A stretch of 64,000 bases of DNA, from contig JAULBX010021409.1 in the NCBI GenBank assembly GCA_032358255.1, forward strand, positions 1 to 64,000, in the 5' to 3' direction. The notes under the pieces are model-generated. The model saw only the letters and a program-made list of their open reading frames with translations, did no database searches and was not told the DNA's origin. The DNA comes from Heterotrichella gracilis. Lineage: Eukaryota; Sar; Xanthophyceae; Tribonematales; Xanthonemataceae. The position numbers and the translations under genes are program-made. Numbering within the stretch: position 1 is the first letter of the stretch; every line of letters begins with the position of its first letter. Shown one piece after another: positions 1 to 64,000 of the stretch.

Positions 1-770
1 TAGCCAGTATTCAGCCACTGCCGACAGCACTTATAAGTGCACTAATTAGCAAAAACTAGGTGATGCCCTCAAGAATGAATTAAGTGCTTGAAAACAGTAC
101 CCCCACGCTTCACCACCCGGTATGCATGGTAAAATGATGGGCACGTATAAAAAGACAACTAAATTATTAGTGGTAAAAATGCATTTATGAACAAGACAAT
201 AATTTAGGATGCAACCAACATTCACAGCGTGAAAATGTACAAGTGAACTAATGGGTTATAAGAGCTCTTGTGCACAGTAAATAAAAAGCACAGGTGGCAT
301 AGTGCGCACGGGTTATATGTATAGTAGCTGAATAGCAAGCTATAATATTGATATCTGTGCAAATATCTGTGTTCAAAACGACAACTCATTCAACTTCAAC
401 AAAAAAAATCACAAAAAATCACTGTGCGCATGTGCAGACGTGTAGCTGCAGACAAAAAAGAATGCTCCGTTGCACGTACCAACACTGGCAGTAACATGCT
501 GGAAGGTGGTCAAACATGGACATGCTGCAGCTGGTCTGAAACAGTTGGTGGCTGCATGATCCTCCATAGGTCCACGACACGTGTATAAGCTGTCGCTGCT
601 GTGGCTGACTGCTGCATGCGCAGGTGCACTATATGATCCTCCTTTAAACCTTGCATTGCTGAGTTGGTTGTGCTTACGCCAGTGCACTTGGCTCCTCGCA
701 CTGGTGTGGTCGATTTGGTCGGTTGGTGTTGTTAATTTGCTTAGTAATTACTTATTTCATTTCCTATGGC
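1..770. other. Left-edge stretch without a recognisable gene
   Basis: AT-rich relative to the rest of the window, with no open frame that looks coding and no exon-like pattern I could connect to a downstream gene. It may belong to an intron or the upstream region of the plus-strand leucine-rich-repeat-like gene that ends at 1598. Confidence 0.5.
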
Positions 771-947
771 TGCCCAGGTGCCCATACTCGAGCTGCAGCA
801 CAACCTGCGCCTGTTGATCTGCATCATATTATTAATTTTATTTTTATTTACTATTTTATTACTTATTGCGTGAATTCATTTCGTATTGCTGCCCCAGGTG
901 CCCATGCCGGAGCTGCAGCACAACCTGCGCCTGCTGGTCGACCTCCA
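771..947 (+). repeat. Two stray copies of the TFIP11 intron 4/exon 5 junction
   Basis: Positions 771-822 and 891-947 each carry an acceptor-like CCCAGGTGCCCAT followed by sequence encoding the start of TFIP11 exon 5 (PELQHNLRLL). The second copy differs from the real exon (42109-42168) at only a few positions, and the AT-rich sequence before it also resembles TFIP11 intron 4. Two decayed copies of the same junction lie in TFIP11 itself at about 41950-42060. The left-edge copies have no further TFIP11 exons downstream, so they are fragments and not a second gene. Confidence 0.8.
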
Positions 948-972
948 AGTTGGTACCACCCGGGGCCCCAAG

Positions 973-1598
973 TGGACAGCGGCATCCAAGCGCTCACGCG
1001 CCTCACGAGGCTTTGCTTGGGGTACTCAAGTTCCCTTGGGCACAGTATGATATCCCCAGTCAGCCTCAGCCTCCCGGGGACCATCACCACTCTGACAGCG
1101 CTGCAGCATTTGGTCATCAAGGGAAACCCCATAGCCAGCTTGTCCTCTGTGCTTTCAGTCAAGATTGAGTGTTCCCCTACAATGGTAGGGGCGATCTTCT
1201 GCCCTCCCTGCACGCCCAAGGAGGATGCGGTTCGCACCTGCCCCACACCCTATTGCTACATCGGCACACAGCTTGACATGGGTGGCTGTCAGGGTGTGGC
1301 AGATGCGCTGTTGTGGCTGTGGGAGCGGCTGGAGGGGTGCCCACCACGCATCAGTATGCCAGCGGCTCCGGACTCTGAATATGGTGTGTGGGTACATTCA
1401 TTTGATGCCACTGCCCATGAGGAGTTGTGGTGCCCACCTGCTGACCTGGCTGCCAAGCTGGCGGGGTGTCCACCGGATTTGGTGGCGGCTACAGCGCTGC
1501 AAGGGCTACCACTGGCGCCGTGGGGGGTGCCACACTCTGTCTTTCTTGATGATGACTCTTCTGATGATGAGGGTGACTCTGGAGATGACGATGAGTAG
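973..1598 (+). CDS. 3' part of a leucine-rich-repeat-like protein with acidic tail
   Basis: An open frame of about 208 codons ends in TAG at 1596-1598. Its first part has leucine-rich-repeat spacing (GIQALTRLTRLCL and TTLTALQHLVIKGNP), the pattern of plant and algal LRR proteins. The rest has scattered Cys and Trp, and the last 20 residues are nearly all Asp, Glu and Ser. The frame upstream has no ATG, so a 5' exon must lie further left; the start given is a possible acceptor AG at 971-972. Only one to two LRR units are visible, so this may be a gene remnant. Function is unknown. Confidence 0.4.
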
Positions 1599-2644
1599 AT
1601 AATACACATGGCCATTGTGCATTGCAATCATTTATGTGTGTGCCACGGCCATATAGCCCAGTGGGATGGTGGTCACGGTGCCATTGAATGGAGTATACTA
1701 TATACCCAAATGATTGACGATTCAGTCTCTGAGATGTCATTGACTCATAGTATCAATATCGCGAATCAACTGCTGGCAGGACGATGATACCATTATGTGT
1801 TACCCTAGCTTTCCTGCATTTATTTTCTTTTTCTTTTCGATTATATGGTACAAGTACAGTACTTACACTTTGGAATGTTTTATTTGAAGAAACAGACATC
1901 ATGTCATGGCGACACACAATGCAACAGTTGGCCAGCGCGTGACACACTGTCACAGTGACACTCTAGAGTAGCAAGCTTGCAATTTGAAAGATATTTCAGG
2001 CTTTTGCATTTGCAAACCACCCGGAGGCCACATGCAGCGCTGGCCATGCTCACACCACCAGTCATGTGCTCCGTGCAAGCCTTGGGCAAACAAAAGAATA
2101 GCGCAGAAAACCCGCCGCAACTTTGTGTGCAAGACCGAATGCTGTGAAGTCAGAATAGCGATGAAAAAATGTGTCGCACTCTAGTGTAATTTCCCCGGAG
2201 GCAAAACGTGTTGCACTCTGAAGTTATATCCCTGGTTGAGGCAGAAACTGAAAACGGTCCCCTCCCCTGCATGGTAATATATTATAATACCCAATGGCAT
2301 GACTCAAACTTCGCTCACCCTGCTGGTGCAATCCACACACTGCGGTCACCTGGTCCATCAGGCTGAACATCGATTGCATTGAATCAAATGAAAAACAATT
2401 TAGCAGAAAAACAGGGGAAACACTGACCATCCTCACCCCCCCCAAACTCTCTATTCCATCCCCATTGCGCGTCACGCACCACCCAGACACAAACCTCGTC
2501 CCACTTTCAACCCCAGTGGAGGAAAAACCCTTACAAAATCCCTCACAGAAGCCCTCTTTGCTGCGCTTCACGGCCAATCCACCGCCCCCCCCCCCAGACA
2601 CACATGCACCCCACGTAAACCCATCCCCCCCACACACCGTTGTC
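1599..2644. other. Convergent 3' spacer between the LRR-like gene and RUS
   Basis: No coding signal on either strand. It holds TGTAA motifs that could serve as poly(A) signals for the two genes converging here: one at 2185-2189 on the plus strand and one read on the minus strand at 2531-2535. Confidence 0.5.
2531..2535 (-). terminator. UGUAA poly(A) element for the RUS gene
   Basis: TGTAA on the minus strand, about 110 nt past the RUS stop codon. UGUAA is the known poly(A) signal of many green algae; its use here is inferred from position only. Confidence 0.4.
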
Positions 2645-5600
2645 TCAACCCCCCACCGCCAGGTAGTAGCACCGCTCCGCACTGGACAGCATGATGGGCT
2701 GGGTAACCCACCCCCGCACAGACATGGCGCGCATCAGCCCCCCAACCTCGCCCACCGCCCGCCGCCGGGACGAATCCAGCAGCTCCCGACAGGTCGCGCC
2801 GGACATCCCGGGCTTGATTCCGCCGTCAGAACTTCCCGGTTCAATCCTACTACTGGGACTCTCGGGTCCGCTCCTCCCAGAACTGGAAGGCCCTGGACCA
2901 TATCTGGCACAAGAAACCTGGGATCCATTCCCGGTGCTGGGATCCCTGGGAACGGTCTCGGTGCTGCGCGGCGGATGCGGCTGCAGCATGTCCCGCAAGA
3001 ATGCGGCCTGTAGAACGGCGGTGAGGATGTCCTTCGGGCGCGCATCGCCCCGCAGCGCCACTGAGATGTGCGCCTGGGAGGAGCGGTACAGGGGGAGGAA
3101 GGGGAGGATGCGCCGCCGGCGGGCGGGCGGCTGGTAGCCAAGGATGTAGCGCTCGTTCCTGTGGGGGGGTACGGGGATTCAAGGGGGCGTGCGCTCACAT
3201 GCATGAGCAAGGAAAGGGGGTTTCCTTGATTGCAGGGCTGGGCATGAAGTACGGCACAAAGCAAGGCTTGAAGCATGGTCGAGCGCTGCTAAGGGCACCA
3301 AATGCCTAAAATATGAGCGACACTGGATTCAGGAATTAGGCATATCGTGGCATTATGTACACCAGTCAGTGCAAACAACTCTCTTCCCTGCACACAACCC
3401 CCGTCCCCCTACACATGTACCCTTCAAATCCCCCGTCAGCTCCTGCATGTGACGCAATGCATCCCCTCCCTTTTCCCCCACCCACCTGTACACTCGCATG
3501 AGTTGGTCCAGCTGCTCCGGCCCGCTCACAAATGTGTCCAGTGATGTGATAGTTAAAGGCACCTGGCCGCGGCTGAGGGCGGGTGGGAGCAGGTAGCGCT
3601 CCATGGCGCTCACCTACAGAGGGTTTGGTAGTGTTTAGGAGTGCTGTGAGGGTTTCAAGGAGGGTTTTGTTGCTCAGGGTGTGAGGCCCAAGGTGCCGCT
3701 CCAAGGAGAGGCGGGTGGCAGCGGTTCAATGTTCAAGCGTGTGTGTAAAAGAAGATCCCAATCCGCAAATACGCATCTCATCTGGTGGCGCCACACCTGA
3801 AAACCTACACAATAGCTACCCGTACCTCCTCCGCCCCAGGCACATGTCCGTCCTGGGTCCACGCCTCGGCGATGATCTCTGCCCGCTCCCGGTTCACGCT
3901 GCGCAGGTGGATGGACCTGAGCTCCCGGTAGATGGAGTACAGGTCGCCTGGGGATTGGAAAAAAACAGGCTGGGGTGAGAAACATGGTAAAAAACCCTGG
4001 TCCATGCGGTGTGCGTCATGAGCCTACGTGGGCTCCTTGTGTGTTTACGCTCGTTGCAAACATCCTGGCGCTAGCTACATCATTTCCACCCAACAGCTTC
4101 ACAAATCGAACCGGCAATAAGTTAAGTTCGTCATGTGACCAGGCACGCTGGCCGGCATGTAGGTGCGCCATGATGCCCAGGGCAGGCACAAAGCAATGTG
4201 TGCATCTGACCGCCCCCGGCTACCAAGGACCATGTGCTTTGGCCCTGCTGCATACCGCCGCTGGCCAGGAGAGGCGCAAGGCCGCATTCGCAGGGCTATA
4301 CGTGCATCCCCAGATGCTTTAAATGCAACCCTAGGGCTAGGTGTGTATCCCTGCCTCGGGCTTTTGTTCCAACACAGTCCAATGGAAATCAATTTGCGGA
4401 CAGTCCTGTGCACTCCCCACCGCCCACCTCCCACATGCGCTGTACACCATGCATCCCCCCACCCTTCCATCACCACCCACATCCCATCAGCATGGGCATC
4501 GCCACCCTGTGCCTCATGCACCCTCCATCCTCCAACCCCCCCCCCGTTACAGCCCCATCCCCTCACCTGCAATTAGTATGGGCAGCGCCACCAGCGGCAG
4601 CGCAGCCCTGTGCGCCGCGCTGTGCCTGCATGCGTGCGTGAGCGCTACCGCTGTGGCCAAGCCCACGTTGTCAACCACCATCTGCTGGGCCTGCGGGGGT
4701 GGAGTGAGGGGTGTACATGCGGCTGATGTGCGCGCACAAACATGGCCAGCAATTCTCTGTCCCATGGCAGTGCCGCGCATGTGCAGTTGGCTAATGGTCT
4801 GCTCCAGCTGTGTTTAATTCAATCCCCGGTCCAGATGCGCTGGTCCCCATGCCACATGCATTCACCACGCCATCCCACACCACCAACTCCCAATTTGCCA
4901 GCTGTTTCACAACCACCAGAGGGCCTACGCATCAACATATACCCCATGCGACCCCCCTCCCTTCACTTCCCACTTGCACCCTCCATCCCACCCGCCCTAC
5001 CTGCGATTTTGCCGAGATGTCCGCCAGATTCTCCCCCTTGGCGAAGTTTTTGTGGAAGGCAGGCTGCGTGGCTATGTGTGTGGTGAGACCGATGGACTTG
5101 CCCATGTTTGCCACCGAGGCCATGGCCAGGAAGTGTTGCGGGAACAGGGGGGTGAGGTACTCCAGGCAGAGGGCCACAGCATACACAAGGGAGGTGGTGA
5201 AGCGGAAGCGCTGCAGGGGAGGGGAGAGGTGGGTGGTGAGTGTCGGGGTTTTGTGACAATGGGGTGCAACAACGTGGCGCGGATGGTGGAATGGGTATGT
5301 GCATTCCCATGTTCCTGTGCGTGCGCGCGCAAGCCAACATACTGGCCAAATCCTAGCCTAGCCAAAACCCTACCTTGAGGTCTGAGTCGAAAGACTGCCC
5401 CTAGCTATTGCCTGCTAAACCCTTACTGGAAATCCCTTGCCAAACCCTAGCCAAAACCCTACCTTGAGGTCCGAGTCAAACGACTGGCCAAAGCGCGTGG
5501 CCACCGTTAACCTTCCAAGCCTGCCCAGTCCATCCTTGAGCACCCAGTTGATGACGGCAGCAGTGGGCAGCGAGCGCCGCGCACCCACCCCCACCGCCGT

Positions 5601-7151
5601 CAGAAGGGACTGCGGGTGGTGGTGGGAAGGCGGTTGGTGGTGTGCGGGTGGGTACCAGTGGTGGTGGCAGCATGGGCGTGCGGGGCGTGACGCATAGGGA
5701 TGTTGTCGGAGGGAAGACAGTACACCACTGTGACATAGCCTAGGTCCTCTTCAACCAAATGAAGGTCCCAAGTCGATGCAATTTACCCATTTCAATGGAC
5801 GCTGCACGCAAGTCAACCTCCTGCGGGCCCTTGTGGCCATTGACCCATTTCATTACAGAGTAGGCGTATGGTTTTTGGGCAGCTCATTGGGAAGCGGTCT
5901 AGGGGAGCACCCAGGGCCACATGGGCTGCTCTCGTTACTAAGGACCTGCAGGCTAGGCACATTCAAAAATGGTACAAACAGTGCCAGGACAGGACTGAGT
6001 GGCGCATGCTTGTGCAAGGTTGATTGCTGATCTGGCTTTTGTGGCTGGTATGCGTGTAATAATAATAATAATAATTACAGAGTGATCTCAGATGACTCCA
6101 TGCACATATATTCGGGGCGCGTACCTGTGTTGCAAAGATGCTGGAGATGGAGCTGAAGAACCTGTGGCTGGCCCGCCACTTGGCATAGTTCCAGTAGTCG
6201 GCAGTCACGTCCTTAGGGTTGGGCAGGAACGCAGAGAGCAGGTCCTTTTTCAGGCGCTTCACCCTGGCCTGGAAGTTGAAGAGGCTGGTGTTGGAGCCAT
6301 TACCCTCCAGGCTCTCAGGGTGCACAGCCAGGATGCGCTGCCCGTCCCACACAAACCGCTTCTGGTGCTCGCCTGCATTGAGGGGTTAATGATTAAGGTA
6401 GTTTGCTGTGGCTCCTGTAGGGTTTGGGAGGGGGTGGACGGTGGGTGGTTGTGCACGCGCTTGTCCCAGCGTGTGTAAGTTTAAGGGGAAGTTGAACAGG
6501 CTGGTGTGTGACATACTACCCTCCAGGCTCCCCGGGTGCACCGCTAGTATGCGCTATTCATCCCACACAAACAGCCTCTGGTGTCATATGTGGGTTCCAA
6601 AGGCAGGGACGTGACACTCCCTGACAGGCAACTTTACAAAGCAGATCCCCAGCTATGTATGTGGGCGGGTCCCGGGAGCCACGGGGCTAAGTGGGTCACT
6701 TGCTGAGGTTGTATGCCGGCGGCAACGTGGAGTAGGATGGGTGCAGGGTTGTGTGATTCAGCAGTGACTGTACCTTGTCGTAGGGTGTAGGGAAGCACTG
6801 TCAGCTCCCCTTGCCCCTCCTGTGAAAACACACACATGTGCATTTGGGCGAAGGCCTTTGACGCAAGTCAAACACAGGGATGTTGCTTTATAGCAAGTGC
6901 AAAAGAAACGGGTGCAGCGAGGCAATATTTCGGCGCGGATACGGCTGACAGGGCCCTACCTTGAGCATGTTGTGGTGCCCGCTGCACGCATGGTTGACCG
7001 AAATGGACCCTAATCGGCTGCTTGGGCGTCTGCGGCGAGGTGGAATTGGGCTGAAGAACTGGTTGACGTTATCGGAGAACTCAAAGCTGTACGTGTCATT
7101 GGTTCGAGGGCGCTCAGCAGCAGCATTGCTGCGGCGTTGTTTGCGGAGCAT
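2645..7151 (-). CDS. Root UVB sensitive (RUS/DUF647) family protein
   Basis: Nine exons join in phase into 576 codons: 7151-6960, 6819-6774, 6372-6125, 5609-5463, 5210-5001, 4690-4567, 3947-3826, 3613-3486, 3158-2645. RUS proteins are conserved in plants, algae and animals; in plants they are linked to UV-B sensitivity, vitamin B6 metabolism and auxin transport, with no settled biochemical activity. The core matches DUF647: AFLPNPKDVTADYW at the domain start, then ATQSLLTAVGVG across the exon 3/4 border, NWVLKDGLGRLG, SVANMGKSIG and NLADISAKSQ. The C-terminal GWVTQPIMLS motif also fits the family. An upstream in-frame GTG at 7181 is not used as start; the ATG at 7149-7151 gives a basic N-terminus (LRKQRRS) that may be a targeting peptide. 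A Pro/Ser/Gly-rich insert of about 60 residues sits before the C-terminal motif. Confidence 0.9.
5371..5400 (-). repeat. Echo of RUS exon 4 edge
   Basis: The sequence across the exon 4 donor (5455-5490) recurs about 90 bp downstream in the intron with a handful of substitutions, including the TACCTTGAGGT donor context. Confidence 0.7.
6490..6583 (-). repeat. Echo of RUS exon 3 in intron 2
   Basis: About 90 bp resemble exon 3 positions 6274-6365 (the segment coding for DGQRILAVHPESLEG) in direct orientation, with enough changes and small gaps to break the frame. It lies just upstream of the true exon in the transcript. Confidence 0.75.
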
Positions 7152-7931
7152 TCTCCGTGATCTAACTTTTATAAGCTGCACAGCGGGCTAATTGTTTCCT
7201 GCCGACCGTTCCTTGCGAGTCTGAGAGCAACATGTTGCTTTGAACCAGTTCACACACTCTCAGGGCACGGGACACCGAGCAGAGAACGCAAAGTACAAAG
7301 TGGCCGCCGCAAATGCATGCATATATGCATGCATTGTGCTAGTCGATACAATACAGTTCTAATAAAGAGGCGTCGAAAAGTAAGTGTGAACACTATGCCA
7401 ACGATAAGTCAACAGCATGCAGCTTTTCTCAATGACGGGCTGTGCCATAACAAATAGTTATATGCACCAAAAGCAGACCTCTATATATAATAGTGGCCGA
7501 GTCACGGTTTTGCCTGTCACGCCTTCATGCCGATATACAGTGGTGCTCTATATAGTGATGCTCAATACTGTGGTGCTTTAACCTGCGAGAAAGTTTTTGG
7601 GTGTTGTCCTCCTATTCGGGGCTTTGACATATCATCAGCACCTTTTTGTTCTTGCTTCTTCGCATGCCGGTGGTCAGGCAAGCACAAGCTTGGCGTACAG
7701 TTGCCGTCTGGAGAGCAACACTGACTTAATACCCAATGCAAAACGCAATTTCTGACAACTAAAGAGTGGCCTGGAGCAGTTCGAGTGAACACAGTGTCAA
7801 GTTGCTGGAACGGCATGCATGCAGCATCACTCACCGAGCTTGCCACACGCCAAAGTAGCGCAGTAGGCAAGTAGAGCGTAGGTTCTTTCTTCTTCTTAGC
7901 AGACTCAGAAATCTGTTCGACCACAACAAGC
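7152..7931. promoter_or_regulatory. Shared 5' region between RUS and the DUF4050 gene
   Basis: The two start codons face away from each other across 780 bp, so this stretch should carry both promoters. A TATA-like CTATATATAATA lies at 7481-7492, suitably placed for the plus-strand gene if its 5' UTR is about 400 nt. A palindromic ATGCATGCATATATGCATGCAT is present near 7311-7332. No coding signal is seen. Confidence 0.45.
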
Positions 7932-9074
7932 ATGAACAATCCATTGGGCAAGGTGGAGTGGTCCCCATTGGACCCCATGCCCACCAGCAGCAACCCACCA
8001 CAAGATGCAGCAGCTGCTACCACGTCGTACCACCAGGCAGGAGCTGCCGCATCAGGGAGCGAGCCTGCTGAGCAAGGTATAGCCGCACTGTCTGTGTAAC
8101 CTGTACTTGGCGCTATGATGCGTGTGCTGTGTGTGACATCTTGGTCATGACGCAGGTTACCCATAAGTCCTGTTCCCTGCACAGGCCTGTGCACCCTTGT
8201 CCCTGTTTACTACTTAGGTGTAGGTTGAGGTTCCTCTGGGTCTATGGTGTGTTGGGCCGGCAGTGACCTTGTGTTCATGGCGCAGGCTTAGCTGCATGGC
8301 ACAAGCTGCGGGAGCAGTGGACAAAGAGGCCCGAAGGGTACAGGCCACCCAAACGACGCGTATCGGCAATAAGGTATGCCTTTACTATTGCCCATGCCAA
8401 CCGGGTCCATGGGACAGGTTGGGTGGAATGGCATTCATCCTGGTGCGGTTTCAGCGGCATTGGTAAATGGGCACCAGCTGGCAAGCTTGCTTCTTGCCGT
8501 ACCCTTGTCACACTGCCCGGCAGCTGCATCTAGGCTGGATACGCCATGACTGACTAGCTTCCTTTGCCACCGTGCAGCCCCCACCTGGGCTATGAAGACC
8601 TCCTAGTAGGCAATAAGGCCTTCCAGCAGCCTATCCCCCTCGGGGTAAGTGAATCAAGTACTGTCTGTGTTTTTCAGCATTGCTGGTTGTGGTGTGCCGC
8701 CGTGTGTGGGGACGTTTTGTTTCTTTCTTCTACTAACAGATACCAATGCCTTGTCACTCACATGCCTTGTCATTTACATTGGACGCCATTGGATGCCATT
8801 GAATGCCTTGTCACTCACGTGCAGCACATTACAGCCAGGTACTAGTCGCTAGCATCTGGTGCAAGCAGACACCAATGCTAGTCACTGACATGCACTACAG
8901 CCCTGGCAATAGTGATCACGTTATGGACAGGCTGTTCCCCCATTGTTGCTTGGTGCATGGACCATGCTCGTTCCCATTCAAGGGATGGCAGCTAAACTAC
9001 TCGTGTTCACTACCGTGCAGGAGATGGTGGATTTTTTGGTAGAGGCGTGGGTCAACGAGGGCGTGTATGACTAG
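7932..9074 (+). CDS. DUF4050 (Gag1-like clamp domain) small protein
   Basis: Four exons join in phase: 7932-8076, 8286-8373, 8578-8644 and 9021-9074, giving about 117 residues ending in TAG. Visible motifs are LAAWHKLREQW, then LVGNKAFQQPIPLG, then the C-terminus EMVDFLVEAWVNEGVYD. The run of a Trp-rich helix, 'KPFPQPIPL' and 'MVDFLVDIW..EGLYD' is what I recall of plant DUF4050 proteins, a family related to fission yeast Gag1. The N-terminus is Pro/Ser/Ala-rich and probably disordered. All four junctions have GT..AG borders. Function in algae is not established. An annotator using only long open frames would miss this gene. Confidence 0.8.
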
Positions 9075-9773
9075 TCTAGGAGGCCAAAGGGAGGAAGATC
9101 ATTGATGGCATACACGTTGCGCTGCAATCCTTGTGCCCTCTTTTCTTCCAAATACAGTGACAAGCAAAGTCGAGCACCCACTTTTGCCAACCCGCGTTGC
9201 TACGACCCACTGCAGCCAGTACTCAATCACTGACCAGCACTGCAAACACCGTGAATCCCTTCCATCCTGGCAGCAGCATTTGCTATCCTTCCAGCAGACT
9301 GCAATTTTTGTGCCTTATCCACAGTTAGGACGGCATCCCAGCGTGGCGGTCTACCAGGTATCCTCTGTCAGGAGTGTGCTCAGGTCAGATTGCAGGAAAT
9401 CCTCCTGCACATGCACCAGAAAAGCCATTATTCTTGCATCTGTGATTTTGTTGCCACAGTAACTCACAAACGCAATTTTGAAGTCAAGATATGTGTGCAC
9501 CGTGCAGCGTATGCAGTGCTGCATGTTAAATGCTTCAGTACCCAAGCCGGTGGCTACATATGCACTTTCATGGAAACCACCTGGCACACAGCTAAAACAA
9601 CGCAATCACAATCCTTATCATCATGTCGGTCATGCCGCTGATGAGCAGGATATTCTCGTTCAAGCAGTAACAGGAACGCAACACCATGATGATTGCAGCT
9701 GGTTGCTGCAATTGTGCACTCATGTCAATTGCAGACATTACACTACGCAATGGGATGCACTAAAGAGAGAGCC
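9075..9773. other. Convergent 3' spacer
   Basis: Lies between the stop codons of the DUF4050 gene and the thioesterase gene. No coding pattern seen apart from the poly(A) element listed separately. Confidence 0.5.
9738..9742 (-). terminator. UGUAA poly(A) element for the thioesterase gene
   Basis: TGTAA on the minus strand 32 nt beyond the stop codon at 9774-9776. Spacing is short but plausible for a green-algal poly(A) signal. Confidence 0.4.
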
Positions 9774-12700
9774 CTAAAAAGGAGGAAGGGAATGCCCACA
9801 AGGGGACACACCAGGTACAACACACTGTGTTTTGGATGCACTACTTAATGGCCGCACCTTGTCTTCTAAATGCTGCCTGTGCGCACGGATGAACTCCAGT
9901 GTCTCATCAAGCGTCTCGGGGAACACCTGGAGCAAAATAAGATGTCCATAACTAGACCCTATTCGAAAATAAATTACCGTAATTTTCCAATAAAAGATGA
10001 ACACCTTATAGAATATGTAAGGGGGGGAAATACAGTCCATTCATGTGGAGAGGTGTTTTTTTTTAATCCTTTCTTTCTCCCAGAAAATAGGATATACCAG
10101 AGGCCTCATCTGAATAAGTACCCTGGGGTTGGCTAAGCAGCAGCGCATTTTCGGAGAGACCCTCCTACCGTGTGCTTACCTTGAGCACCTGGCGGTTTGT
10201 GACGAATGTGATGGTGCAGTCGTTGGTGATGTCCTGGGAGCCGTTGGGAGGCTGGGCGCTGGCATCAGTGGCCGTGGCGCATTTTCGGGCCTGCACGTTT
10301 ACCCGGATAAGCGGCCCATCCACATACACCACCTGCACAAAGGAATTAACTTTAAAAGGGAAAACTGGGCAGGAAACATCTTAGCACAGCCCATGTTGCA
10401 GCAAAGTTTGTGGTCCACGTTAACGACTATGGTGAACATCTGGTGAAGTACTGAGCGTTCCCGCAGCATAATATATATGTATGGAAAAGGATATGAAGGA
10501 TATAAAGGATATACAGGGGGCATTGCAGATGCCGCCACATCTCCAAACCCAGGATCATATAGCAGCAAACCACACAGCATCCAGTAGCAACACCACCATA
10601 CCCACCACCACACCCACCCCGGCCACCCACCTGCGCCCTAAACTGCATGATGCTGCCGATTGGCACAGGCTTGAGGAAGGCAATGTCGCTCATGGACACA
10701 GCCTCAACCTGAAGAAGTGGCACCAGCGATCGTACAATATGGACATGGATTTGCTTGGAAATTAACGTGAAAAGATAGCAATACAATTTATGGAAAACAT
10801 ATATCAGTGTTCATATGATGGTGGAAGATGCTGCCCATGGACACAGCTCCTGCGGGAAATGAAAAGTGACAAAACAGATGTGAACGGATGCCGTATTAAG
10901 TTTATCACAGCGCTGCAAGGGACTAGCCACCTCGTTACCCACCTGTGGCCCCGCGTGCAGCGCGGCAGTGCTGTATGCCAGCTCAAAGGCCTCGCGCATG
11001 AGGTGCCCCCCAAATATCCTTCCCATGCGGTTGCGGTCCTGCTGGTGCATGAGCAGCAGGGAGCTCTGCATGGTTTCACGCATGGGCCGGTAGGTGGAGT
11101 CGCCTGCAGGTGGAGGAAAACAGGGTAAAATGTGCTAGGATCAACCAGTATGTCCAAAAACAGCCCAACAGATGACATCCCCTGACACAGTCACACGGCT
11201 ATCCGACATGGCTTATGTGAAGTCACGTCACTTATTTTCTTTTCAGTCTCATCTTGTAATATCGCTTATTGTGTTTCATTTTTAAACTACAATAGACCCC
11301 CTATTCCCACCTTGCCGCGGCCTGTCCCTCAGCAGCGTGTACAGCCACTCCATCTCGCCAGCGGTGGGCGGCTGAGAGGACAGCGACTGGCTGCGCTTCC
11401 ACTCGCGCACCCGCTTGTTGCGCGCACCCTCCTCAAAAAGCAGCTCCTCCTTGGGCGTCCCGGGGACCAGGCGGTTCACTCGGGCAGCCCGGGATTGGAG
11501 CATATCGCGCGCAACCTGTGGGGGCAGGGGCTGGGAATTTTCACACCAGGGATTGTGTCGGTGTTAATGGTTGTCCTGGGTTGAGAAACCATGCTTTGGT
11601 GCGACCCAGGATTGGAGCAAATCGCGCGCAACCTGAGGGGGTGAGGATGTGGAAAATCCAAAACCAGGGATTGTGCTGGTGATGACAACTCTGTTACTGG
11701 TTGCAAGCCCTTATTTATATGTTTTCTGATTTCTTAAATATAACAGTTTATGTAGGCTGGCGTTTGTTTTGCAGTGCATCGTGCACAACCTGCTAGGGGC
11801 AGTTGTGGTGATTTTGGGCCTGGGCCCAGTCGCTGTGGGTTGAGGATTTGGGGGTTGGGTCCGCACCATGACAAACCGCGCCAGTCCGATGAAGTCCCAG
11901 TGGCTTGATGGCGCCTGCCGCGTTCGCGCCTCAAGCAGCACCTGTGGCAGAGGGTGTAGGGATGAGCAGCAGGGTTTGGCAGTAGGGTTTAGGGTTAAGG
12001 ATGTATGCGCCCCGAGCAACAAATGCAAAGGGCGTTACGGATTTACTGACCTCCACTGACGACGAGCCCACCCACGACACCTGCCCCACCAGCTGCAAGT
12101 CGTTGGTCAGCTTGAAGCTACCTGCAAAACGGGAAGTATAGGGTTTAGGGTTTACATAGTAGAGGTCAGTAAAACCCTGTTCCGAGCCCTGCCCTGGTCA
12201 TTGGTCAGCCTAAAGCTGCCTAGCGCCAATAAGGACCCTAAAACCCTAAACCCTAAGGGGGAGTCAAGGTTCATGTGCCATGACAGATGGCAGCCACACG
12301 TGGCGGAGCCGCTGGCAAGATATAGGGACAGGTATAGACCATTCAGCTGCAGATCGTTGGCCAAGTGCAGCAATACACCTGATTCGACGAAATATGCAAA
12401 AAAAAATTAAGTAAAATTCCTTCACATATTTTACGTAAACAAAATTTTAAAACGTAAATTACGCCGCCATCCCAACCATGGGTCCATCCGGATGGTGCAC
12501 AGCTGCACTCTGTTCCCACTTCACCTTCTGCCGCCTGAACCAGTTGAGCCGTTCCACACGTCCCCTCATCAGCTGAAAATAAGTTAGTTACACTACATTT
12601 CCATTTCTCCACGCACCTTCTGCCGCCTTGAACCAATTTAGCCGGTCCACACTAGCAGTCACCAGGCTGAGGTCGGGCCGCCCGGTGTGCCTGAATGCGA

Positions 12701-13925
12701 TGTCGGCGGCGAATCCATCCATGTCCTCCAGCAGTAAGCCCAGCCGAATGCTGCAGGGAGGGAGGGTGCCGAGGAGGGGTTGAGGCGAGGGAGGAGGGTG
12801 GAGGAAACATGGCAAGGAAAAAAATATGCTGGCATTGCCTGGTCAAGGCACCATCGGTGTCAAAGCCATAGCACTTGCTGCACCCTTGCCATGCCATGCC
12901 ATGCCATGCCATGCAATGTTACGCCCCCCTCTGGCATGCCATACCATCCACGTTATGCCGCACCATGCCATAGTATTGGGATTTGAAGGGCCATGTCATG
13001 CAATATTTTCAGGTATAAAATGGCCATGCCGTGCCTATGCCATTGCCTAATGCCATGCCTATGCCATTGCCTAATGCCATGCCTATGCCTATGCCTATGC
13101 CATTGCCTAATGCCTGCCTATGCCACGCCATGCCATGCCATGCCACACCATTTCATGCCTTACTTGTCAGTCTGGAATCGCATGTACTGGTCCCGCAGGA
13201 ACTCGCTGGAGCTGAAGGGGTAGGTGAGCTCGATCCAGGAGTGGCAGGGGGGGCGCGCGATGAGGTCACCGCCACCCACAGCAGGGGAGGGATCTCGGGG
13301 CTGGGCGCACAAGGGGAGGGGAGGGTGGTATGAGTGGCGATGCATGGCGGCTGGTTGATGCAGTAGCCAGTAGTTGAGAGATGGATGGCGGCCAGGTGGT
13401 GGGACAATGCCATGGCGCCATGCAATCGGTGGTGGAATGGGGATGGGTTGGCCAGATGCATGTGTGGTGCGTTACAAGAATTGTACACCAGCTTGTAAAT
13501 GCATTTTATGTGAGCATTGTCCCAACTTCCAGCACCAGCACTTGATGTAATGCCCAATGGACACACGTGGCCCGCAACCATGCAAGCCACCTTGATATGC
13601 ATGCATATAGGGCCGCAGTGCCACCTCCACCCAAGGCACGCCCAGGCAATAGACACCGGCTGCACCACCGCACACTTACCACGTATCTCACAGACAGCTT
13701 TCGGTCCTCGAAGGACCTGTGGCGCAGGGTGCAGATGTCATAGGAGATAGGCAGCACCATGGCTATGGCCTCCCCCTCCACCCGCTCCACGCCAGGGGGT
13801 TCGTCTAGCAAGTGGCAGTGGCTGGATGACGTGGGTGTGGTGCTGGATGTGAAGACCCCTCTGGCAGCTCCCAGGTGGCTGACCAGCTGGGTGAGGCGCC
13901 TGGTGGTTTGGGGCAAGAGCGCCAT
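9774..13925 (-). CDS. Acyl-CoA thioesterase, ACOT9-like, double hotdog
   Basis: Ten exons join in phase to 470 aa: 13925-13680, 13300-13164, 12750-12617, 12121-12051, 11941-11867, 11515-11311, 11103-10943, 10708-10631, 10332-10180, 9926-9774. Family members hydrolyse acyl-CoA to free fatty acid and CoA; animal ACOT9 is mitochondrial. The first hotdog contains NIRLGLLLEDMDGFAADIAF and SLVTASVDRLNWF, followed by VSWVGSSSVEV. A linker with GTPKEELLFEEG leads to the second hotdog, which has NRMGRIFGGHLMREAFELAY (about residues 314-333) and MSDIAFLKPVPIGSIMQF. Order and spacing match ACOT9. The N-terminus (MALLPQTTRRLTQLVSHLG) is basic and lacks acidic residues, so a mitochondrial or plastid targeting peptide is likely. 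The gene is head to head with the J-domain gene. Confidence 0.92.
11574..11640 (-). repeat. Echo of thioesterase exon 6 start
   Basis: The acceptor edge of exon 6 (11485-11525, coding for VARDMLQSR) recurs about 120 bp upstream in the same intron, including the GATTGGAGCA core and the run of GCGCGCAACCTG. A weaker third match is near 11770-11800. Confidence 0.75.
12190..12560 (-). repeat. Echoes of two thioesterase exons
   Basis: Positions 12196-12223 and 12341-12370 resemble overlapping parts of exon 4 (12090-12124). Positions 12519-12560 resemble the donor edge of exon 3 (12615-12653), including the TTCTGCCGCCT run. All are direct copies with frame-breaking changes. One intron thus carries copies of both exons that flank it. 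Confidence 0.75.
12888..13150. repeat. Degenerate ATGCC/ATGCCT tandem repeat
   Basis: A pentamer-hexamer run (ATGCC, ATGCCT, ATGCCATTGCCTA) fills most of the intron before thioesterase exon 3 and ends close to the donor of exon 2. Simple-sequence expansion, no coding sense. Confidence 0.85.
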
Positions 13926-14968
13926 GGGAAGGGAGGAGTGTGTGGGTTGACCACCCGGGAAAGGGAGGGAGAGAGCGATGGGGAGCTATGTCATTGTGAA
14001 TCCTCTGCTCATATTGAAGGGAGGAGGGGAGGGTATCGATATTACTGTATTGCTGCAGGAACTGTGTTGCATGGGTGTGGTGCAATGTGGTTTAAGCCAT
14101 AGACTGCAGGTTTTAACCCAGCTTGTATACTCTAGGTTTCAACCCTGCTATAACCGCCGAGGTTGATGAAAGGGGAAAGGTTCCCAAATGAGGTTCAAGC
14201 AGCGGGAGCCGTGTAAGAACCTGGCTATGACCTGACTATACTGCAGTCACATCCACTTTGGCATGTCACTGGCATGGGTATTGGCATTCCTCCACTGATG
14301 GATGGACGCCAAGAATTTTGCACACCAGTGCTGGCTGGCTTTACCAAATCAGGCTCCAGACGTGAAAGTGAGTGGGAAGTTCGTATGGGCACAGCTCTTG
14401 TGCTATGGGGAAAAATCCGATTGAATATTGGGGTAATCATACTCGAGTGACCTGTAGCAGAGACGGCTGTGTTTTTTCTGTGTGGACATGTCAAAGCACA
14501 GCACAGCACAACTACCAATGAGTTGAGTAATATAGCGGAACACATTGTGTAGTGATACAGCGTCCGCGGAACGTCCTTGAGGCAGAGTTGGCAATTAGTA
14601 ACGATGCGGTGATCTGGCGATCTCAGGCTGACACTCGCGTCGTGGTTGCAGTGCACTTTCCAAATGCTCAGTGACTAAATTTTAGTTTTGAAAGCTCTGG
14701 TAAGGCTGGATGCGTGGCCAACATACGAGACTGCTGTCCAGCATCTCGTTCTATACGGAGTGGGCCATCGGCCAACTGAGAGGGTACTGCGCACACGGTG
14801 CACCTAGCGAAGCCGATATCAGCCAGATACTGAGACGTAAGCAATAGTGACAGACGCTTTGGAAGCTGTTCACAACAACTCTGTCCCTTGCACGTTTAGA
14901 GTACTATGCATGCATATGCACTGCAACCGCAATGGCAATGTGAGCTGCACCTCCCCCGCCACCTGCAG
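13926..14968. promoter_or_regulatory. Shared 5' region between the thioesterase and J-domain genes
   Basis: Divergent spacer of about 1 kb that should hold both promoters and the unresolved first exon of the plus-strand J-domain gene. Several ATGs lie between 14847 and 14940, but I could not join any of them in phase with the first firm exon. Confidence 0.45.
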
Positions 14969-17900
14969 CGTTCAGACCTGGCGCTCTGCGACCAAGAGTT
15001 GTACCCTTCCAAAGATCCCAACCACAGGTAAGACTTTACTTTCTCCATTCCTTTGACCACCCAACCTGCCTCCTCCCATGCACAGCAATGCCCCACCCGA
15101 CGCACTGCATCGCCTCACCCACCACTATGCACCGGTATTCAACCCGTGTACACCATATTTTTTCATTAACCATGTCTCCACCACCGGTATGCAACCTCAC
15201 CCACCCACAATTGTCCCGCTAGGTTTTCATCCACTGCACTCCACCCTCATCCAGCCAAACGCTGTGCGCTGGGTTTGTTTCCACCACCACACTGCACCCT
15301 CATCCATCCACCTCTTGGGCGCTGCGTGTCTCCACCACCACCACAGCATCGCACCTGTCCTCCCACCTGCACCGCAGTGCCCTCTCATCCACCCACCCCT
15401 TGACCACCACCCACATACCTCCACATTTTGCGCGCTGAATTGTCCCGAACCAGCACCCGTTATGCACCCTCATCCACCCACATATTGCAATACAATGTCT
15501 CCATCCACCGCACTGCACCCTCATCTACCCACCCATGACATCGCGATGGCTCCCAGGCCAAAGAGGCGTTCAACCAGTGGCACCGGCAGGGCTGGCTGGG
15601 GCCCAGCAAGCTCCTGGATGGCCCCACCACAGTCTTCAAGCCCGTGCTCCTGCCATTCTGGCTGTTTGAGGCATTTGCGGTGGTGCAGACGCGATTCACG
15701 CTAGGCACGCCACCAGACGGGTACGAGGGGCGCCATGGTGCAATTCGTGATGCAGTGTGGCCCTGGTGCACGCTGGTTGTGAAGGCGCAGTCGGCCCCCT
15801 GCATTGTTCTGCACGCATCACATATGCAGAATGCACATGTGCACCATGCCCAGTCCCCATTGCCATGGCTCCATATGATAATTATGCATCACCATTTCAT
15901 GATGCGTGGTGACCCCTTCCATTTGTTTGCATTGTGATCCCCTCCCTATGCATGATGCAGCGGTGACAGCACTGGCGATGACACCCGCTTCACGTGGCGG
16001 GAAACACCGTGGGGGGAGCCCACTGCCCGCAGGTACCCATGGACATCGCCACACATGCAGGTGGGTGGACTGAACACAAAATCGTGGGGGCTAACCCTAG
16101 AATAGCTCTACATGGCTCAGTGGGTCTCAATGTAATGTAATGTGCCGTGTGGGGAGGCAGCATGACAGGTGTCACGTGATTTCCGGATGGTGGGGAAGCA
16201 TCTGCATGTGTGCACAACATGCATCATGAATTCAACTTCCCTGGCGCAGGCCAAACGTTCCCCTGCCCCACCACTTTCCTCCCCTTTTTCCAGGTGTATG
16301 CATCGTACCGCTACCGAAGGGACCTCACTGAGGCGGCCAAGGTAGGTCTTGGGTTAGGGTTTAGGGTTTACAAAGTGCCTGGAAATATAAATTTTGCTGC
16401 ATTACAGGAGAAGGCATGGGCACATGGCCATTTTTTCCACGGGAACTCGCGCACATATATTCCTAAGCAGGCAAATATTCAAATCAAGGGCAAATACAAC
16501 AACAGAAATGGGCGCATAGGGAATGACTCAGAAAATGACTATACAATATTAGGCTATTTCAGTTACACAGTGATTTTTATTGGCCCAGGTTGCCGGCATG
16601 CTGTCCCGCTCCCGCCTGCTGTACCTGAGGGAGGCGCGCAGGGGGAGCGCAGCTGCCGCGCACGCGCTGGAAGGGGATGACGAGGTGGCGCTGGACCCGC
16701 CCAACATGCGCCAAGCAATCGCGTGGGAGTTTGCATGGAGGGGCATCCGGCAGCAAGAGGTAGGGCTTGGATGGGGTGGTGGTGCGGGGCGGTGGGGTGG
16801 GGTGGTGGTAGAGGGGCAGCCTGCATCAGGAGGTGGGGTTTGGGTGGAGGGGCATGCTGCAGCAGAGGTGGGTGGTGGTGCGGGATGGTGCAGGGGTGGG
16901 GTTTTGGCGCATGACGCAGCATATGACAGCCAGAGATGGGGATGGGATGGAGGGCAGCGGTGCGGATGGTGCAGGACTGTTGCGGAATCCTGTAGTCTGA
17001 GATCTGAACCTGACGTTCCAAAGGCCTGAAGAGGCAGCAATGTTGCTGGGAGCCTCTGCACAGGATTTGTGGCATTGAGACGACCGCTGCATCTCGCGTC
17101 CCTTGCACTTGCCACCAGGGTTGCTCCAATATTTACGATGCTGCCCTCACTACCCGCCCACTCCCCTCCCCACCCACCCACAGATCTCGCAAGCCACCGC
17201 CGCCCTGCAGCAGCAGTACGGGCGGGAGCGGGTGCGCGAGGTGGAGGTGCGGGTGCGGCTGGTGAAGCGGCGCGCGAGGCTGGTGTACCTGCCTGCCTTC
17301 ATGGCCGACTACTCCTTTGGGGAGACGGGCAATGTGCACGGGGAGAGGGTGCCGGAGCGCTTCCAGGCGTGCATCTGCGGCATGGGTGCGTTGTGGTTGG
17401 GGTGGGGCGGGTTAGAGAGTGGTGTGGTGACTCCGCCTGCATTTATGGTGGACATGGCAGGTGCGGTGGAGGGTTTGAGGTAGCGCGGCATTGTGCGGGT
17501 GTGGCTTGCGTACCTGCCTTCGTTCATGGCGAACTACTCATTTGGGGAGAGGGTCCTGAGCAATCCAGGCCCTCACTGCGGCATGGGTGCGTTGGGGTTG
17601 AATTGGAGGTTGTGAGTATAAGATGGGGTAAGGTGGGGTGGGTATCAGGTTGGACGTGGGTGCACCATACTTCTTAGCCCAATCCTACGCGGGAACCCGC
17701 TGTCCCTGCCTCATGGCGGATTCTGCGGGCTAGGGTTGGCTGTGGTTGCGCAAAATGAAATCCCATCCCAGTGCATACACCCAAATGCTGGGTGCGTCCC
17801 TTTACGCCACCACGTGTTGCCTGCAGAGGGCACCGTGGTGGGCGAGCGCCACCTGGACCCCACCAAAGCCCAGCTGGCGGTCCTGGGCGCGGTGGGTACC

Positions 17901-19717
17901 TCCCTCGCAGCTGCCAGCGCTGTCGCGGCCCCATTGCTGGGCATGGACCCCTTCTCGCTACTGGGGGTGGAGGGCGCATTTTGGGTGGCGGTGGCGGCCT
18001 CGGGGGCGGGTGTGGGGGCGCGACTGTGGCCCCGGCTGAGCCGGAGAGCGCAGGAGAATCAGAGGATCGAGCAGGAGGGGAGGGATTTTGAGCAGGTTGT
18101 GAGCGGGGGGTTGGGGCCCATGGACACGGGGGACGAGCGGCAGCAGGCGGTGCGGAACGACTCCGAGTGGCGCAGGTACGAGGTTTGGTTAGGGGGGTGG
18201 AGTACTGCGGGTTTAAACCAATGGTGCATTTGGCATGGCAGTGCGGTGGGGTGAGTACAGATCATGGACAGGAGGGAATGGACTTTGGGTGGGCCCATGG
18301 GTTCTGGGGACGAGCGGCAGCAGGCGGTGCGTAATGGCTCAAGAGTGTAGCAGGCTGGTGGGGTGAGGGTGTGGGGCGGGGGCAAGGCGGGTCAGTTGGA
18401 TTAGTTAGGAGGATTTGCATGTGTCATAGCTATACGGCAATGCAGCAGGATTTGCATGTAGAACTGGGAGATTAGGGCTCTCATGCGAGCGCTCTCATGC
18501 TACGGTTTTGCCTCAAGGGTTTTGACTCGAGGGCTTTACCCTTTTGGTGCGTCTCAACAATGTAGGTGGGAGGAGTCTGACAAGTGGAACTGGAACGAGG
18601 GCGTGCGCCAGCGATGGGCGGAGCGCCTGTGGCGGCACCAGCACCAGCGTCGAATCGAGCGGAGGAGGTTCCTGGAGAGGATGAAGGCCAACCGGTAGGG
18701 TTTGGGATGAGGGTTCTCAGGGTGTGGAGTTCTGAGGGTGTATGTATCTGCTAAACATAAAGCAAACAACTTGAATTTGCAAGTTATCTCCAGGTAACGA
18801 TTTTCTGATTGCTGGAAATTTCCAAGTTGTTTCCAAAACTTCCGATTCTCGTTTTTCTTGACAATTGCGCAGGGAGCGTCAGGCAGTGGAGGCAGAGCGC
18901 GAGGAGCGGCGGCGAGCCAAATACGGGCCCACCTCGCAACACTACCAGGAGCCAGACTACGCATTTGCAGGTAAGGAACAGAGGGGGTGGGGACGAGATG
19001 ACCCTAGTTGCAATAAATAATGTGCCAGGTGTCGCTGCGGCAATCTTAGAGGGGCATTATCACTGTTGACATCACATGGTGGAAGACAGTGATGACAGGC
19101 GGCTGCCGGCTGAATACAGTGCAACCATTATGCAGTGCACAATCAATCAATATATTGATCCGAGCAGAGTGACTGGCTGTGTGCACATCCCATGCCCTGA
19201 CCCCCTGTCCATTGCCCTCTGCCAGGTGGCACCAGCGCAGGCGGTCGCTCCGATTTCCTTGGCTACTACTCCCTCCTGGGCCTGCAGCCATCCACCGAGC
19301 TGACTCAGCGGGACGTCCAGGTGGCGTTCAGGGCTGCTGCCAAGCGATGGCACCCAGACCTGCACAAGGGGGGGGCGGGGGGCGCGGGGGATGAGGCGCA
19401 TGAGAGGTTCACGCAGCTGCAGGTGGGGGAAGGCCAAAACCCTAAACTATCAAAACCCTGAACCCCAACTAGGAAGCACCCGGGAGATTCAGCCAGGGGA
19501 ATGACGCGAAAGGGGAAAATGCGGTGGCCCAGGGGTGAGTGTGGATGGGGCGGTGGTGTGGGGGCGTAATATAAGATACGAAAATGCATATCATGTTGTT
19601 CTCGTCAACTGGTCCCTTTTACCCTACCCCCCTTTGCTGCAGGCTGCCTATTCGGTGTTGAAGGACCCTGTCAAGAGGCAGCAGTATGACAACGGGAGGC
19701 TGGCGGCGGACAATTAG
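14969..19717 (+). CDS. J-domain (DnaJ-like) membrane protein
   Basis: Ten firm exons join in phase to 510 codons: 15557-15720, 15961-16060, 16294-16341, 16589-16759, 17184-17385, 17827-18175, 18566-18694, 18873-18970, 19226-19422, 19643-19717. One more likely exon at 14969-15027 is basic and Pro-rich, like part of a targeting peptide; the start codon was not found. The C-terminus is a J domain: DFLGYYSLLGLQ, a basic helix with WHPDLH (HPD motif intact) and AAYSVLKDPVKRQQYD. J domains stimulate Hsp70 ATPase. Exon 6 codes for two hydrophobic stretches (VLGAVGTSLAAASAVAAPLL and FWVAVAASGAGVGARLW), so the protein is probably membrane-bound with the J domain at the end. The middle part (PVLLPFWLFEAFAVV) has no family I can name. 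Placing the J domain last is unusual for type I/II DnaJ but common among plant J-like proteins. Confidence 0.82.
17500..17600 (+). repeat. Echo of J-domain gene exon 5 end
   Basis: The 3' end of exon 5 (about 17278-17395, coding for YLPAFMADYSFGE) is repeated about 220 bp downstream, ending with the same GCGGCATGGGTGCGTTG donor context. A shorter trace is near 17438. Confidence 0.8.
18295..18351 (+). repeat. Echo of J-domain gene exon 6 end
   Basis: The run GACGAGCGGCAGCAGGCGGT from the exon 6 end (18119-18175) recurs 120 bp into the following intron, with the frame lost at the 3' end. Confidence 0.8.
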
Positions 19718-20993
19718 TAGGAGCTAAACAGCCCACACCATCCATTCTTGCCATTGGACCTTTCTTTAATCTCCGCCATTTTCCCACTGCGCCAGTTTCG
19801 ACCCACAGCAATCAACGTTTTGGAAATTCTGGGGATTGTCCCTTCATTTATAGATAGAAAGAAAGTTTTTGTCTAGACAGAAAGGAAACGTCCACATTGT
19901 CAGGGGACAAGCCAAGCCTTAGGACAACACAAGTGCTAATAATCACTCGACTTGTCATTGACAGTCAATGTTTATGATGATCTGAAACTCAGTGCCTAAG
20001 AGTGGTGTAGCTTACCATCATGGTATATGATGACCCAAAGTCAGACTTCGGATCATCATATACCATGATGGTAAGCTACACCATGACTGTCTGATGAGAC
20101 ACTGTGCTCACCATAAAGCCTTTAGCCTGAGCTGCTGCAGCCGCTGGTGACCATATGGTGAACATATGTCATGCGATATCAAGTGAGTCACTTGAGTCAG
20201 ACTTGCACTGCCAAGTGACTGTCCAGCCTTCTCATGCCTGGCAATGGGGAGTCCGACTGCGCATCGCAGTGCGATTCAAACAACAACCGGGCCAGCGCAT
20301 CAGGCGCATTAAGTGTCCTTCGCAAAACAACAGAAGGTTCCTCACAGGGGAAACACACAAGTGAAAACCATGCCAATCAAGCAGGGACGAAAACCCCTAG
20401 TAAACCCTAATAAAAACCCGCAGTTCAACCCTAAATGCCTGAGGCGAAACTCCTGAGATGGCGTAACTTATATACCGTGACACATATGTACTTGGCGTAC
20501 AATATCTTAATTTCCCCTGTCTAGAATTTATTTCTTTTACAAGTCATAACGCCTTCACACATGGCGCCGGGGGCACACCACGAACCAGCACCAATAACAG
20601 TTAGAGAACAACACAGAGTCTGTACAGGCCGGGCTGGGCCACAATGTTGTCAATCAATGATCAAAATTGATGAACCCTATGTTGGGGCCAACAAGAAGAA
20701 AGAAAGGAAAAATGGGAACGGCCCAAGGCAGAGTTTAACTTAAAAGTCTACTTGGCCGCACCACCCTGAGGACAACACACCCAGCCAGAACAGCTGGTCA
20801 TTTGAAGCAAAAGCCTTAGCCCACCCCAGCATGATGCAGGGCATGCAAAGGGATGGTCCAGCCTAAACACTAGGAGACCTCTTTAGAAATGTCCACAAAG
20901 AAGAAGCGGCACAAGTGGAAGCTGCTGGGGCCCATGTTGCCAGTGGGAAGTCATTGGCAAGGACATCCAACAACCCCTGAAAAACCCACATGA
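19718..20993. other. Convergent spacer between the J-domain and BTB genes
   Basis: No coding signal. Contains a perfect 31-bp inverted repeat at 20003-20083, listed separately. Confidence 0.5.
20003..20083. repeat. Perfect 31-bp inverted repeat with 19-nt loop
   Basis: The arm at 20003-20033 is the exact reverse complement of 20053-20083, separated by 19 nt. A transcript from either strand would form a long perfect hairpin. It could be a foldback/MITE-type element, a small-RNA precursor, or a recent local inversion-duplication. No target-site duplication is obvious beside it. Confidence 0.85.
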
Positions 20994-21380
20994 TCACTTG
21001 CCACTGGCAGGTCCTACAATGGGCAGCTGCGGCAAGCTGCCGTGGAAGGAGCTGGACGAATTGAGGCAGGCAAGCTTGGCCGCCCGCTCCCCAACTTGGC
21101 TCACCATCTTTTGCAGGGCTCGCTTGACCGGCCGAGGTTCCGAATCATGCGCAACCGCCACCGCCTCCGCCCACAGCTGGCGCTCCTCCAGGCGCTGCTG
21201 CCGCTGCCAGGCCAGCACCGCGCCCATCGCCGCGGGCGACAGCGCCCCCAGCGTCCTCGGGCTCAGGGTGGTTTCTGCCGCAAATGCAACAAAACCGTGC
21301 TCCTCGCTGCAAAATTCCCCGAATCTGTCTGCCAGCACCAGTGCGTCCTCCGCAACCTCCTGCCGCATGGCTTCCAGCTG
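20994..21380 (-). other. Open frame continuing past the BTB gene's TAG
   Basis: Directly after the TAG at 21381-21383 the same frame stays open for 128 codons to TGA at 20994-20996. It is rich in Ala, Glu and Leu and looks helical (AMRQEVAEDALVLADRFGEF). Other genes in the window end in TAG (TFIP11, DUF4050, J-domain), so TAG is not reassigned. This is either a coding 3' end cut off by a nonsense change, a read-through extension, or chance openness in GC-rich DNA. Confidence 0.5.
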
Positions 21381-22493
21381 CTATGTGGTACCAATTTGTG
21401 GCAGGAACTGCTCCGCAAGCTCTTCCAGATCCCATGCACGATATCTGCTACCACTCAATATGTGGACCATCGATACCAGATTAAATTCTAGTTCTGAGCA
21501 ATCCTCCATTGCAAAATCCCTGACGAATGAGTCACAGGCATCGACTTTGATCAGCAGGCCCCTCCTGGCCGCCACAATGCACAGTTTAACCCCTGCCCTC
21601 ATCATTACCCATTCCAGATCAATAGGGACGTCATCCTCGTTGTCAGTAAGGAGATCAACAAACGCGCTGTCTGGAAGCGCCTCCAGTGCGGCTTGGCTCA
21701 CCTCAGGGAGCAACTGACGCATCAGGATGCGCAGGCTGGCCTGTCTAATGCCAAGCTTGTCGCACACCAGAAACAGCTCTGTGACTTGCTCCACCGGGCA
21801 GCTCAAACTCTCAAAGTCAGCGTCCTCCACCGCCTGCTTGCACAGCTCCAGCACACGCTGCACCCCAGACTTGTCGCTCAGCTGAAGCGCCGCCAGCAAA
21901 CGCTTGATGCTGCCGGGCCCCTCCTGCCGACATGCGCCCCTCCCAGCAGTTGGCTCCTGCGCACATGCCTGGCTGCCAGCAATCGCCTGCTTGGTCGCCG
22001 GCAATTGCCTTGCACGTGCAGGTGTCTCCTCCTTTACAGGCCCGCTCGTGCCCTGCAGCGCCTCGCAATACATGCAGTCCAGGAGCGAGCACATATCCGC
22101 CGAGGCAGCATCGACCTTCAGCCGACTGGCTGCTGGCAACCCAGTGCTGGAGAGCAATTCCCGCCACACCATGGAGCCACTGGCTGGGGCGCACAGCAGA
22201 AACCTGTGCACCTCTATGGCCACCCCGTCACTGCACTCCAAGGTGAGGTCAGACAGGCCATCGCCGCTGTATGCTGTGATGGTATCTGTGGGCTCCTCGT
22301 GCGGGGGGAGGAACTTGCCCCACAGGTTTCGCCAGCAGGCGTCATTCTGCAACATGGTGGCTGCACTCCGCGACGCCCGTGCATTGCCTTGCGGGCTTCC
22401 CAACGACTGTCCATCTTGGTACGAGCCATTGTGATAGTCAGGCGCTAGTCTGTCAGCTGGAACTTGCCCGTCTGTGTGGTTCTGCACGAGCAT
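21381..22493 (-). CDS. Intronless BTB/POZ-like protein
   Basis: A 370-residue single-exon frame starts at ATG 22491-22493 and ends in TAG. Residues about 58-120 (LSDLTLECSDGVAIEVHRFLL onward, then SSLLDCMYC-like helices) resemble a BTB/POZ fold, the dimerisation and cullin-3 adaptor domain. A disordered Lys/Gln/Pro segment follows, and the second half (VEQVTELFLVCDKLGIRQAS) is helical, like a BACK region. The match is weak in the first helix, so BTB is probable, not proven. Neighbouring genes have many introns and this one has none, which may mean origin by retroposition. The frame continues past its stop, so the annotated end may be premature. Confidence 0.6.
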   Translation of the reverse strand: MLVQNHTDGQVPADRLAPDYHNGSYQDGQSLGSPQGNARASRSAATMLQNDACWRNLWGKFLPPHEEPTDTITAYSGDGLSDLTLECSDGVAIEVHRFLLCAPASGSMVWRELLSSTGLPAASRLKVDAASADMCSLLDCMYCEALQGTSGPVKEETPARARQLPATKQAIAGSQACAQEPTAGRGACRQEGPGSIKRLLAALQLSDKSGVQRVLELCKQAVEDADFESLSCPVEQVTELFLVCDKLGIRQASLRILMRQLLPEVSQAALEALPDSAFVDLLTDNEDDVPIDLEWVMMRAGVKLCIVAARRGLLIKVDACDSFVRDFAMEDCSELEFNLVSMVHILSGSRYRAWDLEELAEQFLPQIGTT

Positions 22494-24453
22494 AGTCCAA
22501 GATGTAAGGCATGGTCATATGTGGGGAATTGTTTGGTGTATGTGGTATGTGAGGCAACCTCGTGCAAACACTCCTCACCGTGCACGTATATTGGCTAACC
22601 TGTTGTCAAACAAAGGAGGAATACTCTGTACTGACCCAGTTGCGTATGGTATCACCTTTGGGGGTGAGCATATATGAGCACAAGAGCACACTTCTTAAAA
22701 GGAAGTAGCACCACGTTTTTTCTGTAGTCGTTCAAGGGCTTGTGGTTGCACTTATAGTTGCAATTGATGCTAGCACTAAATGCAGTTGCATTGGCCCTGA
22801 TGCATGCATGCATGTGTAAACTGGATGCATTTCAGCGTTCAATGAAGACCGGCTGCGTTGCAGCGCCGTGCAAGCCACGCCTTGCTCTTTAGATGAAATA
22901 CGAAAATCATAGGTTCAGGACTGGAAAGAACAGTACTGTAGAGTCAGCACCTGTACGAGACGTCTTCAGCCACCCTGTGCGAGCCAAATTCCGATGTCCA
23001 ACGTTGAGCCACCAATGCAGTAATAAGTCTCAGAAGCTATTGGTACATGCACGTAAAGAGCGGCAGCTAACGGGTGCTTGGCATCGATATGCCACACAAA
23101 GATCAAACCTGGCACTTGGCTTGGTTCCGTTTCAAATATTTACGAAATGAATTCAAATATTCAAAACATTTTAATATACATTATTTATTGCAACGCAGGC
23201 TGCAGCGTTATCATGCTTCTCACGGTCAAGATGTGCCAACATGTGCCCATGGCATACACCAAGTGCGTCACTAGTGTGTGGCTATACCAGCTACGTCACG
23301 CAGTTGGTGTGTGCCACGGGCACATGTTCTGCAATTTTGCGTCATAATTTAACACACTTGGTTGAACCATGAGACTCAGTCGTACATTTCATGCATGATG
23401 TGTTGCACGCTTATCGCTCAAAGCTCGCCAGAAGATCAATGTCATTCGCGGATGCTGTTCCATCATTTGAGCCACCATAGGGGAGAGAGACCTTAGGTAG
23501 GCTACCCACTGCATGTGTCAGCCGTGGGAAGCACATGACTGTCTTGTCCGATGGAATTTACGATGTAAAAAGGAAGTTAAACTTGTTCACTGTACCTATT
23601 CTTAAGGGATGCAGCAACTTACATCCTGTGAGTTGGCCAAGGCCAGTTGCGCACATGGCAGTCAGTTCAAAGAGGCAGGCAGGCAACACAGGAGGACATA
23701 GATACATATGTACATTGTATCGTTCGCGAACAGGCAATAGGGTGGTGGACAATGTAGTGCGTATTGCTTTTGCAACGTCCCAACTGCAGGCAACCACGCG
23801 GGTAATACTTTGACGGAAGTGTCAAAAAATGTGTTCCATCATGATGACAACTGAGCGTCACGTGAACATCACGACCAAAACTTCTGCAGATGACTGCAAA
23901 CGTACATCATGGAAACAAACCTCGCCCATACAGTCTCAGGCAAGCACCCTTAGGTAGTACTACTGCAGAATTGGTGCATACCCAGAGGTGAGCAAGGGCA
24001 GTGACACGTCATTGAATAGCACGGTGCGCGGCAAACAGCAAATCAGATAAAGGAATTAAAAAAAAAGACATATCGGTCTCCACAATCATTGCATCATGCC
24101 TGGCATAGCAATGCCCGATGCACAAGCTGGCAGGGAAACCGGCAGGTGCTGCACAGGGCCCATCACCCCAAATCGCTGCCAGCGCCAGGCCACACCATCC
24201 ACAGTATTGGGTGGAGGCGCCGTCGCCAATACCCCTCCCTAGGGTCTCAGAGGGCCAAAACCCAGGAGCGAACCAGCACTCCCCCCGTAAAACCCCCTCC
24301 CAGCAAAGCACCGAACCCCGCATCACGTCTCGCACAGCCAAAACCATGCACCAGGCCACTACTTGCAAGCCAAGCCAATGCGCCAGGTCAATCCTTGCCA
24401 GCCAAGCAGACGCGCCAGGCCAATCCTCCCAGGACCCAAGACCCAAACCACAC
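22494..24453. other. Gene-free stretch upstream of BTB and downstream of NCL
   Basis: Nearly 2 kb with no exon-like pattern, no long open frame and no obvious repeat family. It should hold the BTB promoter at its left end and the NCL 3' UTR at its right end. Confidence 0.5.
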
Positions 24454-27400
24454 CTACCCGTCCCAGTGCAGCACCGAGTCCAAAAACCACACCGCCGTCA
24501 TTGAAAAGGGGTACAGCAGCAGGATGGGGATGGCCCGCCATGTCTGGAAGGAGGTGGTGATTGCCCCCAGCGCCCCCACCACCAGCGTGGCCCCCACCAT
24601 GACCACCACCTCGCTGGTGTAGGTCCAGTCCAGGCGCTGGAAGTGTACCACGAATAGGAACACGCCCAGGCACATGGTGTTGTTCATGGTCACGGCGCCG
24701 TACACCTAGGGGGGAAGGGGGGGCGGGGAATCAGAAGTGGGCGGAGAGGAGGGCGGTGTGTGCACGGTGGCGGGGTGGGCCCTGGAAAGAGTACCACGAG
24801 CATGTATACCGCCAGGCACATCCAACGCAACTCTCATGCACCTGCGCCAAAGGTTATTTTGTATCCCACCGCAACACACAGGTTGGACGCTAGCTCACTG
24901 ACGGGGCCTAGGGTTTAGGGTTAGGGGTCCAGGGCCCCACCTGTGCGAATCTGAGCGAGATGCTCTTCACCTTCTTTTAAGGGTTTACAATTTTAGGGTT
25001 TTGGTGCCCTGCAGGCTCAAGCTTTAAGGCCTCACCTGTGCAAATGTGAGCGAGATGTTCTTCATCTTCTTCTTTGCAGCAAACCTCAGGCTGGACACCA
25101 GCTCGCTGGCGTTGCTGGCAAAGGGGTTGACGGCAAAGGCAACGAAGAAGGGGGGGATGCCGGACACCTGGGGGGTGGGGGGTGGGGTTGAGGGAATGGC
25201 GGGTGAGGGAATGGGGGTGGGGAGGGGGGTTTGTCGCAATATGGAAGGTGCTAAATGTCCTTGGTTGGTAAATGCGGCCATGATTGAGTTGCAGTGGTAT
25301 GAAAATGTGGCTGGGCCTGCACTGCCGTGGCTTGCTAGGGTGTAACTATTGTCACCTTGCACCCTGATTGCTAGACCCTCCCTAACCCTGCATAGGAGCT
25401 GCCCATCCTGTACACAACAATCCAACCCCCACCTATGAGAAACCGCTGACTGCCACAAGCAGGAGGCCTGAGGAACATCGCCCACTGCCTACTTTGCCAA
25501 CCGTAACCCCAAAATCTACGCCAAAACCCTCCACGGTGCCAAGCAAAACCCTAACACCCCACCATTGACAAGCTGCTGACCGCGCCCACCGGAAGGTCTG
25601 AAAAACATTGCGCACACCGCGGCGCACAACCCTCCCCACAACCCCACGCAAAACCCCACGTAAAACCCCACACAAACCTCCACCTCCCAATGCGACACCC
25701 GCACCCTGCATATTCTCTGCACTAGGGTTTCAACACAGTGCAAGAACCCTAGCAACCCACCTTTGAGAAGCTGCTGACCGCCCCCACCAGGGGGTCCGAG
25801 AAGATTGCGCACACCGCAGTGCCCGCCATCATGAGCATCACAGCCTGGCCAACGATCTGCTTCTTGGAGGGGGGCAGCTTGTTCTCCTCAGACTCCTCCT
25901 CTTCCTCATCGTCCTCCTCTTCTTCCCTGGTGGGTGAATGAACAAGGGGTCAAGCAAGTGTGCATATGCGCGTGCGGGTATGGGAGGTTTTTCTCTGGGG
26001 CACGGGTGCGCGTTGGAGTATTTCAGTGGGCGTGGGTGTGGGTTTGTTTCTGTGTTGCCTTGCTATTCAAGTGCATATCCAGCAAAATGCAGTGCATGAG
26101 TCCCTCTCTGTGCAAACACTGTCCCCGTATCCCCCCAAATCCACACACACCAAAATCGCCACCACCGATACCTGCCGTTGATCGAATGCAGCATTTGCGT
26201 GTTCCCTTCCCACCCTGCCACCCACCCAGCTTGCACCCAATTAAAAGCAGCATGGCGTGCAGATCGCCCTTCTTCTGCAGCACCACCTAACCAAAGCAGC
26301 GGTGCGGGCTGCCACCCCCCCACCACCGCTTCCCCTCCCCCGCCCCACCCCATTCGCACCTGATCCACAGCAGCAAGGGCAAGCAGGCCTGCCCCTTTCC
26401 ACCACCGTCACCTAATCAACAACAATCCAGAGAAACTCCCCTTTTCTTCCCCACACAGTAATCATCCCCACCTGATTGACAGGGGCGTTTGCCTGCAGTT
26501 CACTGATCTCCAAGAGATTTGCCACGAGAACCTACTTGGTCATTGGTCAGGGCACAAAGATCCCCCCACCAACAGCCCTCCCCACATCTCCTTCCCACCA
26601 CCACCTACACGAGTCCCTCCCGCTCCGGCAACCACACCCACAAGACCGTCGGAGCCGCACCTGATTGACAGCTGCGTGGCGTGCAGGCCCTTCATCCCCC
26701 TCACCATCCCCAACCCCACCCGCACCTGATCAACATCAGCATGCAGGACCCCCCCTACCACATGCACACCAGTCTCCCCCCCGCCACCGCCACCACCCTC
26801 ACCTAATTGACAGCAGCGTTGCGTGCAGGTCCTCGATCTCCGAGGGGTTCGCCATGAGGGATTCGTGGTCACTGGTCAGGGCGCGCGTGATTTCGGCGGA
26901 CTGGCGCGCCTCGCGGCGGGTGCGAGTCTCGCGAGTGCGCTCCTCGATCCACCTGGGAAGGTAGCGGTTACATGATTTAAAAAATATGCGATTATATAAA
27001 GCAACAAACAGTGATAAATGATGTGGGGCATGGCAGGCCTGCCGCCGTGTGCAGGTCTCGCAGGAACGCTCCACCTGGGATGGCATCATCAAGTGACGGT
27101 AAAAACACACGTGTCTAGACCCTGTGGTGCTCAACGGGACGACCCTATGTGCTACTCATGGCACGTGTAGCGCATCCACCACCGCTACCCTGTGCATGCA
27201 CCACCACCACAACCCCCATACAGGGACACGCACTGCCCTGCACTACCACCACTGCCCTTCTGAGGGCACACATGCGCTGCCACCAGAAGGGTTCCTGGTC
27301 AACACCCCTTCCTGCCGCTTCCTGCTTTATTTATTTAACACCCCTGCTGCCGCCCATCACTCATAAAAGGTACGCCGCACCACCACACCCACTCTGATCA

Positions 27401-30400
27401 TCCTGTGACCGTGACCAATAACCATATCATCGGCTCCAATTACCTGCTGATGACTGTGTGGAACTCGTTGCGTGTGATCATGCTGTCGTTGTCTGCATCC
27501 AGCTCCTTCATGATGTACTGCCTGGCGCCATTGACCTCGCTCAAGTTGGTCCCCACAGCCAGCCCCAGCAGCAAGCCCTCCAGCTCATCTGCAAGGGGGA
27601 GATACAAAAGATGAGAGTCGTGTCTTATGTCATATGAAATTATATTCATAATAATTAATATAATTTCCCCGCTCATGTCGCTGATGACTTGGACACTGAC
27701 AGGAAAACTATCATTGCCCGGCGATGCGTGTGCAACGCTGACTGCTGCCCAGGCTGTACTGCGTGGTACTGACCAAGCAAGAGACTAGCACGCACCCGGG
27801 CCGATGGTCCCGTTCTTGTCATTGTCAAAGTGGTCGTACATGCTGTCCAGCGCGGTTGATTTGGGGGTGCATGTTTGACCCAAACCCTCACACCTGAACC
27901 CTATTCGTAATCCGCAACAGCTGGCATGCGGCAATGCATGCAAGTAAAAATCAGCATCTAATGGGATATCTGGGCTTGAAGTATTGTGCAATGCACCCTG
28001 GCCTGGGTCCCCTTCTTGTCCGTTTCAAAATGGTCAAACATGCTCTCCACCGTTTGTGGGGTTGAGATGGCATGTTGGCTCTAAAATTTTATATGCAGCC
28101 CGAAACAGCCCTCGCTCACTTAACGCATGTAGCAAACTTCAATGCAAGTCCTGGTAACACCTGAACTACCACACACCTGGGTCGATGGTCCCGTTCTTGT
28201 CCTTGTCAAAGTGGTCAAACATGTTGTCCAACGCGGTTGAGTTGATTTTATTATCCTCCCCCAGCAGGCTGCCAAAGGGCTTGATGCTCTCGGACAGGTG
28301 GCGCACCGCATACATGCGGTACAGCCGCCGGTGGGCCTCGCTCATCTTGCGCCGCTGGAGCTCGGGGAACACCACCTGGGGGAGTGGAAGGCTGGGTTTC
28401 CTAATTGTTATTATTTGGTTTCAAAATACTCCATGTATGTTTCTTGCGCCGCTGGAGCTCCGGGAACACCTGGGGAAGGTTTGGGATTACAGGTTTTATA
28501 CATGCAGGCCAACACATTTATGTTCTCACAATCAAATGCAAGAATAAATATGGTAAATCCACTACATCAAATAATCCCTGGTCCGCCTCGCCCTTCTTGC
28601 AATGCAGGAGCCCAGAAGCAGAGCCTGGAAAGCGGGGGTTGGACAATCATGCACATCCTCATTCCCACCTAGACTGCCACCCTTAATCCCCCCCTCCTCC
28701 TCCATCCCCAGAATTCTCCCACCCCGACCCACCCACCCACCTGGTATGTGCAGTAGGCTGCCAGGCTGACCAAGCACACTATCCCTCCCAGGAGGGAGGC
28801 AAGGGGGGAGCGGGTATTACCCAGGAGGGCAGGGACCTGCACCAGGGGCAAGCAGCGGGGGGGTGAATGACAGATAAACCATGCCGATAGTGATGATGCA
28901 ATGAACGTGTACCACCACTTGTAGTGATGACAGGTGTAATATCAATACCACCGCTGCTGTGCTGGTGGCGCATTACGCATTAATTCCCATGCCCGCGGTG
29001 CATGACTGGCATGCCAGCGCGATGACAGACTACATGCAAAATGAGGTGGGCTATGCTCCGCGTGCTGGATTGGCTTGCATGACGTGCGGTGGTGTCGGTT
29101 AGGCCCCGCGTTACCAGGGCCACTTCCCGCTCCGACCTAATTGCTGAAGAACAGCACGCATGCGACCATCCTAGTGACTGCATCTCACTCAATGCACCGA
29201 ATGCACACACTGTATGAGGGCACTGTATGAGGGCACTGTGTTATGGTTTAGGGTTTACCTGGATGATGAGGAACAGCGCGCATGTGGCCATCATGATGGC
29301 TGCGTTCATGCGCGTGTTGCGGTCCGTGCTCACGCCCGTGTTCACCAGGTCGCAGGGTTTGGTTAGGGTTTTGTTCTTCATGGTGCCCTGCAAGTGGTGG
29401 GGGTTGGGGTTTGGTGAGGCTACTGTCGTCTGTGTGCCCAGTGGCAACCTGCTCGTAGGGTTTGTTTAGGGTTTTTCCTTCAGTGTGGGCCTTGTGGGGG
29501 CTTGCGGGTGGTGAGGTTTGGTTAGGGTGTCGTTGTACGTGGCGCGCCATGGGGGTTTGGGTGGGGCCCCTTGGGCTCAGCCATGTGCCAGCCCTTGCAA
29601 CCAATACGCATCGTTGTTGCCTATACGCTGCTGGAAAGCCTTGAGGGTGGTTTGGCACTCTACTGTGTGCCACGCCAGCAAAGGAACGGGCTGGCTGGTG
29701 ACAACACTAGGCAGGCAACTGTACGGGTTTGGGAGCTGGTGGCACTGCTCAGGACTTCTGAGTCAGAACACTGGCGGGAGCCCCATAGGGTTTAGGGGTT
29801 TAGGGACGCTGTTGATAGGGAGCAAGAAGTCGCAGCTGCGCAGTAGGTTCCACTGAACCCTAAACCCTTCTTTTTCGCAGTACGAAGGTCCACTCACCGA
29901 CTCGTTGAAGTCGCATCTGCCCAGTATGAGCGAGCCTCCATAGGCTATCGTGAGCAGCATGATGGTGGAGCCAGCAAGCGTCCCAATACCGATGCTGACC
30001 TGTGCGCACAGCTGGGCGATGAAGGGGTGTAGGGTGTAGGGTTCACACTTGGTTCACACGCGTTTGTAGTCAACTGGGGTGGCAAGGCTTGTTTAGGGTT
30101 TACACCTGGTTTGCAGAGTGTGCAACCTCAAGGGAGCAAAAGAAAGGGCTCAAGTTTTGCATACATCTGTCACAGTACACAGGCATGTGGTCACACCCTG
30201 GTAGGGTACAAGTGCACGGCCGTCCCAAGCCGAGCACTGGCATATGCCACTCTACTGTGGTGGGGTAAAGCGACTCTGTGCAACTGTATGCAGCAGCTGG
30301 GTCATTTCCAGGACCCTTTCTGTGGACAGTGGGTATAATAAACTGGGTTTGTAGCAGCTGGGTCTGTTGAAGGACCTCTGTGGGAGGTGGGTTACCTGCT

Positions 30401-31164
30401 CCGCTGCTTGCTCCCGGCTACCAAACCCAGAGGCAAGGATGATAATCGTGTCGGGAAGTGCACCCAGCACGGGCAGCACGAGACCTGCACAGCATTGGGC
30501 CCGTAACAACCTGCCTGGGTAGGTGGGTGCATCACTGCCACAAACACGGCAAGGGGGTGGGATGAGTAATAAATACTGGTTACCTTCCAGGGGTAATACT
30601 GACTACACATGCAGCAGTAGCACAAGCATGACAGGTGCTCATGACAACCTGCAGATGGGTGCAACACTGCCAAAAAGGGGCAAGGAAGGCTCACGTGGTG
30701 GATGTGTACGAGTGAGAGGTGTGTACCGCTTGAGCTTACCCTCCAAACTGGGGTTCATGCTTCACCAACGAAAACCTGTGGTGCCAGTGGGAGCAAGCAA
30801 CGAAGTGATGGATGGCTCGCTTTGAGGTGGTGTGATGATGTGGATTATTTGCTTGCTGGCTGTACCGAGACTGCCACCTACCTCCGATGATGCCAGGATC
30901 CAACACCTGAAGCAGGTGCTCGCTGCCGTCTGAGAGCATGTTGGCTCCTTGCAGTAGGAGGTAGCCGTACGTGACCATGAGGAAGATCGAGCCTCCCAGG
31001 GATGCCGAGCTGCGAGGGAGGTGCATGCACGTTTGGTGCCCATGACTTCGCGGTGGGGAAACGTGGGCAACATGGGGTGTGGGTACGACACAGAAAGGGC
31101 ATCAGCAAGCTGGGGAGGCGTACCATGGCAGGAAGCCGTATGATTCTTCACAGGTCAGTGCCAT
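24454..31164 (-). CDS. NCL: NCL-type Na+/Ca2+ exchanger with two EF-hands
   Basis: Twelve exons join in phase to 542 aa: 31164-31124, 31009-30882, 30484-30396, 29999-29898, 29387-29259, 28836-28741, 28375-28177, 27588-27444, 26952-26803, 25926-25761, 25167-25036, 24705-24454. Plant NCL proteins exchange cations across membranes and carry a Ca2+-sensing EF-hand pair between two exchanger halves. Here the first exchanger motif is LGALPDTIIILASG (about residues 63-76). EF-hand loops are DKDKNGTIDPDE (252-263) and DADNDSMITRNE (292-303). An acidic run (about 360-375) precedes the second half with NPFASNASELVSSL (429-442). The N-terminus TCEESYGFLPC matches NCL as I recall it. ATG 31162-31164 follows an in-frame TAA, and I see no cleavable signal peptide. 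An intron splits the first EF-hand loop after residue 261. Confidence 0.92.
24789..24978 (-). repeat. Echoes of NCL exons 12 and 11
   Basis: Positions 24789-24821 resemble exon 12 at 24643-24675 (TACCACGA..CGCCAGGCACAT). Positions 24936-24978 resemble the donor edge of exon 11 at 25031-25073 (CACCTGTG..GAGCGAGATG). One intron carries copies of both exons that flank it. Confidence 0.75.
25434..25622 (-). repeat. Two echoes of NCL exon 10 end
   Basis: Positions 25434-25490 and 25559-25622 are direct copies of the exon 10 donor edge (25759-25820, coding for SDPLVGAVSSFSK). The copy nearer the exon is better preserved, as expected if copies arose stepwise. Confidence 0.85.
26222..26694 (-). repeat. 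Three echoes of NCL exon 9 end
   Basis: Positions 26222-26256, 26470-26565 and 26658-26694 resemble the donor edge of exon 9 (26800-26890, coding for SDHESLMANPSEIEDLHATL). The middle copy is longest, about 95 bp. Splice donors are recognisable in at least two copies. Confidence 0.85.
27796..28062 (-). repeat. Two echoes of the NCL EF-hand exon
   Basis: Positions 27796-27868 and 27998-28062 are copies of the end of exon 7 (28175-28245), which codes for most of the first EF-hand loop up to the donor. The first copy still keeps a readable loop-like sequence. Both lie in intron 7, downstream of the real exon. Confidence 0.85.
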
Positions 31165-33137
31165 CGCGGCTGTTGGGTGGCGTGCCACTTAGGGCTGGGG
31201 AGCTTTTTGGCGTCAGCACTGACGAGCTGACGTTTTTTTGGCGCGATGCCGAGATGCAGCTGGATTGAGCCCTGACGGCGCGGGCAAGCAAGCCTGGTCC
31301 GGCGTTACGAACCCATTGACCCGATCCTGCTTTGTGACGCCAAAAGCGGTCCGGTATGCTGCCGCTGTCACACAAGCTCGCACAGCTGCTGCGTGCCAAA
31401 ACTGCTAGGCAACGAACCGAAACAACCTACGCAGCCCCTGTGGTTGACGCCGCGCGTTTTGACACTATACTAGGCATCAGCACCTGCGTTGTACTTCTTT
31501 AGAAGCTTTGTATCTGTGTTTGGAGGTGGTGGAGGACCCCCTGTAGAGTGTCCCCTCGGAGCCCCTTTTCTGTTCCCCCTTTTTTGGGCGCACAGTAGGG
31601 TTTTGGGGTTGCGTGAGCTGGGGTTTCCGACCTCCATTTTGGGCGAAAATTGGGTGTTGATGTCAGCAACTCCTTCAAGACAGCAAGCCGAGGGCTCAGT
31701 AAAGATGAGTCATTCACTGCGACTTAGCAAACACAGAGGGCAGCAGGTATCCCACGGTGTGATATCCAACACTCAGCCTGATGGTTTTTGCCCTCAGGGT
31801 AGGCTAGGCTATGCTAGTAGTCAATAAAGAGCAGCTCTTCTACGTGTTCATCCTCTTTCTCCTTCCTAGACAATGCTGATATCACACAGTGGGTAGCCCC
31901 TTCAGCTTATTCAACTGTTAAGCATGTGATTAGCCTCACAAGCTAGCCATGGCCCTATAAGAAAGAAGAAAAGCCTCACATGTAACGTTCCATCTGGAGG
32001 TAAAATACACAAGGGTGTATCTCAGCTTGCTGACGAAATGACAGTGTTATACTACCTCGAGAGGGAGCAGTGTATGGAGTTGCGGTGCGCTGCCACCCTT
32101 GCAGCTGCACAGCTAACAGCTGACCTAGGAACCGCAAAAGCAATGTGTGAACTCTTTTAAAAAGGGCCGTACCACGCTACGCAGGGAACAACTCTTGCAC
32201 GTCTGATGGAAAAAGGGTCCACAGCAGTTGCTGACAGAGTACAAACAAACCCTTTTCAAGCCATTCTTTGAACCTACTGGCAACGTTTTTAATGCCCCCT
32301 GGCAACACGAAGGGAAACCCATCAATTGACCCAAGAAAACACCTCAGGCCTAACCCCCCACTGCACTGTCCAGCGTCTGTGTACATGTCTCAGGGGCCTC
32401 TGGCATACCCCAATACGAGGTGACCCCGGAAACACCCTTGAGGGTAGCCCGGGGGCAGATGTGATAGCAGTAAAGGAATTGTCCATCTGAACTGATACTA
32501 CTTTTGCCTGGGAAATGCTGCAAAACTGCTTGCAATTGCACCTACTAGTTGTGCCAATCTCTAGTAGATGCCATGGCCCAGAAGGCCTGGTGTGTGGCAC
32601 AGCTAAAACATCGCTGCTATGCACCTGCTCACCCCCAAGCTAAGCAAAAACCTAGACCTAAGTCCAAAACCCCTGTCTCGCGCAGCAGGCACATGTGGCA
32701 CGGACAAAAAGGCTGTCATGCGGCTGGCAGCTATGGTTACACTAGAACCTACGTCCTCTGTTTACTCCGAGCGTGGGTACATCTAGTGGTGCATGTGTTG
32801 GCATACTCTCAAATGCGTTCAACGTGCGTGCGTTCTAGCCCTGACTTTGCCTATTGTTCACCCAGTCCTACCGACAGGATACAGTCGAACGGCAGGGAGC
32901 GTAAGCTTCAAAAAATTGCAGTTCCAACCCATAAAAACACCTGTCAAAATCAAAATGGTGCGGCATTCCTCCAGTACCTAATTCACCTATCCATGACAAC
33001 TCCTGTGCTCAAAATCCCCACGAACCCCACCCCCACAGCCACCAGGCTCCCATCCCCATTCCCATTCCCTGCCCACCAATCCCCGAATCCCCACGTGGCT
33101 CCACAGCCACGTAAAGCCCCAACACCCTCAAACCCTC
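31165..33137. other. Spacer between NCL and the thioredoxin-aminotransferase gene
   Basis: About 2 kb holding the NCL promoter at its left end and the 3' region of the next gene at its right end. I see no exon pattern, repeat family or RNA gene in it. Confidence 0.5.
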
Positions 33138-36100
33138 CTAGACCTCCCTGTCTTTGTATCTCGCGTCGATGAACTCCACCAGCGCGTAGCAGTCCTCAAA
33201 CGTGGACATGTACCCTAGCGAAACCCTAATGGTGCCCAGGGGCTTCTGCACCCACTTGAGCGCCACCTCAGCGGCATGGCCCAGCTGGACCTTGGTGCCC
33301 TTGAGGGCTGCCAGCACGTCATTGGAGTGGATGGCGGGGGGGTCAACCACGGGGCGCTGCACCTTGATCCACTCCACATCGTCACCGCACCTGCAACAAA
33401 TGACAAAATGAATATGGTGTTTAGGTTATTTTCCCTGAGGTTGCACAAAGATCAGCGAGCGGTGTAAACAGTCCCATTGATGTAGTACCCTGGCGCTGCA
33501 TGTACAAGGCTGGCAGCTAATCCGGCTGCAATGACTGATTACAATTTACAGGAATTCCACCTATAACAAGCCCTGTTGCTGCCAATACAGACGCTGGGGC
33601 CAGTTCGAAACCTGACAGCAGACAATCCCTATGCCCCAACCCTACACTCACCCTTCCTTCTCATCGGCCAGCGACTCCACCTCGCACTCCTCCACGCCCA
33701 CGCAGCTGTAGCAGGCGCCAGGGTTGCACTCGCAGCCTACAGAAGGGGTGGTGGGGGTTAAAGGGGGTCATGGGTAGCAGGGAGCACCGGTGCCACATGG
33801 CAGTGCAGAGGCAGTCGACACTGTGCAGTGTCGACTGCCTCTTGAGGAGGGTGCAAGGGTGGGTTGGGGGCGGTGGTATCATACCACTGGTATGCAATCG
33901 GCACAGCGCATGTGGTAGGGGATTATGTGCAGGGCAATGCCCTTATCTTAGTCCTCACCCTCACCCAGCGCGCCTCTTCAGGGACAGGCTGGCACAGTGG
34001 CGCCCACCACCCACCCTACCCACCCATCCACCCCCCATCGCACCTGTCCTGAGGTGGAAGCCTGCCTCTGCCGACTCCTTCTGGAAGGTGCGGTAGCTGT
34101 AGGGCTCGCCAGTCGGATCCAGGATCTCAAAGTTGAGGATGCCGCCCTGGACATGGCGGCTGCAAGACAAGACAGTGTTAAAGATACATGGTATTAATGA
34201 AAATGATATTACCCGAGTATTCTGTAAATCATTCAACATATGACAGGCCTGTGAATATGAGACGCCAGCTCCGGAAGGATACAAACACTTATGAACAAAT
34301 TAAATCCACTTAATATTACTATTTTCACCAGCCCAAACACCGTGGTGCAAATTTTATTATTATTCCAAGCAGTGATGGGAGTGGCGTGCGCACGGCCAGC
34401 CCATAGAGAAGAAGATACCCCCTTTCCCCCCCACCCACCTGTTCTCCAGGTGGTGCTTCTCAAACACCTTCTCACCATGGTTACCTTGTCACCCACAAGA
34501 TCATGCTTCATTTTCTGAACCAGCTACCCACCCACCCTCCGCCACCCACCTGTTCTCAAGGTGGTGCTTGCCAAACACCTTGACCATGGGCGCCCCATTG
34601 CTGTGCTGCAGCCGCGCAACTGCGGCATACAGCCAGTCGGTGAGCGAGGCCACGTGGGCCTGGATGGCGCCGATGCCGCCCAGCCGCTGCATCATCTCAA
34701 AGCCGTGGCGCAGCGAGATGATGTCCAAGAAGGCCACCTGCAAATGGGTGGTGGGTGGTGGGTGGGGTGGAGGTGGGATGCGGTGCGGTGCGGTGGGATG
34801 GTATAGAATGGGGTGTACATGCATACTAACTAGAATAAGAATAATTACGCATGCGTGCATAAGTGGGGAGCCAGCAAAAGGGTTGCCAGGTACTCTGTCC
34901 GTGAGAATAAGTTACACCTTACCGTAAGTGTAAGGTTTTTTTGCCCCCACCATCCCCCCTCCAGACACCACGAGGTCGTATTATTCCCACTCCCCAACCC
35001 CCCACCTCGACCCATGCCACCACCCATCACTCACCGTCCCATCCTCCAGCCGCTCCGATGGCTTGCACTTTAGCACATGGAAGTTGTCTGAGGAGGTGGC
35101 CAGGGACACGGTGCCCCCGCCCCAGAACACCTTGCGCATGAGCTCCACATTCTCTGTGCGAATCAGCAGCGCACCCAGGCCGGTGGGGTAGCCAAACATC
35201 CTGGAGGAAGGGGAAATGCGGGCGCGTGTGAGGGGGCGGGCGGCGATGGATCACAGGTGGAGATTATGGGACTAGGGTGTTTGGGACTCAAGTGCCGTAC
35301 ACGACGCCTTAACCCCAAACTTTGACCCAATGATTGCACCGAGGAATTTCTTTCTATACATAGTCTCATTTGAAGTGTGGGACCCGCTGCTCCGGGGTTG
35401 TGATTGACAGGAGAACTTATGCAACTGACATCCTGAGTTTTGCCACTGTTTTCCGCCCCTCCACCCACTTACTTGTAGAACGAGACGGTGACAAAGTCCG
35501 CCGGCACGCGCGACAGGTCCAGCGGCTGGGTGGGCACAAATGCAGCAGCGTCCAGCAGCACCTTCCACTCGTGGCTACCCACGCTCTTGCCCTGGATCTG
35601 GGATACCCAGTCCAGCGGGAACTGCAGGGGGAGAAGGGGGTATGGGTGGGTGGGCGAGGGTAGGTGGCGTGTGGGAATAAGTGCGGTGTGGGGAAGATGG
35701 CATGCTGGTTGTGGACAGGATGCCCAAACTTATTCAAATGATCAAAGGTCTGCAATTTATGTGAGGTGTTGGTGCGCCCTTCTCACCCCCCCTCCCACAC
35801 AAAAAGCAACATTGCACCCCCCTTCCTCCCACAACACCGCACGCACCTTCACGCCCGCAAAGTTGTCCTCCGCAGGGAAAGAGAACAGGCTGTACTCCGG
35901 CCCATCCACAGCCACCGAGCTGCCGTTGCCCCCGCTGCCCACCCCCTCAGCGATCCACTTCTCCACCCAGGGCTCTGTCACCGCCTGGTACACAGCGCCG
36001 TGGTCCAGCGCGTACTGGCGGATGCCTGCGGGTATTTGGGGTGAAGGGTGGGGTTGGTGTCGAGGTTTGTGTGCGGGTTTGGCACCTCGTTTTTCTTGTG

Positions 36101-38625
36101 AACAAGGGGTGCATGATGAGAAATGACAGATGCATCACAGCAGGGGCAAGCACATAGGGCAAGCTGACACTGACACTGGCATCAGTATCCAATAGCTAGC
36201 TGTGCACAGTCCACCTACCCAGCACGCTGTTGTGGTTCTCGCGCAGGTATCTGAACTCGCTGCTGGGCGACCAGGGGAAGGTCTCGCCCACCAGCTTGAG
36301 GCTGTCGGTGGCGCTCTTGGTGAACACAACCTGGTACTCCGAGGGCGAGGCGTGGAAGAAGTCCAGCACCATGTCACGGACATCCTCCACAAGGTCCTGC
36401 GGGGCAAATAAATTGTTGTTTGGTTTTGTTTGTGTTATCTGCTGGTTTTATATAAGAAATATACTAGCATCTGGACCTCCAACATTCAAGTCCTTTGGGG
36501 GTGGAATGAGTGGGTTGGGTAGGGTTTAGACTTCAGGGTTTGTTCATGATGACAGTCTAATGGTGGGGCCACAATACTGAAAGCGCCCTCTGCATTGTGC
36601 TGGCAACCGAAATTCTGTTGCATGGCCCAGATGCAACTGCAGTTTAAGAGCCCATCCCAGCGGTAAGCGTCGCCAGCGCAACAGTTTGCACCCACCAATG
36701 TGCGGATGGGCGAGGGGCTGGGGGCAGGGGCGCCGTGGTATGTGGTGCGCTCATAGGTTATAGGGTTTAGGACTGTGCTAGATCGTGGGCACGCAGATCA
36801 GCTGCATGCCATGGATTGGTGGTGGCCATGGGACCAACCAGGCAAAGCCGCATGCCTTTGCAACATGAACCATGCACTGACGTGGGGTGGTGTGCGCACC
36901 GATGTGAGGATGGAGGAGGGGTTGTCGCTGTGCGGGTTGCCATACACGTGCGACTTGAGGTCCGCAAACACCGCATCCAGCTGGGAGTTGCAGTACATGG
37001 ACGACCCCGTGTAGTCCATGTAGTGCCCATTGGCAGGTAGCCTGCACCCGACCTCCGCCGGGTACAGCTCGTCAATGCGCCCTGCATACCCATACTCCGT
37101 GGCGTGGCCCTGCAAGAAGGCCTGCTTTGCCTGGTGCTGGGGGCTGGCGTGGGCGTGGCTGTTGCCGCCATAGCCGTGGCTGTGGTGGTGGTGGCTGTGG
37201 CTGTGGCTGGTGGCGGGGGTCGCCCCGTTGGCGCTCGCATGCCCGTTGCCGTTTCCATTGCCGTTGCTGGCGGCATGTGATGAGCTGGTTGCTGCGGCGC
37301 CATTGGCGCCATTGGCGGTGACGCCGTTGGCTGTGGCAGGCGCAGTGGCAGGCGCAGCGCCGCTGGCGACCGCCATAAGTCGGTCTTGCAGCGAGGAGTT
37401 TTGGGCGCGCAGCCTCTGCAGTTCAACTGCCTTGCTGACCTTGTCCTTTTGAAGGGCGGCCTTCTCCACCGGGATGAGGTAGTTGTTGGGGTCCAGCTTG
37501 AAACCCTTGGTAGGGTTGTCCAGCACAACCTGGAGCAGGATGAGCAGGAAAAACACAGTCAGAAGTGGAAAAGCAATGGCAGGACGGCATCAAGTGGCGC
37601 AAGCTGGTGCGAGGCTGGTTGTTAATCTGAGTGTGTTGCTGTCATGCTTGTATTAAGTCACTGACCTTGATGTTGCTGCGCAGCAGCTTCATGGTAGAGG
37701 GCCCCATGTTGAACCCTATCAGCTTGCCATCCCCGGGGCGGTAGAACCCTACATAGGGCAGTGCTGCCACCGCCTCGGTCTTGCTCAGCTGCTTCAGCTC
37801 ATCCGTCATCATCTGGGGACGCCAACCGGGGTTTGAATTGCCCATATATCGCTCAAGGGCATTATGGGGTTTAAATTGCTCAAATCGCAAAAGGGATTAA
37901 GGAATGAGGTTGGGACGCCCCCTGCTTTTGCTTGCTTCTGCCGGTGACTTTATTGGCGTTTGCATGGGGCTGGCGCTTGCCATCGGCTTGTAAATGACAC
38001 AGCACGGCGTGTTGCCATTAGTTGGTGGATGCACCCCACCTTGATGTCACGCAGGTAACTGTCCCTGTGCTTTGCATACATGGAGCTGATGGCCTGGTAT
38101 ACGTTGCCTCACCTTGACAAAGGTCACCTTCTTCCTCAGCTCCGGGTCAGATGCCAGCCTGCACAACTCTGGCCAGATCTTCTTGCATGTCGGGCACCAG
38201 GTTGCGAAAAAGTCTGCAACAGAGCAAACAAACCGTCTGTCGTACTGCTGCACAGTCCCCAGTTTTGTGGATAAACAAAAAACAGGGAGCCACGACGCAC
38301 CCACAACCACCAGCTGGGAGCCAGCAGTAGTCACGAGTCTGTGAAAGTCCTCCTCGCTGTGAACCTCCTCCCATACCCCGTTGTCTGTCTTCCACCACTC
38401 CGAGACGCCTGTGGTGACAGCGTGAGCCCTCACATCGCTTCTCGACAGCCCAGACCCCGATCCCCAGCCCAGGTGGCCCAACCGTGGTGTCGTGGGTTGG
38501 CGCAGCTGGTTCTGCTTGGAGCCAAGGCAGCGAGACCTCCGCGTTGCAAGGTGGCAGGGAACTGGTCTATGCTGGAGGATCGAGGTCGTGCCCGGTTGGC
38601 TGCGCAGCAGCATGGTCTGCGCCAT
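33138..38625 (-). CDS. Thioredoxin fused to a Moco-sulfurase-like class V aminotransferase
   Basis: Thirteen coding pieces give about 856 aa: 38625-38301, 38213-38113, 38093-38040, 37812-37666, 37529-36900, 36396-36219, 36025-35847, 35621-35473, 35200-35035, 34737-34550, 34159-34044, 33736-33652, 33390-33138. Residues 1-70 look like a plastid transit peptide. A thioredoxin domain (about 85-205) has WCPTC at 114-118. A Gln/Leu helix and a Ser/Gly/His-rich linker (SHSHSHHHHSH near 318-328) lead into an aminotransferase resembling the N-terminal part of MOCOS/ABA3: LLDAAAFVPTQPLDL, SFYKMFGYPTGLGALL with the PLP lysine near 588, GCECNPGAC with the likely catalytic Cys near 753, and IRVSLGYMSTFED. 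The MOSC domain of true sulfurases is absent. The lysine codon is split by an intron. The thioredoxin part holds a frame problem at 38094-38112: either a 19-nt GT..AG intron or an indel. Confidence 0.85.
33807..33842. repeat. Near-perfect 36-bp palindrome in an intron
   Basis: Arms 33807-33823 and 33826-33842 are exact reverse complements (17 bp) around a 2-nt centre, containing GTCGAC in each arm. It can extrude as a cruciform or form an RNA hairpin. It lies between the exon coding for the catalytic-Cys motif and the exon before it. Confidence 0.85.
34438..34475 (-). repeat. Echo of an aminotransferase exon end
   Basis: The donor edge of the exon ending at 34550 (coding for VFGKHHLEN) recurs about 110 bp into the next intron, with the GTGGTGCTT core conserved. 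Confidence 0.75.
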
Positions 38626-39136
38626 TTGGGCTCACCACCGATGCCACCACCAAAACCTGGACAAAACCAACTGATCCTGGCAAGCTCCTAACACGGAATA
38701 TTACAGTCGTAGGACAGGGGTCGTTGATTGCTCCTGCTGCGTGATGGAAAACTATGGCCATGGCATTGGAAGCTCGTGCAAAAATATCAAGAAGTATCTC
38801 AGAGGAGGCGAAGTCGCCCGGCCAGTCCCGGTCTTTCCCATCTCTCGCGGGCGCAGAGCCCACCGAAACTTTGACTAGCGAGCCTCTTTAAAAAGAGGTT
38901 TTGCCAAAGCTACACACCAATCACATTGCCATCAGTGAGTGTGTATATGGCTATGGTAGTTTTCAACCAAGCCAACAGGGCTGCACATACGTTAAATGTC
39001 AACACCGTGCCCATGGCATTGCCTAATAATGTAGTGGTGCCAGCAATACACCACTGCCAATTTCAGCGTTGCCTGGTGATGTGACACGCAAAAACGCAAC
39101 CCTTGTTATCCCTGTATCTCGTTTGCGTTGGTCAAT
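38626..39136. promoter_or_regulatory. Head-to-head promoter region
   Basis: Only 511 bp separate the start codons of the thioredoxin-aminotransferase gene (-) and TFIP11 (+), so both promoters must lie here. I see no clear TATA box on either side. Shared regulation is possible but not shown. Confidence 0.5.
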
Positions 39137-42100
39137 ATGGACGACGAGCAGACGTACGAGCGCTTTGACATGGACAACGACTATGAGGGCATGCAGGAGA
39201 TCGGTGGCGAGTACTTTTACACCACCAAGCGCAAGAAGCAGGCACAAACGCGGGACGACCAGCTCTACGGCGTGTTCGCCGACGACTCGGACTCCGATGG
39301 TGGCGGCCGCAGGCGGCGAAAGGGCAACAAGGAGAACGAGACAGCAGACTACTCCAGACCTGTGGCGTTCGTCTCCACAGGGGTGGTGAACAAGGAACCA
39401 GAGGAAGAGGAAACAGGGTTGTATCCTGAGGATGAGCGGCGTGCGTTGGGGGGTTCTGGGTTGGGTTTTGTTGGGGCTGGTTTGGTGTTCCAGCCTGCCA
39501 CAGTGCAGCAACCTGAGGAGGCAATGGAAGAGGAGGAGGAGGAGCCACCGCTTGCGCAGACTGCGTTTGGAAAGAGGTGGGTGTGGGTAGGGTCGTGGGT
39601 AAACTGCATGATGGTGGTGGCATTGGTGGTGGTGGCTGTGTGGCTGTACCGGAGTTTCAAAGAAAGGTTTTATATCATGGGCTATATGCATGCATATGGG
39701 TGGTGGTGGAATGCATATGCATGCCTATGGGTGTGTACAGCCAACATGGCCCAGGCGCAGTCACCACCACCACAATAACACCACCACCACCACCACACTA
39801 TTGACACCCCAATGCAAACCCCGCCCATGCCACTCCGAACCCACACTGGCTGTGAAACCACATCGTTGTTTTCCTCCACATGCACCACCCAACCCAATAC
39901 GCGCCAGCAACACATCGCCTCCCGGGCGACATCTTACCCCCCCTTGCACATACAACCCACACCGCCCGGCCCCTGCCCCACACGCAGGATCGTGCAGGGC
40001 GCTGCAGAGCGCCGAAAGGAGCAGAAGCAGCGATTCAAGGCCGAGAGGCAGCGCCCAGCGGCGGGTGCCGGGCCGCTGGCAGCGCTAGAAAAGCACGGCA
40101 CAGGCGTGGCCAGCAAGATCATGGAGAAGATGGGGTACAAGACCGGCATGGGGCTGGGCAGGTACGCACAGGGCCACATCCAGGTTTTTCTTAAAAGGGT
40201 TAAGGGTTTAGGGTATGTGCAAGATCATGGAGAAGATGGGGTACAAGACGGGCATGGTCCTGGGCAGGTGAGCGCAGGGCCTTTCAGGCTGGCCAGCTTC
40301 TGGGGGGAGCGCAGGGCCTTTCACGCAAGATGCAGCAGTTTTTGGGTGTTAAGTGTACATTAGTACAGGATCATAGTTAAGATGGGGTACAAGACCGGCA
40401 TGGGGCTGGGCAGGTACGCGCAGGGCTTCAGTGACGGACCCTTATTTCATACAAAATCTGCTTGAAATTTTAATCAGTACAAGATCATGGGGAGAAGTGT
40501 GGTACGAATTTTGGCATGGGGAAAAGCGTGGTACGAATTTGGCATGGGGTTGGGCCGGCAAGGGCAGGGCCACACAGGCTGACCTTACCCAACAAGATCT
40601 CAGATTGCGCGCACAACCATTAAACTGGTGTGGAAGTAAATTCTTAGCCAGGATAGGAATGCTTGGCGCCGGGTATGTTGGGCCTGGCTGTACTGCTGCC
40701 TTGCTGTGAAGTCCTAATGGGCGGACGCCGCGGCGGGCGATTGGATACCCGCATGGGGCTCATGGTGATTGTGCGCCTGGCCAAAGGGAGAAGCAGGGTA
40801 TTGCCACCAACATCGAGGTGAAGCAGCGGCCGCGCAACATGGGGCTGGGCTTCAACGACTTCAAGGAGAGCCACGTGGGGCCAAAGCAGGAGGACAAGGT
40901 GCCGCAGGAGGAGGCACAGGCAAAGGTGAGCTGGAAACCCTGAACTCTAAACCCTACACCCTGAATCGTGGGGCGGGTGCCGCAGGAGGAGGCAACGGTG
41001 GGTGCATGAACTGGAATTCCTAAACATTAAACCCTAAACTACTTTAAATCAATCTCCAAGGAGGCAAAGGCAAAGGTGGGTGCATGAGTGGGAACCTTAA
41101 ACCCCAAACCCTAAACCCTGATCCCCCACACACATCTCATGCACACACAGCCAACCCCACAGCCAGTCTATTAAGCCCACATCCATTGCACGCACCACAT
41201 CCGTTGAATCTGTATCCATCCACACTCACATATGTACCATACCACCATCCCCGTAGCCTGGCAAGGCGGTCCCCATGTGGAAGAAGAGCGCCAGCGCTCC
41301 CCCCAGAAGCCCACTTGTCCCACACACTGCCCATACCCACCCAGCCCCACAAACCAATCCCTCAACCCCGCAACCATAGGAGCAATGCTTCTGCTGCATC
41401 AGCATCTAAAACAATCCGTACTGATATACATCATTCCGCTCCCACCACCACAGCCTGGCAAGCCTGTCCCCATGTGGAAGAAGAAGAACACCGAGCAGCG
41501 CCAGCGCCGCACATACAAGACAGCGGAGGAGGTGATGGAGGGGGGTAGGGAGGGGGCCAGTGGGGCCTCGGCAGCAGCAGCGGCAGCCGCGCCTGTGCGG
41601 CAGACCATCATAGACATGCGGGGCCCGCAGGCGCGCGTGGTGACCAACATGGAGCACCTGAATGTGGAGGAGGTGAAGGAGGACGGAGACCAGGTAGGGT
41701 TTTGTGACAGGGTTTGGGGGCTGTGCCAACGGCATTATGATGTGAGCACAGGTGGCAAGCGGATTTTGGGTCCTTGGTACGCATAACTTGTAACCAACAA
41801 TCTCGCCCATGCCATGTACCGCGTGTGATGCACATTCGCGAGCTGCAGCGCAGGTTGTGTTTACTTATGAATAGACTGTTTATTATATGATTCAACATTT
41901 TTTAATTCGTCTTATTATTATTTTTTATTTTAGGGATTATTATTTTGCTGCTGCCTAGGTGCCCATGCTCAGAGCTGTCGCACAACCTGGGCCTGCTGGT
42001 CTACACCTTCTATATAATGCATTAACCTTTTACCTAAGCCTGCGCCTGCTGGTCTACACCTTGTTTTCCCTTCATGATTCATTATTACTGTACCCTGTAT

Positions 42101-45100
42101 AATTTTCTGCCCAGGTGCCCATGCCCGAGCTGCAGCACAACCTGCGCCTCCTAGTCGACCTCGCCGAGTCAGACATCCAGCGCCTGGACGCGCGCCTGCG
42201 ACACGAAAAAGACACCACCGTCATCCTGGGGAGAGAGCAGTCGAGATTAAGAGAGGAGGTGGAGGCGAGTGCGCAGGCGCTGGAGAGGGCTGGGGGCCTG
42301 CTGGATGAGGTGATGCGGTGCCAGGGGGGTAATGTGGGTCTGGAGGAGCTTGAGGGGAGGTACCGGGAGCTCAAGGCGCGGTACGGGGAGGAGTTTGTGA
42401 TGTACAACCTGGCGGCGCTGGCGCTGGCGCAGGTGAGTTTGGGTGGAACCATCGATGTGCTTTTGAAAATGGTGATTTTGGTGGTTTTGAGCAATTTTCA
42501 TGTCATGCTGGTTGCGGGTGAGGTTCTTTTTGTGATCGGGTGTGGTTGTGGCGAGGATGGACGGCCGGTACGGGGAGGAGTTTGTGATGTACAGCCTGGC
42601 GGCGCTGGCGCAGGCACATGTGGGTGGCGGCAGGGGTTGGGTGGAGTAGATTTGAGGTGCTTGGGGTGTGGTGCTGATGATCCAGGTTGCAAGGATGTTG
42701 TGGGTATGGTATTTGGGTGATGCTGAAGTGGGCAGTGTTGGGAGATTTCTCAGGTATATGCTGCTCCAGGTGGGTGGGAGGATGGTGACGCTGGCCATGG
42801 ACCCTTTGATCCTTGCCCCCCTCTCCCCCTGTCATTCCCCCTCAATCCCTCCACCCCCCTCTCCTCCAGGTGCTCCCCTTGCTCCAAGCCCACATGCACG
42901 CCTGGAACCCACTGACAGACCCCACCCGGGGCACCGCCTACTTTGCCGCATGGCGCCGCCTGCTGCAGAGCGATGCGCAGCGGCACGCGGTGTACGCCGA
43001 AAGCCTAGAGGGTTCTGGCGACGCCTACACGCAGCTTGTTGCGCAGGTGGTGCTGCCGCCGCTGAGGAGCGCAATCACCGCTGGGTGGGACCCTAGGTAA
43101 GGGTTTTGGGTGGGATTGTAATACGTTTTGGTGGGGCGAGGGCAGGGTCGAGGGGTCTTAAACCCTGAGACGTACAGATGGACATCATGAACTCACAAAC
43201 ACCTTGATTTTCATCCAATCCCATGGATGCCGGCCCCATGAAGAGCTGGGAAGCCCTGCCCTCCCGCCTCGCCCAGCACACCTGCTTGACACCACAAACT
43301 TAGTGCAACACTGCATCTCCCGTCACATTTCTCCATAGGCACCATCAGATGACCACCATAACATTACAAAACCTTGCTTTTGCCCTCCAATCCCAGGGAT
43401 GCCGCCCCCATGGAGCACTTCATGGAGAGCTGGGAGGCCCTGCTCCCCCGCCCCGCCCTCGAACACCTCCTAGACACCCTGGTCCTCCCCCGCCTGCGCA
43501 CCGCGGTGCACACATGGGACCCCCTGAAGGACACAGTGGCCATCCACACGTGGCTGCATCCCTGGCTGCCTTTCATGGGATCCCAGATGGAGGAGCTGAC
43601 CCCTGGGATCAGGCACAAGTTTGCCGCCGCGCTGCAGGCCTGGCACCCCAGCGACCACAGCGCGTTTCTCATATTGGCGCCCTGGCACAAGGTGGGTTGT
43701 GGTTGGGGAGGTGGGGTGGAGGATGTACCTCCGTTATGGCACAAGATGGAAGGGGTGAACAGCTGGTGATATGATAGTGCAATTGGCATGGTCTTTGCGG
43801 TTCATAAATAAGGGCATGTACTTCTCGTGGGAACATACTTTCTTGCTCGGGTACTCGTTATTATCATCAGTGCTGTTATTGTACCCAAAACAAAGTATAA
43901 TTGCCCTCCCCGCAACTCCATCCCCAGGTGTTCCACGCAAAAGACTGGGATGCCCTCATGGCGCGATCCATCCTCCCAAAACTGGCCGCCGCCCTGCAAG
44001 AGCTGGTCATCAACCCCGCGCAGCAAGACCTGGAGGCCTTCCATTGGGTGCTGGCCTGGTCCCCGGTGCTGTCCCAGGGACAGCTGGTGGGGATCCTGGA
44101 GGCGCACTTTTTCCCGCAGTGGCACGCGGTGCTGCAGCACTGGCTGGCCAATTCGCCCAACTATGATGAGGTCACCAGGTGGTACCTGGGCTGGAAGGGG
44201 CTGCTGCCGCAGGTAAAACCTCAACCCTAAACCCTAAAACCCTAAACAGTGTTTTTCATCTGATACCTGGGCTGGAAGGGGCTGCTGCTGCAGGTGGGTG
44301 GGCGGGGGAATAGTTTGAGGTGGTTTTACGTGGGAAGGGGTGGGGGCAGAGAATACCCCCCACCTGGTCAAGGATTTAGGGGGCACAAATTGATATTATG
44401 GTGATGGATCCTCCCATCCCCTTACCTGTTGCACCTCCTTTGCATCACATGAAGCCCAAATAAGAATAAGAATGATAATCTACCTGTCGCGCCTCAGAAA
44501 GTCATGGACTACACCGTGGGACAGGGGCTGCATCCATGCACCCCGGAGGTAATGTACACCTCAATCCTAACCCTGGAAGTATTGCATTCCCATCCCGAAT
44601 CCCATCCCCATTCCCCTGCAGGAGCTCCTGGACAACGAGGGCATCTGCCTGCAGCTCAACGCAGCACTTAATTCAAAACACTTATCTCTGTAATTACTGC
44701 ATCTCCATCCCATATCCCATCCTCATCCCCTGCAGGAGCTCCTAGACAACAAGCGCATCCGCCTGCAGCTCAAAGCAGCGCTGAACGCAAAAAAATGAAC
44801 CCTGTAATTCGTGCATCCCCATTCCCACCATCCCCATCCCCCGCAGGAGCTCCTGGACAACGAGCGCATCCGCCTGCAGCTCAACGCAGCGCTCAACGCA
44901 ATGAACAACGCAGTGGACGGCCGCACAGCAGCCCCCTCCTACCCCCACCACCCCCAACCCACAGCCATGTACGGGGTCGCGCCACCCCCCACCGCCCCCG
45001 GCTATCCCCCACAGGGCGGGGCCTATGGGGGTGGGGTGGTGCCGCAGCCGGTGCAGCAGCAGGCGACGTTTGATGCTGCTGACCTGACTATGAAGCAGCT

Positions 45101-45615
45101 GGTGGAGCGGTTTGCTGAGGAGAGCGATGTGGAGTTCCTGCCCAAGCTGGGGCGCACGCACATGGGGCTGCAGGTGAGGATGTGAGGGACAGGGGAGGGG
45201 GTGGAAAGGGGCGATGGGTGTTTTGAGATACCCTACTCGGTTAGGGTTGGTGTGGCTGATGAGAAAGGGGACCAGGCAGGGAGACGGGGGGGAAGAGGGG
45301 GTGCACATTGCGAGTCTTGAGTTTGCTTAATAAGAATATCAGTATAAAATTGTGCAGTTACATCATGCTGACAGTAATTCTTTCAATTTTGTTTTTTGAA
45401 TGTGGTTCTGTCTGCATGACCAACGACAACCCCGGCTCATGCCAACACCGCGCCCCTCCCCCCCACTGCAGGTGTACGCCTTTGGCTCCGTGAGTGTGAT
45501 CATCGACAACGCGCAGAGCGTCATCCGCGCGCTGCTGGGCGACAGGTGGGCGCCGGTGTCGCTGGAGCGGTTGGTCCAGGAGAACGCGACACGTGGCGCT
45601 AGGGGGGGGCGGTAG
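39137..45615 (+). CDS. TFIP11: Tuftelin-interacting protein 11 / STIP, G-patch splicing factor
   Basis: Eleven exons join in phase to 879 aa: 39137-39576, 39988-40161, 40787-40925, 41454-41693, 42115-42432, 42870-43096, 43397-43691, 43928-44212, 44498-44548, 44847-45173, 45472-45615. TFIP11/STIP (yeast Ntr1) recruits and activates the DEAH helicase that takes apart the intron-lariat spliceosome. Visible parts: an acidic TIP_N region from residue 1 (YERFDMDNDYEGM), a G-patch at about 183-225 (SKIMEKMGYKTGMGLGR, continued by EKQGIATNIE), then the conserved GC-factor-like core (DWDALMARSILPKL, HAWNPLTDPTRG) and the C-terminal VYAFGSVSVIIDN and DRWAPVSLE. Length fits the family (about 840-900 aa). 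The exon 3 acceptor is set at the AAAG just before 40787 because only that joins the G-patch in frame. Several introns carry copies of neighbouring exon edges. Confidence 0.95.
40217..40580 (+). repeat. Four echoes of the TFIP11 G-patch exon end
   Basis: Intron 2 holds direct copies at 40217-40280, 40366-40428, 40477-40521 and 40522-40580 of exon 2's end (about 40115-40175, coding for IMEKMGYKTGMGLGR plus the donor and GCACAGGGCC-like flank). The first two are nearly intact; the last two are degenerate. Confidence 0.88.
40973..41310 (+). repeat. Echoes of TFIP11 exon 3 end and exon 4 start
   Basis: Positions 40973-41013 and 41058-41084 copy the exon 3 donor edge (GCCGCAGGAGGAGGC, then GTGGGTGCATGA). 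Positions 41254-41310 copy the acceptor edge of exon 4 (41452-41510, coding for PGKPVPMWKKK). One intron therefore grew from both sides. Confidence 0.85.
41950..42060 (+). repeat. Two echoes of the TFIP11 exon 5 start
   Basis: About 41950-42003 copies the exon 5 acceptor edge (GTGCCCATGC, then CACAACCTG). A shorter trace at 42035-42060 repeats GCGCCTGCTGGTCTACACC. These are the local relatives of the stray copies at 771-947. Confidence 0.8.
44581..44790 (+). repeat. Two echoes of the TFIP11 exon 10 start
   Basis: About 44581-44670 and 44701-44790 copy the acceptor edge of exon 10 (44820-44900), including the CATCCCCATTCCC-like tract, GCAGGAGCTCCT and the segment coding for RLQLNAALNA. Each keeps a usable-looking acceptor AG. 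A separate echo of the exon 8 donor edge lies at 44262-44298. Confidence 0.88.
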
Positions 45616-46656
45616 CGGCGGTGGCTGGGGAGGGAAAGGGCTGTGTGTGGGTCCTGGGTGTGGTGGGGGCAGTGGAAAAGGGTTTATGCCGCATGATGTG
45701 GCCACTGAAGGTTTAGGGTTTAGGGTTGAAGTACGTGTGGCACATGGGATCAGGGTGGGTACGCAACAGCGGGGACGTTGAATGTGGCATGGGGATGGCG
45801 GGGTACCACTACTATTTTTCTCTTTGTTGGTTTTCTCTTGCCATTGACACCACTTTTAGTACCACTAGAGACAGACACAAGGTTTGGGCGATTGATTCAT
45901 CCCACGTCCGCCCGGCCTCACCACAGAGTGCAGTAAGCATCAATGCTGCTTTGTTTGTTTTCCCAACAGCTTACCTACAGTTGCAGTTACAGAGTACTAA
46001 GCATTGTTGCAGCTGATTCAGGTCATTTAGATTTACCAGAAGCGAGCAATTTGGGTGCACCCTTCTCGGAATTTTCTGCGCATGTTGTCTCCGCGTCGCA
46101 ACCCTGTGCACTTTGTGTGATACGTCAACAGCATAGCAAGTCGTATCATGACGGGCGCTGTGAATAGATATTGTTGCAGTTTGAAAAGCAGCATCTATGG
46201 TTGACCAAGGTTGAAGACTAACCGCCGCTGCCTATTTCAAGTCCTTGGACAGGGTACATTGTCAGGTCATCGTGTAAATGACACCTTGCGAATAGAGGGC
46301 CATCATGAACCTTCCCAACAGGTCTGGGAATTGCATAGAAAAATTATATGTGCCAAGGTTCTAAATTGTTCCATTGAAAGTTGCACCCTAACTGAAAACC
46401 CTCAAGGTGCGCACTGGCACCTGATTGGATCTGCGGCAACCCGCAGACGTAAAACAGCAATCATGGCACTAGATCGCAGTTGGCAAAAGCTGGACCACAA
46501 CATTTTGACCTACAACCACTGTCACCACAGTAGTCCTGGACCAAACTGTTGGCAGATAGATCTGCATAGCCATTGCTTTGCAAGCAAGTCCCTCTACAAC
46601 ACTGAAATCTGCACTAGAATATGAACCTTGTCCCCAACACAGCCCAGCCCATCCTC
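45616..46656. other. Convergent spacer downstream of TFIP11
   Basis: About 1 kb between the stop codons of TFIP11 and the IQ-motif gene. A telomere-like run lies near 45712-45728 and a TGTAA near 46273. No coding signal seen. Confidence 0.5.
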
Positions 46657-47487
46657 TTACCCCTCAAGGCAGTATGACAGCTGCAGGTCTGCCGCAAAGT
46701 CTGCAGCTTTTTGCCTCTCCAAGTACCACCTGCCTATGGGCGTGTTGGGGTTGAAGGTGGTCTGCATGCGACACCTCCAGCCCCGAAAACACGCCTGGAT
46801 CCTGGCTGCAGCGCTGTGCACAGCCTCCAAACCCATGTCAGTTGCCAGCAGCTTGGCAAACCGTGCCCTCGAAACTTCTGACAGCCCATAGTCGACTAGC
46901 TTGCCGAGGCTGCTGGCCACGGTGCCATCGGCGCGGTTCCAATAGCTTGAGATGTCGCAGCTTGCGCTGTACCACACCCACGCCCCGGTCTTGTGCCGGC
47001 CCACCAGCCGCCAAGCTGCACCGTCGTATTCGCCCGAGACGCAGCAGGGCACCTTCTCGAGGTTGTCGGGAAAGCCTTCTTGTATTTCTTCCAGCACCCT
47101 AGGGTCCAGCTGGTCGCCAATGATTCCCCGGAAGTGCTCTCTAGCTGGGCAGTAGCCTGTAGGGCCCTCCATAGGGCAATCAAACCCTCCTGCCTCCCAG
47201 TGGGCGCTCGTTGCAGTCTTCAAGTATACAGCCGTAAGTATTGAGTGAAGGTCCGCATTGCCCCATGTAAGGCGATCGGCAGTGCTGCAGCCCACGTCTC
47301 CGCCGCTGCCTCCCCAGCTGTCTGCGTCGCTGTCTTCGCCACTCTTTTCGCCACTGTCATCGGGTTTAACACCACCAAAAACCACAGTGGTATCTTCATA
47401 CGTGGTGTCATCAAACACAAAAAAGTCCTCGGGTAAGTCTAGTAAACGGAAGTTGCGAGCACGCTTGGACAGCTTGGACCGCGGCAT
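46657..47487 (-). CDS. Intronless IQ-motif protein of unknown function
   Basis: A 276-residue single-exon frame from ATG 47485-47487. The N-terminus is basic (MPRSKLSKRAR) and followed by an acidic, Ser/Gly-rich stretch. The middle part is globular, with Cys and Trp (CCVSGEYDGAAWRLVGRHKT). Near the C-terminus AARIQACFRGWRCRM (about residues 227-241) fits the IQ calmodulin-binding pattern IQxxxRGxxxR, followed by NPNTPIGRWYLERQ. I do not recognise the family. Lack of introns sets it apart from its neighbours and matches the BTB gene at 21381-22493. A further upstream in-frame start is less likely because MPRSK has a good basic start context. Confidence 0.65.
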   Translation of the reverse strand: MPRSKLSKRARNFRLLDLPEDFFVFDDTTYEDTTVVFGGVKPDDSGEKSGEDSDADSWGGSGGDVGCSTADRLTWGNADLHSILTAVYLKTATSAHWEAGGFDCPMEGPTGYCPAREHFRGIIGDQLDPRVLEEIQEGFPDNLEKVPCCVSGEYDGAAWRLVGRHKTGAWVWYSASCDISSYWNRADGTVASSLGKLVDYGLSEVSRARFAKLLATDMGLEAVHSAAARIQACFRGWRCRMQTTFNPNTPIGRWYLERQKAADFAADLQLSYCLEG

Positions 47488-48843
47488 GGTACGCTGTAGC
47501 AATGATACCGTAAACTGAGGCCACAAATTACAGCTGTAAGCCCGATACTATGGTACAATCTCTATACTATGGCCAACCCAGCGCGTCTTAGAACCGGCGG
47601 ACGTTGCTCTGGAAAACTAAACTACAGGCTATAAGGTCCTGGGCGCAAGCGCGCGTCAAACTGGCTATAGCACTAGCGTACTCTTGCTACGTCTGACATC
47701 AACGTTGCGTCTACTAGCAGCGGTTGACAAGCAGCCGCTAAGTTCACTCCTCGGTATCTTGCTGGACTCGGCTTTGCCTTGTTGATCTGAAACGACCGCG
47801 CGGGTTCTCAGCACTAACAAACTTTTTGTTTGAATTCAAAATTGCTATCCCTGAAATGGGTGCGTATGAAACCCCGGGACTGTGCTTTAGCATTGACAAA
47901 GCATTTGGGACAATGGCAGAGGTCACAACCTTTCAAAGGGGCATGGCATGGCTTGTGCATGGCAATGGAACACTTTAGTAGGAGATAGGCAATGCACTGC
48001 AGCAACTTGGCGTGGCACCAGGTGGCTCTTGTCGCCATGCCATGGCGCAATGGACATGCCATGTCACAGTGCAGGCATCAGCGGGCATTGGCGCCCTGCC
48101 CTGCACACCCTCAAACATATATGTCAAATGCGCCACAGGCCTGGTTGGCACCGACCAGTGCCAATATGAAAACATAACTATAAACTCACCAAAAATGGAC
48201 TTTTGGCAGTGGATGTTACCCCCATGGCACTGGATCTTGGTAAACTGGACCAGTCTTGTAACCTACTACCCCTGTACTAACCCACTGTTACCCTATACAC
48301 GTCCCAAACCTTGGTCCAAGGTCACAAATAGCCAAGCTGGGCACTCGAGCAGCACATCAATGGCGGTGACAACGACACAAGTATTGGCACCTTGCTGCGT
48401 ATATGTGCTCCTGGTGCATAGGCTCAGTTCCTGCATGACGCCGAGCAGAGTGCACTACAAGTGTGACGCAGGTATAGGGGAGGTTGGGGAGGCAAGCTGA
48501 GTCCGGGAGGAGCCTCGTCCAGCGCATATGCAACAGGTTATGGTTTCCCTGCACACTCGCGAATCTGATTGTACTCTGGACGTCCTCAGGCTAACGGTTA
48601 TGGCAAGCTCAATCCATTTCCATGGCAAACACGCGCTCCTCGAGTTTTGGCAAAAAAATGGTGGACCACCAGGTATTATTCAAAGGCGCTAGTGCATAAA
48701 TGACTCAAACCAACGCAACTGAATGAAACTTCAGCCTGAATCACAGAAAGTAAACCAACCGACTGGTAGTAAACAAAACAACCACACAATAGGGGTACAT
48801 CCCAGTCAATCAACCTCATTCACCCCCCCACCCCCGTGCCACC
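47488..48843. other. Spacer between the IQ-motif gene and the SDR locus
   Basis: About 1.36 kb with no exon pattern. Should include the IQ gene's promoter at its left end and the 3' UTR of the SDR gene at its right end. Confidence 0.5.
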
Positions 48844-51800
48844 TCACCGCCCCCCCTTTCCCTTTCCCACCTCCCCCGGAGGCCCCACACACTGCCCCCC
48901 CAGCACCCCCCCGTGCGTGGGCACCCCGCAGTCAATGGGTCCCAATGGGGGTTGGGTGAGTCCAATGGCGGCCTGCCAGGTGTCATACGCCAGGGCAGGG
49001 TCGTCGAGTATAGGCCAATGGGAGGGCGCCAGCTGGCGGCAGGACTGGTAGGCGCTGCCCTGCTCGCCCTGCGGGTGGGAAGGGTGGTTAGGGTTTGCAG
49101 GTGGATATTAGGGTTTCCAGGTGCCCCCTGGGGTAATCAGAGTTTTCAAATCGCACCAATGGGATCCAGGTTGGGGTGAGTTTGGTTTTCCAGGAACCGG
49201 CGCCCCCACGTCTACCAATCAATTTTGTACATCATGCACTTGCATCATGCAGCTGCATCATGGAAGTAACAGTACAGAAATAACAAAGGAGATGGTAAAA
49301 GTTATCATCAAAGGAAATCTATATCGGTGTGCTCACCTGCGGGTTTTGTCGCGTTGCCAGGAATACCGCCCCCATCGCCTCCTCCCAGTGACTGCCAGGT
49401 GGCAGGCCCCCGCCAGCCTGGCGCAGCTCCTCTACCCAAGGGGGATGCGACAGCAGGGGAAAAAAGGGGGAGGACGAGGAGTTGGCCAGCACAGCGGGGA
49501 CTGCCACGTGGAACTGAATCCCTGCAAAAAGAATGAGAAAGGAAGCATGTTCAGGCAGGGCTTTTTTCCATGCAGGGCATCGGTCAAGGTTTGTCTCTCA
49601 AATGTGCATGCTAGGGTTTCCAGCAAGGCTTTTACCCGCACCTAGCGCCACCATTAGCCGCTTCTCAAGGACCGCCTCCCACCGCACCATCTCCCCCACA
49701 CCCACCCTGCTCACTCCAAACCTAGCCACATACTATTAAAACCAGTCACAGCCAAGCGGGGTTTCCAGCAGGGTTTCCTTCAAAGGTTTTCCTACCTAGG
49801 GTCACGTTTAGCCGCTGCTCCAGGATCGCCTCCCGCCGCACCATCTCCCGCACACCCACCACGCTCAATGCAAGGCTAGCCACGTACTGCTGGAACCAAT
49901 CACAGCCCAGGAGCGGCCGACCCTTGGCGCAGCCCGCCACATACCCCCCCATTTTCATCACCCGAGAAATAACCCCCTTGGTGACCCCCTCCGCCCAAGG
50001 GGTGGTCAGCAGAATGACCCTGCCTGAGCTGCCGGTGGTGGGGGGGTGGGGGGTGGGGAGGGAGGTGCGGGAGGGGAGGGTGTCCCCGCGGGTGGCGGTG
50101 GTGGTGTTGCGGGGTGGTGGTGGTGGTGGTGGTGAGTGCCATTGGTCGTGGTGGTTGCTGCCTGACAGGCCGGCGGTGGTCATTGCCCGCACCTGGCAGG
50201 AAAAAGAATAGAAATTAATTTTAGGGAACAACAGGGGGCCACGTTACAGTCACAACCAAACTCCATAGGCAGGGAGGGCGGACACAGCACAGAGGCGGAA
50301 AGGCAGATACAACCCACAGGGGCACGGCAGGACCAGACCACGTGCGGTTCAGGGAACAAAGGCAAGGCAGGACCCCATAACGTGCGGTTCAGAGAACAAA
50401 GGCAAACCAGGATCACACCACGTGCCGCCGCACCTGATCGGCCAGGTCCATCATGCTGCCGATCACTCCGCTGCCATTGGTGGGGATGACAGACCCGCCT
50501 GGGGCGCCGCTGCCTAGGGTTTCGCCAGGGGCTCCCAGGGTTTCGTTCCCCTTTGCCAGCTGCATCCACAGCTCGCTCTCCGACGCAACGCTGTCATCAT
50601 AACTCCCCCTTGTGAGGTCATCTTCTGTCATGGTGATGTCACCACCCCCCTTGCGCCCCCACTGCCGCAGCCCCCTCGCCCCCCCCTCCCCAGCCAGTGA
50701 CGTGGTTTCCTCCCCTGGGGAGGTTACCCTCGCCAGGGTTTCCTCCCCCTGACCAGGTGTGGGTTTTCCCCTGCCGGCGGATGCCAGGTGGCGCCGCCTG
50801 TTGAGGGTTTCGTCCCAGTCCCCTAGGGTTTTGCTGCCGGAAGAGGCGGCATTGGAGGCAGCGCCACGTGTCGCTTCCACTGTGGGGTGCAAGGGGGAAC
50901 GGGTGGGTCAGGAAGGGGAAAGTGGGGAGGAACCATTAGGGTGCATGCAGCGGGAGGGAGTGTGGTTGGCGCCAGGCGTCGCCTGGTGAGCACTTGTGGT
51001 TGTGGGTTATGAGAAAGGGGGCGACGGGGAGGAAACGCGCAAGGGGTTCCAACTTCATTAGTGTTTGGAGTGTATGGTGCGTGCGTACATGAAGTAGGAT
51101 CAACCACAATGCATTTGCCTTTGGGAGTAATGACAGTAGGCGTAGCAAAAACAAATTCCCCACATGTACTTTAAAAAGAACATTACCACAGCCCACTACA
51201 TCCCCCATTCCACCCAACCCACCACACTCACCCTCCTTTTGCCTGCCTTCCTCCCCACCCCTTGTTGGCATATCCAAAACGCCACCCTCCACCCCCCCAT
51301 CCTGCGCCCCCCCTTGCTGCTGCGCCGCTGCCTTCACCCCCCCCAGCGAAATCAGCTGGGTCAAAAATAGGACCCGGGACAGGTAATTGGAGGCCAGGAG
51401 GGCGGAGGAATTCCGCGCATGTGGCAGGATTTGGTGGGGGGGCATAAATGCCGAGGCCAGGATGACCACATCCAGGCGGGGGTGCTTGGTCCAGGATTGC
51501 CTGAAAAGGGGCACAATTGCAAACTAAACTGTGGGAATTTGATAATGGGTTTATACATGCACAGAAGGGCCACATCTGGTGGGCATAGATGTGCAAGCAG
51601 TTGCCGAATTCAAGGGGAGCCCATGCATGTCGAAATAAAAAAGGCCACATTCAGGCAAGCGCGCTTCAACCAGGATTGCCTGAAAGGGTGCACAAATGTC
51701 ACTTCGGGAATGTGTGATGGATGGTGGGAATTCAGTCCAGGCATTGCCGGGGGGCACAAATGTGTGATGGAAATGCCAGCACGCTGATGTGCACCCTAAA

Positions 51801-53542
51801 TCCTCAACCCTAAAATGTACAGGCAGGGGGTCCACCAATGCATCGCACATCCACATGGTTGACTTCTCAGAAAAGCAACCTCAAACAATGACGTGGAGTG
51901 TTATTTCATGCCCATGTGCCCTGGCTATCCCCCCTCCCACACCCCACCCCCACCCACCTGGTTGCCAATGCCACCACTGTGTGGAAATCCTGGGGGTCCA
52001 AATAGTCGCACCAGGGCTCCGGCACATTTGGGTTCATTGCGCGCACCTCGAAAAGCACCACCCGGCACGCAATCATGTCGTGCGTGGCAATGTACACCTG
52101 CGGCGGCGGGTGTTTAGGGTTTTCAGTAGGTATTTTAGTAGGACTGTCAATAGCATTAACAGAAGAACAAAATGCAAAAAAGGGAATCAAACATGCATGG
52201 CAACCACCACCTGCAAGGGGGAAGTGCAGCAGGGGGGGGGGTTGTAGGAAGGGGACAAGGGGATCACTATTGTTCAAGTATTGTGGAGAAAGGAGCAGAT
52301 TGAGCAAGGGTCTGCTCCAAATCCCTACTCAAAACCCTGCCCAGCATGATGACAGCAGCTTGCCCCACAACGCCTTAATCCTGCACAAAAACCCTACCCC
52401 AAAATCCTACCTCAAAACCTACCTTGCACCCCAGCATGGCCAGCACGATTGCCGCTGCCCGCCCCACCCCCGCCTCCCCCCCCGTCACCAGGCAGTGCTT
52501 GCCAGCCATGTCTGTTCGATCCCCGTAGCGCACGTAGTCGGCAGCTGAACCAATGCCTACCATCTGCTGGTACCGGTCTGCAAGGCGGGGATAAGGGTAG
52601 ATAGGGGTGGGAAGTGCCAGGGGGGTAAAGTGGTCATGCGTTTGATTCTAAGGCTATCACATTTGCCTTCCTTAAGCAGGCAAATTATAGATGTCTGTTC
52701 GCTCCCCATACCCAAAAATAGTCCGCAGCTGAACCGATGCCTACCATCTGTTGGTACCTGTCTGCAAGGTGGGATGGGGGGTGAAGGCAGGTTGCGTGCT
52801 AGGGTTTAAGGTAGTTGAGTGCTAGGGTGCTAGGGTTGTGTTGATGCTAGCAGCAATCATCTTCTATTATCATTTCCTTTTTGAAGTCCTGCATTTACTG
52901 TTATATAACTGTCCGTTCCACGTACAACACATAGTCGGCGGCTGAGCCAATGCCTACCAGCTGCTGGTACCGGTCTGCAAAGCGGGGGTAAGGGTAAGGG
53001 TACATAGGGGGTAGGAAGTGCACGGGGTTGAAATTGGCTTGTGTTGATTCTACAGCCATCACTTTCGTTGAAAATGTGAGCCTAGAATAGACAAGAAATA
53101 TATATATGCTGTCTGTACTGCATCGCACATAGTCGGCGGCAGAGCCAATGCCTAGCAGCTGCTAGTATCGGTCTACAAAGAGGGCATAGTAGAGTGGATT
53201 TTCCATGGGACATGGGCATGGGAGGTGGCAGGGATTAAGGTGTAGGGTAATTGTGTGGTAGTGCAGCAAACTGGATTCATGCAAGGGTTTTGTGAGGAGA
53301 AAAAACACAACAACGATATTGTAACAGGGTAAACGTGCAACAGGGACATCATTTCCCATCAACGCTCAACGCTTTGTGTGATTTATTTGGTCAGGTTTAG
53401 GCTGTAAGGATGCTGCTTCAGGGTTTACCTTTCCTGCCCTCTGTCGCATCATAGTCCTGCAGTGCCGCCATCAGGCGCCGCAGTCCAGAGGGGCAGGCCA
53501 GGGTGTCGGCACTGGCGGGGCCCATTTGCCGGGGGGGCTCAT
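48844..53542 (-). CDS. Short-chain dehydrogenase/reductase-like (possibly the C-terminal half of an FAD-oxidase fusion)
   Basis: Eight exons join in phase: 53542-53429, 52577-52423, 52097-51958, 51500-51232, 50879-50434, 50192-49796, 49521-49337, 49068-48844. A Rossmann start is clear: AGKHCLVTGGEAGVGRAAAI with TGxxxGxG, then RLDVVILASAF, then LASNYLSRVLFLTQLI. The C-terminus (VFLATRQNPQ, AYQSCRQLAPS and DDPALAYDTWQAAIGLT) resembles WWOX/retinol-dehydrogenase-type SDRs. The active site looks degenerate: the usual Ser is replaced in RVILLTTPW, and the YxxxK motif reads YVASL. Long Gly/Pro/Thr-rich inserts interrupt the fold. The first exon begins with a phase-1 join to the exon ending at 53887, so it may continue the FAD-oxidase frame; alternatively this is a separate gene with an in-frame Met in exon 53542-53429. 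The stop at 48844-48846 could also be a donor site. Confidence 0.72.
49620..49738 (-). repeat. 120-bp echo of an SDR exon end
   Basis: Copies 49790-49912 (donor edge of the exon ending at 49796, coding for VREMVRREAILEQRLNVTLG), with the run GCACCATCTCCC and ACCAGTCACAGCC conserved. It is the longest single echo noted. Confidence 0.88.
52690..53176 (-). repeat. Three echoes of the SDR exon at 52423-52577
   Basis: About 52694-52770, 52917-52990 and 53123-53176 repeat the acceptor end of the exon (coding for DRYQQMVGIGSAADYV), each with the TAGTCGGC/TGGTACC core and a candidate acceptor. Similarity falls with distance from the exon in part, and flanking intron sequence (GGGGTAAGGGTA) is copied too. 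Confidence 0.88.
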
Positions 53543-53886
53543 CTACAGGGGAGAAAATAAAATGCAAAACAGTAAATGAGGTTGAAGTGGGAAATGGGTG
53601 GAATAAATGATGTTGAAGTGGGTTTGGGTACTTATAGGCCATGCCATGCGTGCGCTGCCTCGCTATTGATACCCTCAGGGTAGCTTCACCATTCAATGGG
53701 ATTAAGAGGGGTGCAAATGGCCCTATCTCTAAGATGAAATTGAGGTGGGATTTGGTAGTCTCAGCCCACGCCATGCATGCACAGCTGGACAGCATCCCAA
53801 TTGACTGATGAGTCACGGCAAATTCGAATGGAGAATGAAATCACAAGGGGTGTAGATGGGTCTATCCCCTCCCCTGTCTTACGTAC

Positions 53887-56800
53887 CTTCCCCTTCCTCC
53901 CCCTCATCCCCTCCACTGCCATCCTCTACTTGCTCCCCCCTCCCCCTGCCAGCCCCAGGTGACACCCCCTGCATCTTGATTCCACCTTCCTCCCCTGGAA
54001 GTACCCCCCCTGCTCCGCTGGTTCCCTCCCCTGACTGACCCCCCCACAGCGCATGCATACCAAACCCCTGGCTCACCACACCACCCAGGCTGCCCAACAA
54101 CCCCCCATTCGTCCGAGCCCCTACCGCCCTCCCCACCCCACCGCCAGGCGGCACACCCCCCATTCCCCCCTCCTCCCCGCCCCCTTCCTCATCCCCCCCG
54201 GGCGCCATATGCCCCCTCCGCCCCCCCGAAAACTGCCGCTTGAAATCCGTCGCGGTATTGAACATCTCGTGGCCCCCTATGGAGTCCCGTAATTGCCCCA
54301 ATTTGGCGTGCATTTCGTCGTCCATTAATGCCACCTGCCACCCCGCGGTGACTGCTGATAATTGGGCCCCGCTGGTGTGTGCCCCGGGCATGTAGGGTCT
54401 GAGGCGCATGTACAACCCTAGGGCCCAGCGGGAAACCCCGTCGAGGGTTGCTTCCCGGCCTTGGGTGCCCAGGCCTGCGGGGGGGGATGTAGGGTTCAGG
54501 GTTTGAGAGACCAACAGGGGCACAGGAACAGGGCTGTGAAAATACCCCACTTAATGAATGAATCACACAATAAATAGCTTCCCCAAAAAATAACATCCCA
54601 TCTTTGCACCTGCCAACAGGAGGACTTTAATACATCACGTGATATATTAAAGTCCTCCTGCTGCCAACGCCAACATGACGTCTGGGATTGCACCATAATG
54701 CAATTTCCCCCACACACCCACACACACCCAAAAAAAACTCTTTTCGCACCTGTAAGCGGCTGCATGATCCCCGATTGGATGCTAATATAATGCCGGGATT
54801 CCTGCATGATCCCCGCAGCAGATTTTGACCCCGCACCCCCCACCAGCGCAGCACCCCCCACCGGTGAAAGCACAAGCCAGGTGTCGGCCCGCAGGCCCTC
54901 GGAGGGGGGCAGGGGGGGTTTGCCGGTGAAGAAGGCATCTGTTAAAGTGATCGAGGCTTGGCCTGCCAGACGGCTGAGCAGGGCTGTGTGGGTGAAGAGG
55001 TCCTGGGGATCGGTGTCATGTGACCTGGGAAATTTGGGGATTTTTGGGGTGTCAAAATTGGCCCGGGCAGCGAGAATTCAGGGTATAAAGTGGCAATTAG
55101 GGTCTCCCAGTGAAGAAGGCATCCGTGAGGTTTGGGATTGAAAAGGGGTTTAGGAGTGGGAGAAGAGACGCGAGAGTCAGGGCCTGAATGCAAAGGGAAC
55201 AGAGAGAAAGACAGAGCTTTTCAGAGTCAATGCGGGAACCAGCCACAGGAGGTACCAGGGCAGAAGACAGGAGATGGAAGGCAGGGAGGACAAGGAAGGC
55301 GCAAAGAAAGCGACCATGCTTGCAAACCCCAACAAGTGCTGCGATTTCCTCCCCTCTTACCGTAGCCAGGACCCATATGTGTGCCCCCTGAGGAACGGCA
55401 CCCCATCCTGCATTAGCCCCCCCTGGATTTGGACCTGCATTTCTGGACCCCCTGAGCAGCTGTCTGGCATGGGGCAGGCGGTGTCGGAGTCAATGAAGTC
55501 AGCCAGCATCTGTGGGGAGGGAGACTGTGGTTTACGGTTTGGGGGTTTTGGGTTTAGCTAAAACCCTAGACACAATTAGTCTGCTGTGTGCAGCCGCACA
55601 TTAGACGCAATCTACAGACATCTCTCCCCGCAGATGCTAAATCCTAATCCCTGACTCTCAACACCGGAAAATGCGAGTTTCTGCAAGCCCCACCAACACC
55701 CTAACCAAGACCCTACCAAAACCCCAAGGTGCCAATATAGCCCGCACAAGCCCTACCAAAACCCTCAAGGGGTACCCTAAACCCACCGCCAGCAGTAGCC
55801 GCACCAGGTCCATTCCCTCCCTCCCGGCCTGCCGTAAACCTAACAAAACCCTAGGGTACCCCAGACTCACCGCCAGCAGCGGTCGCGCCAGCTCCATACC
55901 CTCCCTCCCCCTGCCGTCATACATGAGCGACAGGCATGCCTGGCACCCCCCACCCAGGGGCATGCGCAGGCCAGAGCTGCCGCCCCAGGGGTAGCGCGTA
56001 TTCACCTGTGCAATGTGGAAGCGCTGTCAATTCACATGTATTGGCGATGACATTTTACGTTTTATGTTACATGCTGCCTACGAAAGGATGCACCCACCAG
56101 CGGTGGCCTCGTATGGTGCGTTGTCCAGCCCATGCCCCTGGGTGTGTGGGGTATGCGAGTGTGGGGATGGACCCCTGGGGATGCAGCAAAAACACGCAGG
56201 GGCATGTGCATAACCTAAATTCCATACAGAGTCCTCACCTCCCCCGGGGAAACCCTAGCCTGGGGCATCCTCCTCGCCAGTGTCAGCTGCATCGCCATCC
56301 TGGGGGTCGACTTGAGCTGGTGGGCCCACGCCTTGTAGAGCTTGAGAAACCGAGCCAGCTTATCTTGGGATGAGGCTATGAAGCACGCGGTCCCCGCGAA
56401 AAGCGCCGGCGGCACCTGGAAAGCCCTTAGGGTCATGTGGGTGATCACGCCCAGACCGTGGCCACCTGCAGGGACAAGGGAAACCCTAATGAAAACCCTG
56501 ATGATAACCCTAGGGTCAAGCCTCAGGTTCATGTGGGTGGTGACGCTTACGCTGTGGCCACCTGCAGGGACAAGGGAAACTTTTGTGAAAACCCCAATGA
56601 GACCCTAGGGTGTACTTAGGGTCACCCACAGGGACCCCCACCCACATGAACCTGAGGCTTGACCCTAGGGTTAAACCCTTAGGGTCAAGTGCATGATGAC
56701 ACCCTGGTGGCCACCGGGCCAAGGGGGCAATCCTGATGGGAACCCTGATGGGAATCTTGATGAAACCCTAGAGAAACCCTTCAAGCCCTTGGGGTCATGT

Positions 56801-59012
56801 GGATGATGACATCATCAAACCCCGCATCAAACCCCGCCCACATCCCACATCCCGCATCAAACCCAGCCAACCGGCCAATGGCCCACCTGTGACCTGTGAC
56901 CTCGACCACCCAGAACAGGAACGCCTGCCCTAAAACCCTACCCTAATCTGCAATAAACCCCAACCCAATTCCTGCATCCAACTCTTACCTGTGGCCTTGA
57001 CCGCCCAGAAAATATCCGATCGCTCCTGATCGCTCGCGGTGACCGCCGATCCATCCGCCAGCACCATATTCACGGACATGAGGCTGGAGGTGGCCAGGCC
57101 CCGGTGCCGGGACTGCCAACCCATGCCCAGGGACTGGAAAAATCCAACCAGGGTCCCCTGCAGGATACACGATTTCCTTGTTTTTGGGTTCTTTCGCTGG
57201 CTTTTCCATGCAACCCTTCAGTACAGCACCCCCACCCAATCCAGCTCCAACCGGATCACAAACACAGCATATACAGTTTTCTTCTACGGCGTCCTGCTGC
57301 TGCCTTTTACGGTTTCTGTTAGGTTTCCATGTACATATCTTACAAGGTTTGTTAGAGGTTTCCTTGCCACTCACCGACAGCGGCCCCGCATACACCACCC
57401 CCACCCTCCCCAGCTCCAGCCCATTGAGCACATCCTGCAGGGTGGCGCCCCCCTCCACCTCCACCACCCCGCCACCCCCCTCGCTCCCATTGGCCGTCAC
57501 TCGCACCCCAGCCATGCGCGCTAGGTCCAGCATCACGCTGTTGTGCACGTGGAGCAATCCCGAGGGGCCATGGCCCCCGCCCTTGACCGTCACCTGCAGC
57601 GTGGGGTGGTATCTTTGGTGTTTTGAAGATTACCTTATAGGCATACCAGAGATGTAGCGGTTATGATGGTAGGGTTTTTGGGTAGGACTTTGGTGGACCT
57701 ATGCGCGCAAGATCCAACATGACGCTGTTGTGCACGTGCAGCAGACCTGAAGTGGAGCCTGAACCCCCTCGCAAAGTCCAGCACAGCCTCAACGGACCCT
57801 TCCACACACACACACACACACCTCACTTTCACCACCACCACCACCGGCATCACCACCACCATCAACCCCACCACCCACCTTAAGACCATATTCCCTTGCC
57901 AAGTCCAAGGCAGCAGCAATGTCCTCGCCCCCCCGCGCCTGCACAACCACCGCAGGCCATGCCGCTATGCGTGTGTTGAAACCCGCAGTAGCCTCATCCC
58001 ATTCCAACCGGTGAGGGGTGTCGGGGCACAACACCCGGCCTGGCATGGGTGGGGGTTGGGGTGGGTGGCGGGGTTGGGGGACGGGAGGGATGCGAGGATG
58101 CAGGGGCGAGGGTTGTATGGTGGGGTTTGGCAAGCCACAGCAGGCGCTGAGCAATGTGTTGGTGGTGGTGACGGGGGTGGGGATTGGGATGGATCCATGG
58201 AGGTGTGGGGTTGTTGGCGGGCAAGGTGGCAAGGGTTTCTAGGCAGATGGCGTGGAGTGGAATACCGGTGGGGATGGGGATGCAATGGAACGCTAATTCA
58301 TGCGGTCTGATCTTTGGGCCTGCCTTACCCTGGAACCTCTCCTGAAGGGTTGTGGCCGCCCCACAGGGCCCAGACCCTGGGTTAGGGTTTTCGTGCGGCA
58401 CCCTGCCATCCCACCATTGGTGCCGCGTGCCAACTGCAGCAGCAGCAGTAAGCATGTTGAGGTTACAGTAGGGTCTTCAGGGTACCAGGTTAAAGGGTTT
58501 TCAGTGGCCAGTGCACCCGAGTGGCGCTTGTGTCCTAGGTAGTGGGGTAGGCAACATTAATGAGTTTCCTTCCTGACTAGGCTGCCATTGCAAGGACTGC
58601 TTAACGCTCATGCCAGTGCAGTGCCACTACCGTATATGAGGTTGGCGGTTCCAGAATGCCCACAAGCGAGAGGTCCGTGTATATTAGGCGGAAAGGTGCA
58701 AGACAAGGTTGGGTCCGCCTGAAGTCTAAAGACGCGCACGTTGCCGTAAACGTTGTGTGTGTTTGCATCTGCAGTTGCAGCGTCGCGTGCATCCCATAGG
58801 GTCCATACTGGAACCCCCCCGTGTGCCCATCCAAATGCATGCATAAAACCCGTGTGCACACCCACATGCATGCATATACGGATCGCAGGACCCCCTCCGC
58901 CCTTACCAGACGACGACAGCCTCTGCGCCAAGCTGTACAGAATCACTGTCACGCTGGCGAAGGTGACTAGGGTAGTCAGCCGCTCCCTGGTCCGCCTCCC
59001 CCCACGCCTCAT
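53887..59012 (-). CDS. FAD-linked oxidase, berberine-bridge/PCMH type
   Basis: Ten exons join in phase: 59012-58907, 58433-58329, 58039-57879, 57593-57375, 57157-56989, 56465-56239, 56005-55871, 55509-55361, 55024-54750, 54474-53887. Start ATG 59010-59012 follows an in-frame TAG; residues about 10-28 (LTTLVTFASVTVILYSLA) form a signal anchor. The FAD domain is seen in FNTRIAAWPAVVVQARGG, VKGGGHGPSGL (the His of this motif is an FAD attachment site in the family), GLATSSLMSVNMVLADG and FWAVKATG joined to GHGLGVITHMTL. The second cysteine attachment site was not recognised. The last exon ends in a Gly/Glu-rich low-complexity tail. If the donor at 53886 is not used, the frame stops a few codons later (TAA near 53879); if used, it joins the SDR exons in phase and makes one 1354-aa protein. 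Confidence 0.78.
54617..54660. repeat. Perfect 16-bp inverted repeat in an intron
   Basis: Arms 54617-54632 and 54645-54660 (CAGGAGGACTTTAATA and its reverse complement) flank a 12-nt loop that itself contains CACGTG. It sits in the intron between the last two FAD-oxidase exons. Confidence 0.85.
55085..55845 (-). repeat. Echoes of two FAD-oxidase exons
   Basis: Positions 55085-55125 repeat part of exon 9 (GTGAAGAAGGCATC). Positions 55787-55845 repeat the donor edge of exon 7 (55866-55920, coding for GMELARPLLA). Both are direct copies in flanking introns. Confidence 0.75.
56517..56815 (-). repeat. Three echoes of FAD-oxidase exon 6 start
   Basis: About 56517-56582, 56681-56730 and 56785-56810 copy the acceptor edge of exon 6 (56427-56475, coding for GHGLGVITHMTLRA), with the flank GGCCACCTGCAGGGACAAGG intact in the nearest copy. 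Decay increases with distance from the exon. Confidence 0.88.
57697..57751 (-). repeat. Echo of FAD-oxidase exon 4 start
   Basis: Copies 57510-57565 (coding for HVHNSVMLDLARMAG) in the intron just upstream, with CTGTTGTGCACGTG conserved. A (CA)n/(CAC)n tract at about 57808-57880 follows. Confidence 0.8.
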
Positions 59013-59528
59013 CGCGCTGCTTCCACCCACCAGCTACCCACCACCAGCCCCAAACCGAGCCATGGCGATCCCGCCCACGGGTCCCAAACAAGGTACGTTA
59101 CAGCTCACATATAAGTGCAGCTACTACGCGGGCTGCGTCCCGCGCGTACCCCTTCTGTGCGTGCGCGCAAGTGTATGTATGTGGAAGTGTTGGGGTGTGT
59201 TCACTGCTGTCGGGTTGGATAGGCGCAGGTTCAGGACAGGGGTTGTATTTGGGCAGCTTGAAAACGGACGAAGATAACAGTGGGGCTTGTGTACCGCTTG
59301 TGTAGCTTGCACTGCAAGTTGAATTGGTGTCAACTTTAGCCAGTTGGGTTTGACAATTCCTTGCTCGTTGACTGACCATATGATACCGTGTGGGAAACGT
59401 TGCATGGATGGCTCGCTTTCTCTATAAAAAAAAACCTGTCCTGGTGTCCACAACGTATTTAGTAACCGCTCTGTGCTTTCAGAGCAACAAATAGTCTGCC
59501 ATCGTAGCGCCTGTGGCGGTTCCTCACC
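59013..59528. promoter_or_regulatory. Head-to-head promoter region
   Basis: About 516 bp between the FAD-oxidase start (-) and the fibrillin-like start (+). CTATAAAA-type sequence occurs at about 59421-59428 on the plus strand, about 100 nt before the plus-strand ATG, a plausible TATA box. Confidence 0.45.
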
Positions 59529-61063
59529 ATGCATGCATACACTCCCACACATGCATGCATGCGCACCACTCACCCTTGCCCAACCACCACCGCCTCTCCA
59601 CGCGCACGCCTTTCACCCACCAACACACCCATATGTTCCACCCACAGCCACCGCCCACATTTCCTCGCCAACCCCACCGCCCACCGCCCCCAGCAACGGC
59701 ACCCCATGGCAGGCCGTGCATCCACATCACAACCGCCACCATCGCCACCGCCAGCCACCGCCGCCCTGACGGAGGAAGAGAGGGAGCTTTTGTCACGTGC
59801 AAAGGCGAAACTCCCTACCCGTGATCAGCAGCTGGCGTTGCTCCGGCAGGCAAGGGGGGGAAGACCCGATGGGGGAGATGTCATAGGTTCGATGCTTGCA
59901 CTGGAGGAGGCCGCTGGTGCAGACAAGGCCACAGCAGGTAGGAACCCTAGGGTTTGGTAGGGGTTTTGTTATGCCACCCTGGTGGTCGTATGTTCTATGC
60001 TGGCGCTGGAGGAGGAGGCTGGTGCAGACAAGGCTTCGGCAGGTACGCACCCTAGGGTTTGGGCAGGGTTACTTATGCTAGCCAGGAGGTCATACTTTCT
60101 ATCATAATGCTGGCGCTGGAGGGTGCAGAAAAGGCTTCGGCAGGTACGTACCCTAGGGTTTGAGGGGGTTTTGTGGCCACCCTGGAGGTTACATGCCTGA
60201 GCCTGTAGCCCGCGCCGGCCTCTGCTCCACACCGTTATGCACCCTCAGGATGGTGCAAATTGGCTTTGCACCACTGGAGCAACCAGCAAGCCATGCAAAC
60301 CTTTGGCGCGGGTATGGATGGCACCGCTGGCGCCTGGTGTTCTCCAGTGCCACTCCCGTCAACCGACAGGATTATAAGCTCCATTTTGTGTAATATAGAT
60401 GTGTTTTAAATACAACTCGTTGGTGCAGGACGTTCTCCAACGCCACCCCCATCAAGCAGCTGTACTGCAAAAAAAACATCATTTAATTCCATACACACTC
60501 CCGGCGCAGGCGTGGATGGCACCTAGCGCCTGGTGTTGTCCAATACTGACCCATCAAACCCAGATGTTTGCACAAAAACCACTTCAACGTATAATCGTAC
60601 CCAATGTTGCAGGCTTGGATGGCACTGGCGCCTGGTCTTCCCCATTGCCACCCCCCAAAAGCAGCTGCATTGCATTAAAAGTCAGCTTGCAAATAATTTT
60701 GACACCCTTGGTGCAGGCGTGGACGGCACCTGGCGCCTGACATTCTCCAATGCCACCCCCATCAAGCAGCTGTACTACATCCCAGTCAACGAGCTCGCCA
60801 TCGTGGATTCAGCCCAGGGGAGCATAATAATACAGACAGACGTGGGCCCCTTCCAGCCGAAATTCACTGGGAAATGCCGCTGGGATGCAGCGTCCAGCAC
60901 CCTGGATTTCTCCTTCCAGCGCATCACTGTTTCGGCTTTTGGGAGGCAGATTTGGAGCAAGGATGTGGACACCAGTCCGAAGACCTACTCCTTTTTCCAC
61001 CTTGACGAGGGCATGGGGTGCGCGCGCAGCAGCGGCAAGGGGGTGACGCTCATGTTCAGGTAG
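59529..61063 (+). CDS. Plastid lipid-associated (PAP/fibrillin)-like protein
   Basis: Two exons join in phase: 59529-59937 and 60717-61063, giving 251 aa, or 192 aa if the second in-frame ATG at 59706 is used. PAP/fibrillin proteins are plastid lipocalin-like proteins of plastoglobules and thylakoids. Residues about 1-60 are rich in Thr, Ser, Pro, His and Arg and nearly free of acids, as in a transit peptide. A helix EEERELLSRAKAKLPTRD follows, then the domain: GVDGTWRLTFSNAT, FTGKCRWDAASSTLDFSFQRI and the C-terminal KGVTLMFR. The 'DGTWRL' start and the closing 'RGxGxxLW/MFR'-like end fit the PAP pattern, but overall similarity is judged by eye. The single intron is packed with copies of both of its flanking exon edges. 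Confidence 0.68.
59985..60716 (+). repeat. Intron built of six exon-edge echoes
   Basis: After the donor, 59990-60046 and 60083-60155 copy the exon 1 end (MLALEEAAGADKATAG, donor and the CCCTAGGGTTTG flank). Then about 60300-60385, 60418-60470, 60508-60560 and 60609-60675 copy the exon 2 start (GVDGTWRLTFSNATPIKQLY). Nearly the whole 779-bp intron is explained by these copies. Several keep GT or AG splice dinucleotides in the right place, but each has frame-breaking changes. Confidence 0.92.
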
Positions 61064-61930
61064 AAAAAGGGGAAGAGGGGAGGGTGGGCGGGGGGGGGTG
61101 CGCTTCGATGCCGTCCAACAAGGGACGTGCCTTCATGGAAATTGAGAGATTTGTGCTGGCTCAAAATCCAGATAGGGAGGGGGCAGAATTGGTGCAAAAG
61201 AGGCGTGTACATTATGGCTGTGGAGGTTATTGTCCAAAAGCTATGCAAACATTTGATGAAATTACAAGGTGTTAATGAGGGGGTTCCATTGCGCGTTTTG
61301 TTACAAGCATGTGACAGTGTGAAACGCGTAGAGTGCCTATTTGTTGAGGTCAGGGTTACAAAGGGCTGGCGAATTTTGGCTCCAAAGTGGGACTGTATTA
61401 CATTGAATGTGTGTTAGGTAGTGTGGGGGCAATTTTGTGTCTTTCTTCTTTCTATGTATAGGCGAGCTAGCAGGTTTTGAGGCTGGTACAATTGACGCAG
61501 TTGATGAGAAAGGGCTGATATGAGTCTCAGATATATAGTGAGAGAAGGTTGGTAGTATGATTTTTACTTTTTCTAAGGGCGCACGCATCGCCAGCTCTTT
61601 TATTTTATTTCAAGAACCTGTTTTTTCCCCTCATAGTATAGAGTCCATACAATAGCAACCGTTATGGTTGATACCTGTTGTGGTTGATAAGTTGTAGCTG
61701 CTGAAGTACATTACAGTCCCATTGCAACCAAGACTCTCGACAAGAGCCATACCCAGCACTTGGGTTTGTCATTCAGTTGCCATGTTAAATATTTTTTACA
61801 TTCGCATTAAATATCCCCATTTCCAACCGCGCCTTATGCTGGTGTGGCCTGCATGCCTGCAACAGTAGCATGTGCAGGCGATATGTCATTCCATGCATGC
61901 AGTTGTGGGTGACCAAATTTCTGGAGCACA
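61064..61930. other. Convergent spacer downstream of the fibrillin-like gene
   Basis: No coding pattern. It holds the poly(A) element listed next and otherwise nothing recognised. Confidence 0.5.
61796..61800 (-). terminator. UGUAA poly(A) element for the right-edge gene
   Basis: TGTAA on the minus strand 131 nt past the stop at 61931. Use inferred from position. Confidence 0.4.
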
Positions 61931-64000
61931 CTACACTGAATCCTCCCCGTGTTCACTGTCTTCCCCCTCCTCCCCTTCCTCCCCCTCCCCGTTGCTGTCA
62001 CTCCCCTCGTCCACCCTACTCTGACCTCCTTGTCCCCCCTCCTCGTACCCTTCCTCCCCCTCATTCTCACCCCCTTGCCCCCCTTCCCGTAAATGCACAT
62101 CTCGGTACCTCCCCTGCGAGCTGTACCCCACTCCCTGGGGATCCGACCGCCCATCTCCAGTCCCAGAATGCTCCTCTTCCCCCCCTGATACCCCTGGTGC
62201 CTCCCCGTTCTCTGAATCGCTGCCTTCCTTCTCCCCTGACCCCCCTGATTCCTCCCCGTTGAGCATGGTTTCTGCGTACTCCACCTGGGAGAGGAGCTCC
62301 GACAGGCTGCCAAGGGGTGCGTGGCAATTCCCCCTGCAAATCAAAAATAGAGTTAACATTAATTTATATGTTAGTTTATGCAGGCGGTGATTAGGTAGTA
62401 GAATAGCTTTGACATAAGACGCAGGCTGCCGAGGTGTGTGGCGATTGGCCCAAGGCTGCCAAGGAGTCGCAAAACAGTCGGCCCGGAACGTACACAACCC
62501 TACCCCATACACCAATCCACACCCAGTCGACAACAATCCCTGCCCCGTGAACAAGGCAGCTCTTACCCCATATCAAAACCTTTCCTAGCCTACCTAGCAT
62601 CCCCCCCCCCCCTTGTTCCATGGCTTGTTCAATGATCTCCCTCATGTTGCTTGACACCCAAGCAATCCCCATTCCTTCACCAGCCAACCCCCCACCCACT
62701 ATGCCCCATTTCCTGACCTACCTGGCATCTCCACCGCCTTGCTCCATGGCCTGCTCAATGATCTCCCTCAGATTGCTCAGAGCTCGAGCCGCCACCTGGC
62801 CGCATGCCTCAGCCACCTCCGGTGCCATCTCGCTGAGTGCTGAGCACACATGTGCGCACATGGGGGCCTGGGGCGGGGGGGAGGGGGGTTGAGGAGGGGA
62901 GGGTGCGCTTGGGGGGTGTTTATAGGGTTGTGTGCATGTGGGATCTATATACAAGTGGGGCGGTGCACACTCCGGCCTTTTGCAGTGCAGATTTTGCACC
63001 CACAACCGCCTTCTTGCCCACTCCTTCCCCCCACCCCTTCATACTCACCACCAGCTTGGCGTCCATTGGCCCACTCATATTCTCCAGCACGTGCTCCGAC
63101 CAACCACCAAGCAGCTGCCACCAGGAGGGCATGCAGGCATCGTCCAGCGGTTCCTGGCTGTGTGGGTCAGAGGGGTTTGCTCCTGGCCCATCCATCAGCC
63201 GGCCCAGCGCGTGTGTGTAGCTGGCACCCGGGCCTGATAGAAAGGCCCCTATTTCCTATTGCATGGGAGGGGCGAGGTTACGGCGCAGCAAGGGGTTTTC
63301 TAGGGTCGAAGATGCAAGTCGTCGTGATGCAAGGCATCTCACCATGACTAAGTAGTTACCTTATATGCATAGGTTATTCTCCTGGGGCTAAAGCTGACAT
63401 TTCAAAACACAAAGTTGACGCTGTACATTCCCCTTGCCAGATTAATCTGGCTGTATACTGAATTGCATAAAATTAACTAACCGACTTACCGGAATATTTG
63501 CCAACGCCACCACTGCGCTCCATCCCAGGGATCGAGGCCCCCTGTCCACCACATGCAGCATGGCCAGCTGGAGCGCCTCGGAGGAGTGGATGGACTGGCC
63601 GCCCAGGGGGTCAAGAGCACAGGCCTGGAACAGGGGTTAACAATTCAATTAATTCATTCAAGCAGACTTAACGTTCAATTAGTTTGGCTAGTTAGCAAAC
63701 AAGAAGATCGCACAAGTCATTAAGACTAAATGTGCCGCTGTGTGATGTAAAATACTGACAGCCACAGTGCCATGCAGAGGCGAGGCGTACTGATTTGCAT
63801 TGTCACGCCTCTGCAGCACTGCAGATTAGGGGTGATGCTGCTTGGCGGGATCGCAAGTATTTGACATGTGCATTGACCGCACAAGAACAGGAACAGAATT
63901 TCACAAGGGCGGCAGCGCCAAACCCATCCCTGGGGCTCCTTGATCACCCACCTCAATGAGCCGCAGGGCCGCCTCCGCAGTCGCCCAGGTGGGGACGGGC
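61931..64000 (-). CDS. 3' part of an unidentified helical-repeat-like protein (cut by the window edge)
   Basis: Five exons join in phase: 64000-63952 (partial), 63624-63490, 63255-63049, 62867-62722 and 62333-61931. The visible protein starts TWATAEAALRLIEACALDPLGG and SLGWSAVVALANIP, then PSWWQLLGGWSEHVLENMSG and ALSNLREIIEQAMEQGG. The amphipathic helices with Trp and Leu look like HEAT/ARM repeats, as in importin-beta or exportin proteins, but I cannot name the family. The last exon ends with about 100 residues rich in Glu, Gly, Ser and Asp, an acidic disordered tail. The exon at 63255-63049 was chosen with acceptor CAATAG because it gives EIGAFLSGPGASYTH in phase. Confidence 0.7.
62603..62655 (-). 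repeat. Echo of the right-edge gene's penultimate exon
   Basis: Copies 62735-62780 (coding for LREIIEQAMEQGG) in the following intron, with CAATGATCTCCCTCA conserved. Confidence 0.8.
63765..63821. repeat. Imperfect inverted repeat
   Basis: Arms 63765-63782 and 63806-63821 pair with one 2-nt bulge around a 23-nt loop. The arm sequence GCAGAGGC resembles the palindrome at 33807-33842 and may belong to the same foldback family. Confidence 0.6.

Follow-up and report, generated by a model that had tools for sequence, protein, structure and literature searches.

Direct local copies of exon edges within the introns of a 64-kb window from the alga Heterotrichella gracilis

Background

According to the excerpts available from the papers cited here, an RdRp gene of potato gained a new intron through a short direct duplication across an intron-exon boundary, with the splice signals carried along (PMC4974935). 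A model for Daphnia, as told in PMC3443670, derives intron gain from staggered breaks closed by end joining, with direct repeats at the insert. Introners cause mass change in intron content and are found mainly in fast-evolving lineages, e.g. green algae (PMC9860276). Telomeric repeats are inserted as short tracts at double-strand breaks in mammals, sometimes with a direct duplication of the flanks of a staggered break. This duplication is a minority outcome (4 of 25 primate, 6 of 130 rodent and 3 of 66 horse loci), and the share of the human insertions that lies in introns equals chance (PMC2246262, PMC7215372). Telomeric tracts are also described as unstable (PMC11626172). CST-guided Pol alpha-primase, a telomere complex, generates small tandem duplications of tens of bases by filling in staggered ends (PMC8355091); the system consists of mouse and human cells with Cas9-made nicks, and the excerpt makes no connection to exon edges or introns. 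In relatives of Chlamydomonas, introns lack the usual short-length peak. The driver is described as unknown and probably old, and break repair as perhaps underappreciated there (PMC8226300).

The introns of the H. gracilis window (the whole analysed stretch of 64 kb) resemble several of these systems and also differ from them as far as the excerpts go. In contrast to the potato case, the duplications lengthen introns that already exist. They affect 30 edges in 64 kb, do not abut the opposite splice site and in most cases have filler separating the copies. The Daphnia model has short repeats that flank whole new introns, whereas the copies of 30-160 bases in the window sit inside introns. An Introner family consists of one element copied to dispersed sites, but the copies here are local and locus-specific. 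Unlike the mammalian insertions, the telomere-like tracts cluster at intron starts, more often at donors whose exon edge is duplicated. The individual steps discussed below (break, fill-in, telomeric filler) are already known elsewhere. A literature search, with subscription journals mostly outside its coverage, found no description of an edge-targeted mode of intron growth that combines them.

Methods

The window comprises positions 1-64,000 of contig JAULBX010021409.1 (assembly GCA_032358255.1). Eleven genes with 77 introns were modelled from our own predictions on the DNA sequence and curated by hand. Exons with a score of about 10 or more were kept, plus a few lower-scoring ones that fit the gene; predicted 'echo exons' were taken out, and two splice sites were set by hand, a donor (17384/17385) and an acceptor (40799). 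The identity of the main genes is backed by Pfam, which returned no family for the 'fibrillin-like' protein or the right-edge proteins and an SDR match under the cut-off. One TFIP11 piece, used as query against viral_contigs and genome_contigs, found no relative.

All pairs below score 40 were excluded from the count of copies; those scoring 30-39 contain weak intron-only pairs as well as additional probable edge copies. Also left out were ATGCC microsatellite pairs, copy-to-copy pairs, ectopic copies at 756-939, pairs at 15184-15533 (not within modelled introns) and the pair 55752-55917. Not counted within the counted families were 25428-25485, 26332-26375, 44688-44790, 56783-56810, 60122-60189, 60305-60346/60503-60542, 60315-60357/60616-60655 and 60506-60675. 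Homology in the flanks of copies was called at score 24, which 0.6% of 726 unrelated pairs reached. The strict set of intron-only pairs consists of 30506/30644, 53607/53734 and the array 50321-50425; the doubtful cases that raise it to 8 are 30286/30347, 26332/26697, 55752/55839, 4443/4940 and the ATGCC microsatellite.

Results

Exon edges are copied into adjacent introns

The hand-checked set contains 39 clear intronic copies of exon edges (echoes) with 29-159 aligned bases, derived from 30 exon edges, 17 donors and 13 acceptors (Table 1). All copies are direct, lie at offsets of 78-595 from their source and diverge from it by 3-29% in the aligned pieces. Among pairs with a score ≥36 and a distance of ≤1.5 kb, 71 are direct and 3 inverted, and each of five dinucleotide-shuffled local controls yielded 0. 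With curated exons, a copy within the respective intron was found for 19/76 donor and 10/76 acceptor windows, compared with 1/76 each for the reverse complement. Matches were found for 8/128 exon-interior windows, 2/91 intergenic windows (2/91 also for the intergenic reverse complement) and, once echo families were masked, 19/423 overlapping intron-interior windows.

Local same-strand copying of exon edges into adjacent introns is real, and its extent was overstated in the initial annotation. The abundance of copies, their uniform orientation and the involvement of both donor and acceptor edges are borne out, and the figure of at least 40 copies is fair because further ones sit just under the cut. 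Echoes occur in 10 of the 11 gene models and in just 27 of the 77 introns, so an extent of 'nearly every' was too wide and the introns are not mainly 'built from' copies; copies and spacers make up 20.6% of intron bases. A collapse in the assembly, raised there as a possible refutation, is unlikely because of the divergence of the aligned pieces.

Table 1 Copies of exon edges and associated filler in the window, by gene and edge
Feature	Position	Strand	Source	Identity	Remarks
RUS donor edge	5357-5400	-	5446-5489	91%	over 44 nt; donor at 5463; telomere-like motifs right after donor
4HBT/ACOT9-like donor edge	12522-12559	-	12614-12652	90%	
J-domain gene donor edge	16833-16902	+	16723-16803	73%	weak, G-rich
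J-domain gene donor edge	17495-17600	+	17270-17399	81% and 87%	two pieces; donor near 17385 hand-set
J-domain gene donor edge	18291-18354	+	18114-18176	83%	
NCL donor edge	24933-24976	-	25028-25071	89%	telomere-like tract just upstream in sense
NCL donor edge	25543-25620	-	25740-25817	84%	
NCL donor edge	26463-26553	-	26794-26882	75%	
NCL donor edge, second copy	26655-26699	-	same edge	82%	
NCL EF-hand exon donor edge	27784-27863	-	28165-28244	88%	
NCL EF-hand exon donor edge, second copy	28006-28052	-		85%	
Thioredoxin/aminotransferase donor edge	34428-34480	-	34539-34589	87%	
TFIP11 G-patch exon donor edge	40219-40281	+	40113-40175	90%	
TFIP11 G-patch donor edge, second copy	40366-40426	+		92%	
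TFIP11 G-patch donor edge, third copy	40541-40574	+			weaker; score 38
TFIP11 donor edge	40976-41036	+	40898-40956	75%	
TFIP11 donor edge, second copy	41059-41121	+	same edge	75%	telomere-like run 41106-41119
TFIP11 donor edge	42566-42625	+	42379-42438	92%	
TFIP11 donor edge	44261-44295	+	44180-44214	94%	homology stops at CAG/GT splice site
TFIP11 telomere-like filler	44223-44247	+			between 44180-44214 and 44261-44295; 25-nt run, CCCTAAA-type repeats
SDR-side gene donor edge	49613-49756	-	49770-49910	78%	over 144 nt
Right-hand plus gene donor edge	59985-60084	+	59880-59984	79%	homology continues; further copies to 60189
Right-edge gene donor edge	62581-62651	-	62709-62777	82%	
RUS acceptor-side exon start	6487-6583	-	6271-6367	81%	source 5 nt inside exon
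4HBT/ACOT9-like acceptor edge	11605-11681	-	11488-11563	79%	
NCL acceptor-side exon start	28442-28470	-	28345-28373	97%	
NCL acceptor-side exon start	29447-29482	-	29344-29380	84%	
TFIP11 acceptor edge	41255-41287	+	41452-41484	94%	homology begins at AG
TFIP11 acceptor edge	41951-42004	+	42107-42159	83%	
TFIP11 acceptor edge	43175-43293	+	43346-43478	73%	
TFIP11 acceptor edge, two copies	44569-44790	+	44798-44901	82% matches	head-to-tail; about three units of 114
SDR acceptor edge	51645-51698	-	51466-51519	80%	
SDR-gene exon acceptor edge	52691-52773	-	52508-52589	84%	
SDR-gene acceptor edge, second copy	52909-53065	-	same edge	78%	
SDR-gene acceptor edge, third copy	53124-53188	-	same edge	82%	
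FAD gene acceptor edge	56521-56611	-	56425-56516	82%	
FAD gene acceptor edge, second copy	56673-56750	-	same edge	74%	
FAD gene acceptor edge, third copy	56783-56810	-	same edge	89%	short; over 28 nt
FAD exon copy	57701-57743	-	57514-57556	88%	37 nt inside acceptor edge
Right-hand plus gene acceptor edge	60299-60362	+	60704-60765	78%	
Right-hand plus gene exon start, second copy	60421-60469	+	60731-60779	88%	
Right-hand plus gene acceptor edge, further copies	60433-60675	+		71-73%	overlapping

Copies decay neutrally and lengthen their introns

Source and copy differ at 10.5% (68/648), 10.7% (69/646) and 22.9% (148/645) of the first, second and third codon positions, respectively (p = 7e-13). 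This is the pattern of a neutrally decaying copy beside an exon under selection, in agreement with the proposal that selection keeps a single copy as the exon. In the intron flank beyond 6 nt, 117/604 bases differ, a ratio of 1.82 (CI 1.49-2.27) to positions 1 and 2 combined; the 16 copies that have ≥10 flank bases diverge by 19.9% in the flank and by 12.6% at positions 1 and 2, a difference of less than twofold. Mutually exclusive or alternative exons were rejected as an interpretation, as the copies show no coding constraint. Donor offsets are divisible by three in 9/21 cases, approximately as expected by chance.

A decay of copies with distance was not recovered. Across the 39 copies, identity shows no clear fall with distance from the source (Spearman 0.22, p = 0.19), and in several of the seven multi-copy families the farther copy matches equally well or better than the nearer one. 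The median length is 415 for echo-bearing introns and 270 for those without echo. Since the former drops to 250 when copies and spacers are subtracted, the introns were lengthened by local duplication across exon borders, as had been suggested.

Copies concentrate at exon edges and end near splice sites

The copies concentrate at exon edges and are not spread through introns. Intron-only pairs account for 3/42 pairs in the strict set (p = 3e-9 versus one half) and for 8/47 with all doubtful cases included (p = 3e-6). By comparison, a simulation of uniform duplication with decay built in gave 50-60% intron-only pairs among those detected, a share that is if anything low, as ages were taken from the whole exon-part divergence, which overstates age. 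A separate expectation of 41 intron-only events is based on age values of the same overstated kind. Duplication within exons is nearly absent: none of the 128 exon-interior windows has a match at another place in its exon (score 32), and the lone pair, 61963/62035 in the last right-edge exon (score 39), is of low complexity. The G+C content of exons is higher (64% vs 53%). G-runs after the donor, considered as a driver, show no association (11/17 vs 27/56, p = 0.28).

Two thirds of the donor copies (14/21) contain ≤15 intron bases, their ends lying at most 15 bases from the splice site. Copy ends gather near the splice site because the youngest copies have a short intron part: the intron fraction is ≤0.25 in 10 of the 13 youngest (about 0.24 expected, p = 9e-5). 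In the 60 bases past the intron-side end, 35/39 copies have no detectable source-copy homology, and the spacer therefore lies mostly outside the duplicated unit. The other 4 could be plain tandem duplications. Head-to-tail units that include the spacer, as in microsatellites or minisatellites, are accordingly not the rule; exceptions include 44569-44901 and 59880-60162.

Telomere-like motifs are more frequent at echo donors

Seven-mers of the TTTAGGG type occur 274 times in the introns, where none of the 19 other rotation classes with this composition exceeds 60. Of the 274, 77 sit 8-50 nt past a donor. The motif is present at 10/17 echo and 7/56 non-echo donors (p = 0.0003, in a test picked after the sequence was seen), leaving 7/17 echo donors without it. 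Anywhere in the intron, it is found in 20/27 echo and 19/46 non-echo cases (p = 0.008). Acceptor echoes show no association with the motif (4/12 vs 14/61), which before acceptors is mostly of the C-strand type and could be a branch-site signal. Copy ends lie near telomere motifs in 22/110 cases, a marginal result when positions are drawn at random from these introns (16.4 expected, p = 0.07); controls matched for edge and distance give 12.2 expected and p = 0.0035. The motif, the concentration of copies at exon edges and the donor-copy ends close to the splice site are additions to the initial annotation. Spacers between copies often hold telomere-like filler, the longest run of which (25 nt) separates two TFIP11 edge copies at 44180-44295.

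Discussion

The initial annotation had named break repair or replication slippage as possible causes. The former fits better than simple slippage because most copies lack homology past their intron-side end and because telomere-like filler is frequent in spacers. Judged from the DNA of this one window, our tentative best explanation is that staggered breaks at exon borders are filled in and joined with partly telomeric filler. Two nearby nicks on opposite strands would open such a break at the exon-intron border, and filling in both protruding ends would place the segment between the nicks on each side. End joining would then add filler, part of it possibly made by telomerase or the telomere fill-in machinery, with edge, filler and edge as the outcome. 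Provided that an exon with a working splice site can still be read from one copy, the change would be neutral; the same edge may later break again at telomere-like tracts remaining at the intron start and so give rise to serial copies. The direct orientation and short range of the copies fit fill-in of one break, and, as in fill-in tandem duplication, the duplicated segments measure tens of bases. Against it, breaks placed at random and filtered by selection alone predict many intron-only duplications, but 3-8 are seen beside 39 edge copies. The explanation does not account for the strong preference for edges over the intron interior.

A broader reading is possible but rather doubtful: intron growth in this lineage may be edge-targeted, with breaks at splice borders healed by telomerase- or CST-type synthesis so that every event leaves two exon edges around telomeric filler, telomeric scrap re-breaking the border and introns lengthening stepwise from their ends, which would produce the unusual intron length of such algae. 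The echoes bear on what determines and extends intron length. The inserted pieces are recognisable, and conservation of the exon copy supplies an internal clock by which they can be dated. Once they are subtracted, introns with echoes match the others in length. If the pattern is genome-wide, the individual events of intron growth become countable, and break repair within genes may be linked to the telomere machinery; every event would also leave behind an extra splice site, a potential source of alternative splicing.

Breaks and fill-in might instead occur mainly in exon-like, G+C-rich DNA, with events within exons being lethal and only those overrunning an exon edge surviving, so that no feature of the splice site is necessary. 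This rather unlikely alternative accounts for the edge location and the rarity of intron-only pairs; the higher G+C content of exons is in line with it, as is the near absence of duplications inside them, which purifying selection predicts. However, the ends of the youngest copies gather by the splice site, and the telomere motif after echo donors is left unexplained.

Copying linked to transcription or splicing appears improbable. Here, the template would be nascent pre-mRNA or a splicing intermediate at the splice site; alternatively, an RNA-DNA hybrid spanning the border would be cut. Either way, only edges would be copied, always in sense. The edge specificity, the strict sense orientation, the short intron part of most donor copies and the acceptor copy at 41255, which begins exactly at AG, are consistent with this. 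Nevertheless, the copies contain genomic intron flank, and spliced RNA was not the template at 42566 and 44261 because these donor copies, inspected by eye, do not continue into the next exon. Fill-in also gives direct orientation, and the telomere tracts require a separate cause.

It is still less probable that duplications arise randomly along genes and that edge copies are merely more visible, given that the exon copy stays whereas intron-intron pairs vanish twice as fast. Copies do decay neutrally, with intron flanks decaying faster, and some intron-only pairs exist. Uniform duplication with such a decay bias is, however, rejected by the simulation, in which the decay was included.

Intron creation by tandem genomic duplication, in which doubling of an exon segment with AGGT yields two such sites that then serve a new intron as its donor and its acceptor, is very unlikely. 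Many echoes contain AG/GT, and the boundary-crossing potato case, as excerpted, is a precedent (PMC4974935). The model, however, needs a copy that abuts the opposite splice site, and at least about 90 nt of further intron separates each of the 21 donor copies from the next curated exon.

Insertions of mobile elements or Introners with long target-site duplications, which the order edge, insert, edge resembles, are highly improbable, as no spacer recurs within the 64-kb window, in which a locally rare family could escape notice. The dispersed direct matches in the window at E ≤1e-3 number five, four of one TFIP11 edge fragment and one intron pair. An artefact of assembly or of the self-made gene models can hardly be credited, considering the divergence of the copies, the Pfam support for the main genes and the codon-position pattern, which identifies the source copies as exons that code in the frame of the models.

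Direct repeats at exon edges

The window is gap-free with a G+C content of about 55%, and searches of its 64 kb for tRNAs and against Rfam gave no match. Genes were predicted with a small, home-made gene finder trained on the window itself. The curated set comprises 11 genes with 77 introns, of which 76 entered the comparison of edge windows (one exon was added later), and all results refer to this one 64-kb window and its home-made gene models. A Pfam search of nine proteins from an earlier version of the models identified UVB_sens_prot (RUS), 4HBT, DnaJ, EF-hand and Na_Ca_ex (NCL), thioredoxin and class-V aminotransferase, TIP_N, G-patch and GCFC (TFIP11), and FAD_binding_4. A short-chain dehydrogenase (SDR) match was under the cut-off, and the 'fibrillin-like' and right-edge proteins among the nine had no Pfam match. 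Taken with the motifs of TTTAGGG type, these genes suggest a green alga.

Comparison of the window with itself (E ≤ 1e-3) yielded 56 direct matches, 50 of them less than 500 bases apart, and six inverted matches, five of which are single palindromes. At a score of 36, 71 direct and three inverted pairs were found within 1.5 kb, versus none in five shuffles. Placed against the curated junctions, the majority of pairs link an exon edge to a copy, termed an echo here, in the adjoining intron; the remaining pairs are chiefly copy-to-copy. The exon-edge copies described in the initial annotation are thus real and its reading is mostly right, apart from two points that it overstated, namely the extent of the echoes, which are carried by 27 of the 77 introns, and the fading of copies with distance. 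New beyond it are a neutral clock, an excess at edges over a fair null, an accounting of intron length and a link to telomere-like sequence.

Exon borders as the substrate of duplication

At a score of 34, a copy is present in the own intron for 19 of 76 donor windows and 10 of 76 acceptor windows, versus one of 76 each in the reverse-complement control. The same score gave copies for 8 of 128 exon-interior windows and, in each direction, 2 of 91 intergenic windows. Copies seemed frequent for intron-interior windows before masking (26/215); after masking of echo families, 19 of 423 overlapping windows were left in seven places, some of which are still parts of echo families. The Fisher values obtained after masking (7e-8 for donors, 0.002 for acceptors) are approximate because the windows overlap.

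For a null expectation, tolerated duplications were simulated that spread uniformly over introns and edges, with similar decay and with detection by the same rule. Intron-only pairs would then make up 50-60% of detected pairs, and 20-26% of young pairs would have an intron fraction of at most 0.25. The strict count is three intron-only events versus 39 edge copies (p = 3e-9 against one half), and eight with every doubtful case included (p = 3e-6). An intron fraction of at most 0.25 is seen in 10 of the 13 youngest copies (p = 9e-5), and two of these 10 end before the junction. Donor copies hold 15 or fewer intron bases in 14 of 21 cases; acceptor copies hold 0 to 93. The substrate of duplication is therefore the exon border rather than the gene at large.

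Spacers and intron length

For the 39 hand-checked copies, source and copy were compared over the 60 bases that follow on the intron side: 35 show no homology there and four do, at a score that unrelated pairs reach in 0.6% of 726 comparisons. The majority of events therefore consist of the edge, a new spacer and the edge again; a small number are perhaps simple tandem duplications.

Echo-bearing introns have a median length of 415 bases versus 270 for the others (p = 1e-5), a difference that could be partly bias because longer introns give copies more room. Once copies and spacers are removed from introns in which they exceed 20 bases, the median is 250, and these near-equal lengths favour intron growth. 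Copies and spacers amount to 5,663 of 27,439 intron bases, with one stretch treated as intron (Table).

Divergence of copies from exons

Mismatches to the exon were counted in the 39 copies at codon position 1 (68/648), position 2 (69/646) and position 3 (148/645), a 2.16-fold excess at position 3 over positions 1 and 2 (bootstrap 1.80-2.68). Of 604 intron flank bases lying farther than 6 bases from the junction, 117 differ (ratio to positions 1 and 2, 1.82; 1.49-2.27), and in the 16 copies with at least 10 such bases the flank divergence is 19.9% versus 12.6% at positions 1 and 2. The codon-position pattern identifies the source copies as coding exons. The mismatches come close to those of an unconstrained copy next to an exon under selection, where positions 1 and 2 would change in the copy alone, and both sequences would change at position 3 and in the intron flanks. 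The splice dinucleotide is intact in all 19 donor copies covering it and in 10 of 13 acceptor copies; one of the donor copies read GG owing to a junction placed one base off. These counts carry no weight as evidence, because alignment ends favour intactness.

Telomere-like tracts

Introns contain 274 matches to rotations of CCCTAAA/TTTAGGG, and none of the 19 remaining rotation classes with this base composition exceeds 60 (median over all 20, 31). Telomere-type motifs thereby reach a density of roughly 10 per kb of intron, versus 1.5 per kb of exon. Motifs of both strands cluster 8-50 bases past donors (77 matches), where 17 of 68 introns have one, versus 5 of 68 at 100-142 bases. Those preceding acceptors are mostly of the C strand (CCCTAAA) and might be branch-site signals.

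In a motif test picked after the tracts had been seen, a motif was found within 8-60 bases of 10 of 17 echo donors versus 7 of 56 donors without echo (p = 0.0003), and 22 of 110 copy ends lay at most 15 bases from a motif, against an expectation of 16.4 for positions in the same introns (p = 0.07) and of 12.2 with matching for edge and distance (p = 0.0035). No association was found between acceptor echoes and the motif (4/12 vs 14/61), or between G-runs and echoes. The clearest case is a TFIP11 intron, in which the exon edge is followed by a 25-base telomere-like run and the edge repeated. Judged by eye, about half of the echo donors with a motif have the tract within the duplicated segment, and the others have it in the spacer; the tract may therefore be product, cause or both.

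Two 8-mers that belong to a head-to-head telomere motif, AACCCTAG and ACCCTAGG, each occur 19 times in non-exonic DNA versus 5.4 and 6.5 expected, about threefold. An echo-bearing FAD intron contains a perfect 36-base inverted pair that overlaps telomere-like sequence and is the sole non-palindromic inverted match of the self-comparison at E ≤ 1e-3.

Possible mechanism

The copies lie in direct orientation and at short range, their spacers are mostly unrelated and telomeric filler occurs, all of which fits a staggered break that is filled in and then closed by end joining. Simple slippage would duplicate the spacer as well, and the spacer is mostly unrelated here. The separate parts of the break-and-fill-in mechanism are already published: the respective papers describe the insertion of telomeric repeats at breaks, accompanied by target duplication (PMC2246262, PMC7215372), small tandem duplications made by CST-Pol alpha fill-in (PMC8355091), models of intron gain via break repair and duplication (PMC3443670, PMC4974935) and the instability of internal telomeric tracts (PMC11626172). 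If telomerase is involved, the filler is expected to be the species' own telomere unit, TTTAGGG versus TTTTAGGG in green algae.

Other repeats in the window

Table. Positions of repeats and related features in the window
Feature	Position	Remark
Intron-only event, NCL	30506/30644	strict count
Intron-only event, FAD	53607/53734	strict count
Intron-only event, SDR	50321-50425	strict count; 40-base tandem array of 2.6 units within intron
Stretch treated as intron	52578-53428	
TFIP11 intron with telomere-like run	44213-44497	
Inverted pair, FAD intron	56505-56540 / 56638-56673	
Palindromes	20003-20083; 23238-23328; 33807-33842; 54611-54666; 7312-7335	self-comparison; e.g. 81 bases, 94%
Ectopic TFIP11 fragment vs acceptor edge	756-945 vs 41945-42162	
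RUS intron / thioredoxin/aminotransferase intron	5958-6062 / 37554-37656	
Duplicated short exon	55752-55917	
ATGCC/TGCCA microsatellite region	12884-13158	in intron of 4HBT gene

A fragment of a TFIP11 acceptor edge is located 41 kb off the gene and carries two copies itself (84-95% identity), so that among the counted edges this TFIP11 edge alone also has copies elsewhere. The fragment may be a transposed piece or the remnant of a second gene copy. One RUS intron and one thioredoxin/aminotransferase intron have 105 bases in common (72%), possibly a dispersed intron element. A short exon of about 13 codons is apparently duplicated whole with both splice sites, and either copy may be the one in use.
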